From Lachnospiraceae bacterium MD335 (GTDB lineage Bacteria; Bacillota; Clostridia; Lachnospirales; Lachnospiraceae): a stretch of 64,000 nt of DNA. Each line of letters starts with the position of its first letter. The stretch's first letter is position 1. Positions 1-64,000 of this stretch are shown here, piece by piece. The stretch is from contig KE159617.1 in NCBI GenBank assembly GCA_000403335.2, positions 1,014,917-1,078,916 of the forward strand, read 5' to 3'. The notes under the pieces were generated by a model. The model was given only the letters and a program-made list of their open reading frames with translations. It ran no database searches and was not told the DNA's origin. The translations under genes and the position numbers were made by a program.

Positions 1-707
<707 letters not shown>

Positions 708-805
708 TGACAAGCATGGTTGGTGCTGTGGGTAAGAGGATAGGAAAAAGAGGTTTATAAGGTTTCTGTGTTCGGTTTTGAGGGAATACTCTCAGCAAAA
801 CATTT

Positions 806-877
806 TCCTCGATAGCTCAATGGTAGAGCACGCGGCTGTTAACCGCGGGGTTGTTGGTTCGAGCCCAACTCGGGGAG
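806..877 (+). tRNA. tRNA-Asn (GTT)
   Basis: Cloverleaf with acceptor TCCTCGA pairing TCGGGGA, anticodon loop reading GTT, T-loop GGTTCGAGCC and discriminator G. It is the first gene after the 23S rRNA, where a 5S gene would normally be expected. CCA is not encoded. Confidence 0.96.
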
Positions 878-917
878 CTAAGCGCGGATTAGCCCGGTAT
901 CGCTTAATTAGAAATTT

Positions 918-989
918 GGCTCCATGGTCAAGCGGTTAAGACATCGCCCTTTCACGGCGGTAACACGGGTTCGATTCCCGTTGGAGTCA
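918..989 (+). tRNA. tRNA-Glu (TTC)
   Basis: Acceptor GGCTCCA pairs TGGAGTC; the anticodon loop CTTTCAC reads TTC; T-loop GGTTCGATTCC. Second member of the eight-tRNA array. Confidence 0.96.
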
Positions 990-1031
990 CTTTATAGATA
1001 GAAAATAGGTATCAGTTGCGAAAGCATGTAT

Positions 1032-1104
1032 GCCGATGTGGCTCAATTGGCAGAGCAGCTGATTTGTAATCAGCAGGTTATCGGTTCGAGTCCGATCATC
1101 GGCT
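1032..1104 (+). tRNA. tRNA-Thr (TGT)
   Basis: Acceptor GCCGATG pairs CATCGGC. The anticodon stem GCTGA/TCAGC closes loop TTTGTAA, so the anticodon is TGT. T-loop GGTTCGAGTCC. Confidence 0.95.
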
Positions 1105-1128
1105 TAACCCAATGGTGGTTGGGTATTT

Positions 1129-1202
1129 GGACCTTTAGCTCAGTTGGTGAGAGCAACCGGCTCATAACCGGTCGGTCCTGGGTTCGAGTCCCCGAAGGTC
1201 CA
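1129..1202 (+). tRNA. tRNA-Met (CAT), probably elongator
   Basis: Acceptor GGACCTT pairs AAGGTCC with discriminator A. Anticodon stem ACCGG/CCGGT with loop CTCATAA gives CAT. The normal first acceptor pair (G-C) argues against an initiator. A lysidine-modified tRNA-Ile2 also has CAT and cannot be fully excluded by reading alone. Confidence 0.88.
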
Positions 1203-1220
1203 TTTTTTATTTGATATTTT

Positions 1221-1294
1221 GGCCTCATGGCTCAGTTGGTTAGAGCGCCGCCCTGTCACGGCGGAGGTCGTCGGTTCGAGTCCGATTGGGGTCG
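1221..1294 (+). tRNA. tRNA-Asp (GTC)
   Basis: Acceptor GGCCTCA pairs TGGGGTC; discriminator G; anticodon loop CTGTCAC reads GTC; T-loop GGTTCGAGTCC. Confidence 0.95.
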
Positions 1295-1298
1295 TTAT

Positions 1299-1371
1299 GG
1301 GATCTTAGCTCAGCTGGGAGAGCATCTGCCTTACAAGCAGAGGGTCACAGGTTCGAGCCCTGTAGGTCCCA
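1299..1371 (+). tRNA. tRNA-Val (TAC)
   Basis: Acceptor GGGATCT pairs AGGTCCC; anticodon stem CTGCC/AGCAG region with loop TTACAA reads TAC; discriminator A. Lies only 4 nt after tRNA-Asp. Confidence 0.95.
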
Positions 1372-1422
1372 TTACTATTGAGAATACATAAATTGTATAC
1401 TTGATAGATTACGGTTTATTAT

Positions 1423-1508
1423 GCCGGCGTGGCGGAACAGGCAGACGCCCGGGACTTAAAATCCCGTGGGTAGCGATACCCGTACCGGTTCGATTCCGGT
1501 CGCCGGCA
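1423..1508 (+). tRNA. tRNA-Leu (TAA)
   Basis: An 86-nt class II tRNA with acceptor GCCGGCG pairing CGCCGGC. Anticodon stem CGGGA/TCCCG closes loop CTTAAAA (TAA). The long variable arm GGGTAGCGATACCC is clear. Confidence 0.96.
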
Positions 1509-1536
1509 GTAAATAATAAACTGAAATCGAATATGT

Positions 1537-1610
1537 GTGCGCTTAGCTCAGCTGGATAGAGCGTTTGGCTACGGACCAAAAGGTCGGGGGTTCGAATCCT
1601 CTAGCGCACG
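1537..1610 (+). tRNA. tRNA-Arg (ACG)
   Basis: Acceptor GTGCGCT pairs AGCGCAC; anticodon loop CTACGGA reads ACG (the A is normally edited to inosine); discriminator G. Last gene of the array. Confidence 0.95.
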
Positions 1611-1613
1611 TTA

Positions 1614-1645
1614 CGAAGGACTGGAGAAAACCAGTCCTTTCGATT
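1614..1645 (+). terminator. Terminator of the rRNA-tRNA operon
   Basis: The inverted repeat AAGGACTGG / CCAGTCCTT with an AGAAAA loop starts 4 nt after tRNA-Arg. It is followed by a short T-rich stretch. It most likely ends the whole 23S-tRNA transcript. Confidence 0.8.
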
Positions 1646-1677
1646 GTACTTTTGTAAAGAAAGCAAAATTATCAGGA

Positions 1678-1706
1678 TTGCAATTTGGACAGAATTATAT
1701 TATGAT
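1678..1706 (+). promoter_or_regulatory. Sigma-A-like promoter for the phosphatase gene
   Basis: TTGCAA, a 17-nt spacer and TATGAT lie 40 nt upstream of the start codon at 1747. A Shine-Dalgarno AGAAGGAG precedes that start. Confidence 0.65.
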
Positions 1707-1746
1707 ATGATAGATAGATAAGTAACGCAGAAGGAGTAGTGCGGAT

Positions 1747-2358
1747 ATGAGGCTCTATATGATACGGCACGGAGAAACAGAATGGAATGTTAAAAAACGG
1801 TTTCAGGGACAGAGCGATATTCCGCTAAATAATGAGGGACGTAAGATTGCGCGGATTACGGCTGAGGCCTTAGCGGATGTGCCGTTTACAAGAGTATATA
1901 CAAGTCCGCTAAAGCGTGCGTATGAGACGGCAATCATTATGAGAGGAACGCGTGATATTCCTGTAATTGAGGATGCACGCATTATGGAAATCGGTTTTGG
2001 GGTATACGAGGGCGCCTGCTTTTCTGAGGAGGATTATGGCGTTTCGGGAACAGAATTTTTAAAATTTTTTAATGAACCGGAAGCATATGTACCGCCGAAG
2101 GGGGCAGAATCTATAGAAAAGCTGCAAAAAAGAACAGGTGACTTTTTAGATGAAATTACGCATAATAAAGATATAGAGCACGAAACGATATTAATATCGA
2201 CGCATGGTGCCGCATTGAGAGGTTTGCTGTCCAATATTCATCATATTGCGATTAAAGATTTTTGGCGGGGCGGAGTGCATCGAAATTGTGCCGTTACAAT
2301 CATTGACATTGTGGACGGAAAGATATTTACGATTGAAGAAGGCAAAACATTTTATTAA
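1747..2358 (+). CDS. Histidine phosphatase family protein (phosphoglycerate mutase-like)
   Basis: A 203-residue cytosolic enzyme of the histidine phosphatase superfamily. The N-terminal RHG motif (MIRHGETEWN, His8) supplies the phosphorylated histidine, and STHGAALRG near residue 155 carries the second catalytic His. The length fits cofactor-dependent phosphoglycerate mutase-like phosphatases such as CobC/PhoE/GpmB relatives, which remove phosphate from small metabolites. Substrate cannot be told from sequence. It has its own promoter, and a small unknown gene follows 30 nt downstream, probably co-transcribed. The start is fixed by AGAAGGAG 10 nt upstream. Confidence 0.9.
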   Translation: MRLYMIRHGETEWNVKKRFQGQSDIPLNNEGRKIARITAEALADVPFTRVYTSPLKRAYETAIIMRGTRDIPVIEDARIMEIGFGVYEGACFSEEDYGVSGTEFLKFFNEPEAYVPPKGAESIEKLQKRTGDFLDEITHNKDIEHETILISTHGAALRGLLSNIHHIAIKDFWRGGVHRNCAVTIIDIVDGKIFTIEEGKTFY

Positions 2359-2388
2359 ATTAATAAAACGAAAGAAGGCGTCGTAATC

Positions 2389-2688
2389 GTGGAAAATGAG
2401 TATAGCAAAGTAAAGGTAAATAATGAAATTGACTTCTGTTCCGTGACGGATACAGATGTAAAGACTGTGATAGAGAAAGCGTTCATGAAAGCGAGAGTTT
2501 CGTATTTTTTAAGATGGGAGAAGCCGAGTCTGCTCTCAAAAATATTTGGCGGCGGAAAGCCGGATATTGTTTTTTGTATTAATTCTGCCCAACTGGAGAC
2601 GGCGGAGGAAGTTGTCGGGGAGCTGGGCGATATGGAGTCTGCGATTAAAATGCTTCGGACAAAATCCAACAACAAAATAGGTTTTTAG
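2389..2688 (+). CDS. Small protein of unknown function
   Basis: A 99-residue soluble alpha/beta protein starting at GTG (2389) with AAGAAGG upstream. No signal peptide or membrane segment is visible. The middle (RWEKPSLLSKIFGGGKPDIVF) and the closing helix (ETAEEVVGELGDMESAIKML) loosely recall small DUF2007-type putative signal-transducing domains, but I cannot assign a family. It follows the histidine phosphatase closely and ends just before a strong terminator, so the two probably form a two-gene operon. Real gene: good ribosome site, coding-like codon use and tight packing. Confidence 0.75.
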   Translation: MENEYSKVKVNNEIDFCSVTDTDVKTVIEKAFMKARVSYFLRWEKPSLLSKIFGGGKPDIVFCINSAQLETAEEVVGELGDMESAIKMLRTKSNNKIGF

Positions 2689-2694
2689 ATGACA

Positions 2695-2720
2695 AAAAGT
2701 ACGATTGCTCGTACTTTTTT
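2695..2720 (+). terminator. Terminator between convergent genes
   Basis: A 10-bp perfect stem AAAAGTACGA / TCGTACTTTT with TTGC loop and T-run. The A-run on the left arm makes it usable on the minus strand too, for the SH3 gene that ends at 2739. Confidence 0.9.
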
Positions 2721-2738
2721 GCATACTGGATCAATTTT

Positions 2739-3380
2739 TCATTCATCATCCTCGTAATATTCTTCGTCATATTCGTCATCCATGTAAGTATCGTCATTAC
2801 TGTCTAAGTTGGTTTCATATTGCTCTGTATCGTTTTCGTCGTAATCATCATCGTATTCTGTCTCGTCATAACCGTCCTTTTCCTTTTTCAAGAAGCTGTA
2901 TGCTGTGAAGATTGCAAGAATTATCATGATAATGATTGCGGCAATCAGAGCGAAAATAAGAGGCGTGACTCCGAGCGTAGTACGGACATTTTCGGGAGAT
3001 ATATCCGTGAAAGCATCGCTTTCGTCTGTTTCTGCCGCATTGCTGCTTGTGTCATCAACGGTATCCGTTTCAGATGATTTTGTTAGATACTTTGCAGCAA
3101 CGTATCCGGTTTCGCCGGAGTAAGTGACCTGATACCAACCGCTGTTTTCCGTGTTGATAACGATAACTTTTGCATTATACGGCAGAAGTGTGACAACGTC
3201 GGAATCTTTTGAAGGGGCGCTGCGCATTTTTAGGCCGTTTTCTGCACTTACATGATATGTTTCATGCGGTGCATCCGTATCAACAGTGGTTTCCGCGGCG
3301 TGGAGCATGTGGAATGGGGCGATCGTGAGGAAAAGCGCCATTGCGTATGCGAGTGCCAATTTTAATATATTCCTTTGCAT
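2739..3380 (-). CDS. Secreted/membrane SH3-domain protein with acidic tail
   Basis: 213 residues: a signal peptide or N-terminal membrane anchor (about 1-29), then a bacterial SH3 (SH3_3) domain at about 42-100 with the typical NGLKMRSAPS and GWYQVTYSGETGYV strands. A polar linker leads to a transmembrane helix (about 138-162) and a very acidic, Tyr/Asp/Glu-rich tail (170-213). Bacterial SH3 domains usually bind cell-wall peptides, so the domain would face outside and the acidic tail the cytosol. Same strand as the PadR-DUF1700-DUF4097-PspC operon but 100 bp downstream of it, so membership is uncertain. Specific function unknown. Confidence 0.85.
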   Translation of the reverse strand: MQRNILKLALAYAMALFLTIAPFHMLHAAETTVDTDAPHETYHVSAENGLKMRSAPSKDSDVVTLLPYNAKVIVINTENSGWYQVTYSGETGYVAAKYLTKSSETDTVDDTSSNAAETDESDAFTDISPENVRTTLGVTPLIFALIAAIIIMIILAIFTAYSFLKKEKDGYDETEYDDDYDENDTEQYETNLDSNDDTYMDDEYDEEYYEDDE

Positions 3381-3481
3381 TCGGTAATCCTCCGTATTGT
3401 TTAAAGTTGCATTTACTCTTTTAGTATAGCATAACCGAAATAAAGTTGATATATTAAATCAAAAACAAAATTGTGAAGTAT

Positions 3482-3682
3482 TTATGGCATAATAATCGCC
3501 GCAACGATGTATGCTAGGATTCCGCTGCAGCCGCATAGAGAGAATAGAACCCACACAAGACGTACAAGCGTCGGGTCAAGGTTCAGATATTCACCGATAC
3601 CGCCGCATACACCGCAGATAAACTTATCGGTATGTGATTTGTGAAGTTTTTTGTAGTTGTTGTCGTCGTTTTGATAATCCAT
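3482..3682 (-). CDS. PspC domain small membrane protein
   Basis: 66 residues with the PspC signature: a basic start, FICGVCGGIGEYLNLDPTLVRLVW and one hydrophobic helix ending in IIMP. PspC-type proteins sit in the inner membrane and act in phage-shock/envelope stress responses. It lies last in the operon PadR-DUF1700-DUF4097-PspC, a common Firmicute set in which DUF4097 and PspC domains travel together. AGAGGTT lies before the ATG. It is a stand-alone PspC domain. Confidence 0.92.
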   Translation of the reverse strand: MDYQNDDNNYKKLHKSHTDKFICGVCGGIGEYLNLDPTLVRLVWVLFSLCGCSGILAYIVAAIIMP

Positions 3683-3712
3683 AAGAAACCTCTTTTCTAT
3701 TTTTTTTGATTT

Positions 3713-4609
3713 TTAGTTGTTACCCGGCTCCTCGAAGAAAACGTCAATGTTGCCCACATCGCATTGAAGTGTGTAGTTGTAGTCGGCGTCGTTGTCGATT
3801 TCCTTTTCTGCTGCTATTCCATTGTATGTTTTTGAACCGATTGTAATGTTGCCAATATTGCATTCCAAATTGTAATTGTGCTCTTCCTGTGCATTTTTGA
3901 TTTGGAGCGTTATGTTGCCCATACCGACTTCTGCATTGAGATCGGCATCAATATAGCCTTTGTATGTCAATTCTCCTAAGCCGACTTCAAAATCTGCATT
4001 TTGCGTATGACCGTCTTCAATTGTGATAGCGCCTGCGCCGACGTTGGCAGTAGTATAGTCGCAGTCAATCCCGTCAAGGGTAAGCTCCCCTGCGCCGACA
4101 TTAATGTTAAGCGTATCGCATTGCAGCGAAGAGAGGCTGGCGGCGCCTGCGCCAAAATCAATGCTGACATCGGAAAAGACAGTGTCGGGAACGGAAAGCG
4201 TAATCAGATTCGTGTTTACAGTGCGGTGATTAAAAAAGCTGTTGACATAAAAAACAGAATCCTCTGTGTAATATTGGTATTTTCCGCTGCCTTCACAGGA
4301 GATGTGAAAAGCGTCATCCTGTGAAGGTATCAGTTTGAAATTGGTATAGTTTGAGTGGATGGAAAGCTGCGTAATGTCCGAGGCGCTGGCGGCGTTATCA
4401 TCCGTATGTTGCCCGCTTTGTATGGGATAACTGTAATCAAAGTTTTGATCCCGGTCTTTGCCGAAAAAACAATATAAATCATTTGAAACGGCATCTGACA
4501 GCATATGGCGTCTGCTTCCCGCTAAAAAGCTGCATATAATCAGAATAATTGCTCCGATAAGAAAGAAAATTCCTGCCATAATCAGAGATGTTTTTATAAA
4601 TTTTTTCAT
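3713..4609 (-). CDS. DUF4097 family membrane-anchored beta-repeat protein
   Basis: 298 residues. The start is ATG at 4609, which overlaps the stop of the upstream DUF1700 gene as ATGA; a longer in-frame reading upstream lies inside DUF1700 and is rejected. An N-terminal transmembrane helix (about 7-29) is followed by a DUF4097 region. This is a series of short beta-helical repeats such as DVSIDFGAGAASL, LNINVGAGELTLDG and TANVGAGAITIEDG. DUF4097 proteins are putative adhesin-like or envelope-stress proteins of unknown mechanism. The ATGA overlap implies coupled translation with its DUF1700 partner. Confidence 0.88.
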   Translation of the reverse strand: MKKFIKTSLIMAGIFFLIGAIILIICSFLAGSRRHMLSDAVSNDLYCFFGKDRDQNFDYSYPIQSGQHTDDNAASASDITQLSIHSNYTNFKLIPSQDDAFHISCEGSGKYQYYTEDSVFYVNSFFNHRTVNTNLITLSVPDTVFSDVSIDFGAGAASLSSLQCDTLNINVGAGELTLDGIDCDYTTANVGAGAITIEDGHTQNADFEVGLGELTYKGYIDADLNAEVGMGNITLQIKNAQEEHNYNLECNIGNITIGSKTYNGIAAEKEIDNDADYNYTLQCDVGNIDVFFEEPGNN

Positions 4610-5301
4610 ACGTGTGCCTCCTTTCGCCTGCATGAAATGCGGCTTATAGTCTGTCTGATAAAATGTATCAGCGCCGGAAGCGCCCAACCGCAGAGCCATA
4701 CCGTAAGAACGGTAAATAAGATCCCAAGCGCTAAGGTTATCAGACCGGAACCAATCAGCGCGGCGCCTGCAAGCGTACCTGAAACAGAGTAAACGGTAAC
4801 GGACAGGCATGCCAAAAATCCTGCAATGATAAGTGCAATGCCCACAGCCGTGCAGACAATACCGATAATGCCGACACTAAGTACAATTGCAAAGGCAGTT
4901 ACAATAATGCCAAAAACCGTGCCGATGACGGCGCATGCAAGGGGAAACCAAAGCGGTGACGTTAAAATAACGGCAATAATAATTAGGATAACGTTTGATT
5001 TGCTGCGTTCCGGTGTTTTGTCTGACGCCTGACTGCTGCGGTTCCCGGAGTCTGTGCGCAGCTTAGGTGCGCGGATGGGTTCACCTTGCCGTCTGCTCGG
5101 TTCACCTTTTTTTAAAAGTCCTTCGCGGATTTCCTGTGCGAGATGTTCTGGTGTGCCAAGCTCTTCAATTACACGCTGTTCGTTTTCTGCGCCCGCGTCC
5201 TCAATGTATTCACGGTAATAAGAGAGCGCCTCCTCATGTTCCTCATAGGAGATGTCCGCGAGCAGCTTCGAAAGGCGTTCTAAGTACTCGTTTTTATTCA
5301 T
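4606..5301 (-). CDS. DUF1700 (HAAS domain) membrane protein
   Basis: 231 residues. The N-terminal part (1-60: NEYLERLSKLLADISYEEHEEALSYYREYI...ELGTPEHLAQEI) is the helical HAAS/DUF1700 domain. A charged linker is followed by four to five hydrophobic helices (about 100-215). HAAS-domain proteins are typically encoded next to PadR regulators and are thought to sense or relay membrane signals. The gene is second in the operon, 55 bp after padR, and its stop overlaps the next start by 4 nt. Confidence 0.9.
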   Translation of the reverse strand: MNKNEYLERLSKLLADISYEEHEEALSYYREYIEDAGAENEQRVIEELGTPEHLAQEIREGLLKKGEPSRRQGEPIRAPKLRTDSGNRSSQASDKTPERSKSNVILIIIAVILTSPLWFPLACAVIGTVFGIIVTAFAIVLSVGIIGIVCTAVGIALIIAGFLACLSVTVYSVSGTLAGAALIGSGLITLALGILFTVLTVWLCGWALPALIHFIRQTISRISCRRKEAHV

Positions 5302-5356
5302 AATTATTTCCTCACTTTTTTCTGTTTTGAACTTTTTGTTTTCAAAATTCGTTCTG

Positions 5357-5665
5357 TTAATGTAAGACCTTACTGATTTTGGATGAATAGGTAATCCACT
5401 CGGAACGGTAAAGCCGAAGCTGTGCCTGCCCTTTTTCGGTTAGCTGGTAATATCGGCGGTTTCTGCCCGAGCATTCCCTGTCGTAGGTAGTCAGGCACTC
5501 GTCTTTTTGCAGGCGGCGCAGCACCGGATAGAGCGTGGATTCACTCAAATCAATAACATCGCGCACGTCCTGCGTGATTTTGTAGCCGTATGTGCCCTCT
5601 GCCTCGTTGGAAACAACGGCAAGCACAATGGCGTCAAGCAGCGTGGAGCCTGTGTTAAAAACCAT
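5357..5665 (-). CDS. PadR family transcriptional regulator
   Basis: 102 residues, the usual size of a minimal PadR protein. It has a winged helix-turn-helix with YGYKITQDVRDVIDLSESTLYPVLRRLQKDECL (about 25-58) and a wing RRYYQLTEKGQAQL. PadR proteins repress by binding palindromes at their own promoter. Here the gene is first in the DUF1700-DUF4097-PspC operon. Two palindromes centred at 5714 and 5746 sit on its predicted promoter, so autoregulation is likely. AAAGGAG lies 8 nt before the ATG. Confidence 0.93.
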   Translation of the reverse strand: MVFNTGSTLLDAIVLAVVSNEAEGTYGYKITQDVRDVIDLSESTLYPVLRRLQKDECLTTYDRECSGRNRRYYQLTEKGQAQLRLYRSEWITYSSKISKVLH

Positions 5666-5703
5666 GTAGGATGCTCCTTTCTTTAAATTGTGTGTTTGGT
5701 ATA

Positions 5704-5759
5704 ATACTATATGCGATATAGTATACGAGTTGATAATATTATATGACGTATAGTATTAT
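5704..5759. promoter_or_regulatory. Tandem palindromic operators, probably for PadR
   Basis: A perfect 9-3-9 palindrome ATACTATAT-GCG-ATATAGTAT spans 5704-5724. A related imperfect palindrome spans 5733-5759 (centre 5746). The centres are 32 bp apart, about three helical turns, so two dimers would bind the same DNA face. The second palindrome covers the spacer and -10 of the padR promoter. Confidence 0.8.
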
Positions 5760-5766
5760 ATGTCAA
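5738..5766 (-). promoter_or_regulatory. Consensus sigma-A promoter of the padR operon
   Basis: On the minus strand TTGACA (5766-5761), exactly 17 nt, then TATAAT (5743-5738): both hexamers are perfect. Such a strong promoter overlaid by operators implies tight repression with large induction. Confidence 0.88.
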
Positions 5767-5836
5767 TATAAATCAAAAAAGAGTTTGCATTTTTAAAAAT
5801 CATGTAAAAAGGAATCAGAATTTGTGGCGCTAACTC

Positions 5837-5865
5837 TTGACGTTTTGGGGAAGATTCTATACTAT
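5837..5865 (+). promoter_or_regulatory. Promoter for valS
   Basis: TTGACG, 17 nt and TACTAT (4/6) lie about 58 nt before the valS start. The remaining leader is too short for a T-box, which many Clostridial aminoacyl-tRNA synthetase genes carry. Confidence 0.55.
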
Positions 5866-5922
5866 TATACTTTAAGGAGAAAATTTTTAACGCTGTAAAA
5901 CAGGCAGGAGAGGAGTAAATGT

Positions 5923-8577
5923 ATGAGTAAAGAACTGGCTAAGACTTATGACCCGCATGGTCTTGAGGATAGAATTTATCAGAAATGGCTTGACAAGAAG
6001 TATTTTCATGCAGAGGTTGACAAAAGCAAAAAACCGTTTACAATTGTTATTCCGCCCCCCAATATTACGGGGCAGCTTCATATGGGACATGCGCTTGACA
6101 ACACAATGCAGGATATTTTGATTCGGTTTAAGAGAATGCAGGGATATAATGCGCTTTGGCAGCCGGGAACGGATCATGCGAGTATTGCGACGGAGGTCAA
6201 GATTATTGAGAAGCTCAAGGAAGAGGGCGTTGATAAGCATGATCTTGGCAGGGAGAAGTTTTTGGAGCGCGCCTGGGACTGGAAGCGGGAGTACGGCGGC
6301 AGAATTATCAGCCAGCTCAAGAAGCTTGGTTCGTCGTGTGACTGGGACAGAGAGCGTTTTACAATGGATGAGGGCTGCAATAAGGCTGTCACGCAGGTTT
6401 TCTGCAAGATGCATGAGAAAGGCTATATATATAAGGGCGCAAGAATGATCAACTGGTGTCCTGTATGTAACACTTCGATTTCGGACGCAGAGGTAGAGTA
6501 TGAGGAGCAGGCGGGACATTTGTGGCACATCAAGTATCCGGTTTTAAAGGATGACGGTTCACAGTCAGGAGAATATTTGACGTTTGCAACGACGAGACCT
6601 GAAACGATGCTGGGGGATACGGCGGTGGCGATTCACCCCGATGATGAACGGTATGCACATTTAAAGGGAAAAAAGCTGATGCTTCCTCTGATGAATCGTG
6701 AGATTCCCGTTGTGGAAGATACCTATGTCGATATGGAGTTTGGTACAGGTGTCGTTAAGATTACGCCTGCGCATGATCCGAATGACTTTGAGGTGGGAAA
6801 GAGGCACAATCTTCCTATTATAAATATCATGAACGACGATGCTACCATCAATGAAAACGGCGGTAAGTATGCAGGGATGGATCGTTACGATGCGCGAAAG
6901 CTCATTGTTAAGGAACTTGAGGAAATGGGGCTTCTTGTCAAGATAGAGGATTACAGTCACAATGTCGGTACACATGACCGCTGTAAAACAACGATTGAAC
7001 CGTTGGTAAAGCAGCAGTGGTTTGTCAAGATGGACGAGCTGATTAAACCTGCCGTTGAGGCGGTGAAGAACGGCGAAATTAAACTGATTCCGGAGCGCAT
7101 GGATAAGACATATTACAACTGGACCGACAATATTAAGGACTGGTGTATTTCAAGACAGCTTTGGTGGGGGCACAGAATTCCTGCGTATTATTGCGATGAC
7201 TGCGGTGAGATTGTTGTTGCGGCACAAATGCCGGACACCTGTCCAAAATGTGGGGGAAGTCACTTTACACAGGATCCGGATACGCTTGATACATGGTTTT
7301 CGTCAGCGCTTTGGCCCTTTTCAACACTTGGGTGGCCGGAAAAAACGGAGGATTTGGACTATTTTTATCCGACGGATGTGTTGGTGACAGGATATGATAT
7401 TATTTTCTTTTGGGTAATCCGCATGATTTTCTCGGGTTATGAACATATGAACGAGAAACCATTCCATACGGTGCTGTTTCACGGTCTTGTGCGCGATTCG
7501 CAGGGGCGTAAGATGTCAAAGTCTCTTGGAAACGGGATTGATCCGCTTGAAGTGATTGAAAAATATGGCGCGGATGCACTCCGAATGACGCTGATTACAG
7601 GAAATGCACCCGGAAACGATATGCGTTTTTACTATGAGCGTGTGGAGGCGAACCGAAATTTTGCCAATAAGATATGGAATGCATCCCGTTTTATCATGAT
7701 GAATATGGAAGGAAAAACAGTGACGGATGCAAAAGACGCACTGGAGCCTGTGGATCGTTGGATTATTTCAAAGCTCAACAGTCTTGTAAAGGAAGTTACG
7801 GACAATATGGAGAGCTTTGAACTTGGAATTGCGGTGCAGAAAATTTATGACTTTATTTGGGACGAGTTCTGTGACTGGTATATTGAGATGGTGAAGCCGC
7901 GGCTTTACAATTCGGATGACAAACAATCGCAGAATGCGGCGCTTTGGACCTTGAAGACGGTGTTGATTGATGCGCTGAAGCTGCTGCATCCATATATGCC
8001 GTTTATCACGGAGGAAATTTTCTGTACGCTGCAGTCAGAGGAAGCGTCGATTATGATTGCAAAATGGCCTGAGTTTTGCGAGGAACGTTTGTTTACAAAG
8101 GATGAGCGCGATATTGAAATCCTAAAGGAGGCAGTGCGCGGTGTAAGAAATGTAAGAACGGAAATGAATGTGGCGCCGTCGAGAAAGGCGCATGTGTATG
8201 TTGTTTCTGAAAATGCGGATATCAGGACCGTATTTGAGGAGGGCATGTTGTTTTTTGCTTCCTTGGCATATGCGTCGGATGTGACAGTACAGGATACGAA
8301 GTCAGGTATCGCGGACGACGCGGTTTCGGTGGTAATTGCAAACGCAAATATTTACATTCCGTTTGCGGAACTGGTTGACATCAGTCAGGAAATTGAGCGT
8401 CTTGAGAAAGAAGAAAAGCGCCTGGAGAGCGAGCTTGCACGTGTAAACGGTATGTTGAACAATGAGAAATTTATGTCAAAGGCGCCGGAACAGAAAATAG
8501 CGGAGGAAAGAGCGAAATTGACAAAATATACACAAATGCGACAACAAATTGCAGAACGACTTGCGCAATTGAGGTAA
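5923..8577 (+). CDS. valS: Valyl-tRNA synthetase
   Basis: 884 residues, the full length for bacterial ValRS. This class Ia enzyme charges tRNA-Val with valine in the cytosol. The HIGH-type motif is HMGH at residues 53-56 within [13 protein letters not shown]. The CP1 editing domain follows ([20 protein letters not shown]), and the KMSKS loop is present exactly (530-534). The C-terminal arm is a coiled coil rich in Glu/Lys/Leu (about 815-884), as expected for ValRS binding the tRNA elbow. The start ATG at 5923 follows GGAGAGGAG. A different-frame ATG at 5919 stops at once. Confidence 0.98.
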
Positions 8578-8631
8578 ATAGTGTTACAATAATAATAAGG
8601 CGGGTAGGGTTACCCCTGCGGAGGTGTGTAT

Positions 8632-10017
8632 ATGGTAAATGTCAAATCTTACGTCAGGATAACAGAAGATAAAACCGAAGCATGGCTTTATCTGTGTGCA
8701 CCTGATGATGGCGGAAGATATGAAAAAAGTGAGATTATAAGGTATCTGCAGCTGAATAACGTGGTTGCGGGAATCAATGAATCGCATGTTGCCGCGATGT
8801 GTAAAAAACAGATTTATGAACGTGAGGTCAAAGTGGCGTCCAGTGTCAAAGGCGCTCCCGGCAGGGAGGGGTATTTTGAATTTTTCTTTGATACCGAAAA
8901 ACCGAAGCCTAAGATTAATAAGGACGGTACCGTGGACTACCGCAGTATGTCCCTTGTTCAGAATGTAACGGAGGGCAGCCTGCTTGCGGTGTATCATCCG
9001 GCGGTGCAGGGGACTTCAGGGCGCGACGTGACAGGTGCGTTTGAAAAAGTGAACATATATAAAGAGAAGCGTGCCCTTACGGGAAAGGGAATCAGCAACG
9101 AAAAAAATCCGTACGAATATTATGCTACCATGTCGGGAAAGATTGAGTACGATGGAGATAACCGGCTTTCCGTGGTTGAGGTTTACGAGGTTCATGGTGA
9201 CTGTAATTATTCCAGCAACGCGCTTGTGGAGTTTAACGGTGATGTTATCATACACGGAACTGTTGAGGCAGGTGTGACGATTCGCGCCGGAAAAAGTCTT
9301 ACGGTAGACGGCGTAGTGGAGTCGGCAATGATTTCGGCGGGCGGAGACGTGTGTTTGAAGCGCGGTATGCAGGGCAGCGGAAAAGGGGCTATTTCGGCGG
9401 GCGGTAATGTCTTTACCGAGTTTTTGGAGTACACAAATGTTAAGGCAGAGGGAAGTGTACAGTCCAATGTTATCCTTAATTCCATTGTAGAATCGAACGG
9501 TACCGTAACGCTTACGGGAAAGAAAGGGCTGATTGCGGGAGGAAGTGTTCATGCGATGCTTGGCGTTACCTGTCAAAATGCGGGAAATGCTTCGGAGATT
9601 AAGACAGGGATTCATGTAGGGATTTTACCGGATATGATAGACAAGCGTGTTGAAGTCAGCCAACAATACGGAAAGCTGAATGAAGAGCTTGACGATATTG
9701 TTTTGGGTATGGCGAAAATTCTTCGTGTAAGGCAGCAAACCGGAGAACTCAGCGAGCAGCTTCAGGCGCATTTGGAAGTTCTGAAGGACAAAAAGGACGA
9801 AGTTTACAAGAACTGTATGGAGATGAAAAAAGAGGTTGACAAGCTTGAAACGTTGGTGTCTCAGGCAAGAGAGGCAAAAATCAGAATTAGCGGAAACATC
9901 TTTAAGGGAACCGTGATCGGAGTTGATGACAGTCAGCTTCCGATACAGAAGGATACAAGCTTTATGGAGTATGGAAGTCAAAACGGTATTATTGTTGGTA
10001 CGGTAATTGTTATTTAA
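8632..10017 (+). CDS. FapA family (DUF342) protein
   Basis: 461 residues from ATG 8632, chosen because GGAGG lies 7 nt upstream; an upstream GTG at 8626 is too close to it. The N-terminal region precedes a DUF342/FapA core with a right-handed beta-helix of short repeats (GDVIIHGTVEAGVTIRAGKSL, GGDVCLKRGM, AKGAISAGGNVFTEF-like turns, about 195-310). A coiled coil follows (about 335-415). FapA-type proteins are named for flagellar assembly but are widespread, and some appear to regulate signalling; function here is unknown. No flagellar genes are nearby. It follows valS by 54 bp and ends at a terminator. Confidence 0.85.
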   Translation: MVNVKSYVRITEDKTEAWLYLCAPDDGGRYEKSEIIRYLQLNNVVAGINESHVAAMCKKQIYEREVKVASSVKGAPGREGYFEFFFDTEKPKPKINKDGTVDYRSMSLVQNVTEGSLLAVYHPAVQGTSGRDVTGAFEKVNIYKEKRALTGKGISNEKNPYEYYATMSGKIEYDGDNRLSVVEVYEVHGDCNYSSNALVEFNGDVIIHGTVEAGVTIRAGKSLTVDGVVESAMISAGGDVCLKRGMQGSGKGAISAGGNVFTEFLEYTNVKAEGSVQSNVILNSIVESNGTVTLTGKKGLIAGGSVHAMLGVTCQNAGNASEIKTGIHVGILPDMIDKRVEVSQQYGKLNEELDDIVLGMAKILRVRQQTGELSEQLQAHLEVLKDKKDEVYKNCMEMKKEVDKLETLVSQAREAKIRISGNIFKGTVIGVDDSQLPIQKDTSFMEYGSQNGIIVGTVIVI

Positions 10018-10023
10018 ACAGGA

Positions 10024-10057
10024 GTTCGCAGTGCTTATGGCACTGCGAACCGTTTTT
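10024..10057 (+). terminator. Terminator after the FapA-like gene
   Basis: An 11-bp perfect stem GTTCGCAGTGC / GCACTGCGAAC with TTATG loop and CGTTTTT. It lies only 12 nt before folC, so part of the transcription may read through. Confidence 0.9.
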
Positions 10058-10068
10058 CGGAGAGCGCA

Positions 10069-11412
10069 ATGAGAGAGACAAAAGCGGCAAATTATGCGGA
10101 GGCAGAGCAGTTTATATCAGAAGTTCCAAAGTTTACGTCCAAAAATCCGTTGGAGGAGACAAGAGGGTTTTATTCTTTTATAGAAGAGGAAATTAAAGAG
10201 GAACAGTTAGGGAAGCTTTTGCATGTGGCGGGGACAAACGGAAAGGGTTCCGTCTGTGCCTTTTTGCAGCAGGTGCTATTGGAGAGCGGATACCATGTGG
10301 GCATGTTTATATCGCCGCATTTAATTACGACAAGGGAGCGCTTTGTGATTGACGGGGAAATGGTATCGGAAGAGGCGTTTGTGGCGGCTCATAACTGGCT
10401 TTGCGGTAAAATAACCGCATATCAGGAAGTGAAAAAGGAGTATGTTCCGACTTATTTTGAGCGGCTTTTTTTTATGGGAATGTATTTGTTTGCAACTGCA
10501 GGTGTGGAGGTTACGATCTTAGAAACGGGACTGGGCGGACGGCTTGATACGACAAATGTAATCAAGAATCCAACGCTTTGTGTTATTACGGAAATCGGAC
10601 TTGACCATATGCAGTATTTGGGAGATACGGTTGCACAGATCGCGGCTGAGAAAGCAGGGATTATGAAGCCCAAAGTGCCTGTCGTATTTTTGGAGCAAAA
10701 CAGGGAGGTTTTTGACGTTTTATGGAAGAAGGCATCAGAATGCGGCTGTGTATGTTATAATATATCGAAAAAGCAATATAAAATAAATGAAAATAAGAAA
10801 AAATGCATTGATTTTTCCGTTGTCAGTCGGTATTATGATTATGGTAGAATTATTCTTAACACTGCTGCGCTATATCAGGCGGAGAATGCGGCGATTGCCA
10901 TAAGGGCATGTGAGGTATTGATGCAGGAGTGTGGATTTGATAAGCTTCGTGTTAAAGAGGGCATTGAGAAAATGCGCTGGCCGGGGCGTATGGAGGAAAT
11001 CCTGCCGGATGTATATATAGACGGTGCGCATAATGAGGACGGAATAGAGGCGTTTGCGGATACAGTGCAACATGCCGCGGATTCGGGGAATTGTATGCTG
11101 GTTTTTTCTGCTGTCAGGGATAAGCAGTATGATAAAATGATCGAAAGGCTGTGCAGTATCGGGCGGGCGGCGGAGTTTGTGGTAACACAGCTTCCCGGGG
11201 AGCGCGGAGCGGAGCTTGATGTGCTTGCAGACAAGTTTCGGGAGTGTACCGAAAAAGAGGTACATATGTTTGCTGATATAAAAGATGCGTTTTTTTACTG
11301 TTTGGATAAGAGGAACGATTCCGTACGTGATATTTATATCGTAGGTTCCCTGTATCTTGCAGGTGCGGTGAGGAAGCTGCTGAAGGAACGAAACGAATCA
11401 TTGGAGGGATGA
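10069..11412 (+). CDS. folC: Folylpolyglutamate synthase / dihydrofolate synthase
   Basis: 447 residues, the family norm. A Mur-ligase fold enzyme that adds glutamate to dihydropteroate or folates using ATP, in the cytosol. The P-loop is GTNGKGSVCAFLQ (about residue 55), with SPHL and the Mur/FolC segment ETGLGGRLDTTN (about 147-158); IGLDHMQYLG follows. The C-terminal domain starts near DGAHNEDG. GGAGAG precedes the ATG. The tiny acidic ORF at 11416 starts 3 nt after the stop, so the two are co-translated or coupled. Confidence 0.95.
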   Translation: MRETKAANYAEAEQFISEVPKFTSKNPLEETRGFYSFIEEEIKEEQLGKLLHVAGTNGKGSVCAFLQQVLLESGYHVGMFISPHLITTRERFVIDGEMVSEEAFVAAHNWLCGKITAYQEVKKEYVPTYFERLFFMGMYLFATAGVEVTILETGLGGRLDTTNVIKNPTLCVITEIGLDHMQYLGDTVAQIAAEKAGIMKPKVPVVFLEQNREVFDVLWKKASECGCVCYNISKKQYKINENKKKCIDFSVVSRYYDYGRIILNTAALYQAENAAIAIRACEVLMQECGFDKLRVKEGIEKMRWPGRMEEILPDVYIDGAHNEDGIEAFADTVQHAADSGNCMLVFSAVRDKQYDKMIERLCSIGRAAEFVVTQLPGERGAELDVLADKFRECTEKEVHMFADIKDAFFYCLDKRNDSVRDIYIVGSLYLAGAVRKLLKERNESLEG

Positions 11413-11415
11413 ATT

Positions 11416-11559
11416 ATGATAGATTTTGAGGAAGAACTAAAGAAATTTCACCCAAGCTTGGAGTTGGAGGACGTGGAGGATGCAATTTATAATCAGGATG
11501 TGACAGATCTTGCGGACGTGCTCGTTAAATTTGTGAAGGAATCGAAAGAAGAAGTATAA
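11416..11559 (+). CDS. Small acidic protein of unknown function, 47 aa
   Basis: A 47-codon ORF starting ATG at 11416, with GGAGGG 9 nt upstream (inside the folC end). It is very acidic (many Asp/Glu), with no membrane segment. The order IDFEEELKKFHPSLELEDVED suggests a helical or partly disordered small protein. It sits between folC and the zinc-ribbon/TPR gene with gaps of 3 and 48 nt. The good ribosome site, tight fit and codon use support translation. I do not recognise the family. Confidence 0.6.
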   Translation: MIDFEEELKKFHPSLELEDVEDAIYNQDVTDLADVLVKFVKESKEEV

Positions 11560-11607
11560 ATTTGGATGCCTGTGGGAACGGGAAGATGGAAGTTAGGTGG
11601 ACTTTAT

Positions 11608-13005
11608 ATGTTTTGTTATAAATGTGGATGCGTTCTTTCGGAGAAGGACTTTTGTACCGGATGCGGGGCGGACGTGGGACTGTATAAAAAGATTATGTAT
11701 ACTGCGAACCGTTTTTATAACGACGGTCTTGATAAGGCGCAGGTGCGTGATTTGTCGGGCTCCGTGGCAAGTCTTAGGCAGTGTCTGAAGTTAAATAAGA
11801 ACCATATTGAGGCGCGGAATTTGTTAGGGCTTGTATACTTTGAACGGGGCGATGTCGTGGCTGCGCTCAGCGAGTGGATTATGAGCAAGAATATCCGCAG
11901 TGAAAAAAATATTGCGGATGATTATATTGAGATGCTGCAGAATAATCCTGCACGTTTTGACACGTATAAGCAGACAATTAAGAAATATAATATGGCGCTT
12001 GTCTACTGTCAGCAGGACAGTTTGGACTTGGCGGTGATACAGTTAAAAAAGGTTGTTTCCATGAATCCGAAATATGTTCAGGCAAGGCAGCTTTTGGCGC
12101 TTTTATACATAAACACGCAGGAGTGGGAGCGTGCCAAAAAGGAACTTGAACGGGCGCTTCGAATTGACATGAACAATACCATTACGCTGCGTTACTTAAA
12201 AGAGGTGGACGAGATGATGCCCACGGACGAGGAGCATATAAAAAAGCGGCGGGAGGCAGTTGTTTACCAAAGTGGGAACGATACCGTGATACAACCGGTC
12301 GGCAAAAAGGAAGCGGCAGGTCTGCAGACCATTTTTAATATTATAATTGGAATTGTTTTAGGTGTTGGGATTGCATGGTTTTTGGTGCTGCCTTCGCAGA
12401 TACAGAAGGTTACGAGTGAATCAAATGATAAGTACAGAGAAGTAAGCGAGCAGCTTGACGCAAAGACGGTGGAGGTCAATGAGCTGACGACGCAGATTAG
12501 CGAGCTGACGGCGGAAAAGACGGATCTCACCAACAGCCTGAACGCGGCGCAGGAGGCAAATGCGGCTATTGAGGCGAATACGGATTTGATTGAAGCTGCG
12601 CTGATGTATATGAATGACACGCAGGACGAGCTTGTGATTGCGGATGCGCTTGAACTGATTGACAAAACATATATGGAGAATGAGGCGACGGAAAGCTTCC
12701 GCAATCTCTACGATGCCATAAAGACGGGCATTGGTCCTGTTGTGGCGAAAGAAAGCTATAATGTCGGTTACGATGCATTTCGGACGGAAGATTATGACAC
12801 TGCTGTTACAAATCTGTCAAGAGCCTATGAATACAATCCGAAGAACGGGGAGGCGCTGTACAATCTTGGAAACGCCTATAATAAGAAGGGTGAGACGGAG
12901 AAAGCGGCAGAGATTTACGAGCAGGTGATTGAGCTGTTTCCTAATACGGAGAAGGCACGCAAATCAGAGACTTATATCAGGGAAATCAGAGGCGAAACAG
13001 AATAA
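11608..13005 (+). CDS. Zinc-ribbon, TPR-repeat membrane protein
   Basis: 465 residues from ATG 11608 (AGGTGG 7 nt upstream); an upstream in-frame ATG at 11566 has no ribosome site. It starts with a four-cysteine zinc ribbon (Cys3, 6, 16, 19), followed by tetratricopeptide repeats (about 25-205). One transmembrane helix follows (about 250-272), then a coiled coil with many Glu/Lys/Thr (about 275-335) and two more TPR units (about 390-455). It is probably a membrane scaffold with cytosolic zinc ribbon and TPRs and an outer TPR module. Function unknown. A terminator follows, before spoIIAA. Confidence 0.82.
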   Translation: MFCYKCGCVLSEKDFCTGCGADVGLYKKIMYTANRFYNDGLDKAQVRDLSGSVASLRQCLKLNKNHIEARNLLGLVYFERGDVVAALSEWIMSKNIRSEKNIADDYIEMLQNNPARFDTYKQTIKKYNMALVYCQQDSLDLAVIQLKKVVSMNPKYVQARQLLALLYINTQEWERAKKELERALRIDMNNTITLRYLKEVDEMMPTDEEHIKKRREAVVYQSGNDTVIQPVGKKEAAGLQTIFNIIIGIVLGVGIAWFLVLPSQIQKVTSESNDKYREVSEQLDAKTVEVNELTTQISELTAEKTDLTNSLNAAQEANAAIEANTDLIEAALMYMNDTQDELVIADALELIDKTYMENEATESFRNLYDAIKTGIGPVVAKESYNVGYDAFRTEDYDTAVTNLSRAYEYNPKNGEALYNLGNAYNKKGETEKAAEIYEQVIELFPNTEKARKSETYIREIRGETE

Positions 13006-13017
13006 TTTTATTGACAA

Positions 13018-13048
13018 AAGAGGACAGGCGAAGGGGCTTGTCCTTTTT
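13018..13048 (+). terminator. Terminator upstream of spoIIAA
   Basis: Stem AGGACAGGC / GCTTGTCCT (one G-U pair) with T-run CCTTTTTAT. It separates the TPR gene from the sporulation operon. Confidence 0.8.
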
Positions 13049-13067
13049 ATATGAGGAGGAATAATCT

Positions 13068-13385
13068 ATGGAAGCCAAAATGAGAGAGTATGCGATTATT
13101 GACAATTATTTGTGCATTAAGATGCCCGCGGAGGTTGATCATCACAAGGCGGCAGGAATTCGGGAGTGCGCCGACCGGATGATACTGGACGACAAGGTAA
13201 AGAATATTGTGTTTGATTTTGAGGACACAACTTTTATGGACAGTTCAGGACTTGGCATTATTATCGGCAGATACCGGAAAATATCGTGTTTTGGAGGAAA
13301 GGTGTATGCGGTCAATGCAAATGAGCGGATTACAAGGCTGCTTACGACATCAGGAATGACGTCAATCATTGAAGTTGTATCGTAA
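13068..13385 (+). CDS. spoIIAA: Anti-sigma-F factor antagonist SpoIIAA
   Basis: 105 residues, a single STAS domain. The segment TTFMDSSGLGIIIGRYRK holds the conserved Ser (MDSSG) phosphorylated by SpoIIAB. Unphosphorylated SpoIIAA binds SpoIIAB and frees sigma F in the forespore. It is the first gene of the classical spoIIAA-spoIIAB-sigF operon. GAGGAGGAAT precedes ATG 13068. Confidence 0.96.
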   Translation: MEAKMREYAIIDNYLCIKMPAEVDHHKAAGIRECADRMILDDKVKNIVFDFEDTTFMDSSGLGIIIGRYRKISCFGGKVYAVNANERITRLLTTSGMTSIIEVVS

Positions 13386-13447
13386 AGGGAATTATTCTAA
13401 AATCAGTATGAAAAGTGAGGAATGGATTGGCTATGGAAGGAAACGTG

Positions 13448-13894
13448 ATGAATGAAATAAAGCTTGAGTTTGAGGCGGTTTCGGAAAATGAAGCGCTTGC
13501 AAGAGTTGTGGCGGCTGCTTTTATAGCAGGGCTGAATGTTACCGTGGACGAGCTTGAAGATGTGAAGACGGCGGTTTCGGAGGCAGTGACGAATGCGATT
13601 ATACATGGATATAAAGAATGCGGCGGCAAGGTGATAATGAATGCAGCGTTAAAGCGGGAGAGCAAAGATACGTGCCTGTTGAGCGTTGAAATCTGTGACA
13701 CGGGTGTCGGAATTGAGGATGTGGAGCAGGCGATGCAGCCGATGTTTACAACCGGAGCGGAAAATGAGCGTTCCGGAATGGGGTTCTCGTTTATGGAAGC
13801 ATTTATGGATCAGGTGACTGTAACGAGTTCTTTGAACATGGGAACAATGGTACATATGGAAAAACGCCTTAAGGGATATGACGAGAGGCAGTAG
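13448..13894 (+). CDS. spoIIAB: Anti-sigma F factor SpoIIAB
   Basis: 148 residues from ATG 13448. That start gives the N-terminus MNEIKLEFEAVSENEALAR expected for the family, with GGAAGGAAA upstream; in-frame GTG 13415 and ATG 13433 are weaker choices. A GHKL-fold kinase with the N-box EAVTNAIIHGY and G1/G2 motifs DTGVGIEDV and SGMGFSFMEAF. It phosphorylates SpoIIAA and holds sigma F inactive. The stop is 3 nt before sigF. Confidence 0.95.
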   Translation: MNEIKLEFEAVSENEALARVVAAAFIAGLNVTVDELEDVKTAVSEAVTNAIIHGYKECGGKVIMNAALKRESKDTCLLSVEICDTGVGIEDVEQAMQPMFTTGAENERSGMGFSFMEAFMDQVTVTSSLNMGTMVHMEKRLKGYDERQ

Positions 13895-13897
13895 CGT

Positions 13898-14614
13898 ATG
13901 GAGGATAAGGAGCTTTTTTTGAGGGCACAAGGGGGAGAAGGTGCGGCGAAGGAGCTGCTTTTTAACAATAACGTAGGACTGATTCATCATGTGTTAAAAC
14001 GTTTTATGTCACGTGCGGGCTGCGACATGGAGGACTTGTTTCAGATTGGTTCTATCGGGCTTTTGAAGGCGATTGAGAAGTTCGATACAGAGTTTGGTGT
14101 GTGTTTTTCCACATATGCCGTACCATTGATTATGGGAGAGATACGCAGGTTTTTGAGGGATGACGGCATGATTAGGGTGAGCCGCGGCATTAAGGAAAAT
14201 GCAGTGCATATCAATCGCGCAAGGCAGGAGCTGTTGGATGAAAACGGTGCGGAGCCTACGCTGTCGGAGCTCTCAAACCGGACAGGGCTGAGTGTTGAAA
14301 ACATCGTGCTGGCGCTTGATGCGGGACGAGAGGTGGAGTCGCTTTATAAGACGATGTATGAGTCGGACGGAAACGAGCTTTTTCTTATGGATACCATTGG
14401 CGGCACTTCCGATAACGACCGGCTGATGAACCGGCTTTTTGTGGAGGGACTGTTAACGCTTCTTGACGAGCGGGAGCGGGAGCTGATCAGACTGCGTTTT
14501 TATGAAAATAAGACGCAGGTGCAGACGGCACAGCGGCTTGGGATGAGTCAGGTTCAGGTGAGCCGTTTGGAGAAAAAAGTGCTTTTGCGCCTTCGGAGTG
14601 CGGCATATGTTTAA
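13898..14614 (+). CDS. sigF: RNA polymerase sigma factor SigF (SpoIIAC)
   Basis: 238 residues, the standard length for sporulation sigma F. Region 2 includes GCDMEDLFQIGSIGLLKAIEKFD and FSTYAVPLIMGEIRRFLRDDG, and region 3 starts at MIRVSRGIKENA. Region 4 is LLDERERELIRLRFYENKTQVQTAQRLGMSQVQVSRLEKK. It is the first forespore-specific sigma factor. Third gene of the spoIIA operon. No spoVA genes follow directly; the spoVA cluster is 3.5 kb downstream. Confidence 0.97.
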   Translation: MEDKELFLRAQGGEGAAKELLFNNNVGLIHHVLKRFMSRAGCDMEDLFQIGSIGLLKAIEKFDTEFGVCFSTYAVPLIMGEIRRFLRDDGMIRVSRGIKENAVHINRARQELLDENGAEPTLSELSNRTGLSVENIVLALDAGREVESLYKTMYESDGNELFLMDTIGGTSDNDRLMNRLFVEGLLTLLDERERELIRLRFYENKTQVQTAQRLGMSQVQVSRLEKKVLLRLRSAAYV

Positions 14615-14755
14615 CTGCTGGCAAAATTTAGCACAAAAATAAAAAAGTGTGTTAGTTATTGGAAAAGTATAAATAAGAGTGTAATACATGCCGATAAAAA
14701 GATTAACAGGAATTATATTTAAAGGGCACGGATGCCCTTGGAAAGGTTGGTTGAA

Positions 14756-15592
14756 ATGAACGGAATCAATTATAACACATTGCTCAATAACACAGGGCTT
14801 TATTCTAACAGATCGACAAGTAATGATGTCGTACAGCAGTATGCGGCTGCGAATGCCCGTAATAAACAGACGGCAGACAGCAGACAGGCAAATGCAGATA
14901 AGGACACCTATGAGCACAGCACAGTGAGCGCAAAGGCGGGCTATGAGAAACCAAAGAGCACGGGGAAATATAAAGCGCTTGATTCAAACGGTGTTCAGGA
15001 AGGCATTAAGCTCAGCGACAATGCAAAAAATCTTTTGGAAGAGCTGAGAAAGAAATATGGTAATATGGACATTTCCGTAGCAGAGTGGTCAACGGACGAG
15101 GAGCAGGATTATTATGCAGGTCTGACTGATAAGGACTACAGCGTGCTGATTAATCCTGAGCTTTTGGAGAAGATGGCTGCCGATGATTCTGTAAGAGAGC
15201 AGTATGAGTCGGTTCTTGGCAACGCAGGCAAGGCTTCTGAGACTTTGAAAGAGGAGCTTGGCGAGGATGTGGACAAGATTAAGAGCTTTTCGATTACAAT
15301 GGATGCAGACGGTAAAGTAACGTATGCAGTAAAGCTCTTAAAGAATATGGCAGAGCAGAGCAAAAATAATACAAAGACACAGAAAGAGCGCCTTGAGGAG
15401 CAGCGTGCAGCGCGCAAGGAGGAGGCAAAGAAGCAGGAGGAAGAGCTTGAGACGGAGAAGATTGAGGCAGACTCCATCGAAGGGCTGATCGCGGCTATTA
15501 AGGAAAAGCTTTATCCGACAACGCAGACAGACAAGATCACGATTAAGGACGAAGATCTTGTAAACAGCGGTGCAGCTAACGTAACTGCATAG
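14756..15592 (+). CDS. Unknown protein, DUF6033-like
   Basis: 278 residues from ATG 14756; an upstream ATG at 14732 lies in a small hairpin with no ribosome site. No signal peptide or membrane helix. The N-terminal 60 residues are Asn/Ser/Gln-rich and probably disordered. The middle (ISVAEWSTDEEQDYYAGL...VLINPELLEKMAADDS) resembles proteins I recall annotated as DUF6033 in Lachnospiraceae. A long charged coiled coil follows (about 205-260). Function unknown. Its stop overlaps the convergent PHP gene by 17 bp. The leader holds a perfect 7-bp hairpin (14722-14739). Confidence 0.65.
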   Translation: MNGINYNTLLNNTGLYSNRSTSNDVVQQYAAANARNKQTADSRQANADKDTYEHSTVSAKAGYEKPKSTGKYKALDSNGVQEGIKLSDNAKNLLEELRKKYGNMDISVAEWSTDEEQDYYAGLTDKDYSVLINPELLEKMAADDSVREQYESVLGNAGKASETLKEELGEDVDKIKSFSITMDADGKVTYAVKLLKNMAEQSKNNTKTQKERLEEQRAARKEEAKKQEEELETEKIEADSIEGLIAAIKEKLYPTTQTDKITIKDEDLVNSGAANVTA

Positions 15593-16379
15593 CAAAAATT
15601 TCCTCAACGCTGTTTGCGGCGTGCGGTTGATTATTGGAATCAAAAAGGAATACGGGCAGGTGATTTGAAGTGCCGTCCTTCCATTCAAGATGTTTGGAAG
15701 GAACGTGAAGCGAAAATCCCTGTCCGTTTTTGATGCGGTTCGCGTAGTCGGCGGCGGAGGTGAGCGGTGTATCGAAGCACATGCCATAGACACAGTTGTT
15801 TTCGGTGACGCCGACCTTGTGGATGTCGGAGCCTGCGGTCATGGTGATGCAGTGCTCTTTGGCGTAGCGGTATGCCATGCGGTTTTGTTCGTGAGGATTT
15901 CCGGCGTTTGCAACCTCGAAGGCGTCGCACTGATAAGGGTGGACATATACCTCGGAGAGATAGCCGCGCTCCCGAAACGGGTGTGCCTGTACAACCAGTC
16001 CGCCTTCTGCCTTGATTTTCTGATAATGGGTAATATGGTCCCATGTCATCATTTCGGGGTGTTTTAACAGCCAGTCTTTGTCCAGCCCGTACACCAAAAA
16101 TTCATCGCCGAAAAAGCGTGCTTCCCACGCAAAAAATACGTCAAGACCGAGTCGGTCTCCCTCTTTTTTGGCATCCTCATATCCCTGGCAGAAAATGTCG
16201 ATGCGTTCTTCCCACGGCAGATTTTTCGGAACGCAGCTGTTGCCGTTAAAAAAATGGTCGGTGACAAAGATGCCGTGAAACCCTAACTCTTTGTAGTATG
16301 CAATATATTCGTTTCCGGTGCTGACAGCGCATTTACTGGCAGTTGCCGTGTGAAGATGTGTTTCATAGATATAGGACAT
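15576..16379 (-). CDS. PHP domain phosphoesterase-like protein
   Basis: 267 residues. PHP-type metal ligands are visible: HLH (residues 8-10, ETHLHTATASKCA), FVTDHF near 40, VVQAHPFRERG near 130 and AGSDIHKVG near 190. PHP proteins are trinuclear metal phosphoesterases (histidinol phosphatase, RNase AM/YciV and polymerase types); the order here resembles small stand-alone cytosolic PHP hydrolases. Substrate unknown. Convergent with the DUF6033-like gene, sharing 17 bp at their 3' ends. Confidence 0.85.
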   Translation of the reverse strand: MSYIYETHLHTATASKCAVSTGNEYIAYYKELGFHGIFVTDHFFNGNSCVPKNLPWEERIDIFCQGYEDAKKEGDRLGLDVFFAWEARFFGDEFLVYGLDKDWLLKHPEMMTWDHITHYQKIKAEGGLVVQAHPFRERGYLSEVYVHPYQCDAFEVANAGNPHEQNRMAYRYAKEHCITMTAGSDIHKVGVTENNCVYGMCFDTPLTSAADYANRIKNGQGFSLHVPSKHLEWKDGTSNHLPVFLFDSNNQPHAANSVEEIFAMQLR

Positions 16380-16517
16380 GTTTATTCTCCATTCTTTTCA
16401 AAGCTTTTTAAAGGTCTGTAAAAACAATCTTTTATTATTCTATCATAAAATGATATAATATGGTTAAAATTTTTAAGAAAAAACACGAATGTATTTTGTT
16501 TGGGAGGAGCTGGGAAA

Positions 16518-17990
16518 ATGAATCAGCAAACAACTCCGCTGCTAGACGCAGTGGAACGTCTTATTCATACAAATCCTGCATATTTCAGAATTCCGGGGCA
16601 CAGGCTTGACCGCGGAATCAGCAGCAGGCTTACGGACAGGACCGGCAGCCGGATTTTTGCCTATGACGTGACAGAAACGCCTTTTACGGACGATTTGCAT
16701 GCGCCTGAGGGGGCGATACGCGAGGCACAGGAGCTTTTGCGCGATCTTTACGGGGCGGATGAGAGTTTTTTCCTTGTAAACGGTACGACTTGCGGGAATG
16801 AGGCGATGATACTCAGTACAGCATTTGAGGGGCAGGAGATTATGATTGCGCGCAATGCGCATAAGTCAGCGATGATGGGACTTGTGCTTTCAGGCGCAAA
16901 GCCGGTGTATGTGACGCCGGCGGTGATTGATGCGTGGGGGATTCAGGGAGCGGTAGAGCCTTGCGCGGTACGTGCGCTTTTTCGGGAACATCCAAAGTGT
17001 ACGGCGCTTCTTTTGGTTCATCCGACGTATTATGGCATTTGCTCTAAATTGCAGGAAATTGCGGATATTTGTCATGAAAATAACGCGTTGCTTTTGGTTG
17101 ACGAGGCGCATGGCGGGCATTTATATTTTGACAAAACGTTATCAGGAGAAAGAAGAGGCGCGCTTGCGTGCGGGGCGGATCTTTGTGTACAGAGTATGCA
17201 TAAGGTGACGGGGGCGCTGACACAGAGTTCCGTGCTTCATATCAAGAGCCACGGGGTGCGGGAGGAAGCGCTTTTGCGGGTAGCGCAAAATCTGCATTTG
17301 GTGCAGAGTACAAGCCCAAGTTACCTGCTGATGATTTCGCTTGACTGTGCCCGTTATGAGCTGGCGATGCATGGGGAGCAAATGTATGAAAAAGCGGCGG
17401 CGCTTGCAGAGGATGCGCGCAGACGGATAAACCGTATTGAAGGGTTTGCGTGTTTGGAGGAAACGGCACAGACGGCTCTTGACAGGACAAAGCTTGTGTT
17501 TTCGGCGCGCGGGCTTGGCATTTCGGGATTTGCGCTTGATGCATTGTTTTTAGAGCGGTTCAATGTCCACGTGGAGCTTTCGGATCATGAGAATGTGCTT
17601 GCGGTTGTGACCTATGCAAACGTGCAGGAAGATTTGGACAGGCTGGTTGATGCCTGTGCTGCAATCAGTGATACATACCGGAATGCGGAAGAAAAATATG
17701 ACACATGTGTCATAAAAGACCGAGTATGCTTTCCAAAGCTTCCCGAGCAGGTTCTTACGCCAAGGCAGGCATATTTTGCCCCAAAACGTGAAATTGCGTG
17801 GGAGGATGCCGTGGGAGCGGTTTCCGGACAGTTAATTGCGCCGTATCCTCCGGGGATACCGGCGCTTTATGCGGGAGAGGTGGTAAGCCGTGAGGCTTGG
17901 GAGTATATAGAGGATTTTCGAAAAAGGGGCAGACATATTCACGGCGCGGATAAAGACGGTCAGTTACGGACGATAAAGGTAATCGGATGA
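16518..17990 (+). CDS. Orn/Lys/Arg decarboxylase family PLP enzyme
   Basis: 490 residues from ATG 16518 (GGAGGAG 8 nt upstream). A fold type I PLP enzyme: the pyridoxal lysine is Lys229 in SMHKVTGALTQSS, the PLP-Asp lies in VDEAHGGHL (about 195), and the N-terminal LLDAVERL...IPGHRLDRG is typical. The C-terminal Orn/Lys/Arg decarboxylase domain starts near 400 (VCFPKLPEQVLTPRQAYFAPK). The short form without an N-terminal wing domain is the Gram-positive type (YaaO/SpeA-like), so the product is probably cadaverine, agmatine or putrescine. Exact substrate is open. A hairpin follows before spoVAA. Confidence 0.9.
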   Translation: MNQQTTPLLDAVERLIHTNPAYFRIPGHRLDRGISSRLTDRTGSRIFAYDVTETPFTDDLHAPEGAIREAQELLRDLYGADESFFLVNGTTCGNEAMILSTAFEGQEIMIARNAHKSAMMGLVLSGAKPVYVTPAVIDAWGIQGAVEPCAVRALFREHPKCTALLLVHPTYYGICSKLQEIADICHENNALLLVDEAHGGHLYFDKTLSGERRGALACGADLCVQSMHKVTGALTQSSVLHIKSHGVREEALLRVAQNLHLVQSTSPSYLLMISLDCARYELAMHGEQMYEKAAALAEDARRRINRIEGFACLEETAQTALDRTKLVFSARGLGISGFALDALFLERFNVHVELSDHENVLAVVTYANVQEDLDRLVDACAAISDTYRNAEEKYDTCVIKDRVCFPKLPEQVLTPRQAYFAPKREIAWEDAVGAVSGQLIAPYPPGIPALYAGEVVSREAWEYIEDFRKRGRHIHGADKDGQLRTIKVIG

Positions 17991-18036
17991 GTGTCATTGA
18001 TTAAAAGAATTGCATAAAAATAAAATATTTGTAAAG

Positions 18037-18083
18037 AATAACCATGAATACTGTTAGGAACAGGGAGGGCATGGTTATTTTTT
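18037..18083 (+). terminator. Terminator-like hairpin directly before spoVAA
   Basis: Stem AATAACCATG / CATGGTTATT (10 bp perfect, 18037-18046 and 18070-18079) is followed by TTTT that touches the spoVAA start codon. The 23-nt loop has its own small hairpin CTGTT-AGG-AACAG and the purine-rich GGGAGGG, the only Shine-Dalgarno candidate for spoVAA. It may end the decarboxylase transcript, control spoVAA, or both. Confidence 0.6.
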
Positions 18084-18728
18084 ATGGCAAATGTAGTGTT
18101 ATATGTAATGGCAAAGCAGAATGTCGAGACCAGCCAAAGCGATGTTGTGCTTGCGGATGTTGCAAGCATTTACTGCGAGGACGAGACGGCGCGCGCAAAA
18201 GCGGCGGCGCTCAAAATCCATAAATTTAAGAGGGGTGGCGCTTCGCGCGTTGTCATAAGTATTATGTGGGTTATTGAGGAGCTTACGAAACTTAATCCGG
18301 GAATTACTGTAGAGTGCATTGGTGCGACGGATATTATTATTGAAAAAGCATCTTTTCAGAAAGACACGCAGAACAGTAAAAGGAGCTTTGGTGAATGGAT
18401 TAAAGTGATTTTGGTGGCGTTGATTTGCTTTTGCGGTTCGGGTTTTACCATTATGGCATATCACAACGACATCGGAATTTCAGATGTGTTTGCGCGCATC
18501 TATGAGCTTGTGACAGGGCAGACTTCCGATGGCTGTACGGCGCTTGAGGTATCGTATTCGATAGGACTGGCGGCAGGGATTATCGCATTTTACAATCATG
18601 TCGGCGGAAAGCGGATGAGTGCGGACCCGACGCCGCTGGAAGTTGAGATGCGCAATTATGAGCGTGATGTCAATCAGGCGATTGTGGAGATTAGTGACAG
18701 AAATGGAAAGGAAAAGGATATAAACTGA
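18084..18728 (+). CDS. spoVAA: Stage V sporulation protein AA
   Basis: 214 residues with a soluble N-terminal domain (1-100; VVLYVMAKQNVETSQSDVVLADVASIYC) and two membrane helices (about 110-132 and 150-175), as in SpoVAA. It is part of the forespore inner-membrane channel for Ca-dipicolinate. The start is uncertain: the only good Shine-Dalgarno (GGGAGGG, 18063-18069) is 14 nt upstream and lies in a hairpin loop. The stop overlaps spoVAB as TGATG. Confidence 0.88.
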   Translation: MANVVLYVMAKQNVETSQSDVVLADVASIYCEDETARAKAAALKIHKFKRGGASRVVISIMWVIEELTKLNPGITVECIGATDIIIEKASFQKDTQNSKRSFGEWIKVILVALICFCGSGFTIMAYHNDIGISDVFARIYELVTGQTSDGCTALEVSYSIGLAAGIIAFYNHVGGKRMSADPTPLEVEMRNYERDVNQAIVEISDRNGKEKDIN

Positions 18729-19186
18729 TGTTCTTAAAAACAATGCTGATATGTTTTATGGGATTTAGTTTCGGTCTGCTGGTGTCAGCGGGTGTCTTTA
18801 CCGTGCTTTTTGTGGTGGGGCTTGTTCCACGTTTTGCAGGAAAAACAAATACGGCGCGTTTTGAGCTTTTTTATGAGGAGTGCATTATTTTTGGTTCGAT
18901 CATTGCATGTATTTTCAGCGTATTTCCAATAGAAGTGTCTTTGGCGGAAATTATGACACATATGTCATTTTTGTGTCAGGCGCTTTTAATTGTAATCGGA
19001 ATTTTTGCGGGAATTTTTGTGGGATGTCTTGCGATTGCGCTTGCGGAGGTGTTGGATGGCATTCCGATTTTTGCAAGGCGCATTAAACTTAGAAAAGGGC
19101 TGGACATTGCCGTTTTTTCGGTCGCAATTGGTAAGGTGACAGGTTCGCTGATTTATTTTATTATGGACTTTTTCGAGTTAATGTAG
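18728..19186 (+). CDS. spoVAB: Stage V sporulation protein AB
   Basis: 152 residues, four hydrophobic segments covering most of the chain, with FYEECIIFGSIIACIFSVFP and IPIFARRIKLRKGLDIAVFS in the places seen in SpoVAB. An integral protein of the spore inner membrane. Its start shares one base with the spoVAA stop, so the two are translationally coupled. Confidence 0.88.
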   Translation: MFLKTMLICFMGFSFGLLVSAGVFTVLFVVGLVPRFAGKTNTARFELFYEECIIFGSIIACIFSVFPIEVSLAEIMTHMSFLCQALLIVIGIFAGIFVGCLAIALAEVLDGIPIFARRIKLRKGLDIAVFSVAIGKVTGSLIYFIMDFFELM

Positions 19187-19205
19187 AAAGGGCAGGGTGA
19201 AAAAT

Positions 19206-19667
19206 ATGGATTCACAACAAAAAATGGAGGAATATCAGGAGTATGTAAAGCAAAATTCGCCAAAGACCAATCTGCCGCTCCAAATGGGGAAGGCGTTTGT
19301 GATGGGCGGCGTAATCTGCTGTGTGGGGCAGTTTATCGTGAGTATGGCGACGCAGCAGTTTGGACTGGATAAAGAAACAGCCGCGGCGTGGTGCTCGATG
19401 CTTTTGATTTTGTCAAGCGCATTGCTGACGGGGTTTAATCTTTACGGAAAGCTTGTAAAATGGGGCGGTGCAGGTGCGCTTGTGCCGATTACAGGTTTTG
19501 CCAATTCCGTTGTATCGAGTGCCATCGAGTACAAAACGGAGGGGCAGGTGTTCGGTATCGGCTGTAAGATATTTACAATCGCAGGTCCTGTGATTTTGTA
19601 TGGAATTGTCACAAGCTGGTGTCTTGGACTGCTGTACTGGCTTGGAACGGCTATGGGGATTGTATAA
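19206..19667 (+). CDS. spoVAC: Stage V sporulation protein AC
   Basis: 153 residues from ATG 19206 (AGGGTG 6 nt upstream; a GTG at 19197 lies inside that site). Four membrane helices with SpoVAC/SpoVAEB-family motifs KAFVMGGVICCVGQFI and GAGALVPITGFANSVVSSAIEYKTEG. SpoVAC is a mechanosensitive-type channel subunit releasing dipicolinate in germination. A strong terminator follows at once, so spoVAD and spoVAE are absent from this locus. Confidence 0.93.
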   Translation: MDSQQKMEEYQEYVKQNSPKTNLPLQMGKAFVMGGVICCVGQFIVSMATQQFGLDKETAAAWCSMLLILSSALLTGFNLYGKLVKWGGAGALVPITGFANSVVSSAIEYKTEGQVFGIGCKIFTIAGPVILYGIVTSWCLGLLYWLGTAMGIV

Positions 19668-19671
19668 AAAT

Positions 19672-19713
19672 AAGGCGCCTAAAATTCGAAGGAGGATTTT
19701 GGCGCCTTATTTA
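19672..19713 (+). terminator. Terminator of the spoVAA-AB-AC operon
   Basis: Stem AAGGCGCC / GGCGCCTT plus an inner AAAAT / ATTTT (13 bp with one bulge), then TATTTAT. It starts 4 nt after the spoVAC stop. Confidence 0.88.
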
Positions 19714-19802
19714 TGCACAGCCCCATGTATAGGAAATATGCCGCTAAGGCGGCGCATGGGGCGCGCGGCGAGTAGCGGAGAAGGTCGTTCCTCTACTCGA
19801 TT
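19712..19802 (+). repeat. Structured intergenic repeat, copy 1
   Basis: First of four related elements (others near 25672, 49003 and 54096). Outer stem CCCCATG / CATGGGG (19721-19727, 19755-19761) encloses the conserved AGGAAATATG and an inner hairpin GCCGC-TAAG-GCGGC. A second hairpin opens with GCGCGGCGAGTAG and closes with CTACTCG (19793-19799). It lies between convergent spoVAC and pectate lyase genes. Confidence 0.85.
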
Positions 19803-19817
19803 GATAACAAAAGATTA

Positions 19818-22385
19818 TTATTTGATGCTGATATTTGAGAACTTCGCAGTGCTCAAGTTGTCAATATCGTTTGCAACCTTGTTTCCGTCCACTGCAAATC
19901 CGATCAGAACTTCTTCTCCCATCGGGATTTCAGCAGAGCCGATAAGCTTCCAAGACTCGTTTGTGTTGTTTCTTGCATAGCCTGTAAATACGTTGCCTTT
20001 GCGCTCAAGCTTGAGCCAAACGCCGTTTGTGACAGACTTTCCGTTCTTTGCGGTTCTGAAGTAGAAGTCTTCTACAAGAGGAATGCCCGCTTTTGCAGCG
20101 CTGTCCTTAGCGTCGATGGTTTCCGTAATCGCACTCATTTCGCCTGCTTTGTTGACTTTAAGCGCCTCACCCTTGTCGCTTGTAACAGCGGTTGCGCCTC
20201 TGTTTGCAAGCAGAACTGCCCATGTCGTGTCATCCAAATCAGGATTGCCTTCATTAAGCTTTGTATTCTGCTTTACGAGAGACATAGAAAGGAATGCAGC
20301 GTTTGCGTTTGCAGCAGTGCTTTCTCTAATCATAAGACCGGTACCTGCATGGTTGTCGATTGCAGTCACGTCGTCGAGCTTTGCAACGATTGTGCCGTCG
20401 CCCTTTAAGCCCTTAAATACATAGTGGAAGCTGTCTGTCGTTGCATCAGCGGGTACGCCGTCAACCGAACCTTCCGCTTTGCCTACTTTTCCGGCGCCCT
20501 TTACGGTAAGAACGCCCTTTTCCAGTGAGCTTGAGCCTGCAACGCCCGGAGCGCCGATGTCGATGCTTTCATAGCCTGCAGTTCCGGCAGTGCTGTTTAC
20601 ATGAATTTGTGCGGCTGTTGCCTGTGTTGCAGTGCCGTTATTGTCATATGCTCTTGCCGAAATAAAGTATGTTCCGTCTGCAAGGCTGCTCATATCACAT
20701 AAGTAAGGAGCCTGTGTTGCCGTAGACACAAGGGTACTGCCGTTGTAGAATTCCACCTTGTCGATGGTTCCGCCATTGTTTGCCGATGCAACGGCACCGA
20801 TCACGATGCTGTCGCCTTTGTTGTACTGTGCATTGTTTTCAACGGTCAGCATAACGGTCGGGTTGTCCGCAGCTTTATTTGCGTCTACGATGCTGTTAAA
20901 ATAGTTTTCTACATTAGAACGTCCGTTTGCAGCAATTGCTTTGGCATCGGCTGCATTGTTCTTGTCAAATCCGAGCATATCCTCGTAGAAGTCCGGCATA
21001 CCGTCCATGTCGGTGTCGTAGCCTGCTTCTCTTACTGCCGTAGTACATGGGTAACCGCCGACTTCATCTTCTGTGTTGATGAAACGACCTGTGTCTGTTC
21101 TTACTTCCTGTACGACACGTGCATCCTGTGCATCGCGTTTCGGATAAGTAGCGCCTGCCTGATCCAATACTTTGGAGAAGCTTGCCTCTGCGGTTTCCAT
21201 ATCCTTTTCTAACGGGAAGTCACACGCTTTTTTCTGCATAAAGGAGGTGCCGCCGATGGTTGAAGTGTACTGTTCTTTTGCAATCACGGTCCAGTCGGGA
21301 GCCGTGTTGATTACGCCTGTTTTCTTACCGTCGCCTGCGTTATCTTCAGAAAGCTCTTTATTCTTTACTGCGCCGTCATAGAGTGAATTTCCGTTTACAT
21401 AAAATCCGCCGTACTTCTTGTTCTCTCCGGGTTTTGCAATTGCCTCGGAAATATCGTCTCGTGTGCCGACACCGTTGATGATATAGTTATTCATATAGTT
21501 GGTGAGCTGCCATCCGCCGCCGTGTACAACGTTGAAACCGTAGTTGTAGATAACGTTGTTGCTTACCTGTGTGGTAGCGCAGTAGCCGTATGCGTCTCCT
21601 GCCGTCTCCTTTGTCGGGTCGCCCATAGAGCCGCCGCCCATACGAGGAGGACGTGAGGTTGTATTTGCCATTAAGTTGTACTGGAAGAGTACGTTGTCAC
21701 CGCCAAAAATTCCGCCGTAACCGTGACGCCCCTTTGTGTGTCCCGATACGGTAAGGCTTTCATAAATCAGACAGTGCTGTACTGTTCCGTCCTGTCCGCG
21801 GTATGTAGAGAGCGTCTCATCCGTGTTCCAGCTAAATGAGCAGTGGTCGAGAATAAAGAGCTTGTTGTCGCGCCCCCAAAGTGCGTCCATTGAGTCGCTG
21901 CCGTTTGCAACGTTCTTTGCGCCGGGACGGAACCGCATATAGCGGATAATCAGGTTTTCGGAATTGCTGATGTCGGTCTGATAGCCGGAGAGCGTAACGC
22001 CGTCGCCCGGAGCTGTCTGACCGGCAATTGTTACATTTTTAATGTCTTTAAAGGAAAGATTGCCTTTTAAATCAATGAGACCGCCGACATTGAATACGAT
22101 AATTGCACCTCCGTTATCTTTTGCGAACTTCTCGATGCCGTAACGGAGCGTACCTTCAATCGGCTTGTCCTCCTTTGCATAGTCTGCAAGGGAAGTAACG
22201 ACATAGGTGTCGTAGCCTCGTCCGCCTGTTGCGTACTGTCCGCCGCCCTCAGCAGTGTCAAATGCGCGCACTTTCTCTGCCGCATTTGTTTTCATCGACA
22301 TACCCGGACATGTCATGCTGGTAAATACCATTGCACCTGCAAGCGCAAGCGCAACAGGCTTTTTGATGTTTTTCCATGCTGCCAT
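19818..22385 (-). CDS. Secreted polysaccharide lyase family 1 (pectate lyase) with C-terminal modules
   Basis: 855 residues. A signal peptide (about 1-36, ending TNAAE) is followed by a right-handed beta-helix pectate lyase domain (about 40-420). That domain has VTIAGQTAPGDGVTLSG, IIRYMRFRPGAKN, the Ca/active-site region SMDALWGRDNKLFILDHCSFSW and RPPRMGGG. A calcium-loop-like DTDMDGMPDFYEDMLGF lies near 455. An Ig-like module (about 505-590) and a jelly-roll-like C-terminal domain (about 600-855) follow. No sortase, SLH or dockerin signal, so it is probably released. Cleaves polygalacturonate by beta-elimination. A promoter lies at 22462-22490, with AAAGGAG before the start. Confidence 0.9.
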   Translation of the reverse strand: MAAWKNIKKPVALALAGAMVFTSMTCPGMSMKTNAAEKVRAFDTAEGGGQYATGGRGYDTYVVTSLADYAKEDKPIEGTLRYGIEKFAKDNGGAIIVFNVGGLIDLKGNLSFKDIKNVTIAGQTAPGDGVTLSGYQTDISNSENLIIRYMRFRPGAKNVANGSDSMDALWGRDNKLFILDHCSFSWNTDETLSTYRGQDGTVQHCLIYESLTVSGHTKGRHGYGGIFGGDNVLFQYNLMANTTSRPPRMGGGSMGDPTKETAGDAYGYCATTQVSNNVIYNYGFNVVHGGGWQLTNYMNNYIINGVGTRDDISEAIAKPGENKKYGGFYVNGNSLYDGAVKNKELSEDNAGDGKKTGVINTAPDWTVIAKEQYTSTIGGTSFMQKKACDFPLEKDMETAEASFSKVLDQAGATYPKRDAQDARVVQEVRTDTGRFINTEDEVGGYPCTTAVREAGYDTDMDGMPDFYEDMLGFDKNNAADAKAIAANGRSNVENYFNSIVDANKAADNPTVMLTVENNAQYNKGDSIVIGAVASANNGGTIDKVEFYNGSTLVSTATQAPYLCDMSSLADGTYFISARAYDNNGTATQATAAQIHVNSTAGTAGYESIDIGAPGVAGSSSLEKGVLTVKGAGKVGKAEGSVDGVPADATTDSFHYVFKGLKGDGTIVAKLDDVTAIDNHAGTGLMIRESTAANANAAFLSMSLVKQNTKLNEGNPDLDDTTWAVLLANRGATAVTSDKGEALKVNKAGEMSAITETIDAKDSAAKAGIPLVEDFYFRTAKNGKSVTNGVWLKLERKGNVFTGYARNNTNESWKLIGSAEIPMGEEVLIGFAVDGNKVANDIDNLSTAKFSNISIK

Positions 22386-22461
22386 TTTAAAAAATCTCCT
22401 TTCGTTTGTGAAAATAAAATTAGGTTTGGAAAATTAGTTATTTTGTATATTTTTTATATTG

Positions 22462-22490
22462 ATTGTAGCATTATTTTGACACAATGTATA
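22462..22490 (-). promoter_or_regulatory. Promoter of the pectate lyase gene
   Basis: On the minus strand TATACA (22490-22485), 17 nt, TACAAT (22467-22462), about 77 nt before the start codon. Own transcription, separate from the GH13 gene upstream. Confidence 0.6.
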
Positions 22491-22532
22491 GTCCCAAAAC
22501 AATAATTTTTTACCAAATCTTGGGGTTTGGCT

Positions 22533-24206
22533 CTAATGAAAGCTTTTTACCCAGTTTATCAGCGAGTCATGGTGAATGTTGTTCAGGACGTCGTTTCGCA
22601 TCTGCTGCGTGACGTTTCCTTTCTTTTCCATAATGGCAAGGATTGCCTCCTGAAGACCTGCAATCTTTCCTTTTTGGAATGCGTCGCTGTCAGACAGTTG
22701 CGAAGCTTCCGCGGGTTCAATGGAAACAGTTTCGCATGCCGCGCTGTCTTCTGATACGCTTGCGGCATAAACCGGAGCGGACGGCGTTTGGGCAGCATCG
22801 GCAATTGCGGTCAGTACCGGTTTTTCGTCAGGCTCTTTTGCAGACGGAGCGCCGTCGGTTACGGGAAGCCAAATGTCACCGGAATTTGCCTTGACGTTGA
22901 CACAGATATTGCCGTTGACAACAGACACACGCTGACCGGAAAGCGCGCCCATGTATTCGGCATAACCGCCGGTTACGGGGAGCGTCATCGTGTAGTCGCT
23001 TTCGTCATTGTTTACGGTGACGACTGCGCACTCATTGTCAAACGTGCGGGAAAACGCATACTGACGGTTCATCAGCAAAAGCTCCTTATAGTTGCCGTAG
23101 CAGAGCGCTTTGGAATGCTGCCGCGTTTTTCCGAGTGCGGCGGTAAGTTTTGTGTACGCATTGTTTTCGAGTGCGTCCTTATAGTCTTCATAGGACAGTG
23201 CGGGACGCAGTGATGCGTCGGAGAATTTTTCCTTTCGTCCCTCAATGCCAAATTCCGAGCCGTAATAAACGGAAGGGATGCCGGGGAGGGTATAGAGCAG
23301 GACATGAACCGGCGTGTAGTGCGCTTTGTTGGCAAGCTTTGTGTAAATGCGCTCAACATCGTGATTGTCCACAAAGTTATAGAGCCGGAACCCGTTTGGA
23401 TTGCTTCCGCCCATTTCATAGAGACGTTTGACTGTGTGTGCAATTTCAAAATAGTTGTGGTCGTTGTGGCCGGAGTAGAGCGCCTTATGAAGCTGGTAGT
23501 TTGTCACGGAATGGAGTGTGCCCTCGTTTACCCAGCGCGAATAGTCGCCGTGAATGACCTCGCCCATCAGCCAAAAATCAGGCTTTACTTCGTTTGCGAC
23601 ACCGCGCAGCGCTTTCATAAAGTCGAAATCCAGCACGTCTGCGGCATCGAGACGAATACCGTCCACGTCAAATTCGCTTACCCAAAAACGAATGACATCA
23701 CAGATATAATCCTTTACCGCAGGATTTCTTTGGTTTAATTTTACCAGGAGATTGTAGCCGCCCCAGTTGTCGTAGGAAAAGCCGTCGTTGTATTCGTTGT
23801 TGCCGCCGAAGTTTACGTTGCAGTACCAGTCGCGGTACTGTGAGCCTTCGCGTTTTTCTTTAATATCCTGAAACGCAAAAAAGTCGCGGCCCGTGTGGTT
23901 AAATACACCGTCGAAGATTACCCTGATGCCTGCCTCGTGGCATTTTGCCACATAATTTTTTAAATCTTCGTTGTCGCCAAGTCTGCTGTCAAGCTTTTTG
24001 TAGTCGGTCGTTTCATAGCCATGTCCTACGGATTCAAACAGCGGACCGATATATATGGCATTGCAGCCGATGTCTTTAATATGTTGTATCCACGGTATCA
24101 GACTGTTAATCCGGTGTACAGGATCCCCGTAAGCGTTTTCCTTTGGGGCGTCAGCCATGCCAAGCGGATAGATGTGATAAAATACTGCTTCGTCGTACCA
24201 AGCCAT
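22533..24206 (-). CDS. GH13 alpha-amylase family enzyme with unusual C-terminal tail
   Basis: 557 residues without signal peptide, so cytosolic. GH13 regions are clear: VIFDGVFNHTG, the nucleophile in DGIRLDAADVLD, the acid/base in LMGEVIHGDYS and NFVDNHDVER. A beta domain ends near 455 (VNGNICVNVKANSGDIWLP). It probably acts on imported maltodextrin or cyclodextrin. An Ala/Pro/Ser/Glu-rich linker (about 458-508) is followed by a helical tail (KGKIAGLQEAILAIMEKKG...LINWVKSF). That tail resembles the C-terminus of Rpn/PD-(D/E)XK-like proteins more than any GH13 module. AAGGAGGAA precedes the start. Confidence 0.9.
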   Translation of the reverse strand: MAWYDEAVFYHIYPLGMADAPKENAYGDPVHRINSLIPWIQHIKDIGCNAIYIGPLFESVGHGYETTDYKKLDSRLGDNEDLKNYVAKCHEAGIRVIFDGVFNHTGRDFFAFQDIKEKREGSQYRDWYCNVNFGGNNEYNDGFSYDNWGGYNLLVKLNQRNPAVKDYICDVIRFWVSEFDVDGIRLDAADVLDFDFMKALRGVANEVKPDFWLMGEVIHGDYSRWVNEGTLHSVTNYQLHKALYSGHNDHNYFEIAHTVKRLYEMGGSNPNGFRLYNFVDNHDVERIYTKLANKAHYTPVHVLLYTLPGIPSVYYGSEFGIEGRKEKFSDASLRPALSYEDYKDALENNAYTKLTAALGKTRQHSKALCYGNYKELLLMNRQYAFSRTFDNECAVVTVNNDESDYTMTLPVTGGYAEYMGALSGQRVSVVNGNICVNVKANSGDIWLPVTDGAPSAKEPDEKPVLTAIADAAQTPSAPVYAASVSEDSAACETVSIEPAEASQLSDSDAFQKGKIAGLQEAILAIMEKKGNVTQQMRNDVLNNIHHDSLINWVKSFH

Positions 24207-24231
24207 TTTCAGTTCCTCCTTATATTAAAAA

Positions 24232-24244
24232 AATGATAATCATT
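24232..24244. promoter_or_regulatory. Fur-box-like palindrome upstream of the GH13 gene
   Basis: AATGAT-A-ATCATT is a perfect 6-1-6 palindrome and matches the core of the Fur consensus (TGATAATCAT). It lies 25 bp upstream of the GH13 start. Only the core matches, so regulation by a Fur-family protein is a weak inference. Confidence 0.35.
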
Positions 24245-24301
24245 TCAGCACTTTTAACAGATACTGATTTTTTTTATTAATATATTTTAACACAAAATCA
24301 A

Positions 24302-24330
24302 ATGACATGCATCAAAAAGTGTGCTATTAT
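24302..24330 (+). promoter_or_regulatory. Promoter of the diguanylate cyclase gene
   Basis: ATGACA, 17 nt and TATTAT (each one base from consensus), 38 nt before ATG 24369. Confidence 0.6.
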
Positions 24331-24368
24331 AAAAAAGAATAATTTTTGAAATATAAGAAGGCGGTTTA

Positions 24369-25424
24369 ATGGATTACTTTTTTAATCAGAAAATAGCCAA
24401 AAACATGGCGTTTCTGCTGAATACGATTTTTTTGTGCATGCACATATTCTTCTTTCTTTTTTTCAGCTACTATCATGTTGGAATTATGGCAAATTTTAAT
24501 ATATTCAGCATGATTTTTTATTTTTGCAGCTACGCGTTTATTAAAAAAAATATGCTGGCGCTGTACATCAATCTGATGGCGTTTGAAGTAATTGTCCACA
24601 TGATTTTTGCCGTTGTCTGTGTCGGGACAGGATATGGTTTTCAGATGTGTCTGATTTGTATTGTCAGTATCTTTTTCTATGCGGAGTATTTTTCGCTGAA
24701 AATGAACAGCGGCAAGAGCAATGTGAGCGGCAGTCTGCTGAGTGCGCTGAGCTTTACAAGTTATATCGGATTGCTGTTTGGAATGTATGGAAGAGAGCCG
24801 CTTTATGTGATTAATGAAAAGGTGCAGCTTTTTATGTGTGCGGCGATGTCGGTGATTACGTTTGCGGTTCTGATTGCCTCTTTAAAGCTTATGACGCTGT
24901 TTTTCCTGAAAAGCGAGGCAAGGCTTTCAAAGCAGGCGGAGTACGATGCGCTGACGGGACTGCCGAACCGCCATTATATTATGCGGCATCTCAACCGGAT
25001 TTTGGAGAAGGGCGAGGCGGACGGTTACTGGCTTGCGATGGTGGATATTGATAATTTTAAGGGCATTAATGATACATACGGACATAATTTCGGCGACAAG
25101 GCGCTCAAAGCGCTTGCGTGCATTCTTTCGGACGAGAAGCATGACGTGACGGTGTGCCGCTGGGGCGGGGAGGAATTTTTAATCGTCGGGCGGCTTATTG
25201 AGGCGTCAAGACCGCCGTTTGATAAGATTGACAGCATCCGAAAGCAGGTCGAGGAATATGAACTGATGTACGAAAACGGAGAGGTGAATAAGAGGGTGCC
25301 GCTTACCATTACAATTGGAGCGGCGGCGTACTCCAAAGAAGCAACGATAGAGGAATGGGTGAGCATTGCCGACAAACGGCTTTATGTGGGGAAATATAAC
25401 GGTAAAAACAGAGTGGTCTGTTAG
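24369..25424 (+). CDS. Membrane diguanylate cyclase (GGDEF domain)
   Basis: 351 residues. Six hydrophobic helices (about 12-180) form a membrane sensor of unknown input. The C-terminal GGDEF domain (about 188-351) has the active-site variant GGEEF at 266-270 (RWGGEEF), DALTGLPNRHY and the metal-binding DIDNFKGINDTYGHNFGD, so it should make cyclic di-GMP. No inhibitory-site RxxD appears upstream of GGEEF, suggesting no product inhibition. No EAL domain or GEMM riboswitch is seen nearby. AAGGCGG precedes the ATG. Confidence 0.93.
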   Translation: MDYFFNQKIAKNMAFLLNTIFLCMHIFFFLFFSYYHVGIMANFNIFSMIFYFCSYAFIKKNMLALYINLMAFEVIVHMIFAVVCVGTGYGFQMCLICIVSIFFYAEYFSLKMNSGKSNVSGSLLSALSFTSYIGLLFGMYGREPLYVINEKVQLFMCAAMSVITFAVLIASLKLMTLFFLKSEARLSKQAEYDALTGLPNRHYIMRHLNRILEKGEADGYWLAMVDIDNFKGINDTYGHNFGDKALKALACILSDEKHDVTVCRWGGEEFLIVGRLIEASRPPFDKIDSIRKQVEEYELMYENGEVNKRVPLTITIGAAAYSKEATIEEWVSIADKRLYVGKYNGKNRVVC

Positions 25425-25498
25425 TTGGGAATTTGATGACAGGGGCTGAGTATGCGTTTCAGAATAGCTGAAAACTGTAGCTGCGGCCACAAAAGCAG

Positions 25499-25528
25499 TT
25501 GACAAACAGCCGCGCACTCCGTTATAAT
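25499..25528 (+). promoter_or_regulatory. Consensus promoter of the ABC-F leader transcript
   Basis: TTGACA, 18 nt and TATAAT: both hexamers perfect. The predicted start near 25535 would give a leader of about 395 nt before the ABC-F start codon, far longer than needed for translation alone. Confidence 0.8.
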
Positions 25529-25601
25529 AAGCACAGTCGGTTTAGCTATTGCAAAACTGTCAGTCAATAAAACAAAGATAAAAAACGAGAGAGGTGAAAA
25601 G

Positions 25602-25613
25602 ATGCGGAAATAA
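25602..25613 (+). CDS. Three-codon leader ORF (MRK)
   Basis: ATG CGG AAA TAA with the strong Shine-Dalgarno GAGAGAGGTG 5-6 nt upstream, far better than random. Too short to be a functional protein, so translation itself is probably the signal. A basic residue right after Met recalls drug-stalled leader peptides such as the MRL and +X+ types. Confidence 0.55.
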   Translation: MRK

Positions 25614-25671
25614 CCGATTTTGGAAAACATGGATTTTTTAGACAGTAAGGTGTTTTAGTGCACTGCTGTTT

Positions 25672-25775
25672 TGTGCGCACGGGCGTCCAAATGAAATATG
25701 TCATCAAACCGGTAAACCGGTTTGGTGACGGACGCTTGGCGCGCGGATAGGGAAGGAATCTTCCCTATCCGGTTC
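25672..25775 (+). repeat. Structured intergenic repeat, copy 4
   Basis: Outer stem GCGTCC / GGACGC (25683-25688, 25730-25735) holds AAATATG, GTCA / TGAC and an 8-bp hairpin CAAACCGG-TAAA-CCGGTTTG. A 12-bp perfect hairpin CGGATAGGGAAG / CTTCCCTATCCG (25744-25771) follows. Same plan as the copies near 19712, 49003 and 54096, but the stem sequences differ with pairing kept. This copy sits inside the ABC-F leader. Confidence 0.85.
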
Positions 25776-25929
25776 CTTGTTGCCAAAAGTGGGTTATGTT
25801 CTGCACGACCTCTCTTTTTGTGTGGAAAAATCGTTACTGTTTTTGTTGCTTTGGCAGTAATGCATAATCTTCTTTTTGTACAGTGCAAACAGGGAAAACA
25901 GCAGTGTGGAAAAAGGAGGCGTTTCGCGT

Positions 25930-27471
25930 ATGGCACAAATCAGTGTATCGAATGTCACCTTCCACTACGAGGGAAGCTTTGACAATATTTTTGAGGATGT
26001 AACGTTTTTAATTGACACGGATTGGAAACTGGGTTTTATCGGAAGAAACGGAAAGGGAAAGACGACGTTTTTAAATTTGCTGCTCGGAAAGTATGATTAT
26101 CAGGGAAGCATTCGCACGAATGCCGTGTTTGACTACTTTCCGTATCCGGTTACGGCGGCGCAGTATCAGCAAAGCTGTGCCGAATTTTATGAGGAGTTAA
26201 AGCCGGACTGTGAATTTTGGCGAGTGCTGTGTGAACTTGAGAAATTGCAGCTTGACGCGGAGGTGCTTTACCGCCCGTTTGGCACGCTGAGTCACGGGGA
26301 GAGAACAAAAGTTCTTCTTGCGGTTTTGTTTTCGGGGGAGAACGACTTTTTGCTGATTGATGAGCCGACCAATCATTTGGATCAGGAATCGCGGGAGGTC
26401 GTGAAGGGTTATCTTGCCCAAAAGAAAGGCTTTTTGCTGGTATCGCATGACCGCGATTTACTTGACGCGTGCGTTGACCATGTGCTGGTGTTAAACCGCA
26501 ATAGTATTGAGGTGCAGAGCGGTAATTTTTCGTCGTGGTGGGAGAACAAGAGCCGCATGGACGCATTTTGTCAGGCGGAAAATGAAAAGCACAAAAAGGA
26601 AATCGGACGCCTGGAGCAGATGGCAAAACGTTCCGCGGATTGGGCGGACAAGAATGAGCGCACGAAAATCGGGTATGATCCGATAAAAGAGCATGACAGG
26701 GGCAATGGTACAAGACCATATATCGGCGCAAAGACGAAGAAAATGCAGAAACGGGTAATGAATATGCGAAAGCGTATTGCGAACGAGATTGAAGAGAAGC
26801 AGGGGCTTTTGCAGGATATTGAGACGCCTGCTGACTTAAAGCTTATGCCAATGTGCCACCACAAGGAGGTGCTGGTTTCGGCGAGGAAATACGGAATTTC
26901 GTATGGCGGTGCGGGCGATACGCCTTGTCATCCGGTATTTCGGGACTTGGATTTTGAGGTGCGTCAGGGCGAGCGGGTGTTTTTGCACGGGAAAAACGGG
27001 TGCGGGAAATCGAGCCTGATAAAAGCAATCCTGCGGCAAAGTATGGGACGGGAAAGCGCGGATACTGCCATGCAGCAGACGGGGACGCTGACGACGGCGT
27101 CAGGACTGGCGATTTCCTATGTCAATCAGGATACCTCGCACCTGTTCGGGGATTTAAGGGCGTTTGCCAAGCGGCAAAATCTTGATGAATCTTTATTTTA
27201 CGCCATTCTGCGCCAGCTTGACTTGGAGCGGGTGCAGTTTACAAAGCAGATGGAGGACTTTTCGGAGGGGCAGAAAAAGAAGGTTTTGATTGCGGCAAGC
27301 CTGTTAAAACCGGCACATTTGTATATTTGGGACGAACCGCTCAACTATATCGACGTGTTTTCCCGTATGCAGATTGAAAATCTGATTTTAAAATATCAGC
27401 CGACGATGCTTGCGGTAGAGCATGATGTGCGTTTTCAGGAGCGGATTGCGACGCGGGTTGTGGAATTATAG
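25930..27471 (+). CDS. Lsa-type ABC-F ribosomal protection protein
   Basis: 513 residues from ATG 25930 (AAAAGGAGG 10 nt upstream). Two ABC domains without membrane segments: Walker A GRNGKGKTT (38-46) and GKNGCGKSS, signatures LSHGERTKV and FSEGQKKKV, Walker B LLIDEPTNHLD and YIWDEPLNYID. The interdomain linker is long and basic. The N-terminus (HYEG...LIDTDWKLGFIGRNGKGKTTFL) and length match Lsa-type ABC-F proteins, which dislodge lincosamides, streptogramin A and pleuromutilins from the ribosome. The resistance spectrum is inferred, not shown. The long leader supports drug-induced expression. Confidence 0.87.
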   Translation: MAQISVSNVTFHYEGSFDNIFEDVTFLIDTDWKLGFIGRNGKGKTTFLNLLLGKYDYQGSIRTNAVFDYFPYPVTAAQYQQSCAEFYEELKPDCEFWRVLCELEKLQLDAEVLYRPFGTLSHGERTKVLLAVLFSGENDFLLIDEPTNHLDQESREVVKGYLAQKKGFLLVSHDRDLLDACVDHVLVLNRNSIEVQSGNFSSWWENKSRMDAFCQAENEKHKKEIGRLEQMAKRSADWADKNERTKIGYDPIKEHDRGNGTRPYIGAKTKKMQKRVMNMRKRIANEIEEKQGLLQDIETPADLKLMPMCHHKEVLVSARKYGISYGGAGDTPCHPVFRDLDFEVRQGERVFLHGKNGCGKSSLIKAILRQSMGRESADTAMQQTGTLTTASGLAISYVNQDTSHLFGDLRAFAKRQNLDESLFYAILRQLDLERVQFTKQMEDFSEGQKKKVLIAASLLKPAHLYIWDEPLNYIDVFSRMQIENLILKYQPTMLAVEHDVRFQERIATRVVEL

Positions 27472-27513
27472 AATAAAAAATATTCACGTAAAGGAAACTT
27501 TTTTTGTGCCCGT

Positions 27514-27557
27514 TACCCTATATCAGTGAAAGGGTTATTCTTTCATGATATAGGGTA
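27514..27557. repeat. Long inverted repeat between ABC-F and ECF sigma genes
   Basis: TACCCTATATCA then TGAAAG on the left, CTTTCA then TGATATAGGGTA on the right: 18 bp with one bulged G and loop GGTTATT. There is no clear T-run after it. It may terminate the ABC-F transcript poorly, or act as an operator or mRNA 5' stem for the sigma gene 54 bp on. Confidence 0.75.
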
Positions 27558-27610
27558 TCCTATTTTCCGGTCGTTTTCATGAGGGCGTCCGGTGTTGCAG
27601 GAGGTTATGA

Positions 27611-28147
27611 ATGAGGCAGGAAGAACTGGAACAATATATACGGGAGTATGGTAAGGATTTATATTCGTTTTGCCGTTCGGTGACATGGAACCTTGAGGAG
27701 GCTCAGGATTTGTATCAGGACACGTTTCTGAAACTGTATGAAATCGGGGACAGGCTTGTGACCCTGAACAATCCGAAAAGCTATCTGATGGGGATTGCGG
27801 TCAATCTGTACCGGAATGAAAAGCGCAAGCTGTCTGTACGAAGGCGGATTGTGGGCGTGTGGCAGTCCGTGGAGGAGATGGATACGGACATTCCTGAGGA
27901 CGCGCGGCTTTTGGAGGAGGAGGTCATTGCGCGGGAGGAATGCCGTATCGTTCGCAGTGCGGTACAGTCGCTTGCGGACAAATACAGGCTGCCTGTGCTG
28001 CTGTTTTACATGGAGGAGCTGTCGCTGTCGGAGATTGCGTCCGTGTTAAGGCTGCCGGAAGGTACGGTGAAAAGCAGGCTGTACCGGGCGAAACGGATAT
28101 TGCAGCGTAAGCTTACGCATAATCAGGAAGGAGCGGAATGCGGATGA
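27611..28147 (+). CDS. ECF-type RNA polymerase sigma factor
   Basis: 178 residues with region 2 (YIREYGKDLYSFCRSVTWNLEEAQDLYQDTFLKLYE, about 8-45; NPKSYLMGIAVNLYRNEKRK, about 56-75). Region 4 runs about 115-165 (LADKYRLPVLLFYMEELSLSEIASVLRLPEGTVKSRLYRAKRIL). Regions 1.1 and 3 are lacking, so it is an ECF sigma-70 factor. The next gene encodes a membrane anti-sigma-like protein and overlaps by 4 nt, the usual sigma/anti-sigma pair. The signal is unknown. GGAGG precedes the ATG. Confidence 0.92.
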   Translation: MRQEELEQYIREYGKDLYSFCRSVTWNLEEAQDLYQDTFLKLYEIGDRLVTLNNPKSYLMGIAVNLYRNEKRKLSVRRRIVGVWQSVEEMDTDIPEDARLLEEEVIAREECRIVRSAVQSLADKYRLPVLLFYMEELSLSEIASVLRLPEGTVKSRLYRAKRILQRKLTHNQEGAECG

Positions 28148-29325
28148 ACAGAATAGAGGATATGGACGAATTGTTAAAAAAATCACTGACTCCGACGGAT
28201 GTGCCTCCCGAACAGTTGAATTGTCAGGTTCTTTTGCGGGCAAAGGAGAGGAAACGGATGAAACATCAAAAAAGAATTCCGGCGGCAGTTGCCGCTGCGG
28301 TATGTGTAGTGCTTTTGGGCTCCGTGACGGTTGTGGCGGCGTGGCGGTATTTTAGTCCTGCGGAGATTGCGGTGGAGTTTCATGACGATACGCTTGCGAA
28401 GGCGTTTTCGGGCGAGGGCGCGGTGCTTGTCAATGAAACGCAGGAGAGCGGCGGTTACCGCATTACGCTTTTGGGGAGCGTTGCGGGGAAAAATATCAGC
28501 GACTATATAATAACGGACGACAAGGGTGTAGTAGAGGAGAATAAAATTTATACGGTTGTGGCGATTGAGCGCGCGGACGGTGCGCCGATGCCGGACACGT
28601 CGTCGGACGATTATGATAAGGAACCGCTATATGTGTCGCACTATATCCGCGGACTGGACCCAAAACAGTATAGCTTACAGAGTATGGGCGGCGGTTATTC
28701 GACGGCTGTAAAAGACGGCGTAATGTACCGCATGATGCAAATGGATAATATTGAGATGTTTGCAGACAAGGGGATTTATGTCGGCGTGAGCTCGGGGACG
28801 TTTTATGACATGGAGGCGTACCGTTTTGACGAGGGCAGCGGAGAAATCAGCCGCAACGCGGATTACAAGGGTGTGAATGCGCTGTTTACGCTGCCTGTGG
28901 ACAAAAGCAAGGCGGACAGTTCGGCTGCAGATGCGTATTTAGAGAAACTGCGCGCCGAGTGGGATACGCCTGCGCAGGGTTCGTATGAGTTCCAAATAGG
29001 GAAAGCGTACGCGTCGGATTTGGAGGTGGAGGAGTTTATGAATCAGCTGACGCCGGATAACCTTGACGAGTATGCGGCGCCTGTGGAATCAACGAGAATG
29101 GTGCTTACGCCTGACAAAGAGGGTATGGTTTTAGGTTCTTATGAATTTGAGACCGGTGCCGCGGGGGGCAGCGCCTTTTGGGTTACGCCGGAGATTAAGG
29201 CGGGAGAATATCAGATTGGAGGGTATTCTTATTCGGAGAATGCACTGGCGGATTTGGTGATTGATGTCTATGTTTTAAATGAAGATGGAACAGTGACGTA
29301 TGTCGTTTACCGACCGAAGCTGTGA
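28144..29325 (+). CDS. DUF4179-like membrane protein, probable anti-sigma partner
   Basis: 393 residues. ATG 28144 overlaps the sigma stop as ATGA; an in-frame ATG at 28138 is the alternative, since AAGGAG lies 4 or 10 nt upstream. The cytosolic N-terminus (1-40, MNRIEDMDELLKKSLTPTDVP) leads to one transmembrane helix (about 50-70, AAVAAAVCVVLLGSVTVVAAW) and a large extracellular domain. That order fits anti-sigma factors with DUF4179-type sensor regions. It probably holds the ECF sigma at the membrane until an envelope signal. No CxxC or HXXXCXXC zinc motif, so not a ZAS-type anti-sigma. Confidence 0.8.
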   Translation: MNRIEDMDELLKKSLTPTDVPPEQLNCQVLLRAKERKRMKHQKRIPAAVAAAVCVVLLGSVTVVAAWRYFSPAEIAVEFHDDTLAKAFSGEGAVLVNETQESGGYRITLLGSVAGKNISDYIITDDKGVVEENKIYTVVAIERADGAPMPDTSSDDYDKEPLYVSHYIRGLDPKQYSLQSMGGGYSTAVKDGVMYRMMQMDNIEMFADKGIYVGVSSGTFYDMEAYRFDEGSGEISRNADYKGVNALFTLPVDKSKADSSAADAYLEKLRAEWDTPAQGSYEFQIGKAYASDLEVEEFMNQLTPDNLDEYAAPVESTRMVLTPDKEGMVLGSYEFETGAAGGSAFWVTPEIKAGEYQIGGYSYSENALADLVIDVYVLNEDGTVTYVVYRPKL

Positions 29326-29338
29326 TAAAAGAGTAAGC

Positions 29339-29391
29339 ATACGAAAGTTCAGCGGATAGGCGTAGAAATGCCTATCCGCTGATTTTCGTAT
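29339..29391. terminator. Bidirectional terminator between convergent genes
   Basis: Inner stem CAGCGGATAGGC / GCCTATCCGCTG (12 bp) inside ATACGAAA / TTTTCGTAT. It serves the DUF4179-like gene and the convergent deacetylase gene. The inner stem recalls the second hairpin of the structured repeat copy 4 (CGGATAGGG), perhaps a half-element. Confidence 0.8.
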
Positions 29392-29460
29392 CACAGACAG
29401 TGTTCTCTTTTTTCGGCAATGTAAGAATGACAAGGGCATATGCGCAAACTTAATTGATAT

Positions 29461-30360
29461 TTAATTCACAAAGTCCTCCAGTGTCCGGAATGTATACCCC
29501 ATTTCTTCCCATTTCGTCAGCAGTTCATCTAAAATTTCCCCGTTTGTCTTAGAAGTGCTGTGCAATAAAACAATTGCTCCCGGGTGGATACGTCCGACCA
29601 GTTTTTTGAATGCCTCGTCTTTTGTGGGCTGTTTATCCTGATACCAGTCTACATAGGCAAGGCTCCAAAAGAATGTGTGGTAGCCCAAATCCTTTGCCAT
29701 TTCCAAATTTTTGGTGTTGTATTTGCCCTGTGGGGGGCGGTAAAAATGCGCAAGTTCTTTGCCCGTGATTTCCTCAAATTTGGTTTCCACGTCCTTCATT
29801 TCTTTTTCAAAGGATTCCTTTGAGGCAATGGAGGACATATCCAAGTGGTGGTAGGTATGGTTGCCCACAAAGTGTCCGTCCGCCACCATTTGTTTTACAA
29901 GGTCGGGCGCGGATTCCAAATAGTGTCCGACGACAAAAAAGGTTGCGGGTACGTTATGCTTTTTGAGTGCGTCCAAAATCGGCTGTGTGTTGCCGTTTTC
30001 AAAGCCTGCGTCAAAGGTGAGGTAAATCACTTTTTCGTTGCTGTCGCCCACAAAGTGAGTGTCGTATTTTTGCAGTTCGACGGCGGTGGCGTTTCCGGTG
30101 GGCTGGCTGCCTTCCTGCCCGAACCCAAGTCCCCAGTTTTCCGAGGACACACTTCCGCTTGCCGGAATAATCCAGTCGTTTATTTTTTCGTATCGGACAT
30201 ATGCAATTCCTCTGCCAATCAGGAAGGCGGCAGTCAAAAGAAGCACGAAAAGCGCCGCTTTTATGAGTTTGACCTGCGATATTTGAACTGCACCGGTGTT
30301 TTGTTTCTTTTTCGATTTTCGGCTTTTCGTGATTCGGTTCCTAAAATTCATAAGGTTCAT
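29461..30360 (-). CDS. pdaA: Polysaccharide deacetylase, PdaA type
   Basis: 299 residues with a membrane anchor (about 33-52) and a CE4 NodB domain (about 105-298). Motif 1 reads TFDAGFENGNT, as in PdaA proteins (FDNGYENG) and unlike the TFDDG of ordinary chitin deacetylases. HTYHH supplies the metal histidines, followed by YRPPQGKY and the LLHST motif near the end. PdaA removes acetyl from muramic acid, a step toward muramic-delta-lactam in the spore cortex. This fits the sporulation genes in the window. The start is ATG 30360, with M4 (30351) as an alternative; AGGAAA is weak. Confidence 0.88.
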   Translation of the reverse strand: MNLMNFRNRITKSRKSKKKQNTGAVQISQVKLIKAALFVLLLTAAFLIGRGIAYVRYEKINDWIIPASGSVSSENWGLGFGQEGSQPTGNATAVELQKYDTHFVGDSNEKVIYLTFDAGFENGNTQPILDALKKHNVPATFFVVGHYLESAPDLVKQMVADGHFVGNHTYHHLDMSSIASKESFEKEMKDVETKFEEITGKELAHFYRPPQGKYNTKNLEMAKDLGYHTFFWSLAYVDWYQDKQPTKDEAFKKLVGRIHPGAIVLLHSTSKTNGEILDELLTKWEEMGYTFRTLEDFVN

Positions 30361-30453
30361 AAGGCTGTTTCCTATAGCGTTCTTATTTAAAGATATTTTG
30401 TATTCTGAAAAAAATGCCTGTCTTTGGCAGAAAGATGGAAGGAATCGAAAATG

Positions 30454-30476
30454 ATATTACATCATCTATGTGATAT
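30454..30476. promoter_or_regulatory. Palindrome upstream of the GH94 locus
   Basis: ATATTACAT-CATCT-ATGTGATAT has one mismatch in 9-bp arms. It lies about 150 bp before the first GH94 start, in a 262-bp intergenic region, and could be an operator. Nothing else in that gap is identifiable beyond a good AGGAGGT at 30608-30614. Confidence 0.4.
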
Positions 30477-30622
30477 TTTTTTCATAAATCTGATATATGC
30501 ATGTTTCGAAATTCAGTAAGATAATAGAAACTTCTTAAAATGGAATGCCTGTACCGATGAAGGTACAAAATTGCTGCGGCAATAAACAAATGTTTAAAAA
30601 TGATTACAGGAGGTATGGACTG

Positions 30623-33346
30623 ATGGAAACAATGCATTTTACGGATAAGAACGGAACGTTTTTCCTGCTGCAGCCGGAAAATTACAGTTATCTGTATTTT
30701 CCGGTTGCGGGGGAAAACGGGATAAAAAGTGCGCTTACCCCGAATTTGGGCGGCGACATCAAGACCAATCAGAATGCGTTTTTAATGGAGCCTGTCAGCG
30801 CGGAAAATCTGCACAATAACCGCTCGGGACGCAATTTTTGGTGCCATGTGGAGGGCGTGGGCGCATGGTCTGCTGTGGGCGCGTCCGCTGAGGAGGAGAG
30901 CCGGAAATTTACGAAAAATCAGGACAAAAGCGAACTGACAGCAGGGCTGATGTGGCAGGCGCTTACAAGGCAGTCCGAAAAATATCAGCTAAGGGCGCAG
31001 GTCACATCGTTTGTGCCGCTTGGGGACAATGTGGAGCTTATGCATGTGGAGCTTTGCAACATGGCGCAAACGGCGCAGACAATCACGCCGATTGCCGCAA
31101 TTCCCATTTATGGAAGGAGTGCGGACAATATCAGGGATCATAGGCACGTAACTTCGCTGCTGCACCGTATCAGAACGACGGATTACGGGGTGTATGTAAA
31201 GCCGACGCTGTCGTTTGACGAGCGCGGTCACCGCAAAAATGAATTGACGTATTTTGTGTGCGGCGTGAGTGGAACAGGGGAAAAGCCGAAGGATTTTTAT
31301 CCGGTTGCACAGGACTATATCGGCGAGGGCGGAAGCTTTACCCACCCGCGCAAAGTTCTCCAAAATGGGGACGGCGTTCCCGGCGGACAGCGCTTTGCAG
31401 GAAAAGAGGCGCTTGGGGGGCTGCGGTTTGAGACGATTGTTTTAGAGCCAAACGCAAGTGTGTCGTATACCATTGTTATGGGAGTGACTGCGCAGGAGGA
31501 CGAAATCGAGCATATCCTGTCCGGTTATGACAGCAAAGGGAAGGTTCGGGCGGCATTTGCAAAGACGCGCGATTACTGGCAGCAGAAGGTAAATGTGCGC
31601 TATGACACGGGAGATGTGCGCTATGACAATCTGCTTCGCTGGATTAGCTTTCAGCCGATATTACGGCGGATTTACGGGTGCTCTTTTCTGCCGCACCACG
31701 ACTATGGCAGAGGCGGAAGAGGCTGGCGCGATTTGTGGCAGGACTGCCTGTCGCTTCTGATTATGGACCCTTGCGGTGTACGGAAGATGATTTTGGACAA
31801 TTACGGAGGCGTGCGGATTGACGGCACCAACGCTACGATTATCGGAGAAGAACAGGGCGTCTTTGTAGCGGACAGAAACGGGATTGCGCGCGTGTGGATG
31901 GACCACGGCGTATGGCCGTTTATGACGACAAAGCTATACATTGACCAAACGGGAGATACCGCGGTTTTGAAGGAACAGGCGCCGTATTTTAAGGACGGGC
32001 AGATGCAGCGCGGCGGCGGCTTGGACAGCGCGTGGGACACCTCGTACGGACTGCGGCAGAAGGACGAAAATGGCGCGGTGTATGAGGGCAGTATTTTAGA
32101 GCATTTGCTGTTAGAACATTTGTGCGCGTTTTATGAGGTGGGGGCGCATAATCATATCCGTCTGCGCGGAGCGGACTGGAACGATGCGTTGGATATGGCA
32201 GCAGAAAACGGCGAAAGTGTGGCATTTACCTGTGCGTACGCGGGCAACCTGCTGCAGCTTGCGCAGCTTTTGGAGCAGTTGTCAGAGCAGCCCGACTGGC
32301 AGGAGATAGCGGTTTTAGCGGAGCTTGAGGTGCTTTTGGCGGACGACGGTGCGCTTTACGAGGACGTTGGGGCAAAGCAGGAGCTGCTACAACGTTATCT
32401 GCAAAGCTGTCAACACAACATCAGCGGGGAGCGGATAAGCGTTTCGACGAAGGAACTGGCACAGAATTTATACCATAAGGCGCAGTGGCTGGCGGAGCAT
32501 ATCCGAAGGACGGAGTGGATTTCGCAGGCGCAGCATGAGGACGAGGGCTGGTTTAACAGCTATTATGACAACAACAAGGCGCGTGTGGAGGGCTATTTTG
32601 AGAACGGCGTGCGTATGCTTCTGACCGGACAGGTGTTTGCAATCATGAGCGAAACCGCGACGAAGGAGCAAGTAGAAAAAATCTGCAGGAGCGCCGATCG
32701 TTATCTGTATCAGAAGGAAATCGGCGGGTATCGTTTGAATACGGATTTCGGGGAGCTGAAATTTGATTTGGGCAGAATGTTCGGCTTTGCGTACGGGGAG
32801 AAGGAGAACGGGGCGGTCTTTTCACACATGACCGTAATGTACGCGAACGCACTGTATCAGCGCGGATTTGTAAAGGAAGGCTACAAGGCGCTGCAGACGC
32901 TTGCGGACGCGGCGATGAACTTTGATACAAGCCGGATTTACCCGGGCATACCGGAATATTTTAACGGATCGGGCAGGGGAATGTACCATTATTTAACGGG
33001 TGCCGCAAGCTGGTATATGCTCACGGTTGTCACACAGGTGTTCGGCGTGCGCGGCGCGCTTGGCGATATGGTGCTATGTCCGAAGCTGTGCGCGGAGCAG
33101 TTTGACGCGCAGGGAAATGCGAAGATTTGTTTCCATTTTGCGCAAAAGGAATTTGAAGTGGTTTATAAAAATCCGCAAAAGCTTTCTTACGGGGAATACG
33201 CGGTCAAAAAGGTATTTTGCGACGGACAGGAATGTGGAACGGTTTTGGACAGCTCGGCAGTCCTTGACAGGGAAACGATTGTGTCTTTGTCGGATACGGT
33301 ACATACAATCGAGGCAGAGCTGGGCGCGAAACAGGAAGAAAATTAA
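30623..33346 (+). CDS. GH94 glycoside phosphorylase, about 907 aa
   Basis: 907 residues from ATG 30623 (AGGAGGT 8 nt upstream); a further in-frame ATG at 30545 lacks a ribosome site. GH94 family: beta-sandwich N-domain, then an (alpha/alpha)6 barrel with RGGRGWRDLWQD and the general-acid region RGADWNDALD. These enzymes split beta-glucosides with phosphate to glucose-1-phosphate. No signal peptide, so cytosolic. Length is close to laminaribiose-type phosphorylases (about 910) and shorter than 1,2-beta-oligoglucan phosphorylases (about 1100); specificity is therefore a guess. First gene of the oligosaccharide locus. Confidence 0.9.
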   Translation: METMHFTDKNGTFFLLQPENYSYLYFPVAGENGIKSALTPNLGGDIKTNQNAFLMEPVSAENLHNNRSGRNFWCHVEGVGAWSAVGASAEEESRKFTKNQDKSELTAGLMWQALTRQSEKYQLRAQVTSFVPLGDNVELMHVELCNMAQTAQTITPIAAIPIYGRSADNIRDHRHVTSLLHRIRTTDYGVYVKPTLSFDERGHRKNELTYFVCGVSGTGEKPKDFYPVAQDYIGEGGSFTHPRKVLQNGDGVPGGQRFAGKEALGGLRFETIVLEPNASVSYTIVMGVTAQEDEIEHILSGYDSKGKVRAAFAKTRDYWQQKVNVRYDTGDVRYDNLLRWISFQPILRRIYGCSFLPHHDYGRGGRGWRDLWQDCLSLLIMDPCGVRKMILDNYGGVRIDGTNATIIGEEQGVFVADRNGIARVWMDHGVWPFMTTKLYIDQTGDTAVLKEQAPYFKDGQMQRGGGLDSAWDTSYGLRQKDENGAVYEGSILEHLLLEHLCAFYEVGAHNHIRLRGADWNDALDMAAENGESVAFTCAYAGNLLQLAQLLEQLSEQPDWQEIAVLAELEVLLADDGALYEDVGAKQELLQRYLQSCQHNISGERISVSTKELAQNLYHKAQWLAEHIRRTEWISQAQHEDEGWFNSYYDNNKARVEGYFENGVRMLLTGQVFAIMSETATKEQVEKICRSADRYLYQKEIGGYRLNTDFGELKFDLGRMFGFAYGEKENGAVFSHMTVMYANALYQRGFVKEGYKALQTLADAAMNFDTSRIYPGIPEYFNGSGRGMYHYLTGAASWYMLTVVTQVFGVRGALGDMVLCPKLCAEQFDAQGNAKICFHFAQKEFEVVYKNPQKLSYGEYAVKKVFCDGQECGTVLDSSAVLDRETIVSLSDTVHTIEAELGAKQEEN

Positions 33347-33381
33347 GATTTTTTAAAATAAGGAAGGAGCAAGACAGAACA

Positions 33382-35796
33382 ATGAATTACGGATATTTTG
33401 ATGATGAAAAACGCGAATATGTCATTGTAAGACCGGACACGCCCGCTCCGTGGGCAAATTATTTAGGCTCTCCTGCGTATGGCGCGGTGATTTCCAATAA
33501 CGCAGGCGGCTACAGCTTCGCAAAGTCCGGCGCAAACGGCAGAATACTTCGTTATATCTTTAACGATTTTGACCGTCCGGGGCGTTATATTTATTTGCAG
33601 GACAAGGAAACAAAGGATTATTGGTCCGCGTCGTGGCAGCCTGTGGGAAAGGACTTAAACGATTACAGAAGCGAGTGCCGTCACGGAACGGCGTATACGA
33701 AAATGCTTGCGGATTATAGCGGCATTCATTCGCAGGTGCTTTACTATGTGCCGCTTGACAAGGAGTATGAGGTCTGGTGCATTCAAGTGACAAACAATTC
33801 GGAGCGCACAAGAGCGTTAAACATTACGGGCTATGCGGAATTTACAAACAACAGCAATTATGAGCAGGATCAGGTGAATTTACAGTATTCGCAGTTTATT
33901 ACGCGCACGGTCTTTCAGGGCAACCGGATTTGTCAGAGGATACATGGCAATTTGGACAGTCTTGAGGAAGGTAAGGACGTGGACGACAAGATTGTCGTGG
34001 AGCGCTTTTTCGGGCTTGCGGGGGCTGATGTTTCCTCATACTGCGGCGACAGGGAGGCGTTTCTCGGAAGGTATCACGGCTATGGCAATCCGGTCGGCGT
34101 GATAAACGGGGACTTGGGCGGTGCGCTTAGCTACAACGAAAACGGTTGCGGTGCGCTGACGGCAGGCATTGAGCTTGCGCCAAATGAGACAAAATGCCTT
34201 GCGTTTGTACTGGGAATGAAAGACAGCGCGCAGGCGCAGGAGATTTTGGCACGGTATGAAAATCCCAAAGAAGTCTGTGAAAAAGAGCAGCAGGAGCTGA
34301 TTACCTACTGGCACGGAAAGCTTTCGCATTTCCAAGTCAAAACGCCAAGTCCCGAGTTTGACACCATGATAAACACATGGAATGCCTACAACTGTTTTAT
34401 GACCTTTATATGGTCGCGCGCCGCGTCGTTTACATATTGCGGTCTGCGCAACGGCTACGGCTACCGGGATACAGTGCAGGACATTCAGGGAGTCATTCAC
34501 CTTGCGCCGGAAATGGCGGTGGAAAAAATCCGTTTTATGCTTTCTGCGCAGGTGGACAACGGCGGCGGGCTTCCGCTTGTGAAGTTTACGCATAATGCCG
34601 GACATGAGGATACGCCGGACGATGCGTCTTATGTGAAGGAAACGGGACACCCGGCGTACCGTGCGGACGATGCGCTTTGGCTGTTCCCGACAGTTTATAA
34701 ATACGTCTGCGAGTCGGGAGACCTTTCCTTTATTGACGAAGTCATTCCGTTTGCCAACAAGGGGGAAGCGACGGTGTATGAGCACTTAAAACGTGCTGTC
34801 TCGTTTTCCATGAACCATTTGGGACCGCACAAAATGCCGGCAGGACTGTATGCGGACTGGAATGACTGCCTGCGCCTTGGGGCGGACGGAGAGTCGAGCT
34901 TTGTGGCATTCCAGTTTTACTATGCAATGACGATTTTAAGACTGTTTGCGCAGCATAAGGAGGACAGCGAATATATTCAATATTTGGATACATGTCAGGA
35001 AAAGCTTGGCAGCCTGATACAGGAATTGTGCTGGAATGAAGACCGCTTTATCCGCGGATTTACGCAGCAGGGGGAGGTCATCGGAAAGCGGACCGATTTG
35101 GAGGCAAATCTGTGGCTCAATCCGCAGAGCTGGTCGGTCATCAGCGGACTGGCGACAAAGGAACAGGCGGATTTGGCACTGGAGCAGGTTTATCGGCAGT
35201 TGAATACGGAATTTGGAGCGATTTTGATGAATCCGCCGTACCACAGCCATGCGTTTGACGGGGCGCTTGCAGTGATTTACAATGCCGGAACGAAGGAAAA
35301 CGCGGGGATTTTTTCCCAGTCGCAGGGTTGGATTATTTTGGCGGAGGCGCTGCGCGGGCATGGAGAACGTGCGTTTGAGTATTTTATGGAGAACGCGCCG
35401 GCAGCGCAGAATGACAGGGCGGAAATCCGCAGGCTGGAGCCGTATTGTTACGGGCAGTTTACGGAAGGGAAGGCAAGCCCGCATTTCGGGCGTTCGCATG
35501 TGCACTGGCTGACAGGAACCGCGTCGACGGTGATGGTAGGCTGTGTCGAGGGAATTTTGGGAATGCGTCCTGATTTTTATGGTCTGCGGATTGCGCCCTC
35601 CGTTCCAAAGGCGTGGGAGTTCTTTGAAATTGACAAGGATTTCAGGGGCAGCCATTTACATATCACAGTGCGTAATCCGAAGCATTCGGAGAGCGGTTTC
35701 CATAAGATGACCGTGGACGGCGTGGAGCTGGAGGATAATTATATTCCGGCAAAGCTGCTGAAAGCAAATTCAGAAATCGTGTTGGAGATTTCATAA
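33382..35796 (+). CDS. GH94 phosphorylase, cellobiose phosphorylase-like
   Basis: 804 residues, the size of cellobiose and chitobiose phosphorylases (about 800-820). The N-terminus YGYFDDEKREYVIVRPDTPAPWANYLG and GNGYGYRDTVQD-type barrel motifs are typical. The general acid lies in ADWNDCLRLG. The C-terminal segment GRSHVHWLTGTASTVMVG...PSVPKAW carries phosphate-site residues. Predicted to convert cellobiose or a related disaccharide plus phosphate to glucose-1-phosphate and glucose in the cytosol. 35 bp after the first GH94 gene, with GGAAGGAGCAAG before the ATG. Two paralogs suggest a long- and a short-chain substrate. Confidence 0.93.
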   Translation: MNYGYFDDEKREYVIVRPDTPAPWANYLGSPAYGAVISNNAGGYSFAKSGANGRILRYIFNDFDRPGRYIYLQDKETKDYWSASWQPVGKDLNDYRSECRHGTAYTKMLADYSGIHSQVLYYVPLDKEYEVWCIQVTNNSERTRALNITGYAEFTNNSNYEQDQVNLQYSQFITRTVFQGNRICQRIHGNLDSLEEGKDVDDKIVVERFFGLAGADVSSYCGDREAFLGRYHGYGNPVGVINGDLGGALSYNENGCGALTAGIELAPNETKCLAFVLGMKDSAQAQEILARYENPKEVCEKEQQELITYWHGKLSHFQVKTPSPEFDTMINTWNAYNCFMTFIWSRAASFTYCGLRNGYGYRDTVQDIQGVIHLAPEMAVEKIRFMLSAQVDNGGGLPLVKFTHNAGHEDTPDDASYVKETGHPAYRADDALWLFPTVYKYVCESGDLSFIDEVIPFANKGEATVYEHLKRAVSFSMNHLGPHKMPAGLYADWNDCLRLGADGESSFVAFQFYYAMTILRLFAQHKEDSEYIQYLDTCQEKLGSLIQELCWNEDRFIRGFTQQGEVIGKRTDLEANLWLNPQSWSVISGLATKEQADLALEQVYRQLNTEFGAILMNPPYHSHAFDGALAVIYNAGTKENAGIFSQSQGWIILAEALRGHGERAFEYFMENAPAAQNDRAEIRRLEPYCYGQFTEGKASPHFGRSHVHWLTGTASTVMVGCVEGILGMRPDFYGLRIAPSVPKAWEFFEIDKDFRGSHLHITVRNPKHSESGFHKMTVDGVELEDNYIPAKLLKANSEIVLEIS

Positions 35797-35845
35797 TAAT
35801 GTAATAAAAGAAATGTAAAAAAGATGACAAAGAAACGACATGAAT

Positions 35846-35875
35846 TTGACATTTTTTGTGGCATTTTGATATATT
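35846..35875 (+). promoter_or_regulatory. Promoter of the sugar ABC transporter genes
   Basis: TTGACA, 18 nt, TATATT. The predicted start is near 35882, directly on the cre-like site. This gives the transporter its own promoter within the locus. Confidence 0.65.
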
Positions 35876-35882
35876 GCAGGGC

Positions 35883-35896
35883 AGAAAACGTTTAAG
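35883..35896. promoter_or_regulatory. cre-like catabolite control site
   Basis: AGAAAACGTTTAAG matches 10 of 14 positions of TGAAAACGTTTTCA, including the central CG. Its place just after the promoter suits CcpA roadblock repression of the transporter. Confidence 0.5.
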
Positions 35897-35953
35897 ATGG
35901 TTGTAACAAAGCAATCAAAGAAATGAAAAATAAAGTAATAGGAGGAATGAAAC

Positions 35954-37333
35954 ATGAAAAAGAAGTTAGTCAGTATCGTATTAATGACAGCGCTTGCGGC
36001 AGGCGCACTGGCAGGCTGCGGCGGACAGGGCGGCTCGGGTACAGCGTCAGCTACGGACGAGGGCAAGATTATCAACATCTACAGCTGGAACAACGAGTTT
36101 CGTGAGCGCGTGGAACTGGTTTATCCCGAGGTGAAGGAAACGTCTGCGGACGGAACGGTGACTATCTTAAAAGACGGAACGGAAATACACTGGATTATCA
36201 ATCCCAATCAGGACGGCGTTTATCAGCAAAAGCTTGACGAGGCGCTGCTCAATCAGGCAAGCGCTGCGGCGGACGACAAGGTTGACATTTTCTTATCAGA
36301 AACAGATTATGTAAATAAATACACCGATGCGGAGGCGGACGTTGCAATGCCTTTAACAGACCTTGGCATCAATCCCGATACGGATCTTGCGGATCAGTAC
36401 AGTTTTACAAAAGTAACGGCGTCTGACGAGAACGGCGTGCAGAGAGGTTCAACATGGCAGTGCTGCCCTGGACTGATTGTATACCGCCGCGACATTGCAA
36501 AAGAGGTGTTCGGTACGGACGACCCCGAGGAAATCGGCGCGAAGGTGAAGGACTGGGATACAATTAAGGTGACGGCAGGCGAGCTGAAGGCAAAAGGTTA
36601 TTATACGTTTGCGTCGTATGCGGACACATTCCGTCTTTACGGCAACAGCATTGACGCGCCGTGGGTTGCACCGGGCGAAACCGTAATTAAGGTTGACCAA
36701 AAGATTATGAACTGGATTAATGATTCCAAGGAATGGGTGGACGCAGGTTATTTGGACAAAACCGTGAAGGGACAGTGGAATTCCGACTGGAATCAGGCGA
36801 TGGGCTCTTCTTCAAAGGTGTTTGCGTTCCTGTTTCCGGCATGGGGCATTGATTTTACGTTAAAGCCCAACTGGGACGGCGGGGACGGCATGTGGGCGGT
36901 AACAAATCCTCCGCAGGAATACAACTGGGGCGGTTCTTATGTGCATGCGTGTGCAGGTACGGACAATCCGCAGCATGTAAAGGACATTATCATGGCAGTA
37001 ACTGCAGATACGGACAATCTGTTAAAGATTTCACAGGAAAAGACGGACTTTACCAATACGCAGAGCAGCATGAGAAAGGCGGCTACGGACGACAAGAACT
37101 TTTCTTCTGAATTCCTCGGCGGACAAAATCCATTTAAGTATTTCTCTCCGGTTGCGGAAAATATCGTGATTGCACCGCTTTCCGCTTACGACCAGGGCTG
37201 CGTGGAATTAATCCAAAATTCATTCAGCGATTATTTTCAGGGAATGGTTGACTTTGACAAGGCAAAGGCAAACTTTGAGACGGCAATTATTGAGCGTTAT
37301 CCGGAAATTACCGAGGTACAATGGCCGCAATAA
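35954..37333 (+). CDS. ABC transporter sugar-binding lipoprotein
   Basis: 459 residues. A lipoprotein signal peptide with lipobox LAGC (lipidated Cys22) is followed by a family 1 extracellular solute-binding fold (TVTILKDGTEIHWIINPN..., Trp-rich pocket segments TWQCCPGLIVYRR, GAPWVA-like DAPWVAPGET and PAWGIDFTLKPNWDGG). Anchored outside the membrane, it delivers oligosaccharide to the two permeases that follow. Neighbouring phosphorylases point to a beta-gluco-oligosaccharide ligand. No ATPase gene is nearby, so a shared MsmK/UgpC-type ATPase is expected. GGAGG precedes the ATG. Confidence 0.93.
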   Translation: MKKKLVSIVLMTALAAGALAGCGGQGGSGTASATDEGKIINIYSWNNEFRERVELVYPEVKETSADGTVTILKDGTEIHWIINPNQDGVYQQKLDEALLNQASAAADDKVDIFLSETDYVNKYTDAEADVAMPLTDLGINPDTDLADQYSFTKVTASDENGVQRGSTWQCCPGLIVYRRDIAKEVFGTDDPEEIGAKVKDWDTIKVTAGELKAKGYYTFASYADTFRLYGNSIDAPWVAPGETVIKVDQKIMNWINDSKEWVDAGYLDKTVKGQWNSDWNQAMGSSSKVFAFLFPAWGIDFTLKPNWDGGDGMWAVTNPPQEYNWGGSYVHACAGTDNPQHVKDIIMAVTADTDNLLKISQEKTDFTNTQSSMRKAATDDKNFSSEFLGGQNPFKYFSPVAENIVIAPLSAYDQGCVELIQNSFSDYFQGMVDFDKAKANFETAIIERYPEITEVQWPQ

Positions 37334-37351
37334 AAAAAGTATCTGACGATT

Positions 37352-37503
37352 TACTGCGGTGCGTTTGCGCACCGCAGTATGCCTAAGAGAGCATTGATGA
37401 AATCAATACTCCGTTAGGCGTGCAGAATGCACACGAATTTACAAAGGAAGTTGCTGCTTCGCAGCGTAAATTCGGCGCGGAAAACGCTTTAATCAGCGTT
37501 TCC
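37352..37503 (+). other. Five consecutive hairpins between binding protein and permease
   Basis: A: 12-bp perfect stem around TACTGCGGTGCG (37352-37379). B: GCCTAA / TTAGGC (37381-37419) with inner ATTGAT-GAA-ATCAAT. C: GTGC-AGAAT-GCAC (37420-37432). D: GAATTTAC / GTAAATTC (37435-37473) with inner GCTGC-TTC-GCAGC. E: GGAAAACGCT / AGCGTTTCC (37479-37503). No U-run follows any of them, so they look like RNA stabilising or processing structure rather than a simple terminator. Confidence 0.8.
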
Positions 37504-37531
37504 CCTATATAAAAGAAGGGAATGATAGCAT

Positions 37532-38482
37532 ATGAAACAAAAACGTAAAAAGATTGATTATGCAAAATGGGGATATATTTTCATTCTTCCGTTTTTTGCA
37601 GCTTTTTTCATTTTTTCCTTTATTCCTTTGATTGATACTATTCGCTACAGCTTCTACGAATACTACCGTTCGGGAATTAAGGAGATTGGTCCGAATTTTG
37701 TCGGATTCCAAAATTATGCCAGCCTGCTGCAGACCGATATGATAAAGTATGCGGGAAATACGCTGATTTTGTGGCTAATCGGATTTGTCCCGCAGATTGT
37801 GATTGCGCTTTTGCTTGCACAGTGGTTTGTGGACGCGCGCTTAAAGCTTCACGGCAAGCAGTTCTTTAAAGTGGTTATCTACCTTCCGAACCTGATTATG
37901 GCATCGGCATTTGCAATGTTGTTTTTCACGCTGTTTTCGACAAACGGACCGATGAATTCCATTCTGATGTCGATGGGGCTTACGGACCATGCAATTGATT
38001 TTATGGGCTCAGTGTTTGGAACACGGTCGTTGGTTGGACTGATGAATTTTCTGATGTGGTTTGGTAATACGACGATTATGCTGATGGCGGCGATTATGGG
38101 TATCAGCCCGGATATTTTTGAGGCGTCGGAGCTTGACGGGTGCAGCAGTACGCAGCGGTTTTTCCATATCACGCTTCCGCTTATCCGCCCGATTTTGGCA
38201 TACACGCTGATTACGTCCATTATCGGCGGACTGCAGATGTTTGACGTGCCGCAGATTTTGACAAACGGACAGGGAAATCCCGACCGTACGTCCATGACGC
38301 TGATTATGTTCCTGAACAGTCATTTGAAGAGTAAAAACTATGGTATGGCAGGTTCGCTGTCGGTATATCTGTTTATTGTAAGCGGCATTTTGTGCTTTAT
38401 CGTTTACCGCATGACAAATGATGATGATTCGGACGGTTCTAAGGCTGCTGCAAGGAAAAAGCGGAAAGCGGGAAGGAGATAA
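37532..38482 (+). CDS. Sugar ABC transporter permease (MalF/LacF type)
   Basis: 316 residues with six membrane helices. The coupling-loop EAA motif is seen as EASELDGCSSTQRFFHITLPLIRP (about 190-215). The N-terminal helix PFFAAFFIFSFIPLIDTIRYSF is typical of the first permease in CUT1 sugar importers. It pairs with the next permease in the membrane. It lies 199 bp after the binding-protein stop, a gap filled with hairpins, which would lower its level relative to the binding protein. AAGAAGGGAATG precedes the ATG. Confidence 0.93.
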   Translation: MKQKRKKIDYAKWGYIFILPFFAAFFIFSFIPLIDTIRYSFYEYYRSGIKEIGPNFVGFQNYASLLQTDMIKYAGNTLILWLIGFVPQIVIALLLAQWFVDARLKLHGKQFFKVVIYLPNLIMASAFAMLFFTLFSTNGPMNSILMSMGLTDHAIDFMGSVFGTRSLVGLMNFLMWFGNTTIMLMAAIMGISPDIFEASELDGCSSTQRFFHITLPLIRPILAYTLITSIIGGLQMFDVPQILTNGQGNPDRTSMTLIMFLNSHLKSKNYGMAGSLSVYLFIVSGILCFIVYRMTNDDDSDGSKAAARKKRKAGRR

Positions 38483-38487
38483 AACGT

Positions 38488-39333
38488 ATGAATTCAAAAA
38501 CATTAAGCGCTCTGCGCAGTATTTTTGCACATGTAGTTCTGATTATTTTATCGTTTATGTGCCTGTTTTTCTTCTATATCTTATTTGTCAATGCGACGCG
38601 CTCGCACGCGGATTTGCAAAAAGGCTTTTCGGCGCTTCCGGGAGGTCACTTTTGGCAGAATTTAAAAAATGTGGCAAACGACGGAACGTTTCCGATGATA
38701 AGGGGTATTTTAAACAGCCTCATCGTATCAGGAAGCTGTGCGGCAATTTGTACTTATTTTTCATCGCTCACGGCATACGGATTGTACGCGTATGATTTCA
38801 AATTAAAGAAAATCGCGTTTACGTTTATCATGGCAATTCTTGTCATGCCGACGCAGGTAACGGCAATGGGCTTTTTGCGGCTGATTACGAAAATGGGCAT
38901 GTATGATTCCCTGCTGCCGCTGATTATCCCGTCGATTGCGTCACCGTCCGTATTTTATTTTATGTACAGTTATCTGCAGTCATCGCTGCCGCTGTCTTTG
39001 GTGGAGGCGGCAAGAATTGACGGCTCGAAGGAGTTTCGGACATTTAACCAAATCGTCCTTCCGATTATGAAACCGGCAATCGCGGTGCAGGCAATCTTTA
39101 CGTTTGTCGGTTCTTGGAACAATTATTTCGTTCCTGCGTTGGTCATTCAATCAAAGGACAAAATGACGGTGCCGATTTTAATTGCCATGCTGCGCGGCGC
39201 GGATTACATGAACTTTGACATGGGTAAGATTTACATGATGATTATGGTGGCGATTGTGCCGATTATCCTTGTCTATCTGCTTTTGTCAAAATATATTATT
39301 GCAGGTGTGACGCTTGGAGGCGTTAAGGGATAA
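38488..39333 (+). CDS. Sugar ABC transporter permease (MalG/LacG type)
   Basis: 281 residues, six helices, EAA loop VEAARIDGSKEFRTFNQIVLPIMKPAI (about 170-195) and a C-terminal YIIAGVTLGGVKG, the classic MalG/LacG ending. Second permease of the CUT1 importer, 5 nt after the first. The GH3 gene follows 2 nt after its stop. Confidence 0.94.
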   Translation: MNSKTLSALRSIFAHVVLIILSFMCLFFFYILFVNATRSHADLQKGFSALPGGHFWQNLKNVANDGTFPMIRGILNSLIVSGSCAAICTYFSSLTAYGLYAYDFKLKKIAFTFIMAILVMPTQVTAMGFLRLITKMGMYDSLLPLIIPSIASPSVFYFMYSYLQSSLPLSLVEAARIDGSKEFRTFNQIVLPIMKPAIAVQAIFTFVGSWNNYFVPALVIQSKDKMTVPILIAMLRGADYMNFDMGKIYMMIMVAIVPIILVYLLLSKYIIAGVTLGGVKG

Positions 39334-39335
39334 GA

Positions 39336-41801
39336 ATGGGTGAAGCTATGACAGAAAAAAACAAAATTCACAGCGGTACGCTGACACAAAATCCTTCACA
39401 GCGGGAAATGATACATAGCATGTTTGCACGGGAGGCAGCGGCGCAGGGGATTGTGCTCTTAAAAAACGAAGACATTCTCCCGCTGGAACGGTCTAAGGCG
39501 ATTGCGCTGTTTGGAGCCGGAGCAGGAAAGACTGTCAAGGGAGGTATTGGCTCAGGAGATGTCAACAACCGGGAAACAGTTTCCATATACCAAGGACTTA
39601 CGGACGCAGGTATACACGTTACAAGTAAGGACTGGCTGACGGATTACGAGAGGCGTTATGCGCACGCAAGGGCTGCGTGGAAGGAAAAGATACTGGCGGA
39701 CGCAAAGGGCATGGAAAATCCCTTTGACGCTTATGCGGCAAATCCGTTTGTCATGCCGACAGGGCGCAGCATAGCGGCTGATGATATGGAAGGGGCGGCG
39801 GCAGCGGTTTATGTCATCAGCCGAATCTCCGGGGAAGGAAAGGATCGCCGCAGGGAAGAAGGCGATTATTATTTAAGCGCAGCGGAGCGGGAGGACCTTC
39901 TGTTTTTAAACGGACAAAATCTTCCAATCGTACTGATTTTAAATGTCGGCGCGCCGATAGAGCTGACGGGGATTTTGCAGGAGGCACAAAATATCAGGGC
40001 AATCCTGCATTGTTCCCTGCCCGGTCAGGAGGGCGGTCATGCGGTGGCAGATGTGCTTTTCGCAGATGTAACGCCAAGCGGCAGGCTCACAACGACTTGG
40101 GCGAGGCACTATGCGGATTATCCGTCTGCCGAAACGTTCGGCTATCTGAACAAAAATTTGGAATATGACGAATACAGAGAGGGCATTTATGTCGGATACC
40201 GTTACTTTGACAGTTTTGATATTCAACCGCTCTTTCCGTTTGGATACGGGCTTTCTTATACGGACTTTTCGATAGCGACGCAAGGGGTTCGCAGGACGGA
40301 AACGGGGTTTGAGGTAGAAGTCACGGTACAAAATACAGGAACGATGTATGCCGGCAGAGAGGTTGTGCAGGTTTATGCGGTCCTGCCGCAGGAGGGACTG
40401 GCAAAGGAACTGCGCAGGCTTATCGGCTTTGCAAAGACAAAAACACTGCGCCCCGGGGAAACGCAGCAGCTTAGCGTTGTAATTGACCAAAAGCAGCTTG
40501 CAGGCTTTTCGGAGCAGCTCCATGCATGGACGATTGAGCAGGGAGTGTACGGTATATGGGTGGGGAGCCATTTGGCGTCCTTGCAGCCCGCAGCTTTGCT
40601 TTCGGTTAAGGAGCAGGTTATTTTGGAGGAGACAAGCGCCATTTGCCCGAAAAAGGCAGGATTTGAGGAGCTTTGGGCACCCGAAACGCGAAAACGCAAA
40701 GCGCAGGAGTATCTTGCGCAGGCAAAGGCGCAAGGGGTTTTGCAGCTTGACTTTGTGCCGCAAAAGGAAGTGCGAAAGGAGGTTCAGACTCCGGTTGCGA
40801 AGGGGTATGCTGTTGAGGAGCTGATACCGCTTTTATATGGAAAGCTGTCACAGGAGGGCGGTATGCTTGGCGCAGCAGGAATTTCCGTACCGGGATCTGC
40901 CGGGGAAACGACGGGGGCGCTTGCGCATTACGGAAAACGTGCTTTGGTGATGGCAGACGGTCCGGCAGGACTGCGTTTACGGCAAAATTATGCGGTCGAC
41001 CGCAAGACGGATACCATATACGGAACAGGAGTTCTTGGCTCGCTCGAAAACGGCTTTTTGGAAGAGGTGGAAGCGCATGAGGATGCGGACTGGTATTATC
41101 AGTATTGTACGGCGTTTCCGGTCGGAACGGCATTGGCGCAGACATGGGATACGGCGCTCATGAAACGGTTTGGCAGCGCCATAGCAGTTGAGATGGAGGA
41201 GTTTCAGATTGACTTGTGGCTTGCTCCCGGCATGAATATCCATAGAAATCCTTTGTGCGGGAGAAATTTCGAGTATTATTCGGAGGACCCGTTTTTGTCC
41301 GGTATGATGGCAGCGGCAGTGACAGCTGGTGTACAAAGCAATAAAAGATGCGGCGTGACAATCAAGCACTTTGCCTGCAACAATCAGGAGGACAACAGAA
41401 TGGCAGTTGACGCGCGCGTTTCAGAGCGCGCCCTGCGGGAAATTTACCTGCGCGGATTCGAGATTGCGGTAAAGGAAAGCGCGCCGGCGGCAATCATGTC
41501 TTCCTATAACTGCATAAACGGCGTCCATACGGCAAACAGCCGGGATCTTTGTACAACGGTTGCGCGCGGTGAGTGGGGCTTTGAGGGGATTATTATGTCG
41601 GACTGGAATACGACGGTTCCAAAGGACGGGAGTGTGCCGTGGCAGTGCGTTGCGGCAGGAAATGATATTATTATGCCGGGAAACCGCAAAGATGCGGAAA
41701 ATATCCGTGCGGCATATGCGCAGGGACTGCTTTCGGAGGACGAAATCCGCTGCTGCGCGGGGCGTATTCTTGCATTGATTGAAAGACTGGCAGGAGGTTA
41801 A
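39336..41801 (+). CDS. GH3 beta-glucosidase-type enzyme with reversed domain order
   Basis: 821 residues, cytosolic. The alpha/beta-sandwich domain comes first (LLKNEDILPLERSKAIALFGAGAGKT, about 35-290), then a fibronectin-III-like domain (about 310-430) and last the TIM barrel (about 500-815). The barrel has GPAGLRL, HRNPLCGRNFEYYSEDP, KHFACNNQEDNR and the nucleophile Asp in IIMSDWN. Most GH3 enzymes have the barrel first. Predicted to hydrolyse the imported beta-oligosaccharide alongside the GH94 enzymes. Start ATG 39336 or, less likely, 39348. Confidence 0.93.
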   Translation: MGEAMTEKNKIHSGTLTQNPSQREMIHSMFAREAAAQGIVLLKNEDILPLERSKAIALFGAGAGKTVKGGIGSGDVNNRETVSIYQGLTDAGIHVTSKDWLTDYERRYAHARAAWKEKILADAKGMENPFDAYAANPFVMPTGRSIAADDMEGAAAAVYVISRISGEGKDRRREEGDYYLSAAEREDLLFLNGQNLPIVLILNVGAPIELTGILQEAQNIRAILHCSLPGQEGGHAVADVLFADVTPSGRLTTTWARHYADYPSAETFGYLNKNLEYDEYREGIYVGYRYFDSFDIQPLFPFGYGLSYTDFSIATQGVRRTETGFEVEVTVQNTGTMYAGREVVQVYAVLPQEGLAKELRRLIGFAKTKTLRPGETQQLSVVIDQKQLAGFSEQLHAWTIEQGVYGIWVGSHLASLQPAALLSVKEQVILEETSAICPKKAGFEELWAPETRKRKAQEYLAQAKAQGVLQLDFVPQKEVRKEVQTPVAKGYAVEELIPLLYGKLSQEGGMLGAAGISVPGSAGETTGALAHYGKRALVMADGPAGLRLRQNYAVDRKTDTIYGTGVLGSLENGFLEEVEAHEDADWYYQYCTAFPVGTALAQTWDTALMKRFGSAIAVEMEEFQIDLWLAPGMNIHRNPLCGRNFEYYSEDPFLSGMMAAAVTAGVQSNKRCGVTIKHFACNNQEDNRMAVDARVSERALREIYLRGFEIAVKESAPAAIMSSYNCINGVHTANSRDLCTTVARGEWGFEGIIMSDWNTTVPKDGSVPWQCVAAGNDIIMPGNRKDAENIRAAYAQGLLSEDEIRCCAGRILALIERLAGG

Positions 41802-41820
41802 GCAGTTCCTCCTGCCGTTT
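41789..41820 (+). terminator. Terminator of the oligosaccharide operon
   Basis: 9-bp perfect stem GGCAGGAGG / CCTCCTGCC, then GTTTGATTT. The GH3 stop codon lies in the loop. The convergent AraC gene ends 16 bp further on. Confidence 0.65.
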
Positions 41821-41835
41821 GATTTCTGTTTCCCG

Positions 41836-42591
41836 CTACTCGTTTGTTACATTCCAAGTTTCGCGGGAGTGGAGGTCGCGGTATTTTTTGGGCGTCATGC
41901 CGGTAAATTCTTTAAAAAGCTGTATGAAATGGCTTTGGGAAGAAAACGACAGGTAAGTTGCAATTTCGATTAAACTGTAGTCGCAGTATTTTAATAAATG
42001 CTGCGCTTTTTCAATTTTCTTTTCGCGCACGTAATCGCTTACCGACACGCCGGTTTCTTTTTTGAAAAGACGGGAGAGGTAGCTTGCGGAGAGGCCGGTA
42101 TATTCGGCGAGGTCCTCAATTGTAATCCGCTCCGTAATGTGGGCGTAAATGTAATCAATGCAGGTGATAATGGGCTTTGATGCGCCCTGATTTCGGATTA
42201 AAAAACGCATTTTTCCCGTGAAATCAAGGACCATGCGGTCATGGAGCTCTGCGACGGATGCGGTGGTGTTCAGGCTGTCAAGCTTGAGAATGTAGAAATC
42301 GCTTAGTCGAAATGCCTGTTCCAGCTCCATGCCTGCCTCGACGCAGAGTCTTGTCACGAACGCTGTCGTGATGACAAAGTGGTATTTGAGGTTGGTCACG
42401 TCGTCGCGGGACAAAAGACCGACGCCGTCCGTTTCGATAAATTTCTTTTCCTTGCAGTTTTGCCGCACGAAGTCGATGTCGCCGGAGCTGACTGCGTGGA
42501 AAAAGAGCTGCTCGTCGCTGAGCGGGCGGTGAAATTTTTCTTCTTCACTGTCTAAGGTTTCCTGGGTGTACCATTCCTGTAATAATCTCAT
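41836..42591 (-). CDS. AraC family transcriptional regulator
   Basis: 251 residues from ATG 42591 (GGAGG 9 nt upstream); an in-frame ATG at 42681 has none. The N-terminal 150 residues are an unassigned sensor region. The C-terminal double helix-turn-helix (about 150-250) includes ITIEDLAEYTGLSASYLSRLFKKETGVSVSDYVREKKIEKAQHLLKY and LSFSSQSHFIQLFKEFTGMTPKKYRDL. It faces the GH94/ABC/GH3 locus convergently and is its likely regulator. Confidence 0.92.
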   Translation of the reverse strand: MRLLQEWYTQETLDSEEEKFHRPLSDEQLFFHAVSSGDIDFVRQNCKEKKFIETDGVGLLSRDDVTNLKYHFVITTAFVTRLCVEAGMELEQAFRLSDFYILKLDSLNTTASVAELHDRMVLDFTGKMRFLIRNQGASKPIITCIDYIYAHITERITIEDLAEYTGLSASYLSRLFKKETGVSVSDYVREKKIEKAQHLLKYCDYSLIEIATYLSFSSQSHFIQLFKEFTGMTPKKYRDLHSRETWNVTNE

Positions 42592-42821
42592 AGGCGTATT
42601 CCTCCGGTTTCTTATGGTGAGTAGCTTATTTGCCCACTCGATTGTTAGGGTGATTGTATCATAAATGGGGTGCTTTTGCAATGTATGGTAAGATTGACAA
42701 GTGCTGGAGGGAAGGTTTATGATGTGAGAAAACGACAGATTATTGATAAGCTTCCGGAATATAAAGTGAAAAATTTGCTTTTGTTTTTAAAAGGAATCCA
42801 GACAATTGAAAGGAATAATGA

Positions 42822-43664
42822 ATGGTTACGATTACAAACGAAACAGTCAGCCATGCGATTGATTATATTTTGCAACATATCGGCGAGGAGTTGTCGGTGG
42901 AGGACGTGGCGGCGCACTGTCATTTTTCCAAGTATCATTTCAGCAGAATGTTTAAGGAGCAGACGGGGGAGAGCGTGTATGCGTTTATTAAGCGGCTGAA
43001 GCTAGAGCAGAGTGCGTTCCGGCTGAAGGTGGAGCGGGGGCGCAGCGTTACGGACATTGGATATGCGTTTGGGTATAGTCCGTCCAATTACAGTTGGCTG
43101 TTTCGGCAACAGTATCAGACTAATCCGGTCAATTTTCGCAGAAACTGTTATGAAACGACGATACGGCACCCGTTTTTTCACAATACAGCCAGTCAAATGG
43201 AGAGCTTTGCAGAATGTGACAAAAAAATGACGGTGCAGATGCTGCCGGATTATGATGTGATATATGAGCGCAGAATTGGCAGCTACCGCTATCTGAGCGG
43301 GCAGTGGCATGATTTTATGGAAAAATACAGGGAGTATATAACGGACGATACGCTGTTTTTTGAACGGACGTTTGACGATCCCGCGATTACGGACAAGGAT
43401 GGTTGTCTGTACGATATTTGCATGAGTATCGCTGGTGACGTGCCGTTTGAGAATACTTGCACGATAGCGGGCGGGAAGTGCGCGGTGTACGCCTACAAGG
43501 GACTGGGAAAGCATATTTATGCGGCGTATCAGACGATTTTTACCGTGTGGCTGCCGCAGGCGGGGTATGTGCTGGACGACCGCAGCGGGTTTGACATTTA
43601 CCGTATGGTAGATGAAAAATCGGGGTATATGGAGCTGGATATTTGTCTGCCGGTGAAATCGTAG
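42822..43664 (+). CDS. AraC family regulator with GyrI-like effector domain
   Basis: 280 residues. The N-terminal AraC DNA-binding domain (about 1-105: LSVEDVAAHCHFSKYHFSRMFKEQTGESVYAFIKRLKLEQSAFRL, VTDIGYAFGYSPSNYSWLFRQQYQTNPVNFRR) is fused to a GyrI-like effector domain (about 125-278, ...YRYLSGQWHDFMEKY). Such proteins bind drugs or small hydrophobic molecules, as in Rob or BmrR-like sensors. The MATE pump gene follows in the same direction 152 bp on, so drug-responsive control of that pump is likely. AAAGGAAT precedes the ATG. Confidence 0.9.
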   Translation: MVTITNETVSHAIDYILQHIGEELSVEDVAAHCHFSKYHFSRMFKEQTGESVYAFIKRLKLEQSAFRLKVERGRSVTDIGYAFGYSPSNYSWLFRQQYQTNPVNFRRNCYETTIRHPFFHNTASQMESFAECDKKMTVQMLPDYDVIYERRIGSYRYLSGQWHDFMEKYREYITDDTLFFERTFDDPAITDKDGCLYDICMSIAGDVPFENTCTIAGGKCAVYAYKGLGKHIYAAYQTIFTVWLPQAGYVLDDRSGFDIYRMVDEKSGYMELDICLPVKS

Positions 43665-43759
43665 TTTGGCTGGTTTCAACAAAATGAAGTTCCCAAAAGA
43701 CAAGAGGCGGTACTGAAATTGACTTTTTAAAAAGCACAAATTCAGAAGTTTATATTTTG

Positions 43760-43810
43760 ACCTCCTGATATGATAGTTCTTGTTTCAAAGAAAATATCAT
43801 GTCAGGAGGT
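43760..43810 (+). promoter_or_regulatory. Hairpin that buries the MATE ribosome-binding site
   Basis: Arms 43760-43775 and 43795-43810 form 16 pairs (one G-U) around a 19-nt loop that can itself pair TTCTT / AAGAA. The right arm contains the full AGGAGGT Shine-Dalgarno of the MATE gene (start 43817). It may act as an RNA switch or as a DNA operator. Confidence 0.7.
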
Positions 43811-43816
43811 TTTATT

Positions 43817-45139
43817 ATGGATTTGGAAACAGTTAGACAAAACACGACGGCGACAATTCTGCGGTTTTCGGTTCCCGCCATTGTTGCGATGCTGCTCACT
43901 TCGCTGATTACGGTGGCGGACGGCTTTTTTGTCGGAAATTACGTTGGAGCGGAGGGCATTGCCGCGGTGAATTTAGGGCTGCCGATTATATATCTGTTTT
44001 TGTCAATCGGCTTAATGGTGTCTGTCGGCGGCGCTGCGCTTGCGCAAATAGCATTCGGGGCGGGGGAGCAGTCGGCGTGCTGTCAGACTTTTCGGCAGAC
44101 TGTTGCGACGACGGTGGTCTTTGCCGTTCTGACGGGTGCGGCAGTGGTGTTATTTTTTGAGCCGATGCTTGATATTTTGGGCGCACAGGGGCAGGTGCGG
44201 GAATATTTTAAGTCATATTACGTGATTTTGCTGCCGGAGCTGATTTTGATGGTGGTCAATTCGTGTCTTGGCATGTTTATCCGCGGCGAGGGAAATCCGC
44301 AGTTTTTTATGAAGGTCAATGTTGTCAGCGTACTGCTGAATGTTGTTTTGGATGATGTGTTTGCGGCGGTTTTGCACGTTGGAATTGCGGGGATTGCCGT
44401 AGCGTCGCTTTTGTCTGCGGCGGTTTCGTTTGGCTGTCTGTTGTATTATTTTATCAAAAAAGCAACGGTTTACCGACTTGGGGCATTTTCGTTTTCTGCG
44501 GCGGTCTGTGTGAAAACGCTGTTAAACGGAAGCTCAGAGTTTATTGGTGAGATGTCAACGGGGATTGCCATGTTTGCGTACAATTTTGTGATTATGCGGC
44601 GGATTGGCGTGGACGGCGTGACGGCATTTACGATTGTGGGATATGTTTCCTATGTGTTCAGTATGGTCGTGGTGGGCTTTGGACAAGGCGTAAGCCCACT
44701 GGTCAGCTTTTGCTTTGGCGCGAAAGAGGGCGGGCTGGCAAGGCGTTTGCGGAGGCGGACGAACAGGCTTGTGTTTGCAATCGGCGCGGCGCTCTTTTTG
44801 ATGATGACAGCGCTTGCGGACTGGTACGGCGGTCTTTTTGTGAAAAATATCACAATTCAGGAGATGGTACGCTCGGGGATGTTGATTTTTACGGTGTCCT
44901 TTTTCTTTTGCGGCATGAATGCCATTACGTCGTTTTATTTTACTGCGGTTGGAAATGCGCTTGCGTCTGCGCTGATTTCCCTGTCGCGGGGGTTTGTGGT
45001 GCTGCTTGCCTGTATTTTTGTGCTTCCTGCGTATTTTGGCATGACGGGCGTGTGGCTTGCCGCGCCGGTGACGGAGGCGGTGACGATGGTGCTCTGCGCG
45101 GTGTTGGTGCGGCGAAGTGACTGTTTCAAAGCTGCTTAG
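43817..45139 (+). CDS. MATE family efflux transporter
   Basis: 440 residues from ATG 43817 (CAGGAGGT 6 nt upstream). Twelve hydrophobic helices in two MatE domains, with N-terminal RFSVPAIVAMLLTSLITVADGFFVGNYVG, typical of DinF/NorM-like exporters. It exports drugs or metabolites against Na+ or H+ at the membrane. It lies after an AraC/GyrI regulator and its ribosome site is in a hairpin, both pointing to inducible expression. Substrate unknown. Confidence 0.93.
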   Translation: MDLETVRQNTTATILRFSVPAIVAMLLTSLITVADGFFVGNYVGAEGIAAVNLGLPIIYLFLSIGLMVSVGGAALAQIAFGAGEQSACCQTFRQTVATTVVFAVLTGAAVVLFFEPMLDILGAQGQVREYFKSYYVILLPELILMVVNSCLGMFIRGEGNPQFFMKVNVVSVLLNVVLDDVFAAVLHVGIAGIAVASLLSAAVSFGCLLYYFIKKATVYRLGAFSFSAAVCVKTLLNGSSEFIGEMSTGIAMFAYNFVIMRRIGVDGVTAFTIVGYVSYVFSMVVVGFGQGVSPLVSFCFGAKEGGLARRLRRRTNRLVFAIGAALFLMMTALADWYGGLFVKNITIQEMVRSGMLIFTVSFFFCGMNAITSFYFTAVGNALASALISLSRGFVVLLACIFVLPAYFGMTGVWLAAPVTEAVTMVLCAVLVRRSDCFKAA

Positions 45140-45461
45140 GTCCAAAGATAATTGGTAAAAAGCATATTTATGGTAGTTTCCGTTCACTTTCTGTTTTCAA
45201 TATGCTGTTCATCGATAAACTATTTCAAGTCTACACTTTTTTGACCGCCTGTACCGTATAATCCGAAAGGTAAGAAATTGGCTTAGAAATCTCTCTATTT
45301 TCACGCTCTCGGAATTGTGGTAGAATGGAAGAAACAGAACGGCAAATTTTCAGTTATCGAGCAGAAAAGCAAACCCGTAGAGGGGAAGAAAATAGGAGAC
45401 CGACAATCGTAGAATAGATAATGATAATTACAACGGACGATGTGAAACGGAGGGATTTAGT
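45140..45461 (+). promoter_or_regulatory. 322-bp intergenic region with one promoter
   Basis: No ORF or RNA gene is supported here. A promoter TTTTCA, 17 nt, TAGAAT lies at 45298-45326 and would give a leader of about 130 nt for the Imm33-type gene, with GGAGGG just before its ATG. I see no riboswitch. Confidence 0.55.
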
Positions 45462-46250
45462 ATGAATGTGATTTTAAATGAAATTAAAATCATTATGGAA
45501 CAGAACAAGGAACAGTATTTGCCACAGGTAAAATCCAGCGATTTGGAAGAAAACGGGGCGGTTTATTTTATGAACAGTAAGGATGGAACCGAATTTGAAT
45601 GGTATGTCAATGACAAGCTGCCGCCTTTTATGATGTTTTATGATGATGAGGCAAAAATGGGCGCTGTGAAGCTTCTGCTTTATCGAGATGGAACGGTGCA
45701 GGTGATTGTTTTTGACAATGCCGGAAAGAATATGTGCAAGGAGGTGTATACCCGTATTGAGTGCGGAGAGGAACAATTGCTGGATTTGGCTGTGCTTTTG
45801 AGACATCAGGCAGAGGACAGCGGCAAATGGAATGCAAATATTGAAAGCCTCTGCACCGACATCCCTGTCAGCGATGAAATGAGGAATACTTTTTTGAATC
45901 ATAAAAGTCGGTATGATGAAATTAAAAAAATGCGCGTGCTCATGAATCAGGGCGCACTTGTTTCCAGGAGAATTGTAGAGGAAGGCTGGAAAGTCGGCTT
46001 TATGTACAGACGTGAGCCAAACAATCCGGCAGACAGCGGATGGACATTTTTTGCAGGAAATGAGGATGAACGCTATAATTCGGATGTGAAAAACATTGTA
46101 TTGATGTCGCTCGGCGAGGTTTGTCATGATTTAGACAGGGATGTTTATGAATATATCACTGCCCCCGTAGGAACCGAATTTATTCGTATATCGGAAACGG
46201 CGTTTGAAGTTGATAAGAAAAATAAAGCCATATTCGTTACGAAAAGATAA
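45462..46250 (+). CDS. Protein with a DUF2185/Imm33-type immunity domain
   Basis: 262 residues, soluble. The C-terminal part (about 160-250: GALVSRRIVEEGWKVGFMYRREPNNPADSGWTFFAGNEDERY...APVGTEFIRI) matches the DUF2185/Imm33 pattern of polymorphic-toxin immunity proteins. The N-terminal 150 residues (EWYVNDKLPPFMMFYDDEAKMGAVKLLLYRDGTVQVIVF) are an extra unassigned domain. No toxin or secretion gene is adjacent, so it is an orphan immunity protein or has another role. Confidence 0.75.
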   Translation: MNVILNEIKIIMEQNKEQYLPQVKSSDLEENGAVYFMNSKDGTEFEWYVNDKLPPFMMFYDDEAKMGAVKLLLYRDGTVQVIVFDNAGKNMCKEVYTRIECGEEQLLDLAVLLRHQAEDSGKWNANIESLCTDIPVSDEMRNTFLNHKSRYDEIKKMRVLMNQGALVSRRIVEEGWKVGFMYRREPNNPADSGWTFFAGNEDERYNSDVKNIVLMSLGEVCHDLDRDVYEYITAPVGTEFIRISETAFEVDKKNKAIFVTKR

Positions 46251-46338
46251 GGTGAAAAAGATTATCACAAGGCTTTGGCATTGAAAATGATATTAGGTGT
46301 AATAAGAAATTTTGCAACAAGAAAATTTACATTATTAG

Positions 46339-46367
46339 TTGCATCTGCCAAATTAGTGTGATATACT
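46339..46367 (+). promoter_or_regulatory. Promoter of rpsO
   Basis: TTGCAT, 17 nt, TATACT. Transcription would start near 46374, leaving a leader of about 118 nt before rpsO. Confidence 0.7.
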
Positions 46368-46373
46368 TTTTAA

Positions 46374-46491
46374 GTGTGTTGTAAAAACCACACGGACAAA
46401 AGCAAAATCAGCCGATGCTCAGCAAAGGGAGGCTCCAACCCGCGCTTGGTTTTTGGCGGTTGCGTAAGAAAGATTAATGGAGGAATGAAGA
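46374..46491 (+). promoter_or_regulatory. rpsO leader, possible S15 autoregulatory RNA
   Basis: GC-rich, foldable leader with GTGTG / CCACAC near its start and a G/C-rich segment (GGGAGGCTCC, CGCGCTTGG, GGCGG) before the GGAGG. S15 represses its own mRNA through leader structures in many bacteria; this leader is a candidate by position. I could not match it to a named motif. Confidence 0.45.
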
Positions 46492-46758
46492 ATGATTTCA
46501 AAGGAAAAGAAAACAGCAATTATTAACGAGTATGCGAGAACACCCGGCGATACCGGTTCACCGGAGGTTCAGATTGCCGTATTGACGGCAAGAATACAGG
46601 AGCTTACAGAGCATTTGAAGGTAAATCAGAAGGATCACCACTCAAGAAGAGGTCTTTTGAAAATGGTAGGTCAGAGACGTGGTTTACTCGGATATTTAAA
46701 GAAAACCGACATTGAAAGGTATCGTGCTCTGATTGAAAAGCTTGGTCTCAGAAAATAA
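46492..46758 (+). CDS. rpsO: 30S ribosomal protein S15
   Basis: 88 residues, full length, with conserved [47 protein letters not shown] and [15 protein letters not shown]. Binds 16S rRNA in the 30S platform. GGAGG precedes the ATG. It is followed by an attenuator-like hairpin and pnp, the standard rpsO-pnp order. Confidence 0.98.
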
Positions 46759-46772
46759 TAGGAGATTTTGGA

Positions 46773-46799
46773 GGGGTGGGTATATATCCGCCCCTTTTT
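46773..46799 (+). terminator. Hairpin with T-run between rpsO and pnp
   Basis: GGGGTGG / CCGCCCC (one G-U) with TTTTT. It probably reduces transcription into pnp or acts as an RNase processing site. Confidence 0.75.
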
Positions 46800-46828
46800 A
46801 ACCATAAGTTCAAAGAAGGAGATATGCG

Positions 46829-48955
46829 ATGGAATACATGACATTCAGTGAAAAGAAAGACAAGTCCTACAAGGCATACAGTATGGAACTTGCGGGGCGT
46901 ACGCTTACCGTGGACATCGGCAGGGTGGCGGCACAGGCAAACGGTGCGGCATTGATGCATTACGGTGATACGACGGTGCTTTGTACGGCAACGGCTTCGG
47001 ACAAGCCAAGGGACGGGATTGATTTCTTCCCGCTTTCCGTTGAGTATGAGGAGAAGCTTTATTCGGTGGGCAAGATTCCGGGAGGCTTTAACAAGAGAGA
47101 GGGAAAGGCGAGTGAGAATGCGGTTTTGACAAGCCGTGTGATCGACAGACCGATGCGTCCGCTGTTCCCGAAGGATTACAGAAATGACGTGACATTAAAC
47201 AATATGGTTATGAGCGTAGATCCGCAGTGCCGTCCGGAGCTGGTGGCAATGATTGGTTCGGCGATCGTGACTTCAATTTCGGATATTCCGTTTGACGGAC
47301 CGTGCGCGACGACGCAGATGGGTCTTGTAGACGGTGAGTTTGTTGTAAATCCCAATCAGGAGCAGTGGAAAAACGGCGATATGCAGCTTACGGTTGCCTC
47401 GACAAGCCAAAAAGTGATTATGATTGAGGCGGGGGCAAATGAGGTTCCCGAGGACAAAATGATTGAGGCAATTTATAAGTGCCATGAAATCAATCAGACT
47501 ATCATTGCATTTATCAATCAGATTGTGGCAGAGGTCGGTAAGGCAAAGCATGAATATACAAGCTGTGCAATTCCTGAGGAGATGTTTGCAAGGATTAAAG
47601 AAATCGTTCCTCCCGAGGAGATGGAAGGTGCGGTGTTTACGGACGAGAAGCAGGTAAGGGAAGAGAACATAAAAAAGATTACCGAGCGTCTTGAGGAAGC
47701 GTTTGCCGACAACGAGGAGTGGCTTGCAATCCTTGGCGAGGCAATTTACCAGTATCAGAAGAAGACTGTCAGAAAAATGATTTTGAAGGATCAGAAGCGT
47801 CCTGACGGCAGAAAGGTTACGCAGATCCGTCCGCTTGCGGCTGAAACGGATATTATTCCGAGAGTACATGGTTCCGCAATGTTTACGCGCGGACAGACAC
47901 AGATTTGTACGGTTACGACGCTTGCGCCGTTGTCAGAGGTTCAGAGAATTGACGGACTGGACGAGAACGAGACGAATAAGCGTTATATGCATCACTATAA
48001 TTTCCCGTCTTATTCTGTCGGTGAAACAAAGCCTTCAAGAGGACCGGGACGCCGCGAGATCGGACATGGAGCGCTTGCGGAGAAAGCGCTTGTGCCGGTA
48101 CTTCCTTCGGAGGAGGATTTCCCGTATGCAATCCGTACGGTTTCGGAGACATTTGAGTCAAACGGATCGACATCACAGGGGTCTATCTGTGCGTCAACCA
48201 TGTCCCTGATGGCAGCAGGCGTGCCGATTACGAAGCCGGTAGCAGGTATCTCATGCGGTCTTGTGACGGGGGATACGGATGATGATTATATTGTATTGAC
48301 GGATATTCAGGGTCTTGAGGACTTCTTTGGCGATATGGACTTTAAGGTGGCAGGTACGAAGGACGGTATCACGGCAATTCAGATGGATATTAAAATTCAC
48401 GGTCTGACAAGACCGATTGTCGAGGAAGCGATTGCCAAGACAAAGGATGCGAGAATGTATATCTTAAACGAGATTATGATACCGTGCATCGCTCAGCCAA
48501 GACCGATGGTTGGCGAGTATGCGCCGAAGATTATTCAGACAAAGATTGATCCGGAGAAGATTGGCGATGTGGTTGGTCAAAGAGGTAAGACCATTAACGC
48601 GATTATTGATCAGACAGGCGTTAAGATTGATATTTCGGATGACGGCTTTGTGAGCATCTGCGGTACGGACCAGGCGATGATGGATAAGGCTTGTGAAATG
48701 ATTAACATTATCACGACAGACTTTGAGGAAGGTCAGATCTTTAAGGGCAAGGTTGTGAGCATCAAGGAATTCGGCGCGTTTATCGAGTTTGCACCCGGTA
48801 AGGAGGGCATGGTTCATATTTCCAAGATTGCGAAGGAGCGCATTAACCATATTGAGGATGTTTTGACACTTGGCGATACGGTTACGGTGGTATGCCTTGG
48901 CAAGGACAGAATGGGAAGAATCAGTTTTTCCATGAAGGATGTGGCACAAAACTAA
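46829..48955 (+). CDS. pnp: Polyribonucleotide nucleotidyltransferase (PNPase)
   Basis: 708 residues, full length. Two RNase PH domains (about 15-215 and 315-545), joined by an all-helical linker. A KH domain follows (about 555-615, KIGDVVGQRGKTINAIIDQTGVKIDI), then an S1 domain (about 625-700, EGQIFKGKVVSIKEFGAFIEFAPGKEGMVHISKI). Degrades RNA 3' to 5' with phosphate. AAGAAGGAG precedes ATG 46829. Ends at a strong terminator. Confidence 0.98.
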   Translation: MEYMTFSEKKDKSYKAYSMELAGRTLTVDIGRVAAQANGAALMHYGDTTVLCTATASDKPRDGIDFFPLSVEYEEKLYSVGKIPGGFNKREGKASENAVLTSRVIDRPMRPLFPKDYRNDVTLNNMVMSVDPQCRPELVAMIGSAIVTSISDIPFDGPCATTQMGLVDGEFVVNPNQEQWKNGDMQLTVASTSQKVIMIEAGANEVPEDKMIEAIYKCHEINQTIIAFINQIVAEVGKAKHEYTSCAIPEEMFARIKEIVPPEEMEGAVFTDEKQVREENIKKITERLEEAFADNEEWLAILGEAIYQYQKKTVRKMILKDQKRPDGRKVTQIRPLAAETDIIPRVHGSAMFTRGQTQICTVTTLAPLSEVQRIDGLDENETNKRYMHHYNFPSYSVGETKPSRGPGRREIGHGALAEKALVPVLPSEEDFPYAIRTVSETFESNGSTSQGSICASTMSLMAAGVPITKPVAGISCGLVTGDTDDDYIVLTDIQGLEDFFGDMDFKVAGTKDGITAIQMDIKIHGLTRPIVEEAIAKTKDARMYILNEIMIPCIAQPRPMVGEYAPKIIQTKIDPEKIGDVVGQRGKTINAIIDQTGVKIDISDDGFVSICGTDQAMMDKACEMINIITTDFEEGQIFKGKVVSIKEFGAFIEFAPGKEGMVHISKIAKERINHIEDVLTLGDTVTVVCLGKDRMGRISFSMKDVAQN

Positions 48956-48973
48956 ATAACGTTTGTATTTTAG

Positions 48974-49003
48974 GACAGTCTGTTTTCAGGCTGTCTTTTT
49001 TTT
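48974..49003 (+). terminator. Terminator of pnp
   Basis: Stem GACAGTCTG / CAGGCTGTC with TTTT loop and eight T residues. Confidence 0.95.
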
Positions 49004-49093
49004 ATGCGCAGACCCGTGCAGAGGAAGTATGCCGCTAAGGCGGCGCACGGGTCGCGCGGCGAGTAGGGGAAGATGGTTCTTCCCTACTCGATT
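49003..49093 (+). repeat. Structured intergenic repeat, copy 2
   Basis: Outer stem ACCCGTG / CACGGGT (49012-49018, 49046-49052), conserved AGGAAGTATG, inner GCCGC-TAAG-GCGGC. The second hairpin CGAGTAGGGGAAG / CTTCCCTACTCG (49060-49090) follows. Compared with copy 1, the outer stem differs (CCGTG for CCATG) with the partner base changed to match. It starts right at the end of the pnp terminator T-run. Confidence 0.88.
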
Positions 49094-49125
49094 GTACTCT
49101 GTTCGTTTTGTACCGTATCTTTTTG

Positions 49126-49153
49126 TAATATTTCCCGTATGCGGACATATATT
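49126..49153 (+). promoter_or_regulatory. Predicted sigma-E (mother cell) promoter of spoIIIA
   Basis: TAATATT fits the sigma-E -35 consensus KMATATT. After 13 nt, CATATATT matches 6 of 8 positions of the -10 CATACAMT. It lies 27 nt before spoIIIAA, which is sigma-E controlled in Bacillus subtilis. Confidence 0.65.
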
Positions 49154-49179
49154 GAGATAAGGACAAAGGTGGTGAGGAC

Positions 49180-50106
49180 GTGGAATTGGCAAAATTTTTT
49201 CCCGAGCGGCTGCGACAGAGTTGGACAACGCTTGGATTAGATGTAAATGCGGTGCGGGAAATCAGAATACGGGTAAATCAAAAGGTCAGGGTGATTACGG
49301 AGCGGGAAATCGTACTGCCTTTTGTGTATGGAGAGCGGGAGTTAGAGGACATTTTCCGCTACCTGTGCCACGATTCGGTGTATGCATATGACGAGGAGCG
49401 AAGACAGGGGTTTCTAGCCGTGGAGGGCGGACACCGCGTGGGAATTACGGGGGAAATTACGCGGGTTGACGGCGGGTATCTTGCAAAGTATATCCGCTAT
49501 ATCAATATTCGCATTGCGCACGAGAAGAAGGGAATTGCAAAGGCGGCAGCGCCGTATCTGCACGGTGTGTGCGGCAGGGGAGCTCCGTGCAGCACATTGA
49601 TTATATCGCCGCCAGGGATTGGAAAGACAACGCTTCTTCGGGATCTTATCCGCATTGTGTCGGATGGGGAGTATGGCTTTTGCGGATGTAATGTCGGTGT
49701 GATAGACGAGCGGGGAGAGCTTGCCGGAGCGTACCGGGGCGGTGCGACACTAGACTGCGGTGCGCGTACGGATGTGGTTACAGGCGGTGACAAGGGACAT
49801 GGTATCGGTGTATTGGTGCGGACGTTTTCGCCGCGCGTGATTGCAATTGACGAGATTGGGAAGGAGAGCGATGCGCAGGCAATTTTACATGCCGGAGTGA
49901 GCGGCTGTGCCGTGTTTGCGACCGCTCACGGAAGTTCTTTGGAGGATGTCTGCAAAAACAGGGAATTGGACGGTCTGATAAGGCTTAAGATTTTTGAGCG
50001 GATTTTGGTACTTTCGGCAGATGAAAAGGGTTTGCGGTATTTTGAGATTGTTGATCAGGAAGGAGTGAAGATATGTGGCAGAAGCTTGTTGCAGGAACCT
50101 GCGTGA
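49180..50106 (+). CDS. spoIIIAA: Stage III sporulation protein AA (ATPase)
   Basis: 308 residues starting at GTG 49180 (AAAGGTGG upstream). Secretion-ATPase-like: Walker A SPPGIGKTTLLRD (about 143-155), VIDERGELAG and IAIDEIGKESDA. It probably powers the SpoIIIA-SpoIIQ channel from the mother-cell side. First gene of a complete spoIIIA operon. Its 3' end overlaps spoIIIAB by 34 nt. Confidence 0.95.
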   Translation: MELAKFFPERLRQSWTTLGLDVNAVREIRIRVNQKVRVITEREIVLPFVYGERELEDIFRYLCHDSVYAYDEERRQGFLAVEGGHRVGITGEITRVDGGYLAKYIRYINIRIAHEKKGIAKAAAPYLHGVCGRGAPCSTLIISPPGIGKTTLLRDLIRIVSDGEYGFCGCNVGVIDERGELAGAYRGGATLDCGARTDVVTGGDKGHGIGVLVRTFSPRVIAIDEIGKESDAQAILHAGVSGCAVFATAHGSSLEDVCKNRELDGLIRLKIFERILVLSADEKGLRYFEIVDQEGVKICGRSLLQEPA

Positions 50107-50591
50107 TGACAGGAGCGGTGGGATTTGGACTTGCATTATGCGCAGAGCTTGGAAGTGAGATTGCACACTTAAAAAAGCTAAAGGAGCTGCTGCTTTACAT
50201 AATCGGTGAGATTACCTATCTGCACAGACCGGCGGCGGAGATTTTGAGTATGGCGGCACAGCGTATGGGCGCGCCGTATGCAGTGTTTTTGGAACAGACC
50301 GCGCAGCAGCTTGAGGCGCGCGACGGATTAACGCTTCCTGAGATTTGGAATGCCAATATCGGTTTGATGCGGGAAGCGGAAATACCAAAAGAGGCGCTGC
50401 GGTATTTGGAGCGTATGGGTACGTGTTTTGGCTGTGAGGGGGACAAGATGCAGATTGAGTATTTTAGTCTCTTTGAACGCGAGTTGGATGAGAGAATATC
50501 TGTTCTGAGTGCAAAGCAAAGTGAGAACAGCAGATTAATCAGTGCACTGAGTGCACTTACCGGGGTGCTGTGTATTGTTCTGTTCTTGTGA
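50073..50591 (+). CDS. spoIIIAB: Stage III sporulation protein AB
   Basis: 172 residues. An N-terminal membrane helix (about 5-25) precedes the helical domain with LKELLLYIIGEITYLHRPAAEIL, similar to type II secretion GspF-like proteins. A C-terminal hydrophobic helix is present (LISALSALTGVLCIVLFL). Member of the mother-cell channel complex. AGGAAGGAG lies 8 nt before the ATG, within spoIIIAA. Confidence 0.92.
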   Translation: MWQKLVAGTCVMTGAVGFGLALCAELGSEIAHLKKLKELLLYIIGEITYLHRPAAEILSMAAQRMGAPYAVFLEQTAQQLEARDGLTLPEIWNANIGLMREAEIPKEALRYLERMGTCFGCEGDKMQIEYFSLFERELDERISVLSAKQSENSRLISALSALTGVLCIVLFL

Positions 50592-50618
50592 TTTTATGTG
50601 TGGGATTGGAGAGAGAGG

Positions 50619-50813
50619 ATGGAAGTAAGTCTGATTTTTAAGATTGCTGCGGTAGGTATCTTAATCACGATTTTAGGACAAGTGCTCAAGCACAGCGGAC
50701 GGGAGGAGCATGCCTTTCTGATTAGTCTTGCAGGGCTTGTGCTGGTGCTTTCCTGGATTGTGCCGTATATCTATGAGCTTTTTAATATGATACAGGATTT
50801 GTTCGGTTTGTGA
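50619..50813 (+). CDS. spoIIIAC: Stage III sporulation protein AC
   Basis: 64 residues from ATG 50619 (GGAGAG upstream; an in-frame GTG at 50598 is less likely). Two membrane helices (VSLIFKIAAVGILITILGQVLKHSG and HAFLISLAGLVLVLSWIVPYI), as in SpoIIIAC, which is about this length. Confidence 0.93.
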   Translation: MEVSLIFKIAAVGILITILGQVLKHSGREEHAFLISLAGLVLVLSWIVPYIYELFNMIQDLFGL

Positions 50814-50839
50814 GGAATGAAAACAGGAGGTTATAAAGT

Positions 50840-51220
50840 ATGCTGCAAATCTGCGTGCTTGCAATCACGGGGTTGTTTGCCGCCCTTGTTATCAAAAAAG
50901 ACAAGCCGGAGTATGCGTCGTTTATTATTATGCTGGTGGGATTTTTCATCGCAATCCGTGTGCTGCTGGTGTTGGAAGGCGTTGTGGAGGAGCTGGAGGG
51001 TTTTCGGACGCTGATTAGCCAAAATGCTACCTATGTGCGTCTGCTGTTAAAGCTTGTGGGCATTACGTATGTGTGCGATTTCGCTGCAAGTCTGAGCAAG
51101 GACGCGGGACATTCGGCGCTTGCAAACCACATTGAGCTGTTCGGAAAAATGGCAATTATGGTAGCGGGACTTCCCGTAATCAAAATGATGATAGAAATGC
51201 TTGAGGAAATAATGCGATGA
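50840..51220 (+). CDS. spoIIIAD: Stage III sporulation protein AD
   Basis: 126 residues with four hydrophobic segments and family motifs AALVIKKDKPEYA and LLKLVGITYVCDFAASLSKDAGHSALANHIELFGK. It is an expanded paralog of SpoIIIAC. AGGAGGT precedes the ATG. The stop overlaps spoIIIAE by ATGA. Confidence 0.94.
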   Translation: MLQICVLAITGLFAALVIKKDKPEYASFIIMLVGFFIAIRVLLVLEGVVEELEGFRTLISQNATYVRLLLKLVGITYVCDFAASLSKDAGHSALANHIELFGKMAIMVAGLPVIKMMIEMLEEIMR

Positions 51221-52284
51221 GTGAAGAATTAAATTTATGGCAGGACATTCTTCCGGATCTTGGGATGGTTGACCGTCTTCTAAGGGAGCTGCTTCCGCAA
51301 AAAAACGTGAGTTCGATGGATTTCATGGAAGATGTGCTGAAGGGAAACTGGGTATTGGAGCCCGATTTGTTTTGGCAGTATTTGAAGGAAGCGGTGCTTG
51401 GGGTTATGGCGGACTGGAAAAGCCTGTTTGTGTCTGTTCTTGTGCTGTTTATTGCAGCGGCGGTGGTGAACGGATTTATGCAGGCGTTTAAAAATGACGG
51501 CGCGGCACATGCCGCAAGGACTTTTTTTATACTGTGTGAATTGATTGTGTTGGTCAATGCGTTTCGGGATGTGCTTGCGATTGTGAGCGAGGCGATGGAG
51601 CGTATGCTGGAATTTCTGAAAATTATGCTGCCTGCATACATGATTTGTATTGCGGCGGCAGGTTCAGGGCTTACGGCATTGATTTTTTATAAGCTGCTGC
51701 TAGGCTTTCTGTGTCTGATAGAAGGGATTATTGCAGCGTCGCTTGTACCGATTGTGGAGGGGTATGTCATGTTGGGCGTTGTGGAAAGCATATGGGGCGA
51801 AGGACGGTTTCAGGCAATTATGGACATTATGAAGAAAGTCGTGCAGTGGGTTATGAAGGGAATGATTGTATTGCTGTCGGGCAGCAGTATTCTTCAGATA
51901 ATAATAACACCCGTAATGGATAAAGCAAATGCCGCAGTAATCCAAAAAACGGCAGGCGCCATTCCGGGAATAGGGGATCTTGTGGAGTCGGTATCAAGCG
52001 TGACGCTTGCTTCCGCCATTGCGGTTAAGAACAGCCTGGGTGTGCTGATCCTTGTTGTGCTGATTTTGCTGATTGCAGCGCCAGTGATTCAGGCATTTAT
52101 GATTATTGCGGTAATTAAGGTCAGCGGTGCGCTTGGAAGCATCTGTGGAGAGAAGCAGATGGTAAAGTGTGTTTCTTATATTTCTGAGGCAGGCATGCTG
52201 CTGCTGCGCCTTTTAATAACAGTAGCAACGCTTTTTTTTGTCACGATTGCGGCGGTCACAAATGCCACAAGCGCTGCGTTGTAA
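51217..52284 (+). CDS. spoIIIAE: Stage III sporulation protein AE
   Basis: 355 residues, a multi-pass membrane protein with a soluble N-terminus (1-60) and about seven helices. It has the typical KTAGAIPGIGDLVESVSSVTLASAIAVKNSLG near 245-275. Part of the SpoIIIA-SpoIIQ channel. Coupled to spoIIIAD by a 4-nt overlap. Confidence 0.95.
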   Translation: MSEELNLWQDILPDLGMVDRLLRELLPQKNVSSMDFMEDVLKGNWVLEPDLFWQYLKEAVLGVMADWKSLFVSVLVLFIAAAVVNGFMQAFKNDGAAHAARTFFILCELIVLVNAFRDVLAIVSEAMERMLEFLKIMLPAYMICIAAAGSGLTALIFYKLLLGFLCLIEGIIAASLVPIVEGYVMLGVVESIWGEGRFQAIMDIMKKVVQWVMKGMIVLLSGSSILQIIITPVMDKANAAVIQKTAGAIPGIGDLVESVSSVTLASAIAVKNSLGVLILVVLILLIAAPVIQAFMIIAVIKVSGALGSICGEKQMVKCVSYISEAGMLLLRLLITVATLFFVTIAAVTNATSAAL

Positions 52285-52298
52285 AGGAGGAAGACGAA

Positions 52299-52673
52299 AT
52301 GGAACAGCTGACAGTTGAAATAAGAAAGCTTGTGTATACGGTCATATGCTTCCAGTGTCTTTTGCAGCTTACGGCAGGGAGCGTATATCAGCGTTATTTA
52401 AAGCTTTTTTCCTATTTCCTGACCATGTGCATGTGCTGTGGGGTAATTTATTCTTTTGTCGGGCAGCTTGAGGCGAGTGTAATGTCCGCGCAAAGGGTGT
52501 ACGATTCGTTTGAACGCGAATGGGGCGCATTGACGGATGCGGAGCGGATTAGGGAGAGCAGCTCTTATTATACGGACCGGATTTGGAACGGGAAAATCGT
52601 CGAAGATGCGTATGAGCAGTATAAAATAGAAGAGGAAGGAGCAGGAGCAGATGCCGCATTGGATGAAGAATAA
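52299..52673 (+). CDS. spoIIIAF: Stage III sporulation protein AF
   Basis: 124 residues, shorter and more divergent than Bacillus SpoIIIAF. Two N-terminal membrane helices (about 8-30 and 35-55) are followed by a charged soluble part. Assigned by order and topology rather than strong motifs. AAAGGAGG precedes the ATG. The 3' end overlaps spoIIIAG by 23 nt. Confidence 0.82.
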   Translation: MEQLTVEIRKLVYTVICFQCLLQLTAGSVYQRYLKLFSYFLTMCMCCGVIYSFVGQLEASVMSAQRVYDSFEREWGALTDAERIRESSSYYTDRIWNGKIVEDAYEQYKIEEEGAGADAALDEE

Positions 52674-53211
52674 ACTGTTTAACGGGCAAAGACCAAATAA
52701 GGAAACCATGCTGATTTTATTTTTAAGCGGAATTTTGATATTTGTGATTTTGCTGCCTGTGGATAAAAGCGGAAGTAAAAATAACGGTAGTTATAAAAAT
52801 CAGAATGAGGTTTTGGCGCCACAGACGAGCAGTACAGGAAGTCCGCGCATTGCGGAAGAGATGAGTTTGCAGGAGTACAAGGAAACGCTTGAGCACGAGC
52901 TGGAAGACTTTTTGTCGGGGATGTCGGGTGTTGGCGAAGTGAAAGCGCTTATTTATATGAAGACGTCGTGGGAGTATCAGGTGGAGAAGGACGGGGACAG
53001 CAGGGCGCAGGCACAAAATGAGGAGACTGTGTATACGACAAACGAATATGGTCAGGAGGTGCCGTTTGTAAAACGTTATGTCTGTCCGCAGATTAACGGT
53101 GTAGCGCTTCGGGTATCAGGTGCGGTTAACGAGGAGGCGCGGGTGCGGCTTGTTCATCTTGTTATGGCGCTTTACGGGCTTGAAGCGAACAAGGTGGAGG
53201 TAATCAATTAA
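52651..53211 (+). CDS. spoIIIAG: Stage III sporulation protein AG
   Basis: 186 residues with one membrane helix (about 20-38) and a ring-forming EscJ/PrgK-like domain containing YKETLEHELEDFLSGMSGVGEVKALIYMKTSWEYQVEKD and INGVALRVSGAVNEEARVRLVHLVMALYGLEANKVEVI. Forms rings in the intermembrane space. ATG 52651 follows AGGAAGGAG; an in-frame ATG at 52663 is an alternative. Confidence 0.94.
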   Translation: MPHWMKNKLFNGQRPNKETMLILFLSGILIFVILLPVDKSGSKNNGSYKNQNEVLAPQTSSTGSPRIAEEMSLQEYKETLEHELEDFLSGMSGVGEVKALIYMKTSWEYQVEKDGDSRAQAQNEETVYTTNEYGQEVPFVKRYVCPQINGVALRVSGAVNEEARVRLVHLVMALYGLEANKVEVIN

Positions 53212-53286
53212 AAAAAAGAAGTATAATAGGGCATGCTGTTGAATACTATATAAATAGCAAAGAGAAACAAGGAAGGATATGGTTTG

Positions 53287-54090
53287 GTGAAAAAAATATT
53301 AAGAAAAAACCAGATTATGATTACGGCGCTGGCGGTAATGATAGCGGTTGCAGGGTACTTAAACTTTGCAGGCACGCGGATTGGCGAGGAGGATTTTATC
53401 TCCGTGGACGGCAGCGGCAGCGAGCTTACATATGAGATTTCAGACGAGGATATGTATGCCATATCACTCAGGGAAGATACGGACGGAACGATTTCCGATT
53501 ATTCGGAATATGCGCAGATAACAGGTACGGACGGCGATATTTTAAGCTTAGACAGCGATGACGCCGGTATCACGGAAAATTATCTAAGCAGCGGTATGGA
53601 AGGAAACGATACCACCCTTGCGGCGGCAGAAAGTACCGACGGACACGGCGTGTTGGCGTCTAATGCGGATGCTGCGGAGGCAAATGTAATTGAACAGGAA
53701 ATTCCCGGAGAAGCAGTGTTTACAAGTGCGTCAGGCGTTTCTACCCTTGCGGGCGCAAAGCTTTTAAAGGAGCAGACCAGAGCGCAGAACAAGGAAACAC
53801 TGCTGGAGATTATCAACAATGATACACTTACGGAGGATGCAAAGCAGGATGCAATCAACAGCATGATCGTCCTCACGGAAACCGCGCAGAAGGAATCTGA
53901 TGCACAGCTTCTTTTGGAGGCGAAGGGCTACACGCAGACAGTCGTAAGCATCAGCGGCGACGTTGCGGACGTGATGGTTGAAGCGCCGAGCCTTACGGAC
54001 GCACAGACGGCACAGATTATAGACATTGTGCAGAGGAAGACCTCAATTGCGCCGGAAAATATTATTATCACGGTATCCGGTGCGGAATAA
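53287..54090 (+). CDS. spoIIIAH: Stage III sporulation protein AH
   Basis: 267 residues from GTG 53287 (GGAAGGA 9 nt upstream; TTG 53284 is also possible). An N-terminal membrane helix (about 5-24), a long acidic, probably disordered stretch (about 30-140), then a ring domain (about 150-265) with AQNKETLLEIINNDTL and LLLEAKGYTQTVVSISGDVADVMVEA. It pairs with forespore SpoIIQ to form the channel. Last gene of the operon. Confidence 0.93.
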   Translation: MKKILRKNQIMITALAVMIAVAGYLNFAGTRIGEEDFISVDGSGSELTYEISDEDMYAISLREDTDGTISDYSEYAQITGTDGDILSLDSDDAGITENYLSSGMEGNDTTLAAAESTDGHGVLASNADAAEANVIEQEIPGEAVFTSASGVSTLAGAKLLKEQTRAQNKETLLEIINNDTLTEDAKQDAINSMIVLTETAQKESDAQLLLEAKGYTQTVVSISGDVADVMVEAPSLTDAQTAQIIDIVQRKTSIAPENIIITVSGAE

Positions 54091-54095
54091 TAATA

Positions 54096-54200
54096 ATCGA
54101 GTAGGGGAACGGTTTTTTCTACTACTCGCCGCGTCGGGCATCCGTCAGCGAACCGATTTATCGGTTTGATGACATATTTCCTTTGGGTGCCCGTGTGCAT
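54096..54200 (-). repeat. Structured intergenic repeat, copy 3 (reverse orientation)
   Basis: Read on the minus strand it has CGGGCA / TGCCCG as outer stem (54193-54188 and 54140-54135), the conserved AGGAAATATG, GTCA / TGAC and AACCGA-TTTA-TCGGTT inside. The GCGGCGAGTAG...CTACTCG hairpin (54128-54098) follows. It lies between convergent spoIIIAH and chemoreceptor genes. Confidence 0.85.
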
Positions 54201-54201
54201 A

Positions 54202-54244
54202 AAAAGGAGCTGTGCACACCAAACTGGTGCGCACAGCTCCTTTT
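54202..54244. terminator. Bidirectional terminator
   Basis: AAAAGGAGCTGTGC / GCACAGCTCCTTTT with an inner ACACCA-AAC-TGGTGC extension (one mismatch). It has U-runs on both strands and serves the chemoreceptor gene (minus) and spoIIIAH (plus). Confidence 0.88.
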
Positions 54245-54269
54245 GTGACTGCCATCTTGTTTTATTATT

Positions 54270-55982
54270 TTATATTTCAGTAGGAAGTTTAAATTTGCTA
54301 ATCTGCGCGTCCATTGTAATTGCCTGTGCTGACAGCTCCTCACTTGTTGCCGAGCATTCCTGCGCTGTAGCGGAGTTCGACTGGACAACCTCGGAAATTT
54401 GACTGACACCAAGCTCCGCCTGTTTCATTGCTTCCGCCTGATTGTTTGACATTTCGCTGATTGCTTTTGACGATTGGGCAATGCGTTCAATTCCTTCCAC
54501 TACATGGTCAATGGAGGTATTGACAATATCTACAGTCTTGCTTCCGTCGGCAATTGCGCTTAGTGACGTCTCAATCAGGGTTCTGGTTTCCGCGGCAGAG
54601 TGGGCGCTCTGTTCTGCGAGCTGACGAATTTGGTCTGCAACGACTGCAAAGCCTTTTCCTGCGTCACCGGCTCTTGCAGCTTCGATAGAGGCGTTCAACG
54701 AAAGCAGATTTGTCTGTGAGGCAATGTCTTCAATTTCGGAAATAATGTTTCCAACCTGCTGTGAAGCGTCATTAATTCTGGACATTGCTTCCATCATCGC
54801 TTTCATTTCTTTACGGCTGCGTTCTGCTTCACCGGCATAGGTACGCGCCTGATTATAAGATTCTTCGGCGCTGTTGGCAGTAATGCGAATATCATCGGAA
54901 ATGGTTGTTATGGTTGCCTGCATTTCCTCAACGGCGCCTGCCTGGTCGGTTGCACCTTCCGCGAGACTCTGTGAGGCTTCGGATAAGTTGTTAGCGCCTG
55001 CGGAAACCTGATTAGATGCTTCACTGATAGAATCCATTGTTTCAACCATCTGTCTTTTCAGCTGTTTCATGGAGGTCAGGATTTGTTCAAAATCGCCTAC
55101 GTATTTAGAGCGGTCTTTGCTGATAACGGTAAAGTCGGCGTCTGACATTTGCTTTAGAATAAAGCCGACATCGTTAATGATAAACTGTAGAGCTGCCGCC
55201 ATAGAGATTGTTACGTCAACCATATCGGCAAGCTCATCCTTTGTATTAACAGTCGGGAACGGTGAGCTAAGATCGCCTTGTGCAAAAGTTTCTAAACGGT
55301 CCTTAATATTATCCAGCGGGATTGCAATACTGTCTGCAATGCCTCTGCCGATAGAAATTGCAAAGATAATTGCAGCAATGATAATCACAAGAATCACGAC
55401 AATCAGGATAATCACAAGCAATGCAAGAAAGTCGGACACCGATTGTCCTTTATCCACCTTAACGTTCATAATCTGTGTCAGTTCTTCATAAATTTCGTTG
55501 TACATGGGCGCAAGCTCATAGAGCGCTTTGTCCTGAGCAAGCTTGCACTGTTCTATGTCTGTTGTGGCGCCTTGGGTGATGATTTCTGACTCAAAGCTCC
55601 AGTAATCGTCAAGCTTGTCTTGTACCTGTTGATAAAGCGCTTTATTTTCCTGTGTAACCATTGTGGATTCAAGATTGCTAAACTCCGTCATAAATTGGTT
55701 TTTATATTCTTCATGGTTTGCAAGCAAAGTGTCAATGGCTGTTTGGTCGTCATATCCGATGATACCGCGCATTGCGGAACGGCAATCCGCAAACTGCGTC
55801 ATGGCTCTTCCGATATCGCCCTGTGCAAAACCATAATCCACAACAGTAGCAGCGTAAAATCTTGACATGACAAACATGGTCACTAAGATTACGACGGATA
55901 CTGCTGACAGGATGCATGCGATTGTGATAAAGGCTCTAATCAGGCGGTCTCTGATTTTTAGATTGTTCAATTTTTTTAACAT
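54270..55982 (-). CDS. Methyl-accepting chemotaxis protein
   Basis: 570 residues from ATG 55982 (AAGGAGAC 8 nt upstream); an upstream in-frame ATG at 56009 is not supported. Two membrane helices (about 20-42 and 185-212) bracket a four-helix-bundle sensor. HAMP follows (about 213-290), then the signalling coiled coil. Its conserved tip is [45 protein letters not shown] (about 435-480). Transmits a chemical signal to CheA. No che or flagellar genes are in the window. Confidence 0.95.
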
Positions 55983-56554
55983 AGTATTGCGTCTCCTTAC
56001 TCTTTGCATTTTGCCGGAACAGTGAAAAACTCCCTGTATTCGGATGCGCCGAATACGCAGGCTGCTTTACGTTTCCTGATATATTTGTTATTTCTTCTGT
56101 GCAGTCGGACTGTATGGAACTGTTCAGTACTATCACAGAAATGAGTAAGAATTTAAGGGAAAATGACATTGATTTACAGAAATCATCTATGACATGGAAC
56201 TTTGAGTAATTAAATTATGCACTCTCACATATCACGCATGTATGTATGATATGGTACTAAATAGTTTTGACTGTATAATGTTTTTGCTCAGGACAAATAA
56301 GTAATATATAGCTATATTATATAATGCATCACTGTATTTGTCCACTGATTTATACAGATTATACATTTATACGTTTATACGGATTGTACGTATACCATTT
56401 GCCGGAAGATGTCGATTGACGGGTGTTATTCCGGTTTGCCTTTTTGGAAAAAATATGATATTCTAAAGAACAGCGGGCTCGTTTTTGGCGGACGCAGCCT
56501 TTAGGGTTTTCAGATGAAAATCTTACGTTAAGGAAAGGAACGGAGGAAATAGAG
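55983..56554. other. 572-bp intergenic region between divergent MCP and prfC genes
   Basis: No gene is supported. It holds a hairpin GTATTCGG-ATGCG-CCGAATAC (56036-56056) in the MCP 5' region. Four evenly spaced TTATAC repeats start at 56350, 56359, 56367 and 56375. A prfC promoter TTGCCT, 17 nt, TATTCT lies at 56436-56464. I checked for a GEMM cyclic di-GMP riboswitch and did not find one. The rest is AT-rich with no visible signal. Confidence 0.6.
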
Positions 56555-58150
56555 TTGAGCAATATTGCGGAAGAAATCAACAAGCGCAGAACCTTTGCCA
56601 TTATCTCGCATCCCGATGCGGGAAAGACGACTTTGACGGAGAAATTTCTTTTGTATGGCGGGGCTATCAATTTGGCGGGAAGCGTCAAGGGAAAGGCGAC
56701 GGCAAGACATGCCGTGTCCGACTGGATGGAGATCGAGAAGGAGAGAGGTATTTCGGTAACGTCCTCGGTCTTGCAGTTTAATTACGACGGGTACTGCATT
56801 AATATCCTTGATACGCCGGGACATCAGGATTTCTCGGAGGATACGTACCGTACGCTTATGGCGGCGGATTCGGCAGTTATGGTGATTGACGCATCAAAGG
56901 GTGTGGAGGCGCAGACAAGAAAGCTGTTTAAGGTATGCGGCATGCGCGGCATTCCTATTTTTACCTTTATCAATAAAATGGACCGGGATGCAAATGATAC
57001 GTTTGAGCTTTTGGATGAAATTGAAAAAGAGCTTGGCATTGCGACATGCCCCGTAAACTGGCCGATTGGTTCGGGAAAACGATTCAAGGGTGTTTACGAC
57101 AGGCATAAGAACCATGTGCTGACCTATTCCGATACCCAAAAAGGCACAAAGGAGGGTGAGACGACGGTTATTTCAATGGACGACGATGCGCTTTTACTGG
57201 AACAGCTCGGTGACGAGGCGCTTTCGGCACTGCGTGATGAAATTGAGCTGCTTGACGGAGCGAGTGTGGAGTTTGACCTTGCAGAAGTCCGGCGCGGAAA
57301 ACTGACGCCTGTTTTCTTTGGCTCAGCGCTCACGAATTTCGGAGTGGAAATCTTTTTGCAGAACTTTTTAAAAATGGCGACGACACCGCTTCCGCGCATT
57401 TCGGGAGGAGAAATTGTTGACCCGGTGCAAAATGATTTTTCGGCGTTTGTATTTAAAATTCAGGCGAATATGAACAAGGCGCACCGTGACAGGATTGCCT
57501 TTATGCGCATCTGTTCCGGAAAGTTTGACGCAGGCGTGGAAGTAAAGCATGTTCAGGGCGGCAAGGTGATGCGTCTTTCGCAGCCGCAGCAGATTATGGC
57601 GGATGAGCGAAAAATTTTGGACGAGGCGTATGCGGGGGATATTATCGGTGTATTTGACCCCGGCATTTTTTCCATTGGCGATACAGTCTGCGCACCTAAA
57701 AATAACATTTGTTATGACGGGATACCAACCTTTGCGCCGGAGCATTTTGCAAGGGTGCGCCAAATTGACACGATGAAACGAAAGCAGTTTATTAAGGGTG
57801 TCAATCAGATTGCGCAGGAGGGCGCAATTCAGATTTTTCAGGAATTTAATACCGGTATGGAGGAAATCATCGTAGGCGTTGTGGGTGTCTTGCAGTTTGA
57901 TGTCTTAAAATACCGTTTGGAAAATGAATACAATGTGGAGATTAAGCTCGAACCGCTCCCTTATGAATATATCCGCTGGATTGAAAATAAGGATGAGGTG
58001 GATTTGGACAGGCTTTCAGGTACCTCTGATATGAAGAAAATACAAGATTTAAAGGGTAATCCGCTGCTGTTGTTTATCAACCAGTGGAGTATCGGTATGA
58101 CGCAGGACCGCAATAAGGGGCTTGTGCTTTCGGAATTTGGACGAAATTAA
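56555..58150 (+). CDS. prfC: Peptide chain release factor 3
   Basis: 531 residues starting at TTG 56555 (GGAGGAAA upstream). Translation GTPase: G1 SHPDAGKTTLTEK, switch region with ERGISVTSSV, G3 DTPGHQDFSE, G4 FINKMDRD. The C-terminal RF3 domains end in GMTQDRNKGLVLSEFGRN-like residues. It recycles RF1/RF2 from the ribosome after termination. Next gene starts 20 nt later. A sigma-A-like promoter is at 56436-56464. Confidence 0.97.
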   Translation: MSNIAEEINKRRTFAIISHPDAGKTTLTEKFLLYGGAINLAGSVKGKATARHAVSDWMEIEKERGISVTSSVLQFNYDGYCINILDTPGHQDFSEDTYRTLMAADSAVMVIDASKGVEAQTRKLFKVCGMRGIPIFTFINKMDRDANDTFELLDEIEKELGIATCPVNWPIGSGKRFKGVYDRHKNHVLTYSDTQKGTKEGETTVISMDDDALLLEQLGDEALSALRDEIELLDGASVEFDLAEVRRGKLTPVFFGSALTNFGVEIFLQNFLKMATTPLPRISGGEIVDPVQNDFSAFVFKIQANMNKAHRDRIAFMRICSGKFDAGVEVKHVQGGKVMRLSQPQQIMADERKILDEAYAGDIIGVFDPGIFSIGDTVCAPKNNICYDGIPTFAPEHFARVRQIDTMKRKQFIKGVNQIAQEGAIQIFQEFNTGMEEIIVGVVGVLQFDVLKYRLENEYNVEIKLEPLPYEYIRWIENKDEVDLDRLSGTSDMKKIQDLKGNPLLLFINQWSIGMTQDRNKGLVLSEFGRN

Positions 58151-58169
58151 AATCAAGGGGTAATCGTTC

Positions 58170-59393
58170 ATGGCAGAGTTTAGCAGAATAAAAAGAATAG
58201 CGCATGTTATTATTGCAATAATGTGCGTTATTACAATCGGACTGAGCGGATGTCAGGTGACAGAGCGCGTTCCTGACGCGTCTTTACCCAAAAGCGGTGA
58301 GGACATGCGGTCCGAAACACAGGAGACGAACGAAACACAGACACTGGACGAGGAAGAAACGAAACGGGAGATACCGGAAATTTATTATACGTATCATCAT
58401 TTGAGTGCGCCGGAGCAGGCGCTGTATTTGGAGATTTTGGATGCATTAACGGCGATGTCAGGCGAGGTTTCAGTTTCTACGCTTGACAGCGCACTGCTTG
58501 ACAGGGTTTTTGAGTATGTCTTAAACGACCATCCGGAGTTGTTTTATGTGGAGGGTTTTCAGTACACGGAACATTTTATTGGGGATGCGCTTACACAGAT
58601 TACGTTTGCGGGGACGTATTCCATGACGCGCGACGAGGCGAGGCGTTCCCTGGTGGATATTGAAAAAACGCTCTCAGGCTGTATGCACGAGGTGCCGCTC
58701 AATGAGGATGAGTACAGTACAGTCAAGTATTTATATGAATACCTGATTGACAATACGGAGTACGATAAGGATGCCGAAAACAACCAAAATATATGTTCTG
58801 TATTTTTGGGCGGACGTTCCGTCTGTCAGGGATATGCGAAAGCGATGCAGTATATGCTTCAAAAAGTCGGTATGCAGTCGGTTTTGGTAACGGGCTATAC
58901 GGGAACGGAGCGCCATGCATGGAATCTGGTCAGGGTAAACGGCTGCTATTATTATTTGGACCCCACGTGGGGAGACGCTTCGTATACTTATGACGGAAGC
59001 GAAACGCGGCAGGCGGAGGATGCGGTTTTTTTGCCGCCGGTTAATTACGATTATTTTTTGGTTACGACGGACGAGCTTTCCAAGACGCATACGTTTGAGG
59101 ATACCGCTGCACTTCCTGTATGCGATAGCACGCAGGACAATTATTATGTGCGGGAAGGGCTGTACTTTGATCATTATGACCGCGGGCAGCTTGAAAATAT
59201 TTTTGACAGTGATGCCGTGAAGATGGCGGATTATGTTACGCTAAAGTGTGCTGATGAACAGGTGTATCGGGAAATGCTTGCAGAAATAATCGACGACCGT
59301 CAGATTTTCGGAATCATTCATGCAAGCGAAGGAACCATATCTTATGCGTCAAATGAGGCGCTTTGCACGATAAGCTTTTGGAATATATTTTAA
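58170..59393 (+). CDS. Transglutaminase-like lipoprotein
   Basis: 407 residues. Lipoprotein signal peptide with lipobox LSGC (Cys28), a Thr/Glu-rich linker (about 32-70), then a transglutaminase/protease-like domain (about 180-270). Its triad is visible: Cys219 in GRSVCQGYAKA, His249 in ERHAWN, Asp264 in YYLDPTWGD. It is anchored on the outer face. Transglutaminase-like lipoproteins often act as peptidases or cross-linkers in the envelope; the reaction here is unknown. Reads directly after prfC. Confidence 0.88.
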   Translation: MAEFSRIKRIAHVIIAIMCVITIGLSGCQVTERVPDASLPKSGEDMRSETQETNETQTLDEEETKREIPEIYYTYHHLSAPEQALYLEILDALTAMSGEVSVSTLDSALLDRVFEYVLNDHPELFYVEGFQYTEHFIGDALTQITFAGTYSMTRDEARRSLVDIEKTLSGCMHEVPLNEDEYSTVKYLYEYLIDNTEYDKDAENNQNICSVFLGGRSVCQGYAKAMQYMLQKVGMQSVLVTGYTGTERHAWNLVRVNGCYYYLDPTWGDASYTYDGSETRQAEDAVFLPPVNYDYFLVTTDELSKTHTFEDTAALPVCDSTQDNYYVREGLYFDHYDRGQLENIFDSDAVKMADYVTLKCADEQVYREMLAEIIDDRQIFGIIHASEGTISYASNEALCTISFWNIF

Positions 59394-59400
59394 TATATAG

Positions 59401-59540
59401 AGTAACAGTTCAGCCCAGGACTTTGCACTACGCTGCAAAGTCCGTAAAACAGCGTAGTGGAAGAGATGCATCAAGCCACCACGAAGTGGTTTTGCATGGA
59501 TTGATGCTAGTAACAGGAAGCCGAAGGCTAAACTGTTACT
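59401..59540 (+). repeat. Multi-hairpin element with terminal inverted repeats
   Basis: Outer AGTAACAGTT / AACTGTTACT (59401-59410, 59531-59540) extended by AGCC / GGCT. H1 is GGACTTTGCA / TGCAAAGTCC (59418-59443), whose loop CTACGC is fully complementary to GCGTAG (59452-59457). H2 is GCATCAA / TTGATGC (59468-59507) with inner ACCAC-GAA-GTGGT. A second AGTAACAG at 59509 can replace the left outer arm. It may be a MITE-like or repetitive extragenic element, or a structured RNA. Confidence 0.75.
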
Positions 59541-59568
59541 ATATAGATTGTATATATTCGATTTATAC

Positions 59569-59598
59569 TAGGCAAAATATTGAAGGGTGTGCTATACT
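59569..59598 (+). promoter_or_regulatory. Promoter of the Asp23-nusB-xseAB-ispA-dxs cluster
   Basis: TAGGCA, 18 nt, TATACT just after the multi-hairpin element and 48 nt before ATG 59646. The -35 match is weak. Confidence 0.45.
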
Positions 59599-59645
59599 AT
59601 CTATAAAAAGTGAAACTGGAAAAAAGTCAGACTAGGAGGAAGCAT

Positions 59646-60050
59646 ATGGACAAGGAAACAGATAAGAGCAAAAACGGCTGTATCACGGATGCTGACGGCT
59701 TAGGCACGGTAAAGATTGCAAATGATGTTGTTGCCATGATTGCAGGTCTTGCGGCGATGGAGGTTGACGGCGTGAGTGCGATGTCGGGCAATATTACGGA
59801 TGAGCTTATGGGAAAGGTCGGAATAACGAATATCGTTATGAAAAAGCAGACAAAGGGCGTAAAGGTAGATATTCTTGAGGGAACGGTATCCGTTGACCTG
59901 GCGCTTACGCTTGAATACGGCTACAATATTCGGGCTACCTGTAATAAAGTGCAGGAAAAAGTAAAAAGCGCACTGGAGACAATGACAGGGTTTGAGGTGT
60001 CCGATGTGAATATCAGGATTATCGGTATCAAAATGCAGGATAACAAATAG
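59646..60050 (+). CDS. Asp23/Gls24 family envelope stress protein
   Basis: 134 residues from ATG 59646 (AGGAGGAAGCAT upstream); an earlier in-frame ATG at 59610 is rejected. Asp23/YloU domain: GTVKIANDVVAMIAGLAAMEVDGVSAMSG and ALTLEYGYNIRATCNKVQEKVKSALETMTGFEVSDVNIRI. Cytosolic proteins of this family associate with the membrane or cell wall stress response. In Clostridia the gene regularly precedes nusB, as here (26 nt). Confidence 0.93.
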   Translation: MDKETDKSKNGCITDADGLGTVKIANDVVAMIAGLAAMEVDGVSAMSGNITDELMGKVGITNIVMKKQTKGVKVDILEGTVSVDLALTLEYGYNIRATCNKVQEKVKSALETMTGFEVSDVNIRIIGIKMQDNK

Positions 60051-60076
60051 AAAAAACATAAGGAAAAAGGTTGAAG

Positions 60077-60475
60077 ATGAGCAGGCGGGAGCTGAGAGAA
60101 CAGATTTTTAAATTCATATTTCGGGTAGAATTTAACGACAGGGACGAAATGCCGGAGCAGGAGCGTTTCTTCTTTGAGGATGATGAGCTTATGGCAGACG
60201 AAAAGGATGCAGCTTATATTTCCCAAAAGGGGAAGCGCATTATCGAGAAGCTTGACGAGCTTGACGCGATGATTAATAAGCAGGCGAAGGGGTGGACAAC
60301 CCAGCGAATGGGAAAGGTTGACCTCACCATACTGCGTCTTGCGGTGTATGAGATTGCGTTTGACGAGGATGTGCCTGCGGGCGTTGCAATTAATGAGGCG
60401 GTTGAGCTTGCAAAGCGGTTCGGACAGGAGGAATCGTCGGGCTTTGTCAACGGTGTGCTGGCAAAGTTTGTCTAA
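60077..60475 (+). CDS. nusB: Transcription antitermination factor NusB
   Basis: 132 residues from ATG 60077 (AAAAAGG 6 nt upstream; TTG 60071 rejected). All-helical NusB fold with [57 protein letters not shown] and [11 protein letters not shown]. Binds boxA RNA with NusE for rRNA antitermination. Followed 25 nt later by xseA. Confidence 0.97.
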
Positions 60476-60500
60476 GGAAAATGCAGGAGGGCAGCCAAAA

Positions 60501-61712
60501 ATGCACAATGTTTACACTGTTGCCCAGGTAAACTCCTATATCAAAAATATGTTTGTGCAGGATTATATGCTGCAATCCATATTTGTAAAAGGGGAAATCA
60601 GCAATTGTAAATATCATTCGTCGGGACATATCTACTTTACCCTGAAGGATGAAAAAGGAATAATAGCATGTGTTATGTTTGCCGGCAGCCGCGCCGGTCT
60701 TTCCTTCCGGCTGGAGGAGGGGCAGCAGGTCGTGGTTGGCGGTACGATTGACGTTTATGAGAGAGACGGAAAGTATCAGCTGTACGCAAAACAGATTACA
60801 TTGGACGGCGCCGGGCTTTTGTACGAGAAGTTTGACCGGCTGAAAAGAGAGCTTGAAGAAATGGGCATGTTTGCGCCGGAATACAAGCAGCCGATACCGC
60901 GTTTTATTAAGACGCTCGGTGTGGTGACTGCGCCTACGGGAGCGGCGGTGCGCGATATTATCAACATTGCAACAAGGCGCAATCCGTATGTGCAGATTAT
61001 CCTTTATCCAGCGCTTGTGCAGGGAGAACAGGCGCCCGCAAGCATCGTAAACGGCATTCATGCGTTAGAGCGGCTTGGCGTGGACGTGATGATTGTGGGA
61101 AGGGGCGGCGGCTCCATAGAGGATTTGTGGGCATTTAACGAAGAAATTGTGGCGCAGGCAGTATTTGACTGCTGTGTTCCGATTGTTTCGGCGGTCGGTC
61201 ATGAGACAGATACGACAATCATTGATTTTGTGGCGGATTTGAGAGCGCCGACGCCTTCTGCGGCGGCAGAGCTTGCAGTGTATGATTTTAACCTGCTTAC
61301 CGAAAAAATAGCGCTGTATCAGAGCACATTGCAGCATCATATGGAAAAGCGCTTAGAGTGGGAAAAGACGAAACTGGAAAATCATAAGCTCCGGTTCAAA
61401 TATTTAAGCCCTGTCAGTCAGCTGCAGCAAAAAAGGATGTATTGTATGGATTTGGAGGAAAAGCTTTCGGGACTTATGGACAAGCGTCTGACCGATAACC
61501 GCCATAAAATGGCGCTGTTTGCGCAGCAGCTAAAAGGTCTTTCACCTTTGGAAAAGTTAAGTCAGGGGTACGCCTATGTGGAAAATGAAGACGGGCAGGT
61601 TTTAAATGATATTCGCAAGGCAAAGCCGGAACAGGCAGTTCGGATTTATGTAAAAAACGGTATGATACATGCAAAAACAACAGGTGTTACGGAGGTGGAT
61701 TATGGCACGTGA
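60501..61712 (+). CDS. xseA: Exodeoxyribonuclease VII large subunit
   Basis: 403 residues from ATG 60501 (GGAGGG 9 nt upstream); the longer frame upstream overlaps nusB and is rejected. N-terminal OB fold (VYTVAQVNSYIKNMFVQDYMLQSIFVKGEISNC, about 4-100), catalytic core with PTGAAVRDIINIATRRNP, GRGGGSIEDLWAFNEE and SAVGHETDTTIIDFVADLRAPTPSAAAEL, then a coiled coil. Cuts single-stranded DNA with XseB. Its 3' end overlaps xseB by 11 nt. Confidence 0.97.
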   Translation: MHNVYTVAQVNSYIKNMFVQDYMLQSIFVKGEISNCKYHSSGHIYFTLKDEKGIIACVMFAGSRAGLSFRLEEGQQVVVGGTIDVYERDGKYQLYAKQITLDGAGLLYEKFDRLKRELEEMGMFAPEYKQPIPRFIKTLGVVTAPTGAAVRDIINIATRRNPYVQIILYPALVQGEQAPASIVNGIHALERLGVDVMIVGRGGGSIEDLWAFNEEIVAQAVFDCCVPIVSAVGHETDTTIIDFVADLRAPTPSAAAELAVYDFNLLTEKIALYQSTLQHHMEKRLEWEKTKLENHKLRFKYLSPVSQLQQKRMYCMDLEEKLSGLMDKRLTDNRHKMALFAQQLKGLSPLEKLSQGYAYVENEDGQVLNDIRKAKPEQAVRIYVKNGMIHAKTTGVTEVDYGT

Positions 61713-61911
61713 GCTGACGCTTGACGAAACCTTTGAGAAACTGGAGACGGCAATCGGAAAATTGGAGCAGGAAGACATTTCGCTGGAGGAATCGTTTCGA
61801 TTGTATAAAGAAGGGATGAAGCTGATCCAATCCTGCAACGATAAGATTGACAAGGTTGAGAAGGAAGTTTTGAAGCTCAATGAGCGCGGAGAGCTGGAGG
61901 AATTCGGATGA
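61702..61911 (+). CDS. xseB: Exodeoxyribonuclease VII small subunit
   Basis: 69 residues, typical helical-hairpin XseB (LTLDETFEKLETAIGKLEQEDISLEESFRLYKEGMKLI). The start ATG 61702 lies 5 nt after GGAGGT. The stop overlaps ispA as ATGA. The last codons GGAATTCGGATGAA recur twice in tandem after ispA. Confidence 0.96.
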   Translation: MARELTLDETFEKLETAIGKLEQEDISLEESFRLYKEGMKLIQSCNDKIDKVEKEVLKLNERGELEEFG

Positions 61912-62807
61912 AAGAAGAAATAAAGCGCCGTACGGAGGCGGTTTGGCAAATCATAGAGGCATATCTTCCAAAGGAGCAGGGGCGGACCTCGGAGGTGATT
62001 CAGGCGATGAATTACAGCGTCAACGCGGGCGGAAAGCGTCTTCGTCCGTTGCTGATGTCGGAGACGTATAAACTGTTTGGAGGGAATGGGACGGTAATTG
62101 AGCCGTTTATGGCAGCAATCGAGATGATTCATACGTACTCTCTTGTGCACGATGACCTTCCGGCGATGGATAATGATGAATACAGGCGCGGCAAAAAAAC
62201 GACCTGGGCGCAGTATGGCGAAGCCGTGGCAGTCCTTGCGGGAGACGCGCTGTTAAATTATGCGTTTGAGACGGCGCTTACGGCTTTTTCGTGTGAAGGA
62301 GCAGATGCCGCGCGCGTTGCAAGGGCGCTCTCGATTCTTGCAAAAAAGGCAGGAATATACGGAATGATTGGCGGTCAGGATGCCGATATTGCGGCGGAAC
62401 GCGCAGAAGAAGCCTTGGAGCTTTCACAGCTTCTCTATATTCATGAACATAAGACGGCGGCATTGATACAGGCATCGATGATGATTGGCGCCGTGCTTGC
62501 AGGAGCCTGTGATGAGGCGGTTGACATTATCGAGCAGGCGGCTTATGAGATTGGAATAGCGTTTCAGATACAGGACGATATTTTAGATGTGACAAGTACC
62601 TTTGAGGAGCTTGGAAAGCCGATTGGCAGCGATGAAAAAAATAATAAAACAACATATGTTACGTTAAAGGGGATTGACGAGGCATCACGCGAACAAAAGG
62701 AGCTGTCCGCTCATGCGATAAGCCGTTTGGAAGCGTTGGGTCAAAAAGGGTTTCAAAACGAATTTTTGACGGATTTGGTAAAAAGCCTGATTACGCGTTT
62801 GAAATAG
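61908..62807 (+). CDS. ispA: Farnesyl diphosphate synthase / polyprenyl synthetase
   Basis: 299 residues. First Asp-rich motif DDLPAMDND (about 83) and second QIQDDILDVTS (about 221), with GGKRLRPLL and YIHEHKTAALI. Condenses isopentenyl with dimethylallyl diphosphate to farnesyl diphosphate. It heads the isoprenoid step before dxs and is coupled to xseB by a 4-nt overlap. Stop TAG at 62805. Confidence 0.95.
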   Translation: MKEEIKRRTEAVWQIIEAYLPKEQGRTSEVIQAMNYSVNAGGKRLRPLLMSETYKLFGGNGTVIEPFMAAIEMIHTYSLVHDDLPAMDNDEYRRGKKTTWAQYGEAVAVLAGDALLNYAFETALTAFSCEGADAARVARALSILAKKAGIYGMIGGQDADIAAERAEEALELSQLLYIHEHKTAALIQASMMIGAVLAGACDEAVDIIEQAAYEIGIAFQIQDDILDVTSTFEELGKPIGSDEKNNKTTYVTLKGIDEASREQKELSAHAISRLEALGQKGFQNEFLTDLVKSLITRLK

Positions 62808-62834
62808 GAATTCGGATGAAGGAATTCGGATGAG
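62807..62834 (+). repeat. 14-bp tandem duplication between ispA and dxs
   Basis: GGAATTCGGATGAA at 62807-62820 is repeated at 62821-62834 (last base G). The same 14 bp occurs once more at the xseB/ispA junction (61899-61912). It creates mini-ORFs 62816-62833 and 62830-62862 that step by ATGA overlaps to dxs. Confidence 0.9.
62816..62833 (+). CDS. Mini-ORF 1 (5 codons), possible translational relay
   Basis: ATG AAG GAA TTC GGA TGA. It copies the last residues of XseB (EEFG). Its TGA overlaps the ATG of mini-ORF 2. Not a functional protein; it could pass ribosomes from ispA toward dxs. Confidence 0.35.
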   Translation: MKEFG

Positions 62835-62862
62835 AAGAAGAAAGGGCGAAGATGTGGCATGA
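62830..62862 (+). CDS. Mini-ORF 2 (10 codons), possible translational relay
   Basis: Encodes MRRRKGEDVA. Its TGA (62860-62862) overlaps the dxs ATG (62859-62861) as ATGA. dxs itself has only a weak ribosome site (AAAGGG, 12 nt upstream), so coupling would matter. Confidence 0.4.
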   Translation: MRRRKGEDVA

Positions 62863-64000
62863 TACTCGAAAGAATAGAAAAAGAGAATGACATTAAAGAT
62901 GTTGCGCCGGAGGACTACGATCTTTTGGCGGAGGAAATCAGGGAATTTCTGATTAACAAGATTAGCGTAACGGGCGGTCATTTGGGTTCAAATTTGGGCA
63001 CGGTAGAGCTTACAATGGCACTGCATCTAAGCCTGAACCTGCCAAAGGACAAGATTGTTTGGGACGTGGGACATCAGTCGTATACGCATAAGCTTCTGAC
63101 CGGACGGAGGGCGGGGTTTGAGCGGCTTAGAAAGTACGGCGGAATGAGCGGCTTTCCCAAAAGAAAAGAGAGCGAGTGCGACTGTTTTGACACGGGGCAC
63201 AGCTCAACCTCCGTATCGGCAGGATTAGGTCTTGTGAAGGCAAGAGATTTGAAGGGGGAGGACAGCACGGTTGTCTCCGTAATCGGCGACGGTTCCCTTA
63301 CGGGCGGAATGGCGTACGAAGCCCTGAACAATGCGGCGCGTATTAGGACAAACTATATCATTGTGCTGAATGATAATAATATGTCAATCTCGGAAAATGT
63401 CGGCGGCATGTCAAAGTACCTGAATAATATCAGAACGGCGGACAAGTATCTTGATATTAAGGAAGGGGTTTATAATTCGCTCATGGACAAAAAGCTTGAT
63501 TCGGTTGTGCAAAGCATAAGAAGGGCGAAAAGCTCCGTAAAGCATCTTGTCATCCCCGGAATGTTTTTTGAGGATATGGGTATCACGTACCTTGGTCCGG
63601 TGGACGGGCACAACATTAACGCGATGCTCAAGGTTTTTCGGGAAGCAAAACGCTGCAAGTCTGCGGTGCTTGTGCATGTGCTGACGCAAAAAGGCAAAGG
63701 ATTTGCGCCGGCGGAGCGGCATCCGGCACGGTTTCACGGAGCAGAGCCGTTTGACGTGGAAACGGGGCTTCCGTTAAAGCCGAAAACAAAGTCAAATTAT
63801 ACGGATGTGTTTTCAACCGTGATGTGCAAGCTTGGGGACCGGAATGAGGATATTGTGGCAATTACGGCAGCAATGCCGGACGGAACAGGTTTAAAGCGCT
63901 TTAAAAACATGTATCCCGACCGTTTTTTTGACGTCGGGATTGCGGAGGAGCACGCGGTCACGTTTGCGGCGGGGCTTGCGGCAGGCGGAATGAAACCGGT
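62859..64000 (+). CDS. dxs: 1-deoxy-D-xylulose-5-phosphate synthase, N-terminal part (cut by window end)
   Basis: The first 380 codons are present and the frame is open to the right edge, so the gene is partial, not broken. Thiamine-diphosphate enzyme: VTGGHLGSNLGTVELTMALH, VWDVGHQSYTHKLLTGR, GHSSTSVSAGLGLVKARD, the ThDP/Mg motif VIGDGSLTGGMAYEALNN and LNDNNMSISENVGG. The start of the pyrimidine domain is FDVGIAEEHAVTFAAGLA. Condenses pyruvate and glyceraldehyde-3-phosphate in the first step of the MEP pathway. Start ATG 62859 overlaps a mini-ORF stop. Confidence 0.95.
   Translation, partial: MILERIEKENDIKDVAPEDYDLLAEEIREFLINKISVTGGHLGSNLGTVELTMALHLSLNLPKDKIVWDVGHQSYTHKLLTGRRAGFERLRKYGGMSGFPKRKESECDCFDTGHSSTSVSAGLGLVKARDLKGEDSTVVSVIGDGSLTGGMAYEALNNAARIRTNYIIVLNDNNMSISENVGGMSKYLNNIRTADKYLDIKEGVYNSLMDKKLDSVVQSIRRAKSSVKHLVIPGMFFEDMGITYLGPVDGHNINAMLKVFREAKRCKSAVLVHVLTQKGKGFAPAERHPARFHGAEPFDVETGLPLKPKTKSNYTDVFSTVMCKLGDRNEDIVAITAAMPDGTGLKRFKNMYPDRFFDVGIAEEHAVTFAAGLAAGGMKP

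Follow-up and report, generated by a model that had tools for sequence, protein, structure and literature searches.

Spliceosomal introns and LINE-type retroelements are regarded as descendants of group II introns. In eukaryotic SINE/LINE pairs, a short non-autonomous element has the same 3' end as an autonomous retroelement of the host genome. The group III introns of Euglena chloroplasts are described, in excerpts of PMC4424553 and PMC5572947, as 90–120 nt long, with no more than a 5' part and a domain-6-like end and with U at position 2, and are thought to depend on trans-acting machinery. Excerpts of PMC3049150, PMC2817692 and PMC3733652 describe REP/RAYT, pneumococcal BOX, RUP and SPRITE sequences as short structured interspersed repeats, SPRITE being terminator-like.

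Structured repeats in the window

The window is the whole 64,000-nt stretch of Lachnospiraceae bacterium MD335 that was analysed. Its first-pass annotation had described four copies of a structured intergenic element, and all four were confirmed in place. Folding gave c1–c4 one shared plan, consisting of an outer stem, an 11-nt unpaired 5' strand, an inner hairpin and a second hairpin (Table 1), with z-scores against dinucleotide shuffles of -3.5, -8.5, -6.2 and -3.0 for c1, c2, c3 and c4, respectively. Two details required correction: the AAGTATG variant assigned to the second copy is in the third copy (49003), and GCGCGG after the inner stem-loop holds for the plan, although c4 has ACGCGG.

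The element is about 90–110 nt long, and its conserved part begins with ATGCRCA, behind the T-tract, and ends with CTACTCGATT. A spoVAC-like gene (gene family match below the curated cut-off) precedes the c1 terminator, c3 is located between pnp and a spoIIIAA-like gene, and c4 lies downstream of a methyl-accepting-chemotaxis-like gene. The copy that had been placed in an ABC-F leader is c2, which indeed sits within the leader before an Lsa-like gene. The 3' side of c3 has some 30 additional bases that include a second T-run, for which the mini-intron proposal below gives no account.

Table 1. Element copies, their parts and adjacent terminators, in window positions.
Feature	Position	Strand	Basis and remarks
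Terminator hairpin and T-rich tract directly 5' of c1	19672-19712	+	By eye; family statistic supports
Copy c1, subtype 1	19713-19802	+	ATGCACA to CTACTCGATT; R1 E 1.1e-25, in training set
c1 outer stem P1	19720-19728 with 19754-19762	+	Fold; covariation
c1 11-nt bulge	19729-19739	+	Fold; covariation
c1 inner hairpin P2	19740-19753	+	Fold; covariation
c1 hairpin P3 and 3' end, domain-6-like	19769-19802	+	Fold; comparison with intron D6
Copy c2, subtype 2	25673-25774	+	Begins GTGCGCA; R1 E 3.2e-10, outside training set
Hairpin 5' of fifth copy	37381-37419	+	By eye; CTCCG motif, long-form-like
Fifth copy, weaker	37424-37494	+	R1 E 1.7e-5; absent from first-pass annotation
pnp terminator hairpin (48972-48997) and T-tract, target of c3	48972-49003	+	Element-free sites in related species
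Copy c3, subtype 1	49004-49093	+	R1 E 9.7e-26, in training set
c3 P3/D6-like hairpin	49060-49090	+	
Copy c4, subtype 2	54200-54095	-	R1 E 6.5e-13, outside training set
c4 P3/D6-like hairpin	54128-54098	-	
Terminator hairpin and T-tract directly 5' of c4	54201-54240	-	By eye

A covariance model, R1, was trained on 12 copies including c1 and c3 and excluding c2 and c4. With filters off, the window search recovered all four copies and a fifth. Because c2 and c4 were matched from outside the training set, this search tested the kinship of the two proposed subtypes, which it upheld. The compensating arm changes were likewise borne out in two alignments, both fitted to R1. Changes on both sides occurred in 23 of 26 pairs in A5 (48 distinct own-genome rows) and in 25 of 26 in A6 (107 distinct rows from other genomes), and the observed covariation was reached by 0 of 500 shuffles. 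When the partner was shifted by 1–3 columns, paired cells fell from 87–90% to 37–50%. The element family has three covarying stems. G-U and A-C cells numbered 93:49 and 119:89, a mild pairing preference on the element strand; the asymmetry is too mild to decide between RNA and single-stranded DNA.

The window genome contained 24 matches to the subtype-1 pattern at ≤3 mismatches (reversed control, 0), and R1 gave 61 matches at E≤10 and 52 at E≤1e-4. The genome-wide R1 search missed c2 and the copy at 37424; therefore, these counts are lower bounds, and the genome-wide search that had been suggested yields at least 52 copies. The suggested extension to other Lachnospiraceae gave matches in 40 of 299 sampled genomes of the family, and 33 of 36 genomes of the same genus had matches. 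A known Rfam family was the alternative named at the outset; Rfam 15 at the gathering threshold gave no family match in the window. At low thresholds, c3 and c2 (E≤10) and the long forms of the element drew chance matches only, except for a T-box in the leader of the gene upstream of one copy. A blastn search of plasmids and phages with c3 gave no match, the pattern was present in two IMG/VR contigs, and no publication on this repeat was found in the literature searched.

Position behind terminators

Most copies lay directly behind terminator T-tracts, on the same strand. A lenient terminator test, which roughly half of the shuffles also passed, carried no information, and a stricter test took its place. 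A strict upstream hairpin was present in 40 of the 52 copies of the window genome (own copies) and in 105 of 112 pattern-selected copies, the shuffles giving 0.22 and 0.25, in line with the terminator neighbourhood noticed around the window copies. The remaining 12 own copies failed the test, and the mirrored downstream flank passed it in 3 of 52.

The family includes recently dispersed copies, up to 99% identical within unrelated flanks. The pnp-spoIIIAA locus was occupied in two of ten species, the remaining sites being element-free. Tandems were arranged head to tail, with the next copy directly after GATT; searched for by regular expression, tandem starts numbered 27 of 71 in other genomes and 0 of 52 in the own genome, though the tandem at L091 is visible there by eye. 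Copies decay and truncate. By eye, 60 own-genome matches had no terminal inverted repeats of the MITE kind and no evident target-site duplication, although T-tracts could mask one and the second T-run of c3 lies about 30 nt downstream. Near-identical copies in unrelated flanks, the terminator position, the tandems and the pnp-spoIIIAA locus make the elements look mobile.

Ends compared with group IIC introns

The likeness of the ends and of the target site to those of group IIC introns was absent from the first-pass annotation and is our main clue. Six of the seven group IIC introns of the genus end in CTACYYGATT, and the seventh in CTATTCGATT; the panel also had 12 3' ends of other group II introns, none of them CTACYYGATT. 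Of the 52 own copies, 22 ended exactly in CTACTCGATT and 45 in CTACTCGATT with ≤2 changes; the exact end was present in 52 of 113 pattern-selected copies. The shared 3' end is short, about 9–10 nt, and CTACTCGAC also terminates four other group II introns. The basal layout GAG..GG/CC..CTC+GATT was common to element P3 and intron D6. All five IIC introns with a visible 5' end followed a hairpin and T-tract (by eye). The introns at L270 and L291 begin GTGCGCC, the element ATGCRCA and c2 GTGCGCA. Among the R1-listed own copies, 50 of 52 started with A and two with GT, departing from the group II 5' GUGYG; position 2 was T in 51 and position 5 was G in 14.

Of the 52 own copies, 35 had A and 16 had G at the branch-point position. 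This position faced T in 43 of 48 pairable copies, indicating that there is no bulged branch A; all seven intron D6 folds had the branch-point bulge, and the element had a paired A or G instead. The last hairpin looks like an intron domain 6 whose branch-point A has lost its bulge by pairing. As regards domain 5, the Rfam models of group II introns matched neither the window (gathering threshold) nor c3 and c2 (E≤10), and an element of about 93 nt has no room for a reverse transcriptase. Neither a longer ORF-bearing version nor a distant right half was found among 113 loci by a hairpin test that was over-strict, 69 of 113 failing it though many visibly have P3. L108, which has the right hairpin only, was considered as an autonomous copy and rejected; the gene before it, on our own reading without a family search, is presumably a phenylacetate-CoA-ligase-like enzyme and not a transposase unit. 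The distant long forms in G313, G076, G341, G351 and G325 have different 3' ends, and there are long forms that end in CTTTT.

Candidate helpers in carrier genomes

As in SINEs, the 3' end is common to a resident autonomous retroelement, intact IIC introns being present in some, but not all, carrier genomes. The protein at L271 matched the solved IIC maturase 7uim (E 3e-157), and that at L270 matched 6ar1 (E 9e-126). The closest solved candidate helper, 7uim/7uin, is a group IIC intron of Eubacterium rectale together with its maturase and has been reconstituted in vitro. The element abuts the 3' end of a IIC intron at 2 of 30 RT loci (L269 and L291), and L295 in the window genome reads as a 5'-truncated IIC intron. 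RVT_1 had no match in three drafts with many R1 matches, namely G011 (21), G014 (40) and G032 (69), and G019 and G035 contain an intact IIC intron yet only one and four R1 matches. The presence or absence of a group II RT was a weak correlate of the element. As the element has neither domain 5 nor a reverse transcriptase, helper activity is assumed.

Discussion

We propose, with a probability of roughly 0.58, that the element is a non-autonomous, SINE-like or group-III-like mini-intron, a derivative or parasite of group IIC introns that these would mobilise in trans; both the helper and the mobility are read from sequence. Because its ends are like those of a self-copying intron, the copies may be small hitch-hikers copied by that intron. 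Rare read-through of a terminator would yield element RNA, which the intron ribonucleoprotein (reverse transcriptase and catalytic RNA with domain 5) would take up. The RNA would be inserted into DNA behind another hairpin and T-tract and then copied. Pairing of the EBS1–IBS1 kind may occur between the purine-rich bulge and the T-tract.

Mobilisation as single-stranded DNA by an HUH enzyme of the IS200/IS605 or REP-like kind appears unlikely. A Y1 transposase would recognise the hairpins, cleave at the T-tract on the left and at GATT on the right, and insert the element 3' of its target, which would suit the hairpins close to both ends, the strict orientation and the GATT-joined head-to-tail tandems. 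Y1_Tnp matched in 13 of 25 and 10 of 14 genomes searched, and RAYT-like genes (NF047646 >58 bits) occurred in 6 of 15 other-genus carriers (G065, G358, G313, G076, G351 and G042), compared with 1 of 14 genomes in which R1 had no match. However, Y1_Tnp was unmatched in G005, G006, G012, G014, G030 and G034 (the last listed as 100% complete), which hold 33–54 R1 matches, and NF047646 exceeded 40 bits in none of 24 same-genus genomes. R1 found four matches at E≤1 on 50 Y1 loci, the best (0.048, L250) with a true-looking P3 and the others looking like chance, and no R1 element beside the four RAYT-like loci scanned of nine matches >58 bits. The domain-6-like 3' end would also be left unaccounted for. 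IS200/IS605 and RAYT transposases were rejected as the mover, as their presence was out of step with copy number within the genus and nearly all scanned Y1 loci were without a convincing element. Of the REP-like mobile element first suggested, mobility is retained, but REP membership is not, since no RAYT partner turned up in 24 genomes of the genus and the plan is other than one short head-tagged palindrome.

A miniature element moved by some other, unrecognised transposase, its domain-6-like end being coincidental, is just as improbable. Neither Y1 nor RT presence follows copy number in these draft genomes, and CGTC REPs, in the excerpt of PMC3733652, exemplify small interspersed repeats for which no mover is known; however, terminal inverted repeats were not seen by eye, and chance would have to account for the kind of target, the orientation and the roughly 10 nt that agree at the very 3' end. 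Slightly less probable still is a cis-acting RNA, a back-up terminator or 3'-end stabiliser selected at gene ends, with spread secondary. The compensatory changes and the mild excess of G-U over A-C on the element strand would fit such an RNA, its hairpin and ATT could act on read-through transcripts as a terminator or as protection, and c2 lies inside a long-range stem of the ABC-F leader. Behind a terminator, however, transcription should be rare, orthologous sites are mostly empty, and copies decay and become truncated. The 3' stabiliser or small RNA of the first-pass annotation is possible as a side effect; terminator position, presence or absence among species and near-identical dispersed copies put mobility first.

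For the proposed mini-intron, we see an even chance that it forms a bacterial SINE/LINE-type pair, in which a 93-nt domain-5-less family would parasitise the group IIC ribonucleoprotein in trans in dozens of Lachnospiraceae genera at up to tens of copies per genome. To our knowledge, it would be the first group III intron counterpart from anywhere but euglenid plastids, and none is described in the literature searched. If the proposal is true, surveys based on domain 5 or reverse transcriptase would have overlooked the family, living bacteria would show the step from a self-splicing intron to dependence on trans-acting machinery, and the origin of a SINE-like parasite would be on view in bacteria. 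The proposal is directly testable because the E. rectale IIC intron and maturase have already been reconstituted in vitro. Apart from this, a large unannotated repeat family behind gut-bacterial terminators is of use in annotation, typing and transcript 3'-end analysis.

Comparison with known systems

The element has in common with group IIC introns (bacterial class C) its same-strand insertion directly behind intrinsic terminators, the 3' end CTACTCGATT, a D6-like hairpin and a 5' (G/A)TGCGC. The introns differ in size (about 1.9 kb for the L269 intron, against about 93 nt), whereas the element is without domain 5 and reverse transcriptase and has, at the branch point, either a paired A or a G. 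Group III introns are similar in length, D6-like end and T at position 2; in contrast, they lie within genes, and the element is bacterial and intergenic behind terminators, seldom has G at position 5 and has no bulged branch A. The likeness to SINE/LINE pairs is the shared 3' end, although here trans-mobilisation would be directed to a terminator hairpin. REP, BOX, RUP and SPRITE sequences are, like the element, short, structured and interspersed; unlike REP/RAYT, the element had no RAYT partner in the genomes of the genus that were searched, has no single short head-tagged palindrome and lies mostly right behind a terminator.

Structure of the element and its copies in the window

The first-pass annotation had described four copies of a structured element in the window, in two subtypes distinguished by the sequence inside (GCCGC-TAAG-GCGGC or GTCA...TGAC), and both the copies and the subtypes were present as described. 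A covariance model of the element (R1) was trained on 12 subtype-1 copies, with copies 2 and 4 outside the training set; when R1 was run on the window with filters off, its top four matches were copies 3, 1, 4 and 2 (E 1e-25 to 3e-10). Copy 2 was flanked by GCACTGCTGTTTT and AAAACAGCAGTGT, which pair with each other in the folded leader of an Lsa-like ABC-F gene; the insertion may affect attenuation of the gene.

Copies of the element and other features in the window
Feature	Position	Strand	Remarks
Copy 1	19713-19802	+	subtype 1 (GCCGC-TAAG-GCGGC inside)
Copy 2	25673-25774	+	subtype 2 (GTCA...TGAC inside)
Copy 3	49004-49093	+	subtype 1
Copy 4	54200-54095	-	subtype 2
Fifth copy	37424-37494		R1 E 1.7e-5, filters off
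Fifth copy plus upstream hairpin	37381-37494		hairpin with CTCCG motif; absent from the first-pass list
Stretch in the leader of an Lsa-like ABC-F gene	25661-25908		contains copy 2
23S rRNA gene end, then eight tRNA genes	1-1610		Rfam

From 5' to 3', the element consisted of (A/G)TGCRCA, an outer stem (P1), an inner hairpin (P2) within P1, a GCG-rich linker, a last hairpin (P3) and GATT. The base of P1 was GCRC/GCGC, extended by 9-10 variable pairs, and the 5' bulge comprised 11 purine-rich nucleotides, commonly ARAGGAARTAT. The covariation noticed at first reading was borne out: both sides had changed in 23 of 26 pairs among 48 distinct rows from the window's genome and in 25 of 26 among 107 distinct rows from other genomes, a level reached by 0 of 500 shuffles for either alignment, both alignments being fitted to R1, which inflates the pairing. 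G-C to C-G swaps were abundant in P1 and legible directly from the element sequences. By eye, L098 and L109 were among the copies with an extra hairpin inside the bulge; parts were missing from others (L115, L112, L054), and P3-only copies comprised L108 and several of 13 listed candidates, some of which were chance. Solo P3 hairpins stood at L108, L128, L141, L155 and L219, some shortly after a gene end; these are possibly 5'-truncated copies or recruited terminators.

Distribution, mobility and insertion site

The proposed covariance-model search of the window's genome (a 4.96-Mb draft, 97.8% complete) yielded 61 R1 matches at E<=10 and 52 at E<=1e-4, counts that are lower bounds because the genome-wide search overlooked copy 2 and the fifth copy. 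Within the genus, matches at E<=0.1 occurred in 33 of 36 genomes, the window's own included, and in none of the other three; two genomes shared the highest count, at least 69, with scoring limited to 71 candidates per genome. Matches were found in 40 of 299 sampled genomes of the family (E<=1e-4; 14 candidates scored per genome), in 2 of 24 genomes from other families of the order (G042, E 2e-18; G050, weak, E 0.079) and in 3 of 391 genomes of the class (10 candidates scored per genome), these three all belonging to the same family and one being the window's genome. A 33-base element pattern retrieved at least 113 stretches from GTDB r220 contigs; among the 80 matches listed by title, Lachnospiraceae drafts predominated, and a few carried the label bacterium, Dorea, Eubacterium, Lachnotalea or Lachnoclostridium. 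The pattern also occurred on two IMG/VR viral contigs (L329, L330).

Identity between paired copies was as high as 99.1, 98.9 and 97.8%, and the flanking sequences of such pairs were no more alike than unrelated sequences. Under a strict test, a hairpin ended at most 12 nt upstream of 40 of 52 own-genome copies and 105 of 112 others (pass fractions of dinucleotide shuffles 0.22 and 0.25, respectively); the mirrored downstream flank passed in 3 of 52 own-genome copies. T occupied position -2 in 47 of 52 own-genome copies, which were listed by R1, whose first three positions are TTT; the 113 pattern loci were likewise chosen with TTT in the pattern, so that a T-rich context is partly built in. 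Close neighbours in 10 of 30 loci read, pnp and spoIIIAA enclosed the element in two, in the window's genome and in G031 (a copy mostly N, with both ends visible), and the remaining eight gave no R1 match at E<=1. By eye, the terminator, T-tract and downstream bases of the empty sites in G011 and G035 aligned with the filled site, which in the window's genome held about 30 extra bases, including a second T-run, after the element and before homology resumed. Head-to-tail tandem elements also occurred, the successor often starting right after GATT. The element is almost certainly a mobile, terminator-associated, structured family.

Relation to group IIC introns

Group II reverse transcriptase (RT) matches numbered 47 in 15 of 25 genomes; 30 had loci, and all 30 were scanned with Rfam. 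We took as group IIC those introns with Rfam class D1-D4-3 and/or a GAACCGCCGT-type domain 5; the 3' end was readable in seven (L269, L270, L271, L278, L284, L291 and L295). The domain 5 of L291 differed from this type at two positions, and L295, in the window's genome, reads as a 5'-truncated copy. The L271 protein matched the E. rectale IIC maturase 7uim across 420 residues (E 3e-157), and that of L270 matched the GsI-IIC RT (E 9e-126). Rfam RNA matches adjoining reverse transcriptases of G003 and G007 were also seen at L280 (RT-2, over the gathering score) and L297 (RT-4, under it).

The IIC introns ended in CTACYYGATT in six of seven cases and in CTATTCGATT in one. These loci also contained 12 3' ends from other kinds of group II intron; CTACYYGATT was found at none of them, four ending in CTACTCGAC and one in CTACCCGAC. 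The element ended in CTACTCGATT in 22 of 52 own-genome copies, was at most two changes away in 45 of 52, and ended exactly so in 52 of 113 pattern-selected copies (a preset expression located the right end in 71). With element copies counted, the density of CTAYYYGATT per 100 kb was 12 in RT loci, 3.4 in loci of Y1 (IS200/IS605-type) transposases and 2.6 in spoIIIAA loci; the 12 matches in RT loci comprised seven intron ends, one element and four elsewhere. Where the 5' end of a IIC intron was visible (L269, L270, L271, L287 and L291), the intron, judged by eye, followed a hairpin and T-tract in all five cases and started with GTGCGCC or GTATGACG. An element abutted a IIC intron in 2 of 30 RT loci: L269 ran terminator, IIC intron, element and second partial element, and in L291 (1260-2245) the IIC intron, which had an internal deletion, was preceded by a tRNA gene and a terminator and directly followed by an element copy.

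Against dependence on these introns, RVT_1 had no match in G011, G014 and G032, which hold 21, 40 and 69 R1 matches, and G019 and G035 carry intact IIC introns and 1 and 4 R1 matches; drafts lose repeats, so this mismatch, though real, is not decisive. Long forms, with an added 5' hairpin and an A-tract able to pair with the target T-tract, occurred in the window's genome (L039, L106, possibly L107) and in distant genera (L372-L380, L391-L394; G313, G076, G341, G351, G325). Most had a CTCCG mini-hairpin, e.g. GCCCTCCGGGC, and in the distant genera they ended in CTTTT, CTTAT or similar, which is not domain-6-like. The long forms may be ancestral to the element or form a sister lineage. RAYT-like Y1 transposases (NF047646) were present at L407, L408, L415 and L260, in carriers outside the genus, and R1 found no element beside them. 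Overall, we favour, at a probability of roughly 0.58, dependence of the element on group IIC introns, which would move it in trans as a non-autonomous mini-intron.

Comparison with known systems

REP sequences and REP-associated transposases (PMC2817692, PMC3733652, PMC6006769) and pneumococcal repeats (PMC3049150) have been described elsewhere. Group IIC introns are described as inserting at terminators (PMC4424553, PMC8919778), and in the structural account of PMC10190682 a DNA stem is followed by a T-rich IBS1 paired to EBS1 AAAG; by analogy, we infer that the purine-rich bulge of the element would act like EBS1 toward the T-tract. P3 was likened to domain 6 (D6). One unpaired A lay just above the basal stem of D6 in seven of seven intron folds, whereas in P3 a T faced the same base (in 43 of 48 pairable copies), which was A in 35 and G in 16 of 52 own-genome copies. 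Because this base faces T and is not bulged, the folds make lariat formation from the element itself unlikely; IIC introns without their protein are reported to splice largely by hydrolysis, branching requiring the protein (PMC7161350). Unlike IIC introns, the element has no domain 5. As outlined in PMC4424553, bacterial intron surveys depend on RT or domain V, and the group III introns of Euglena chloroplasts are 90-120 nt long and in some cases consist of DI and DVI only.
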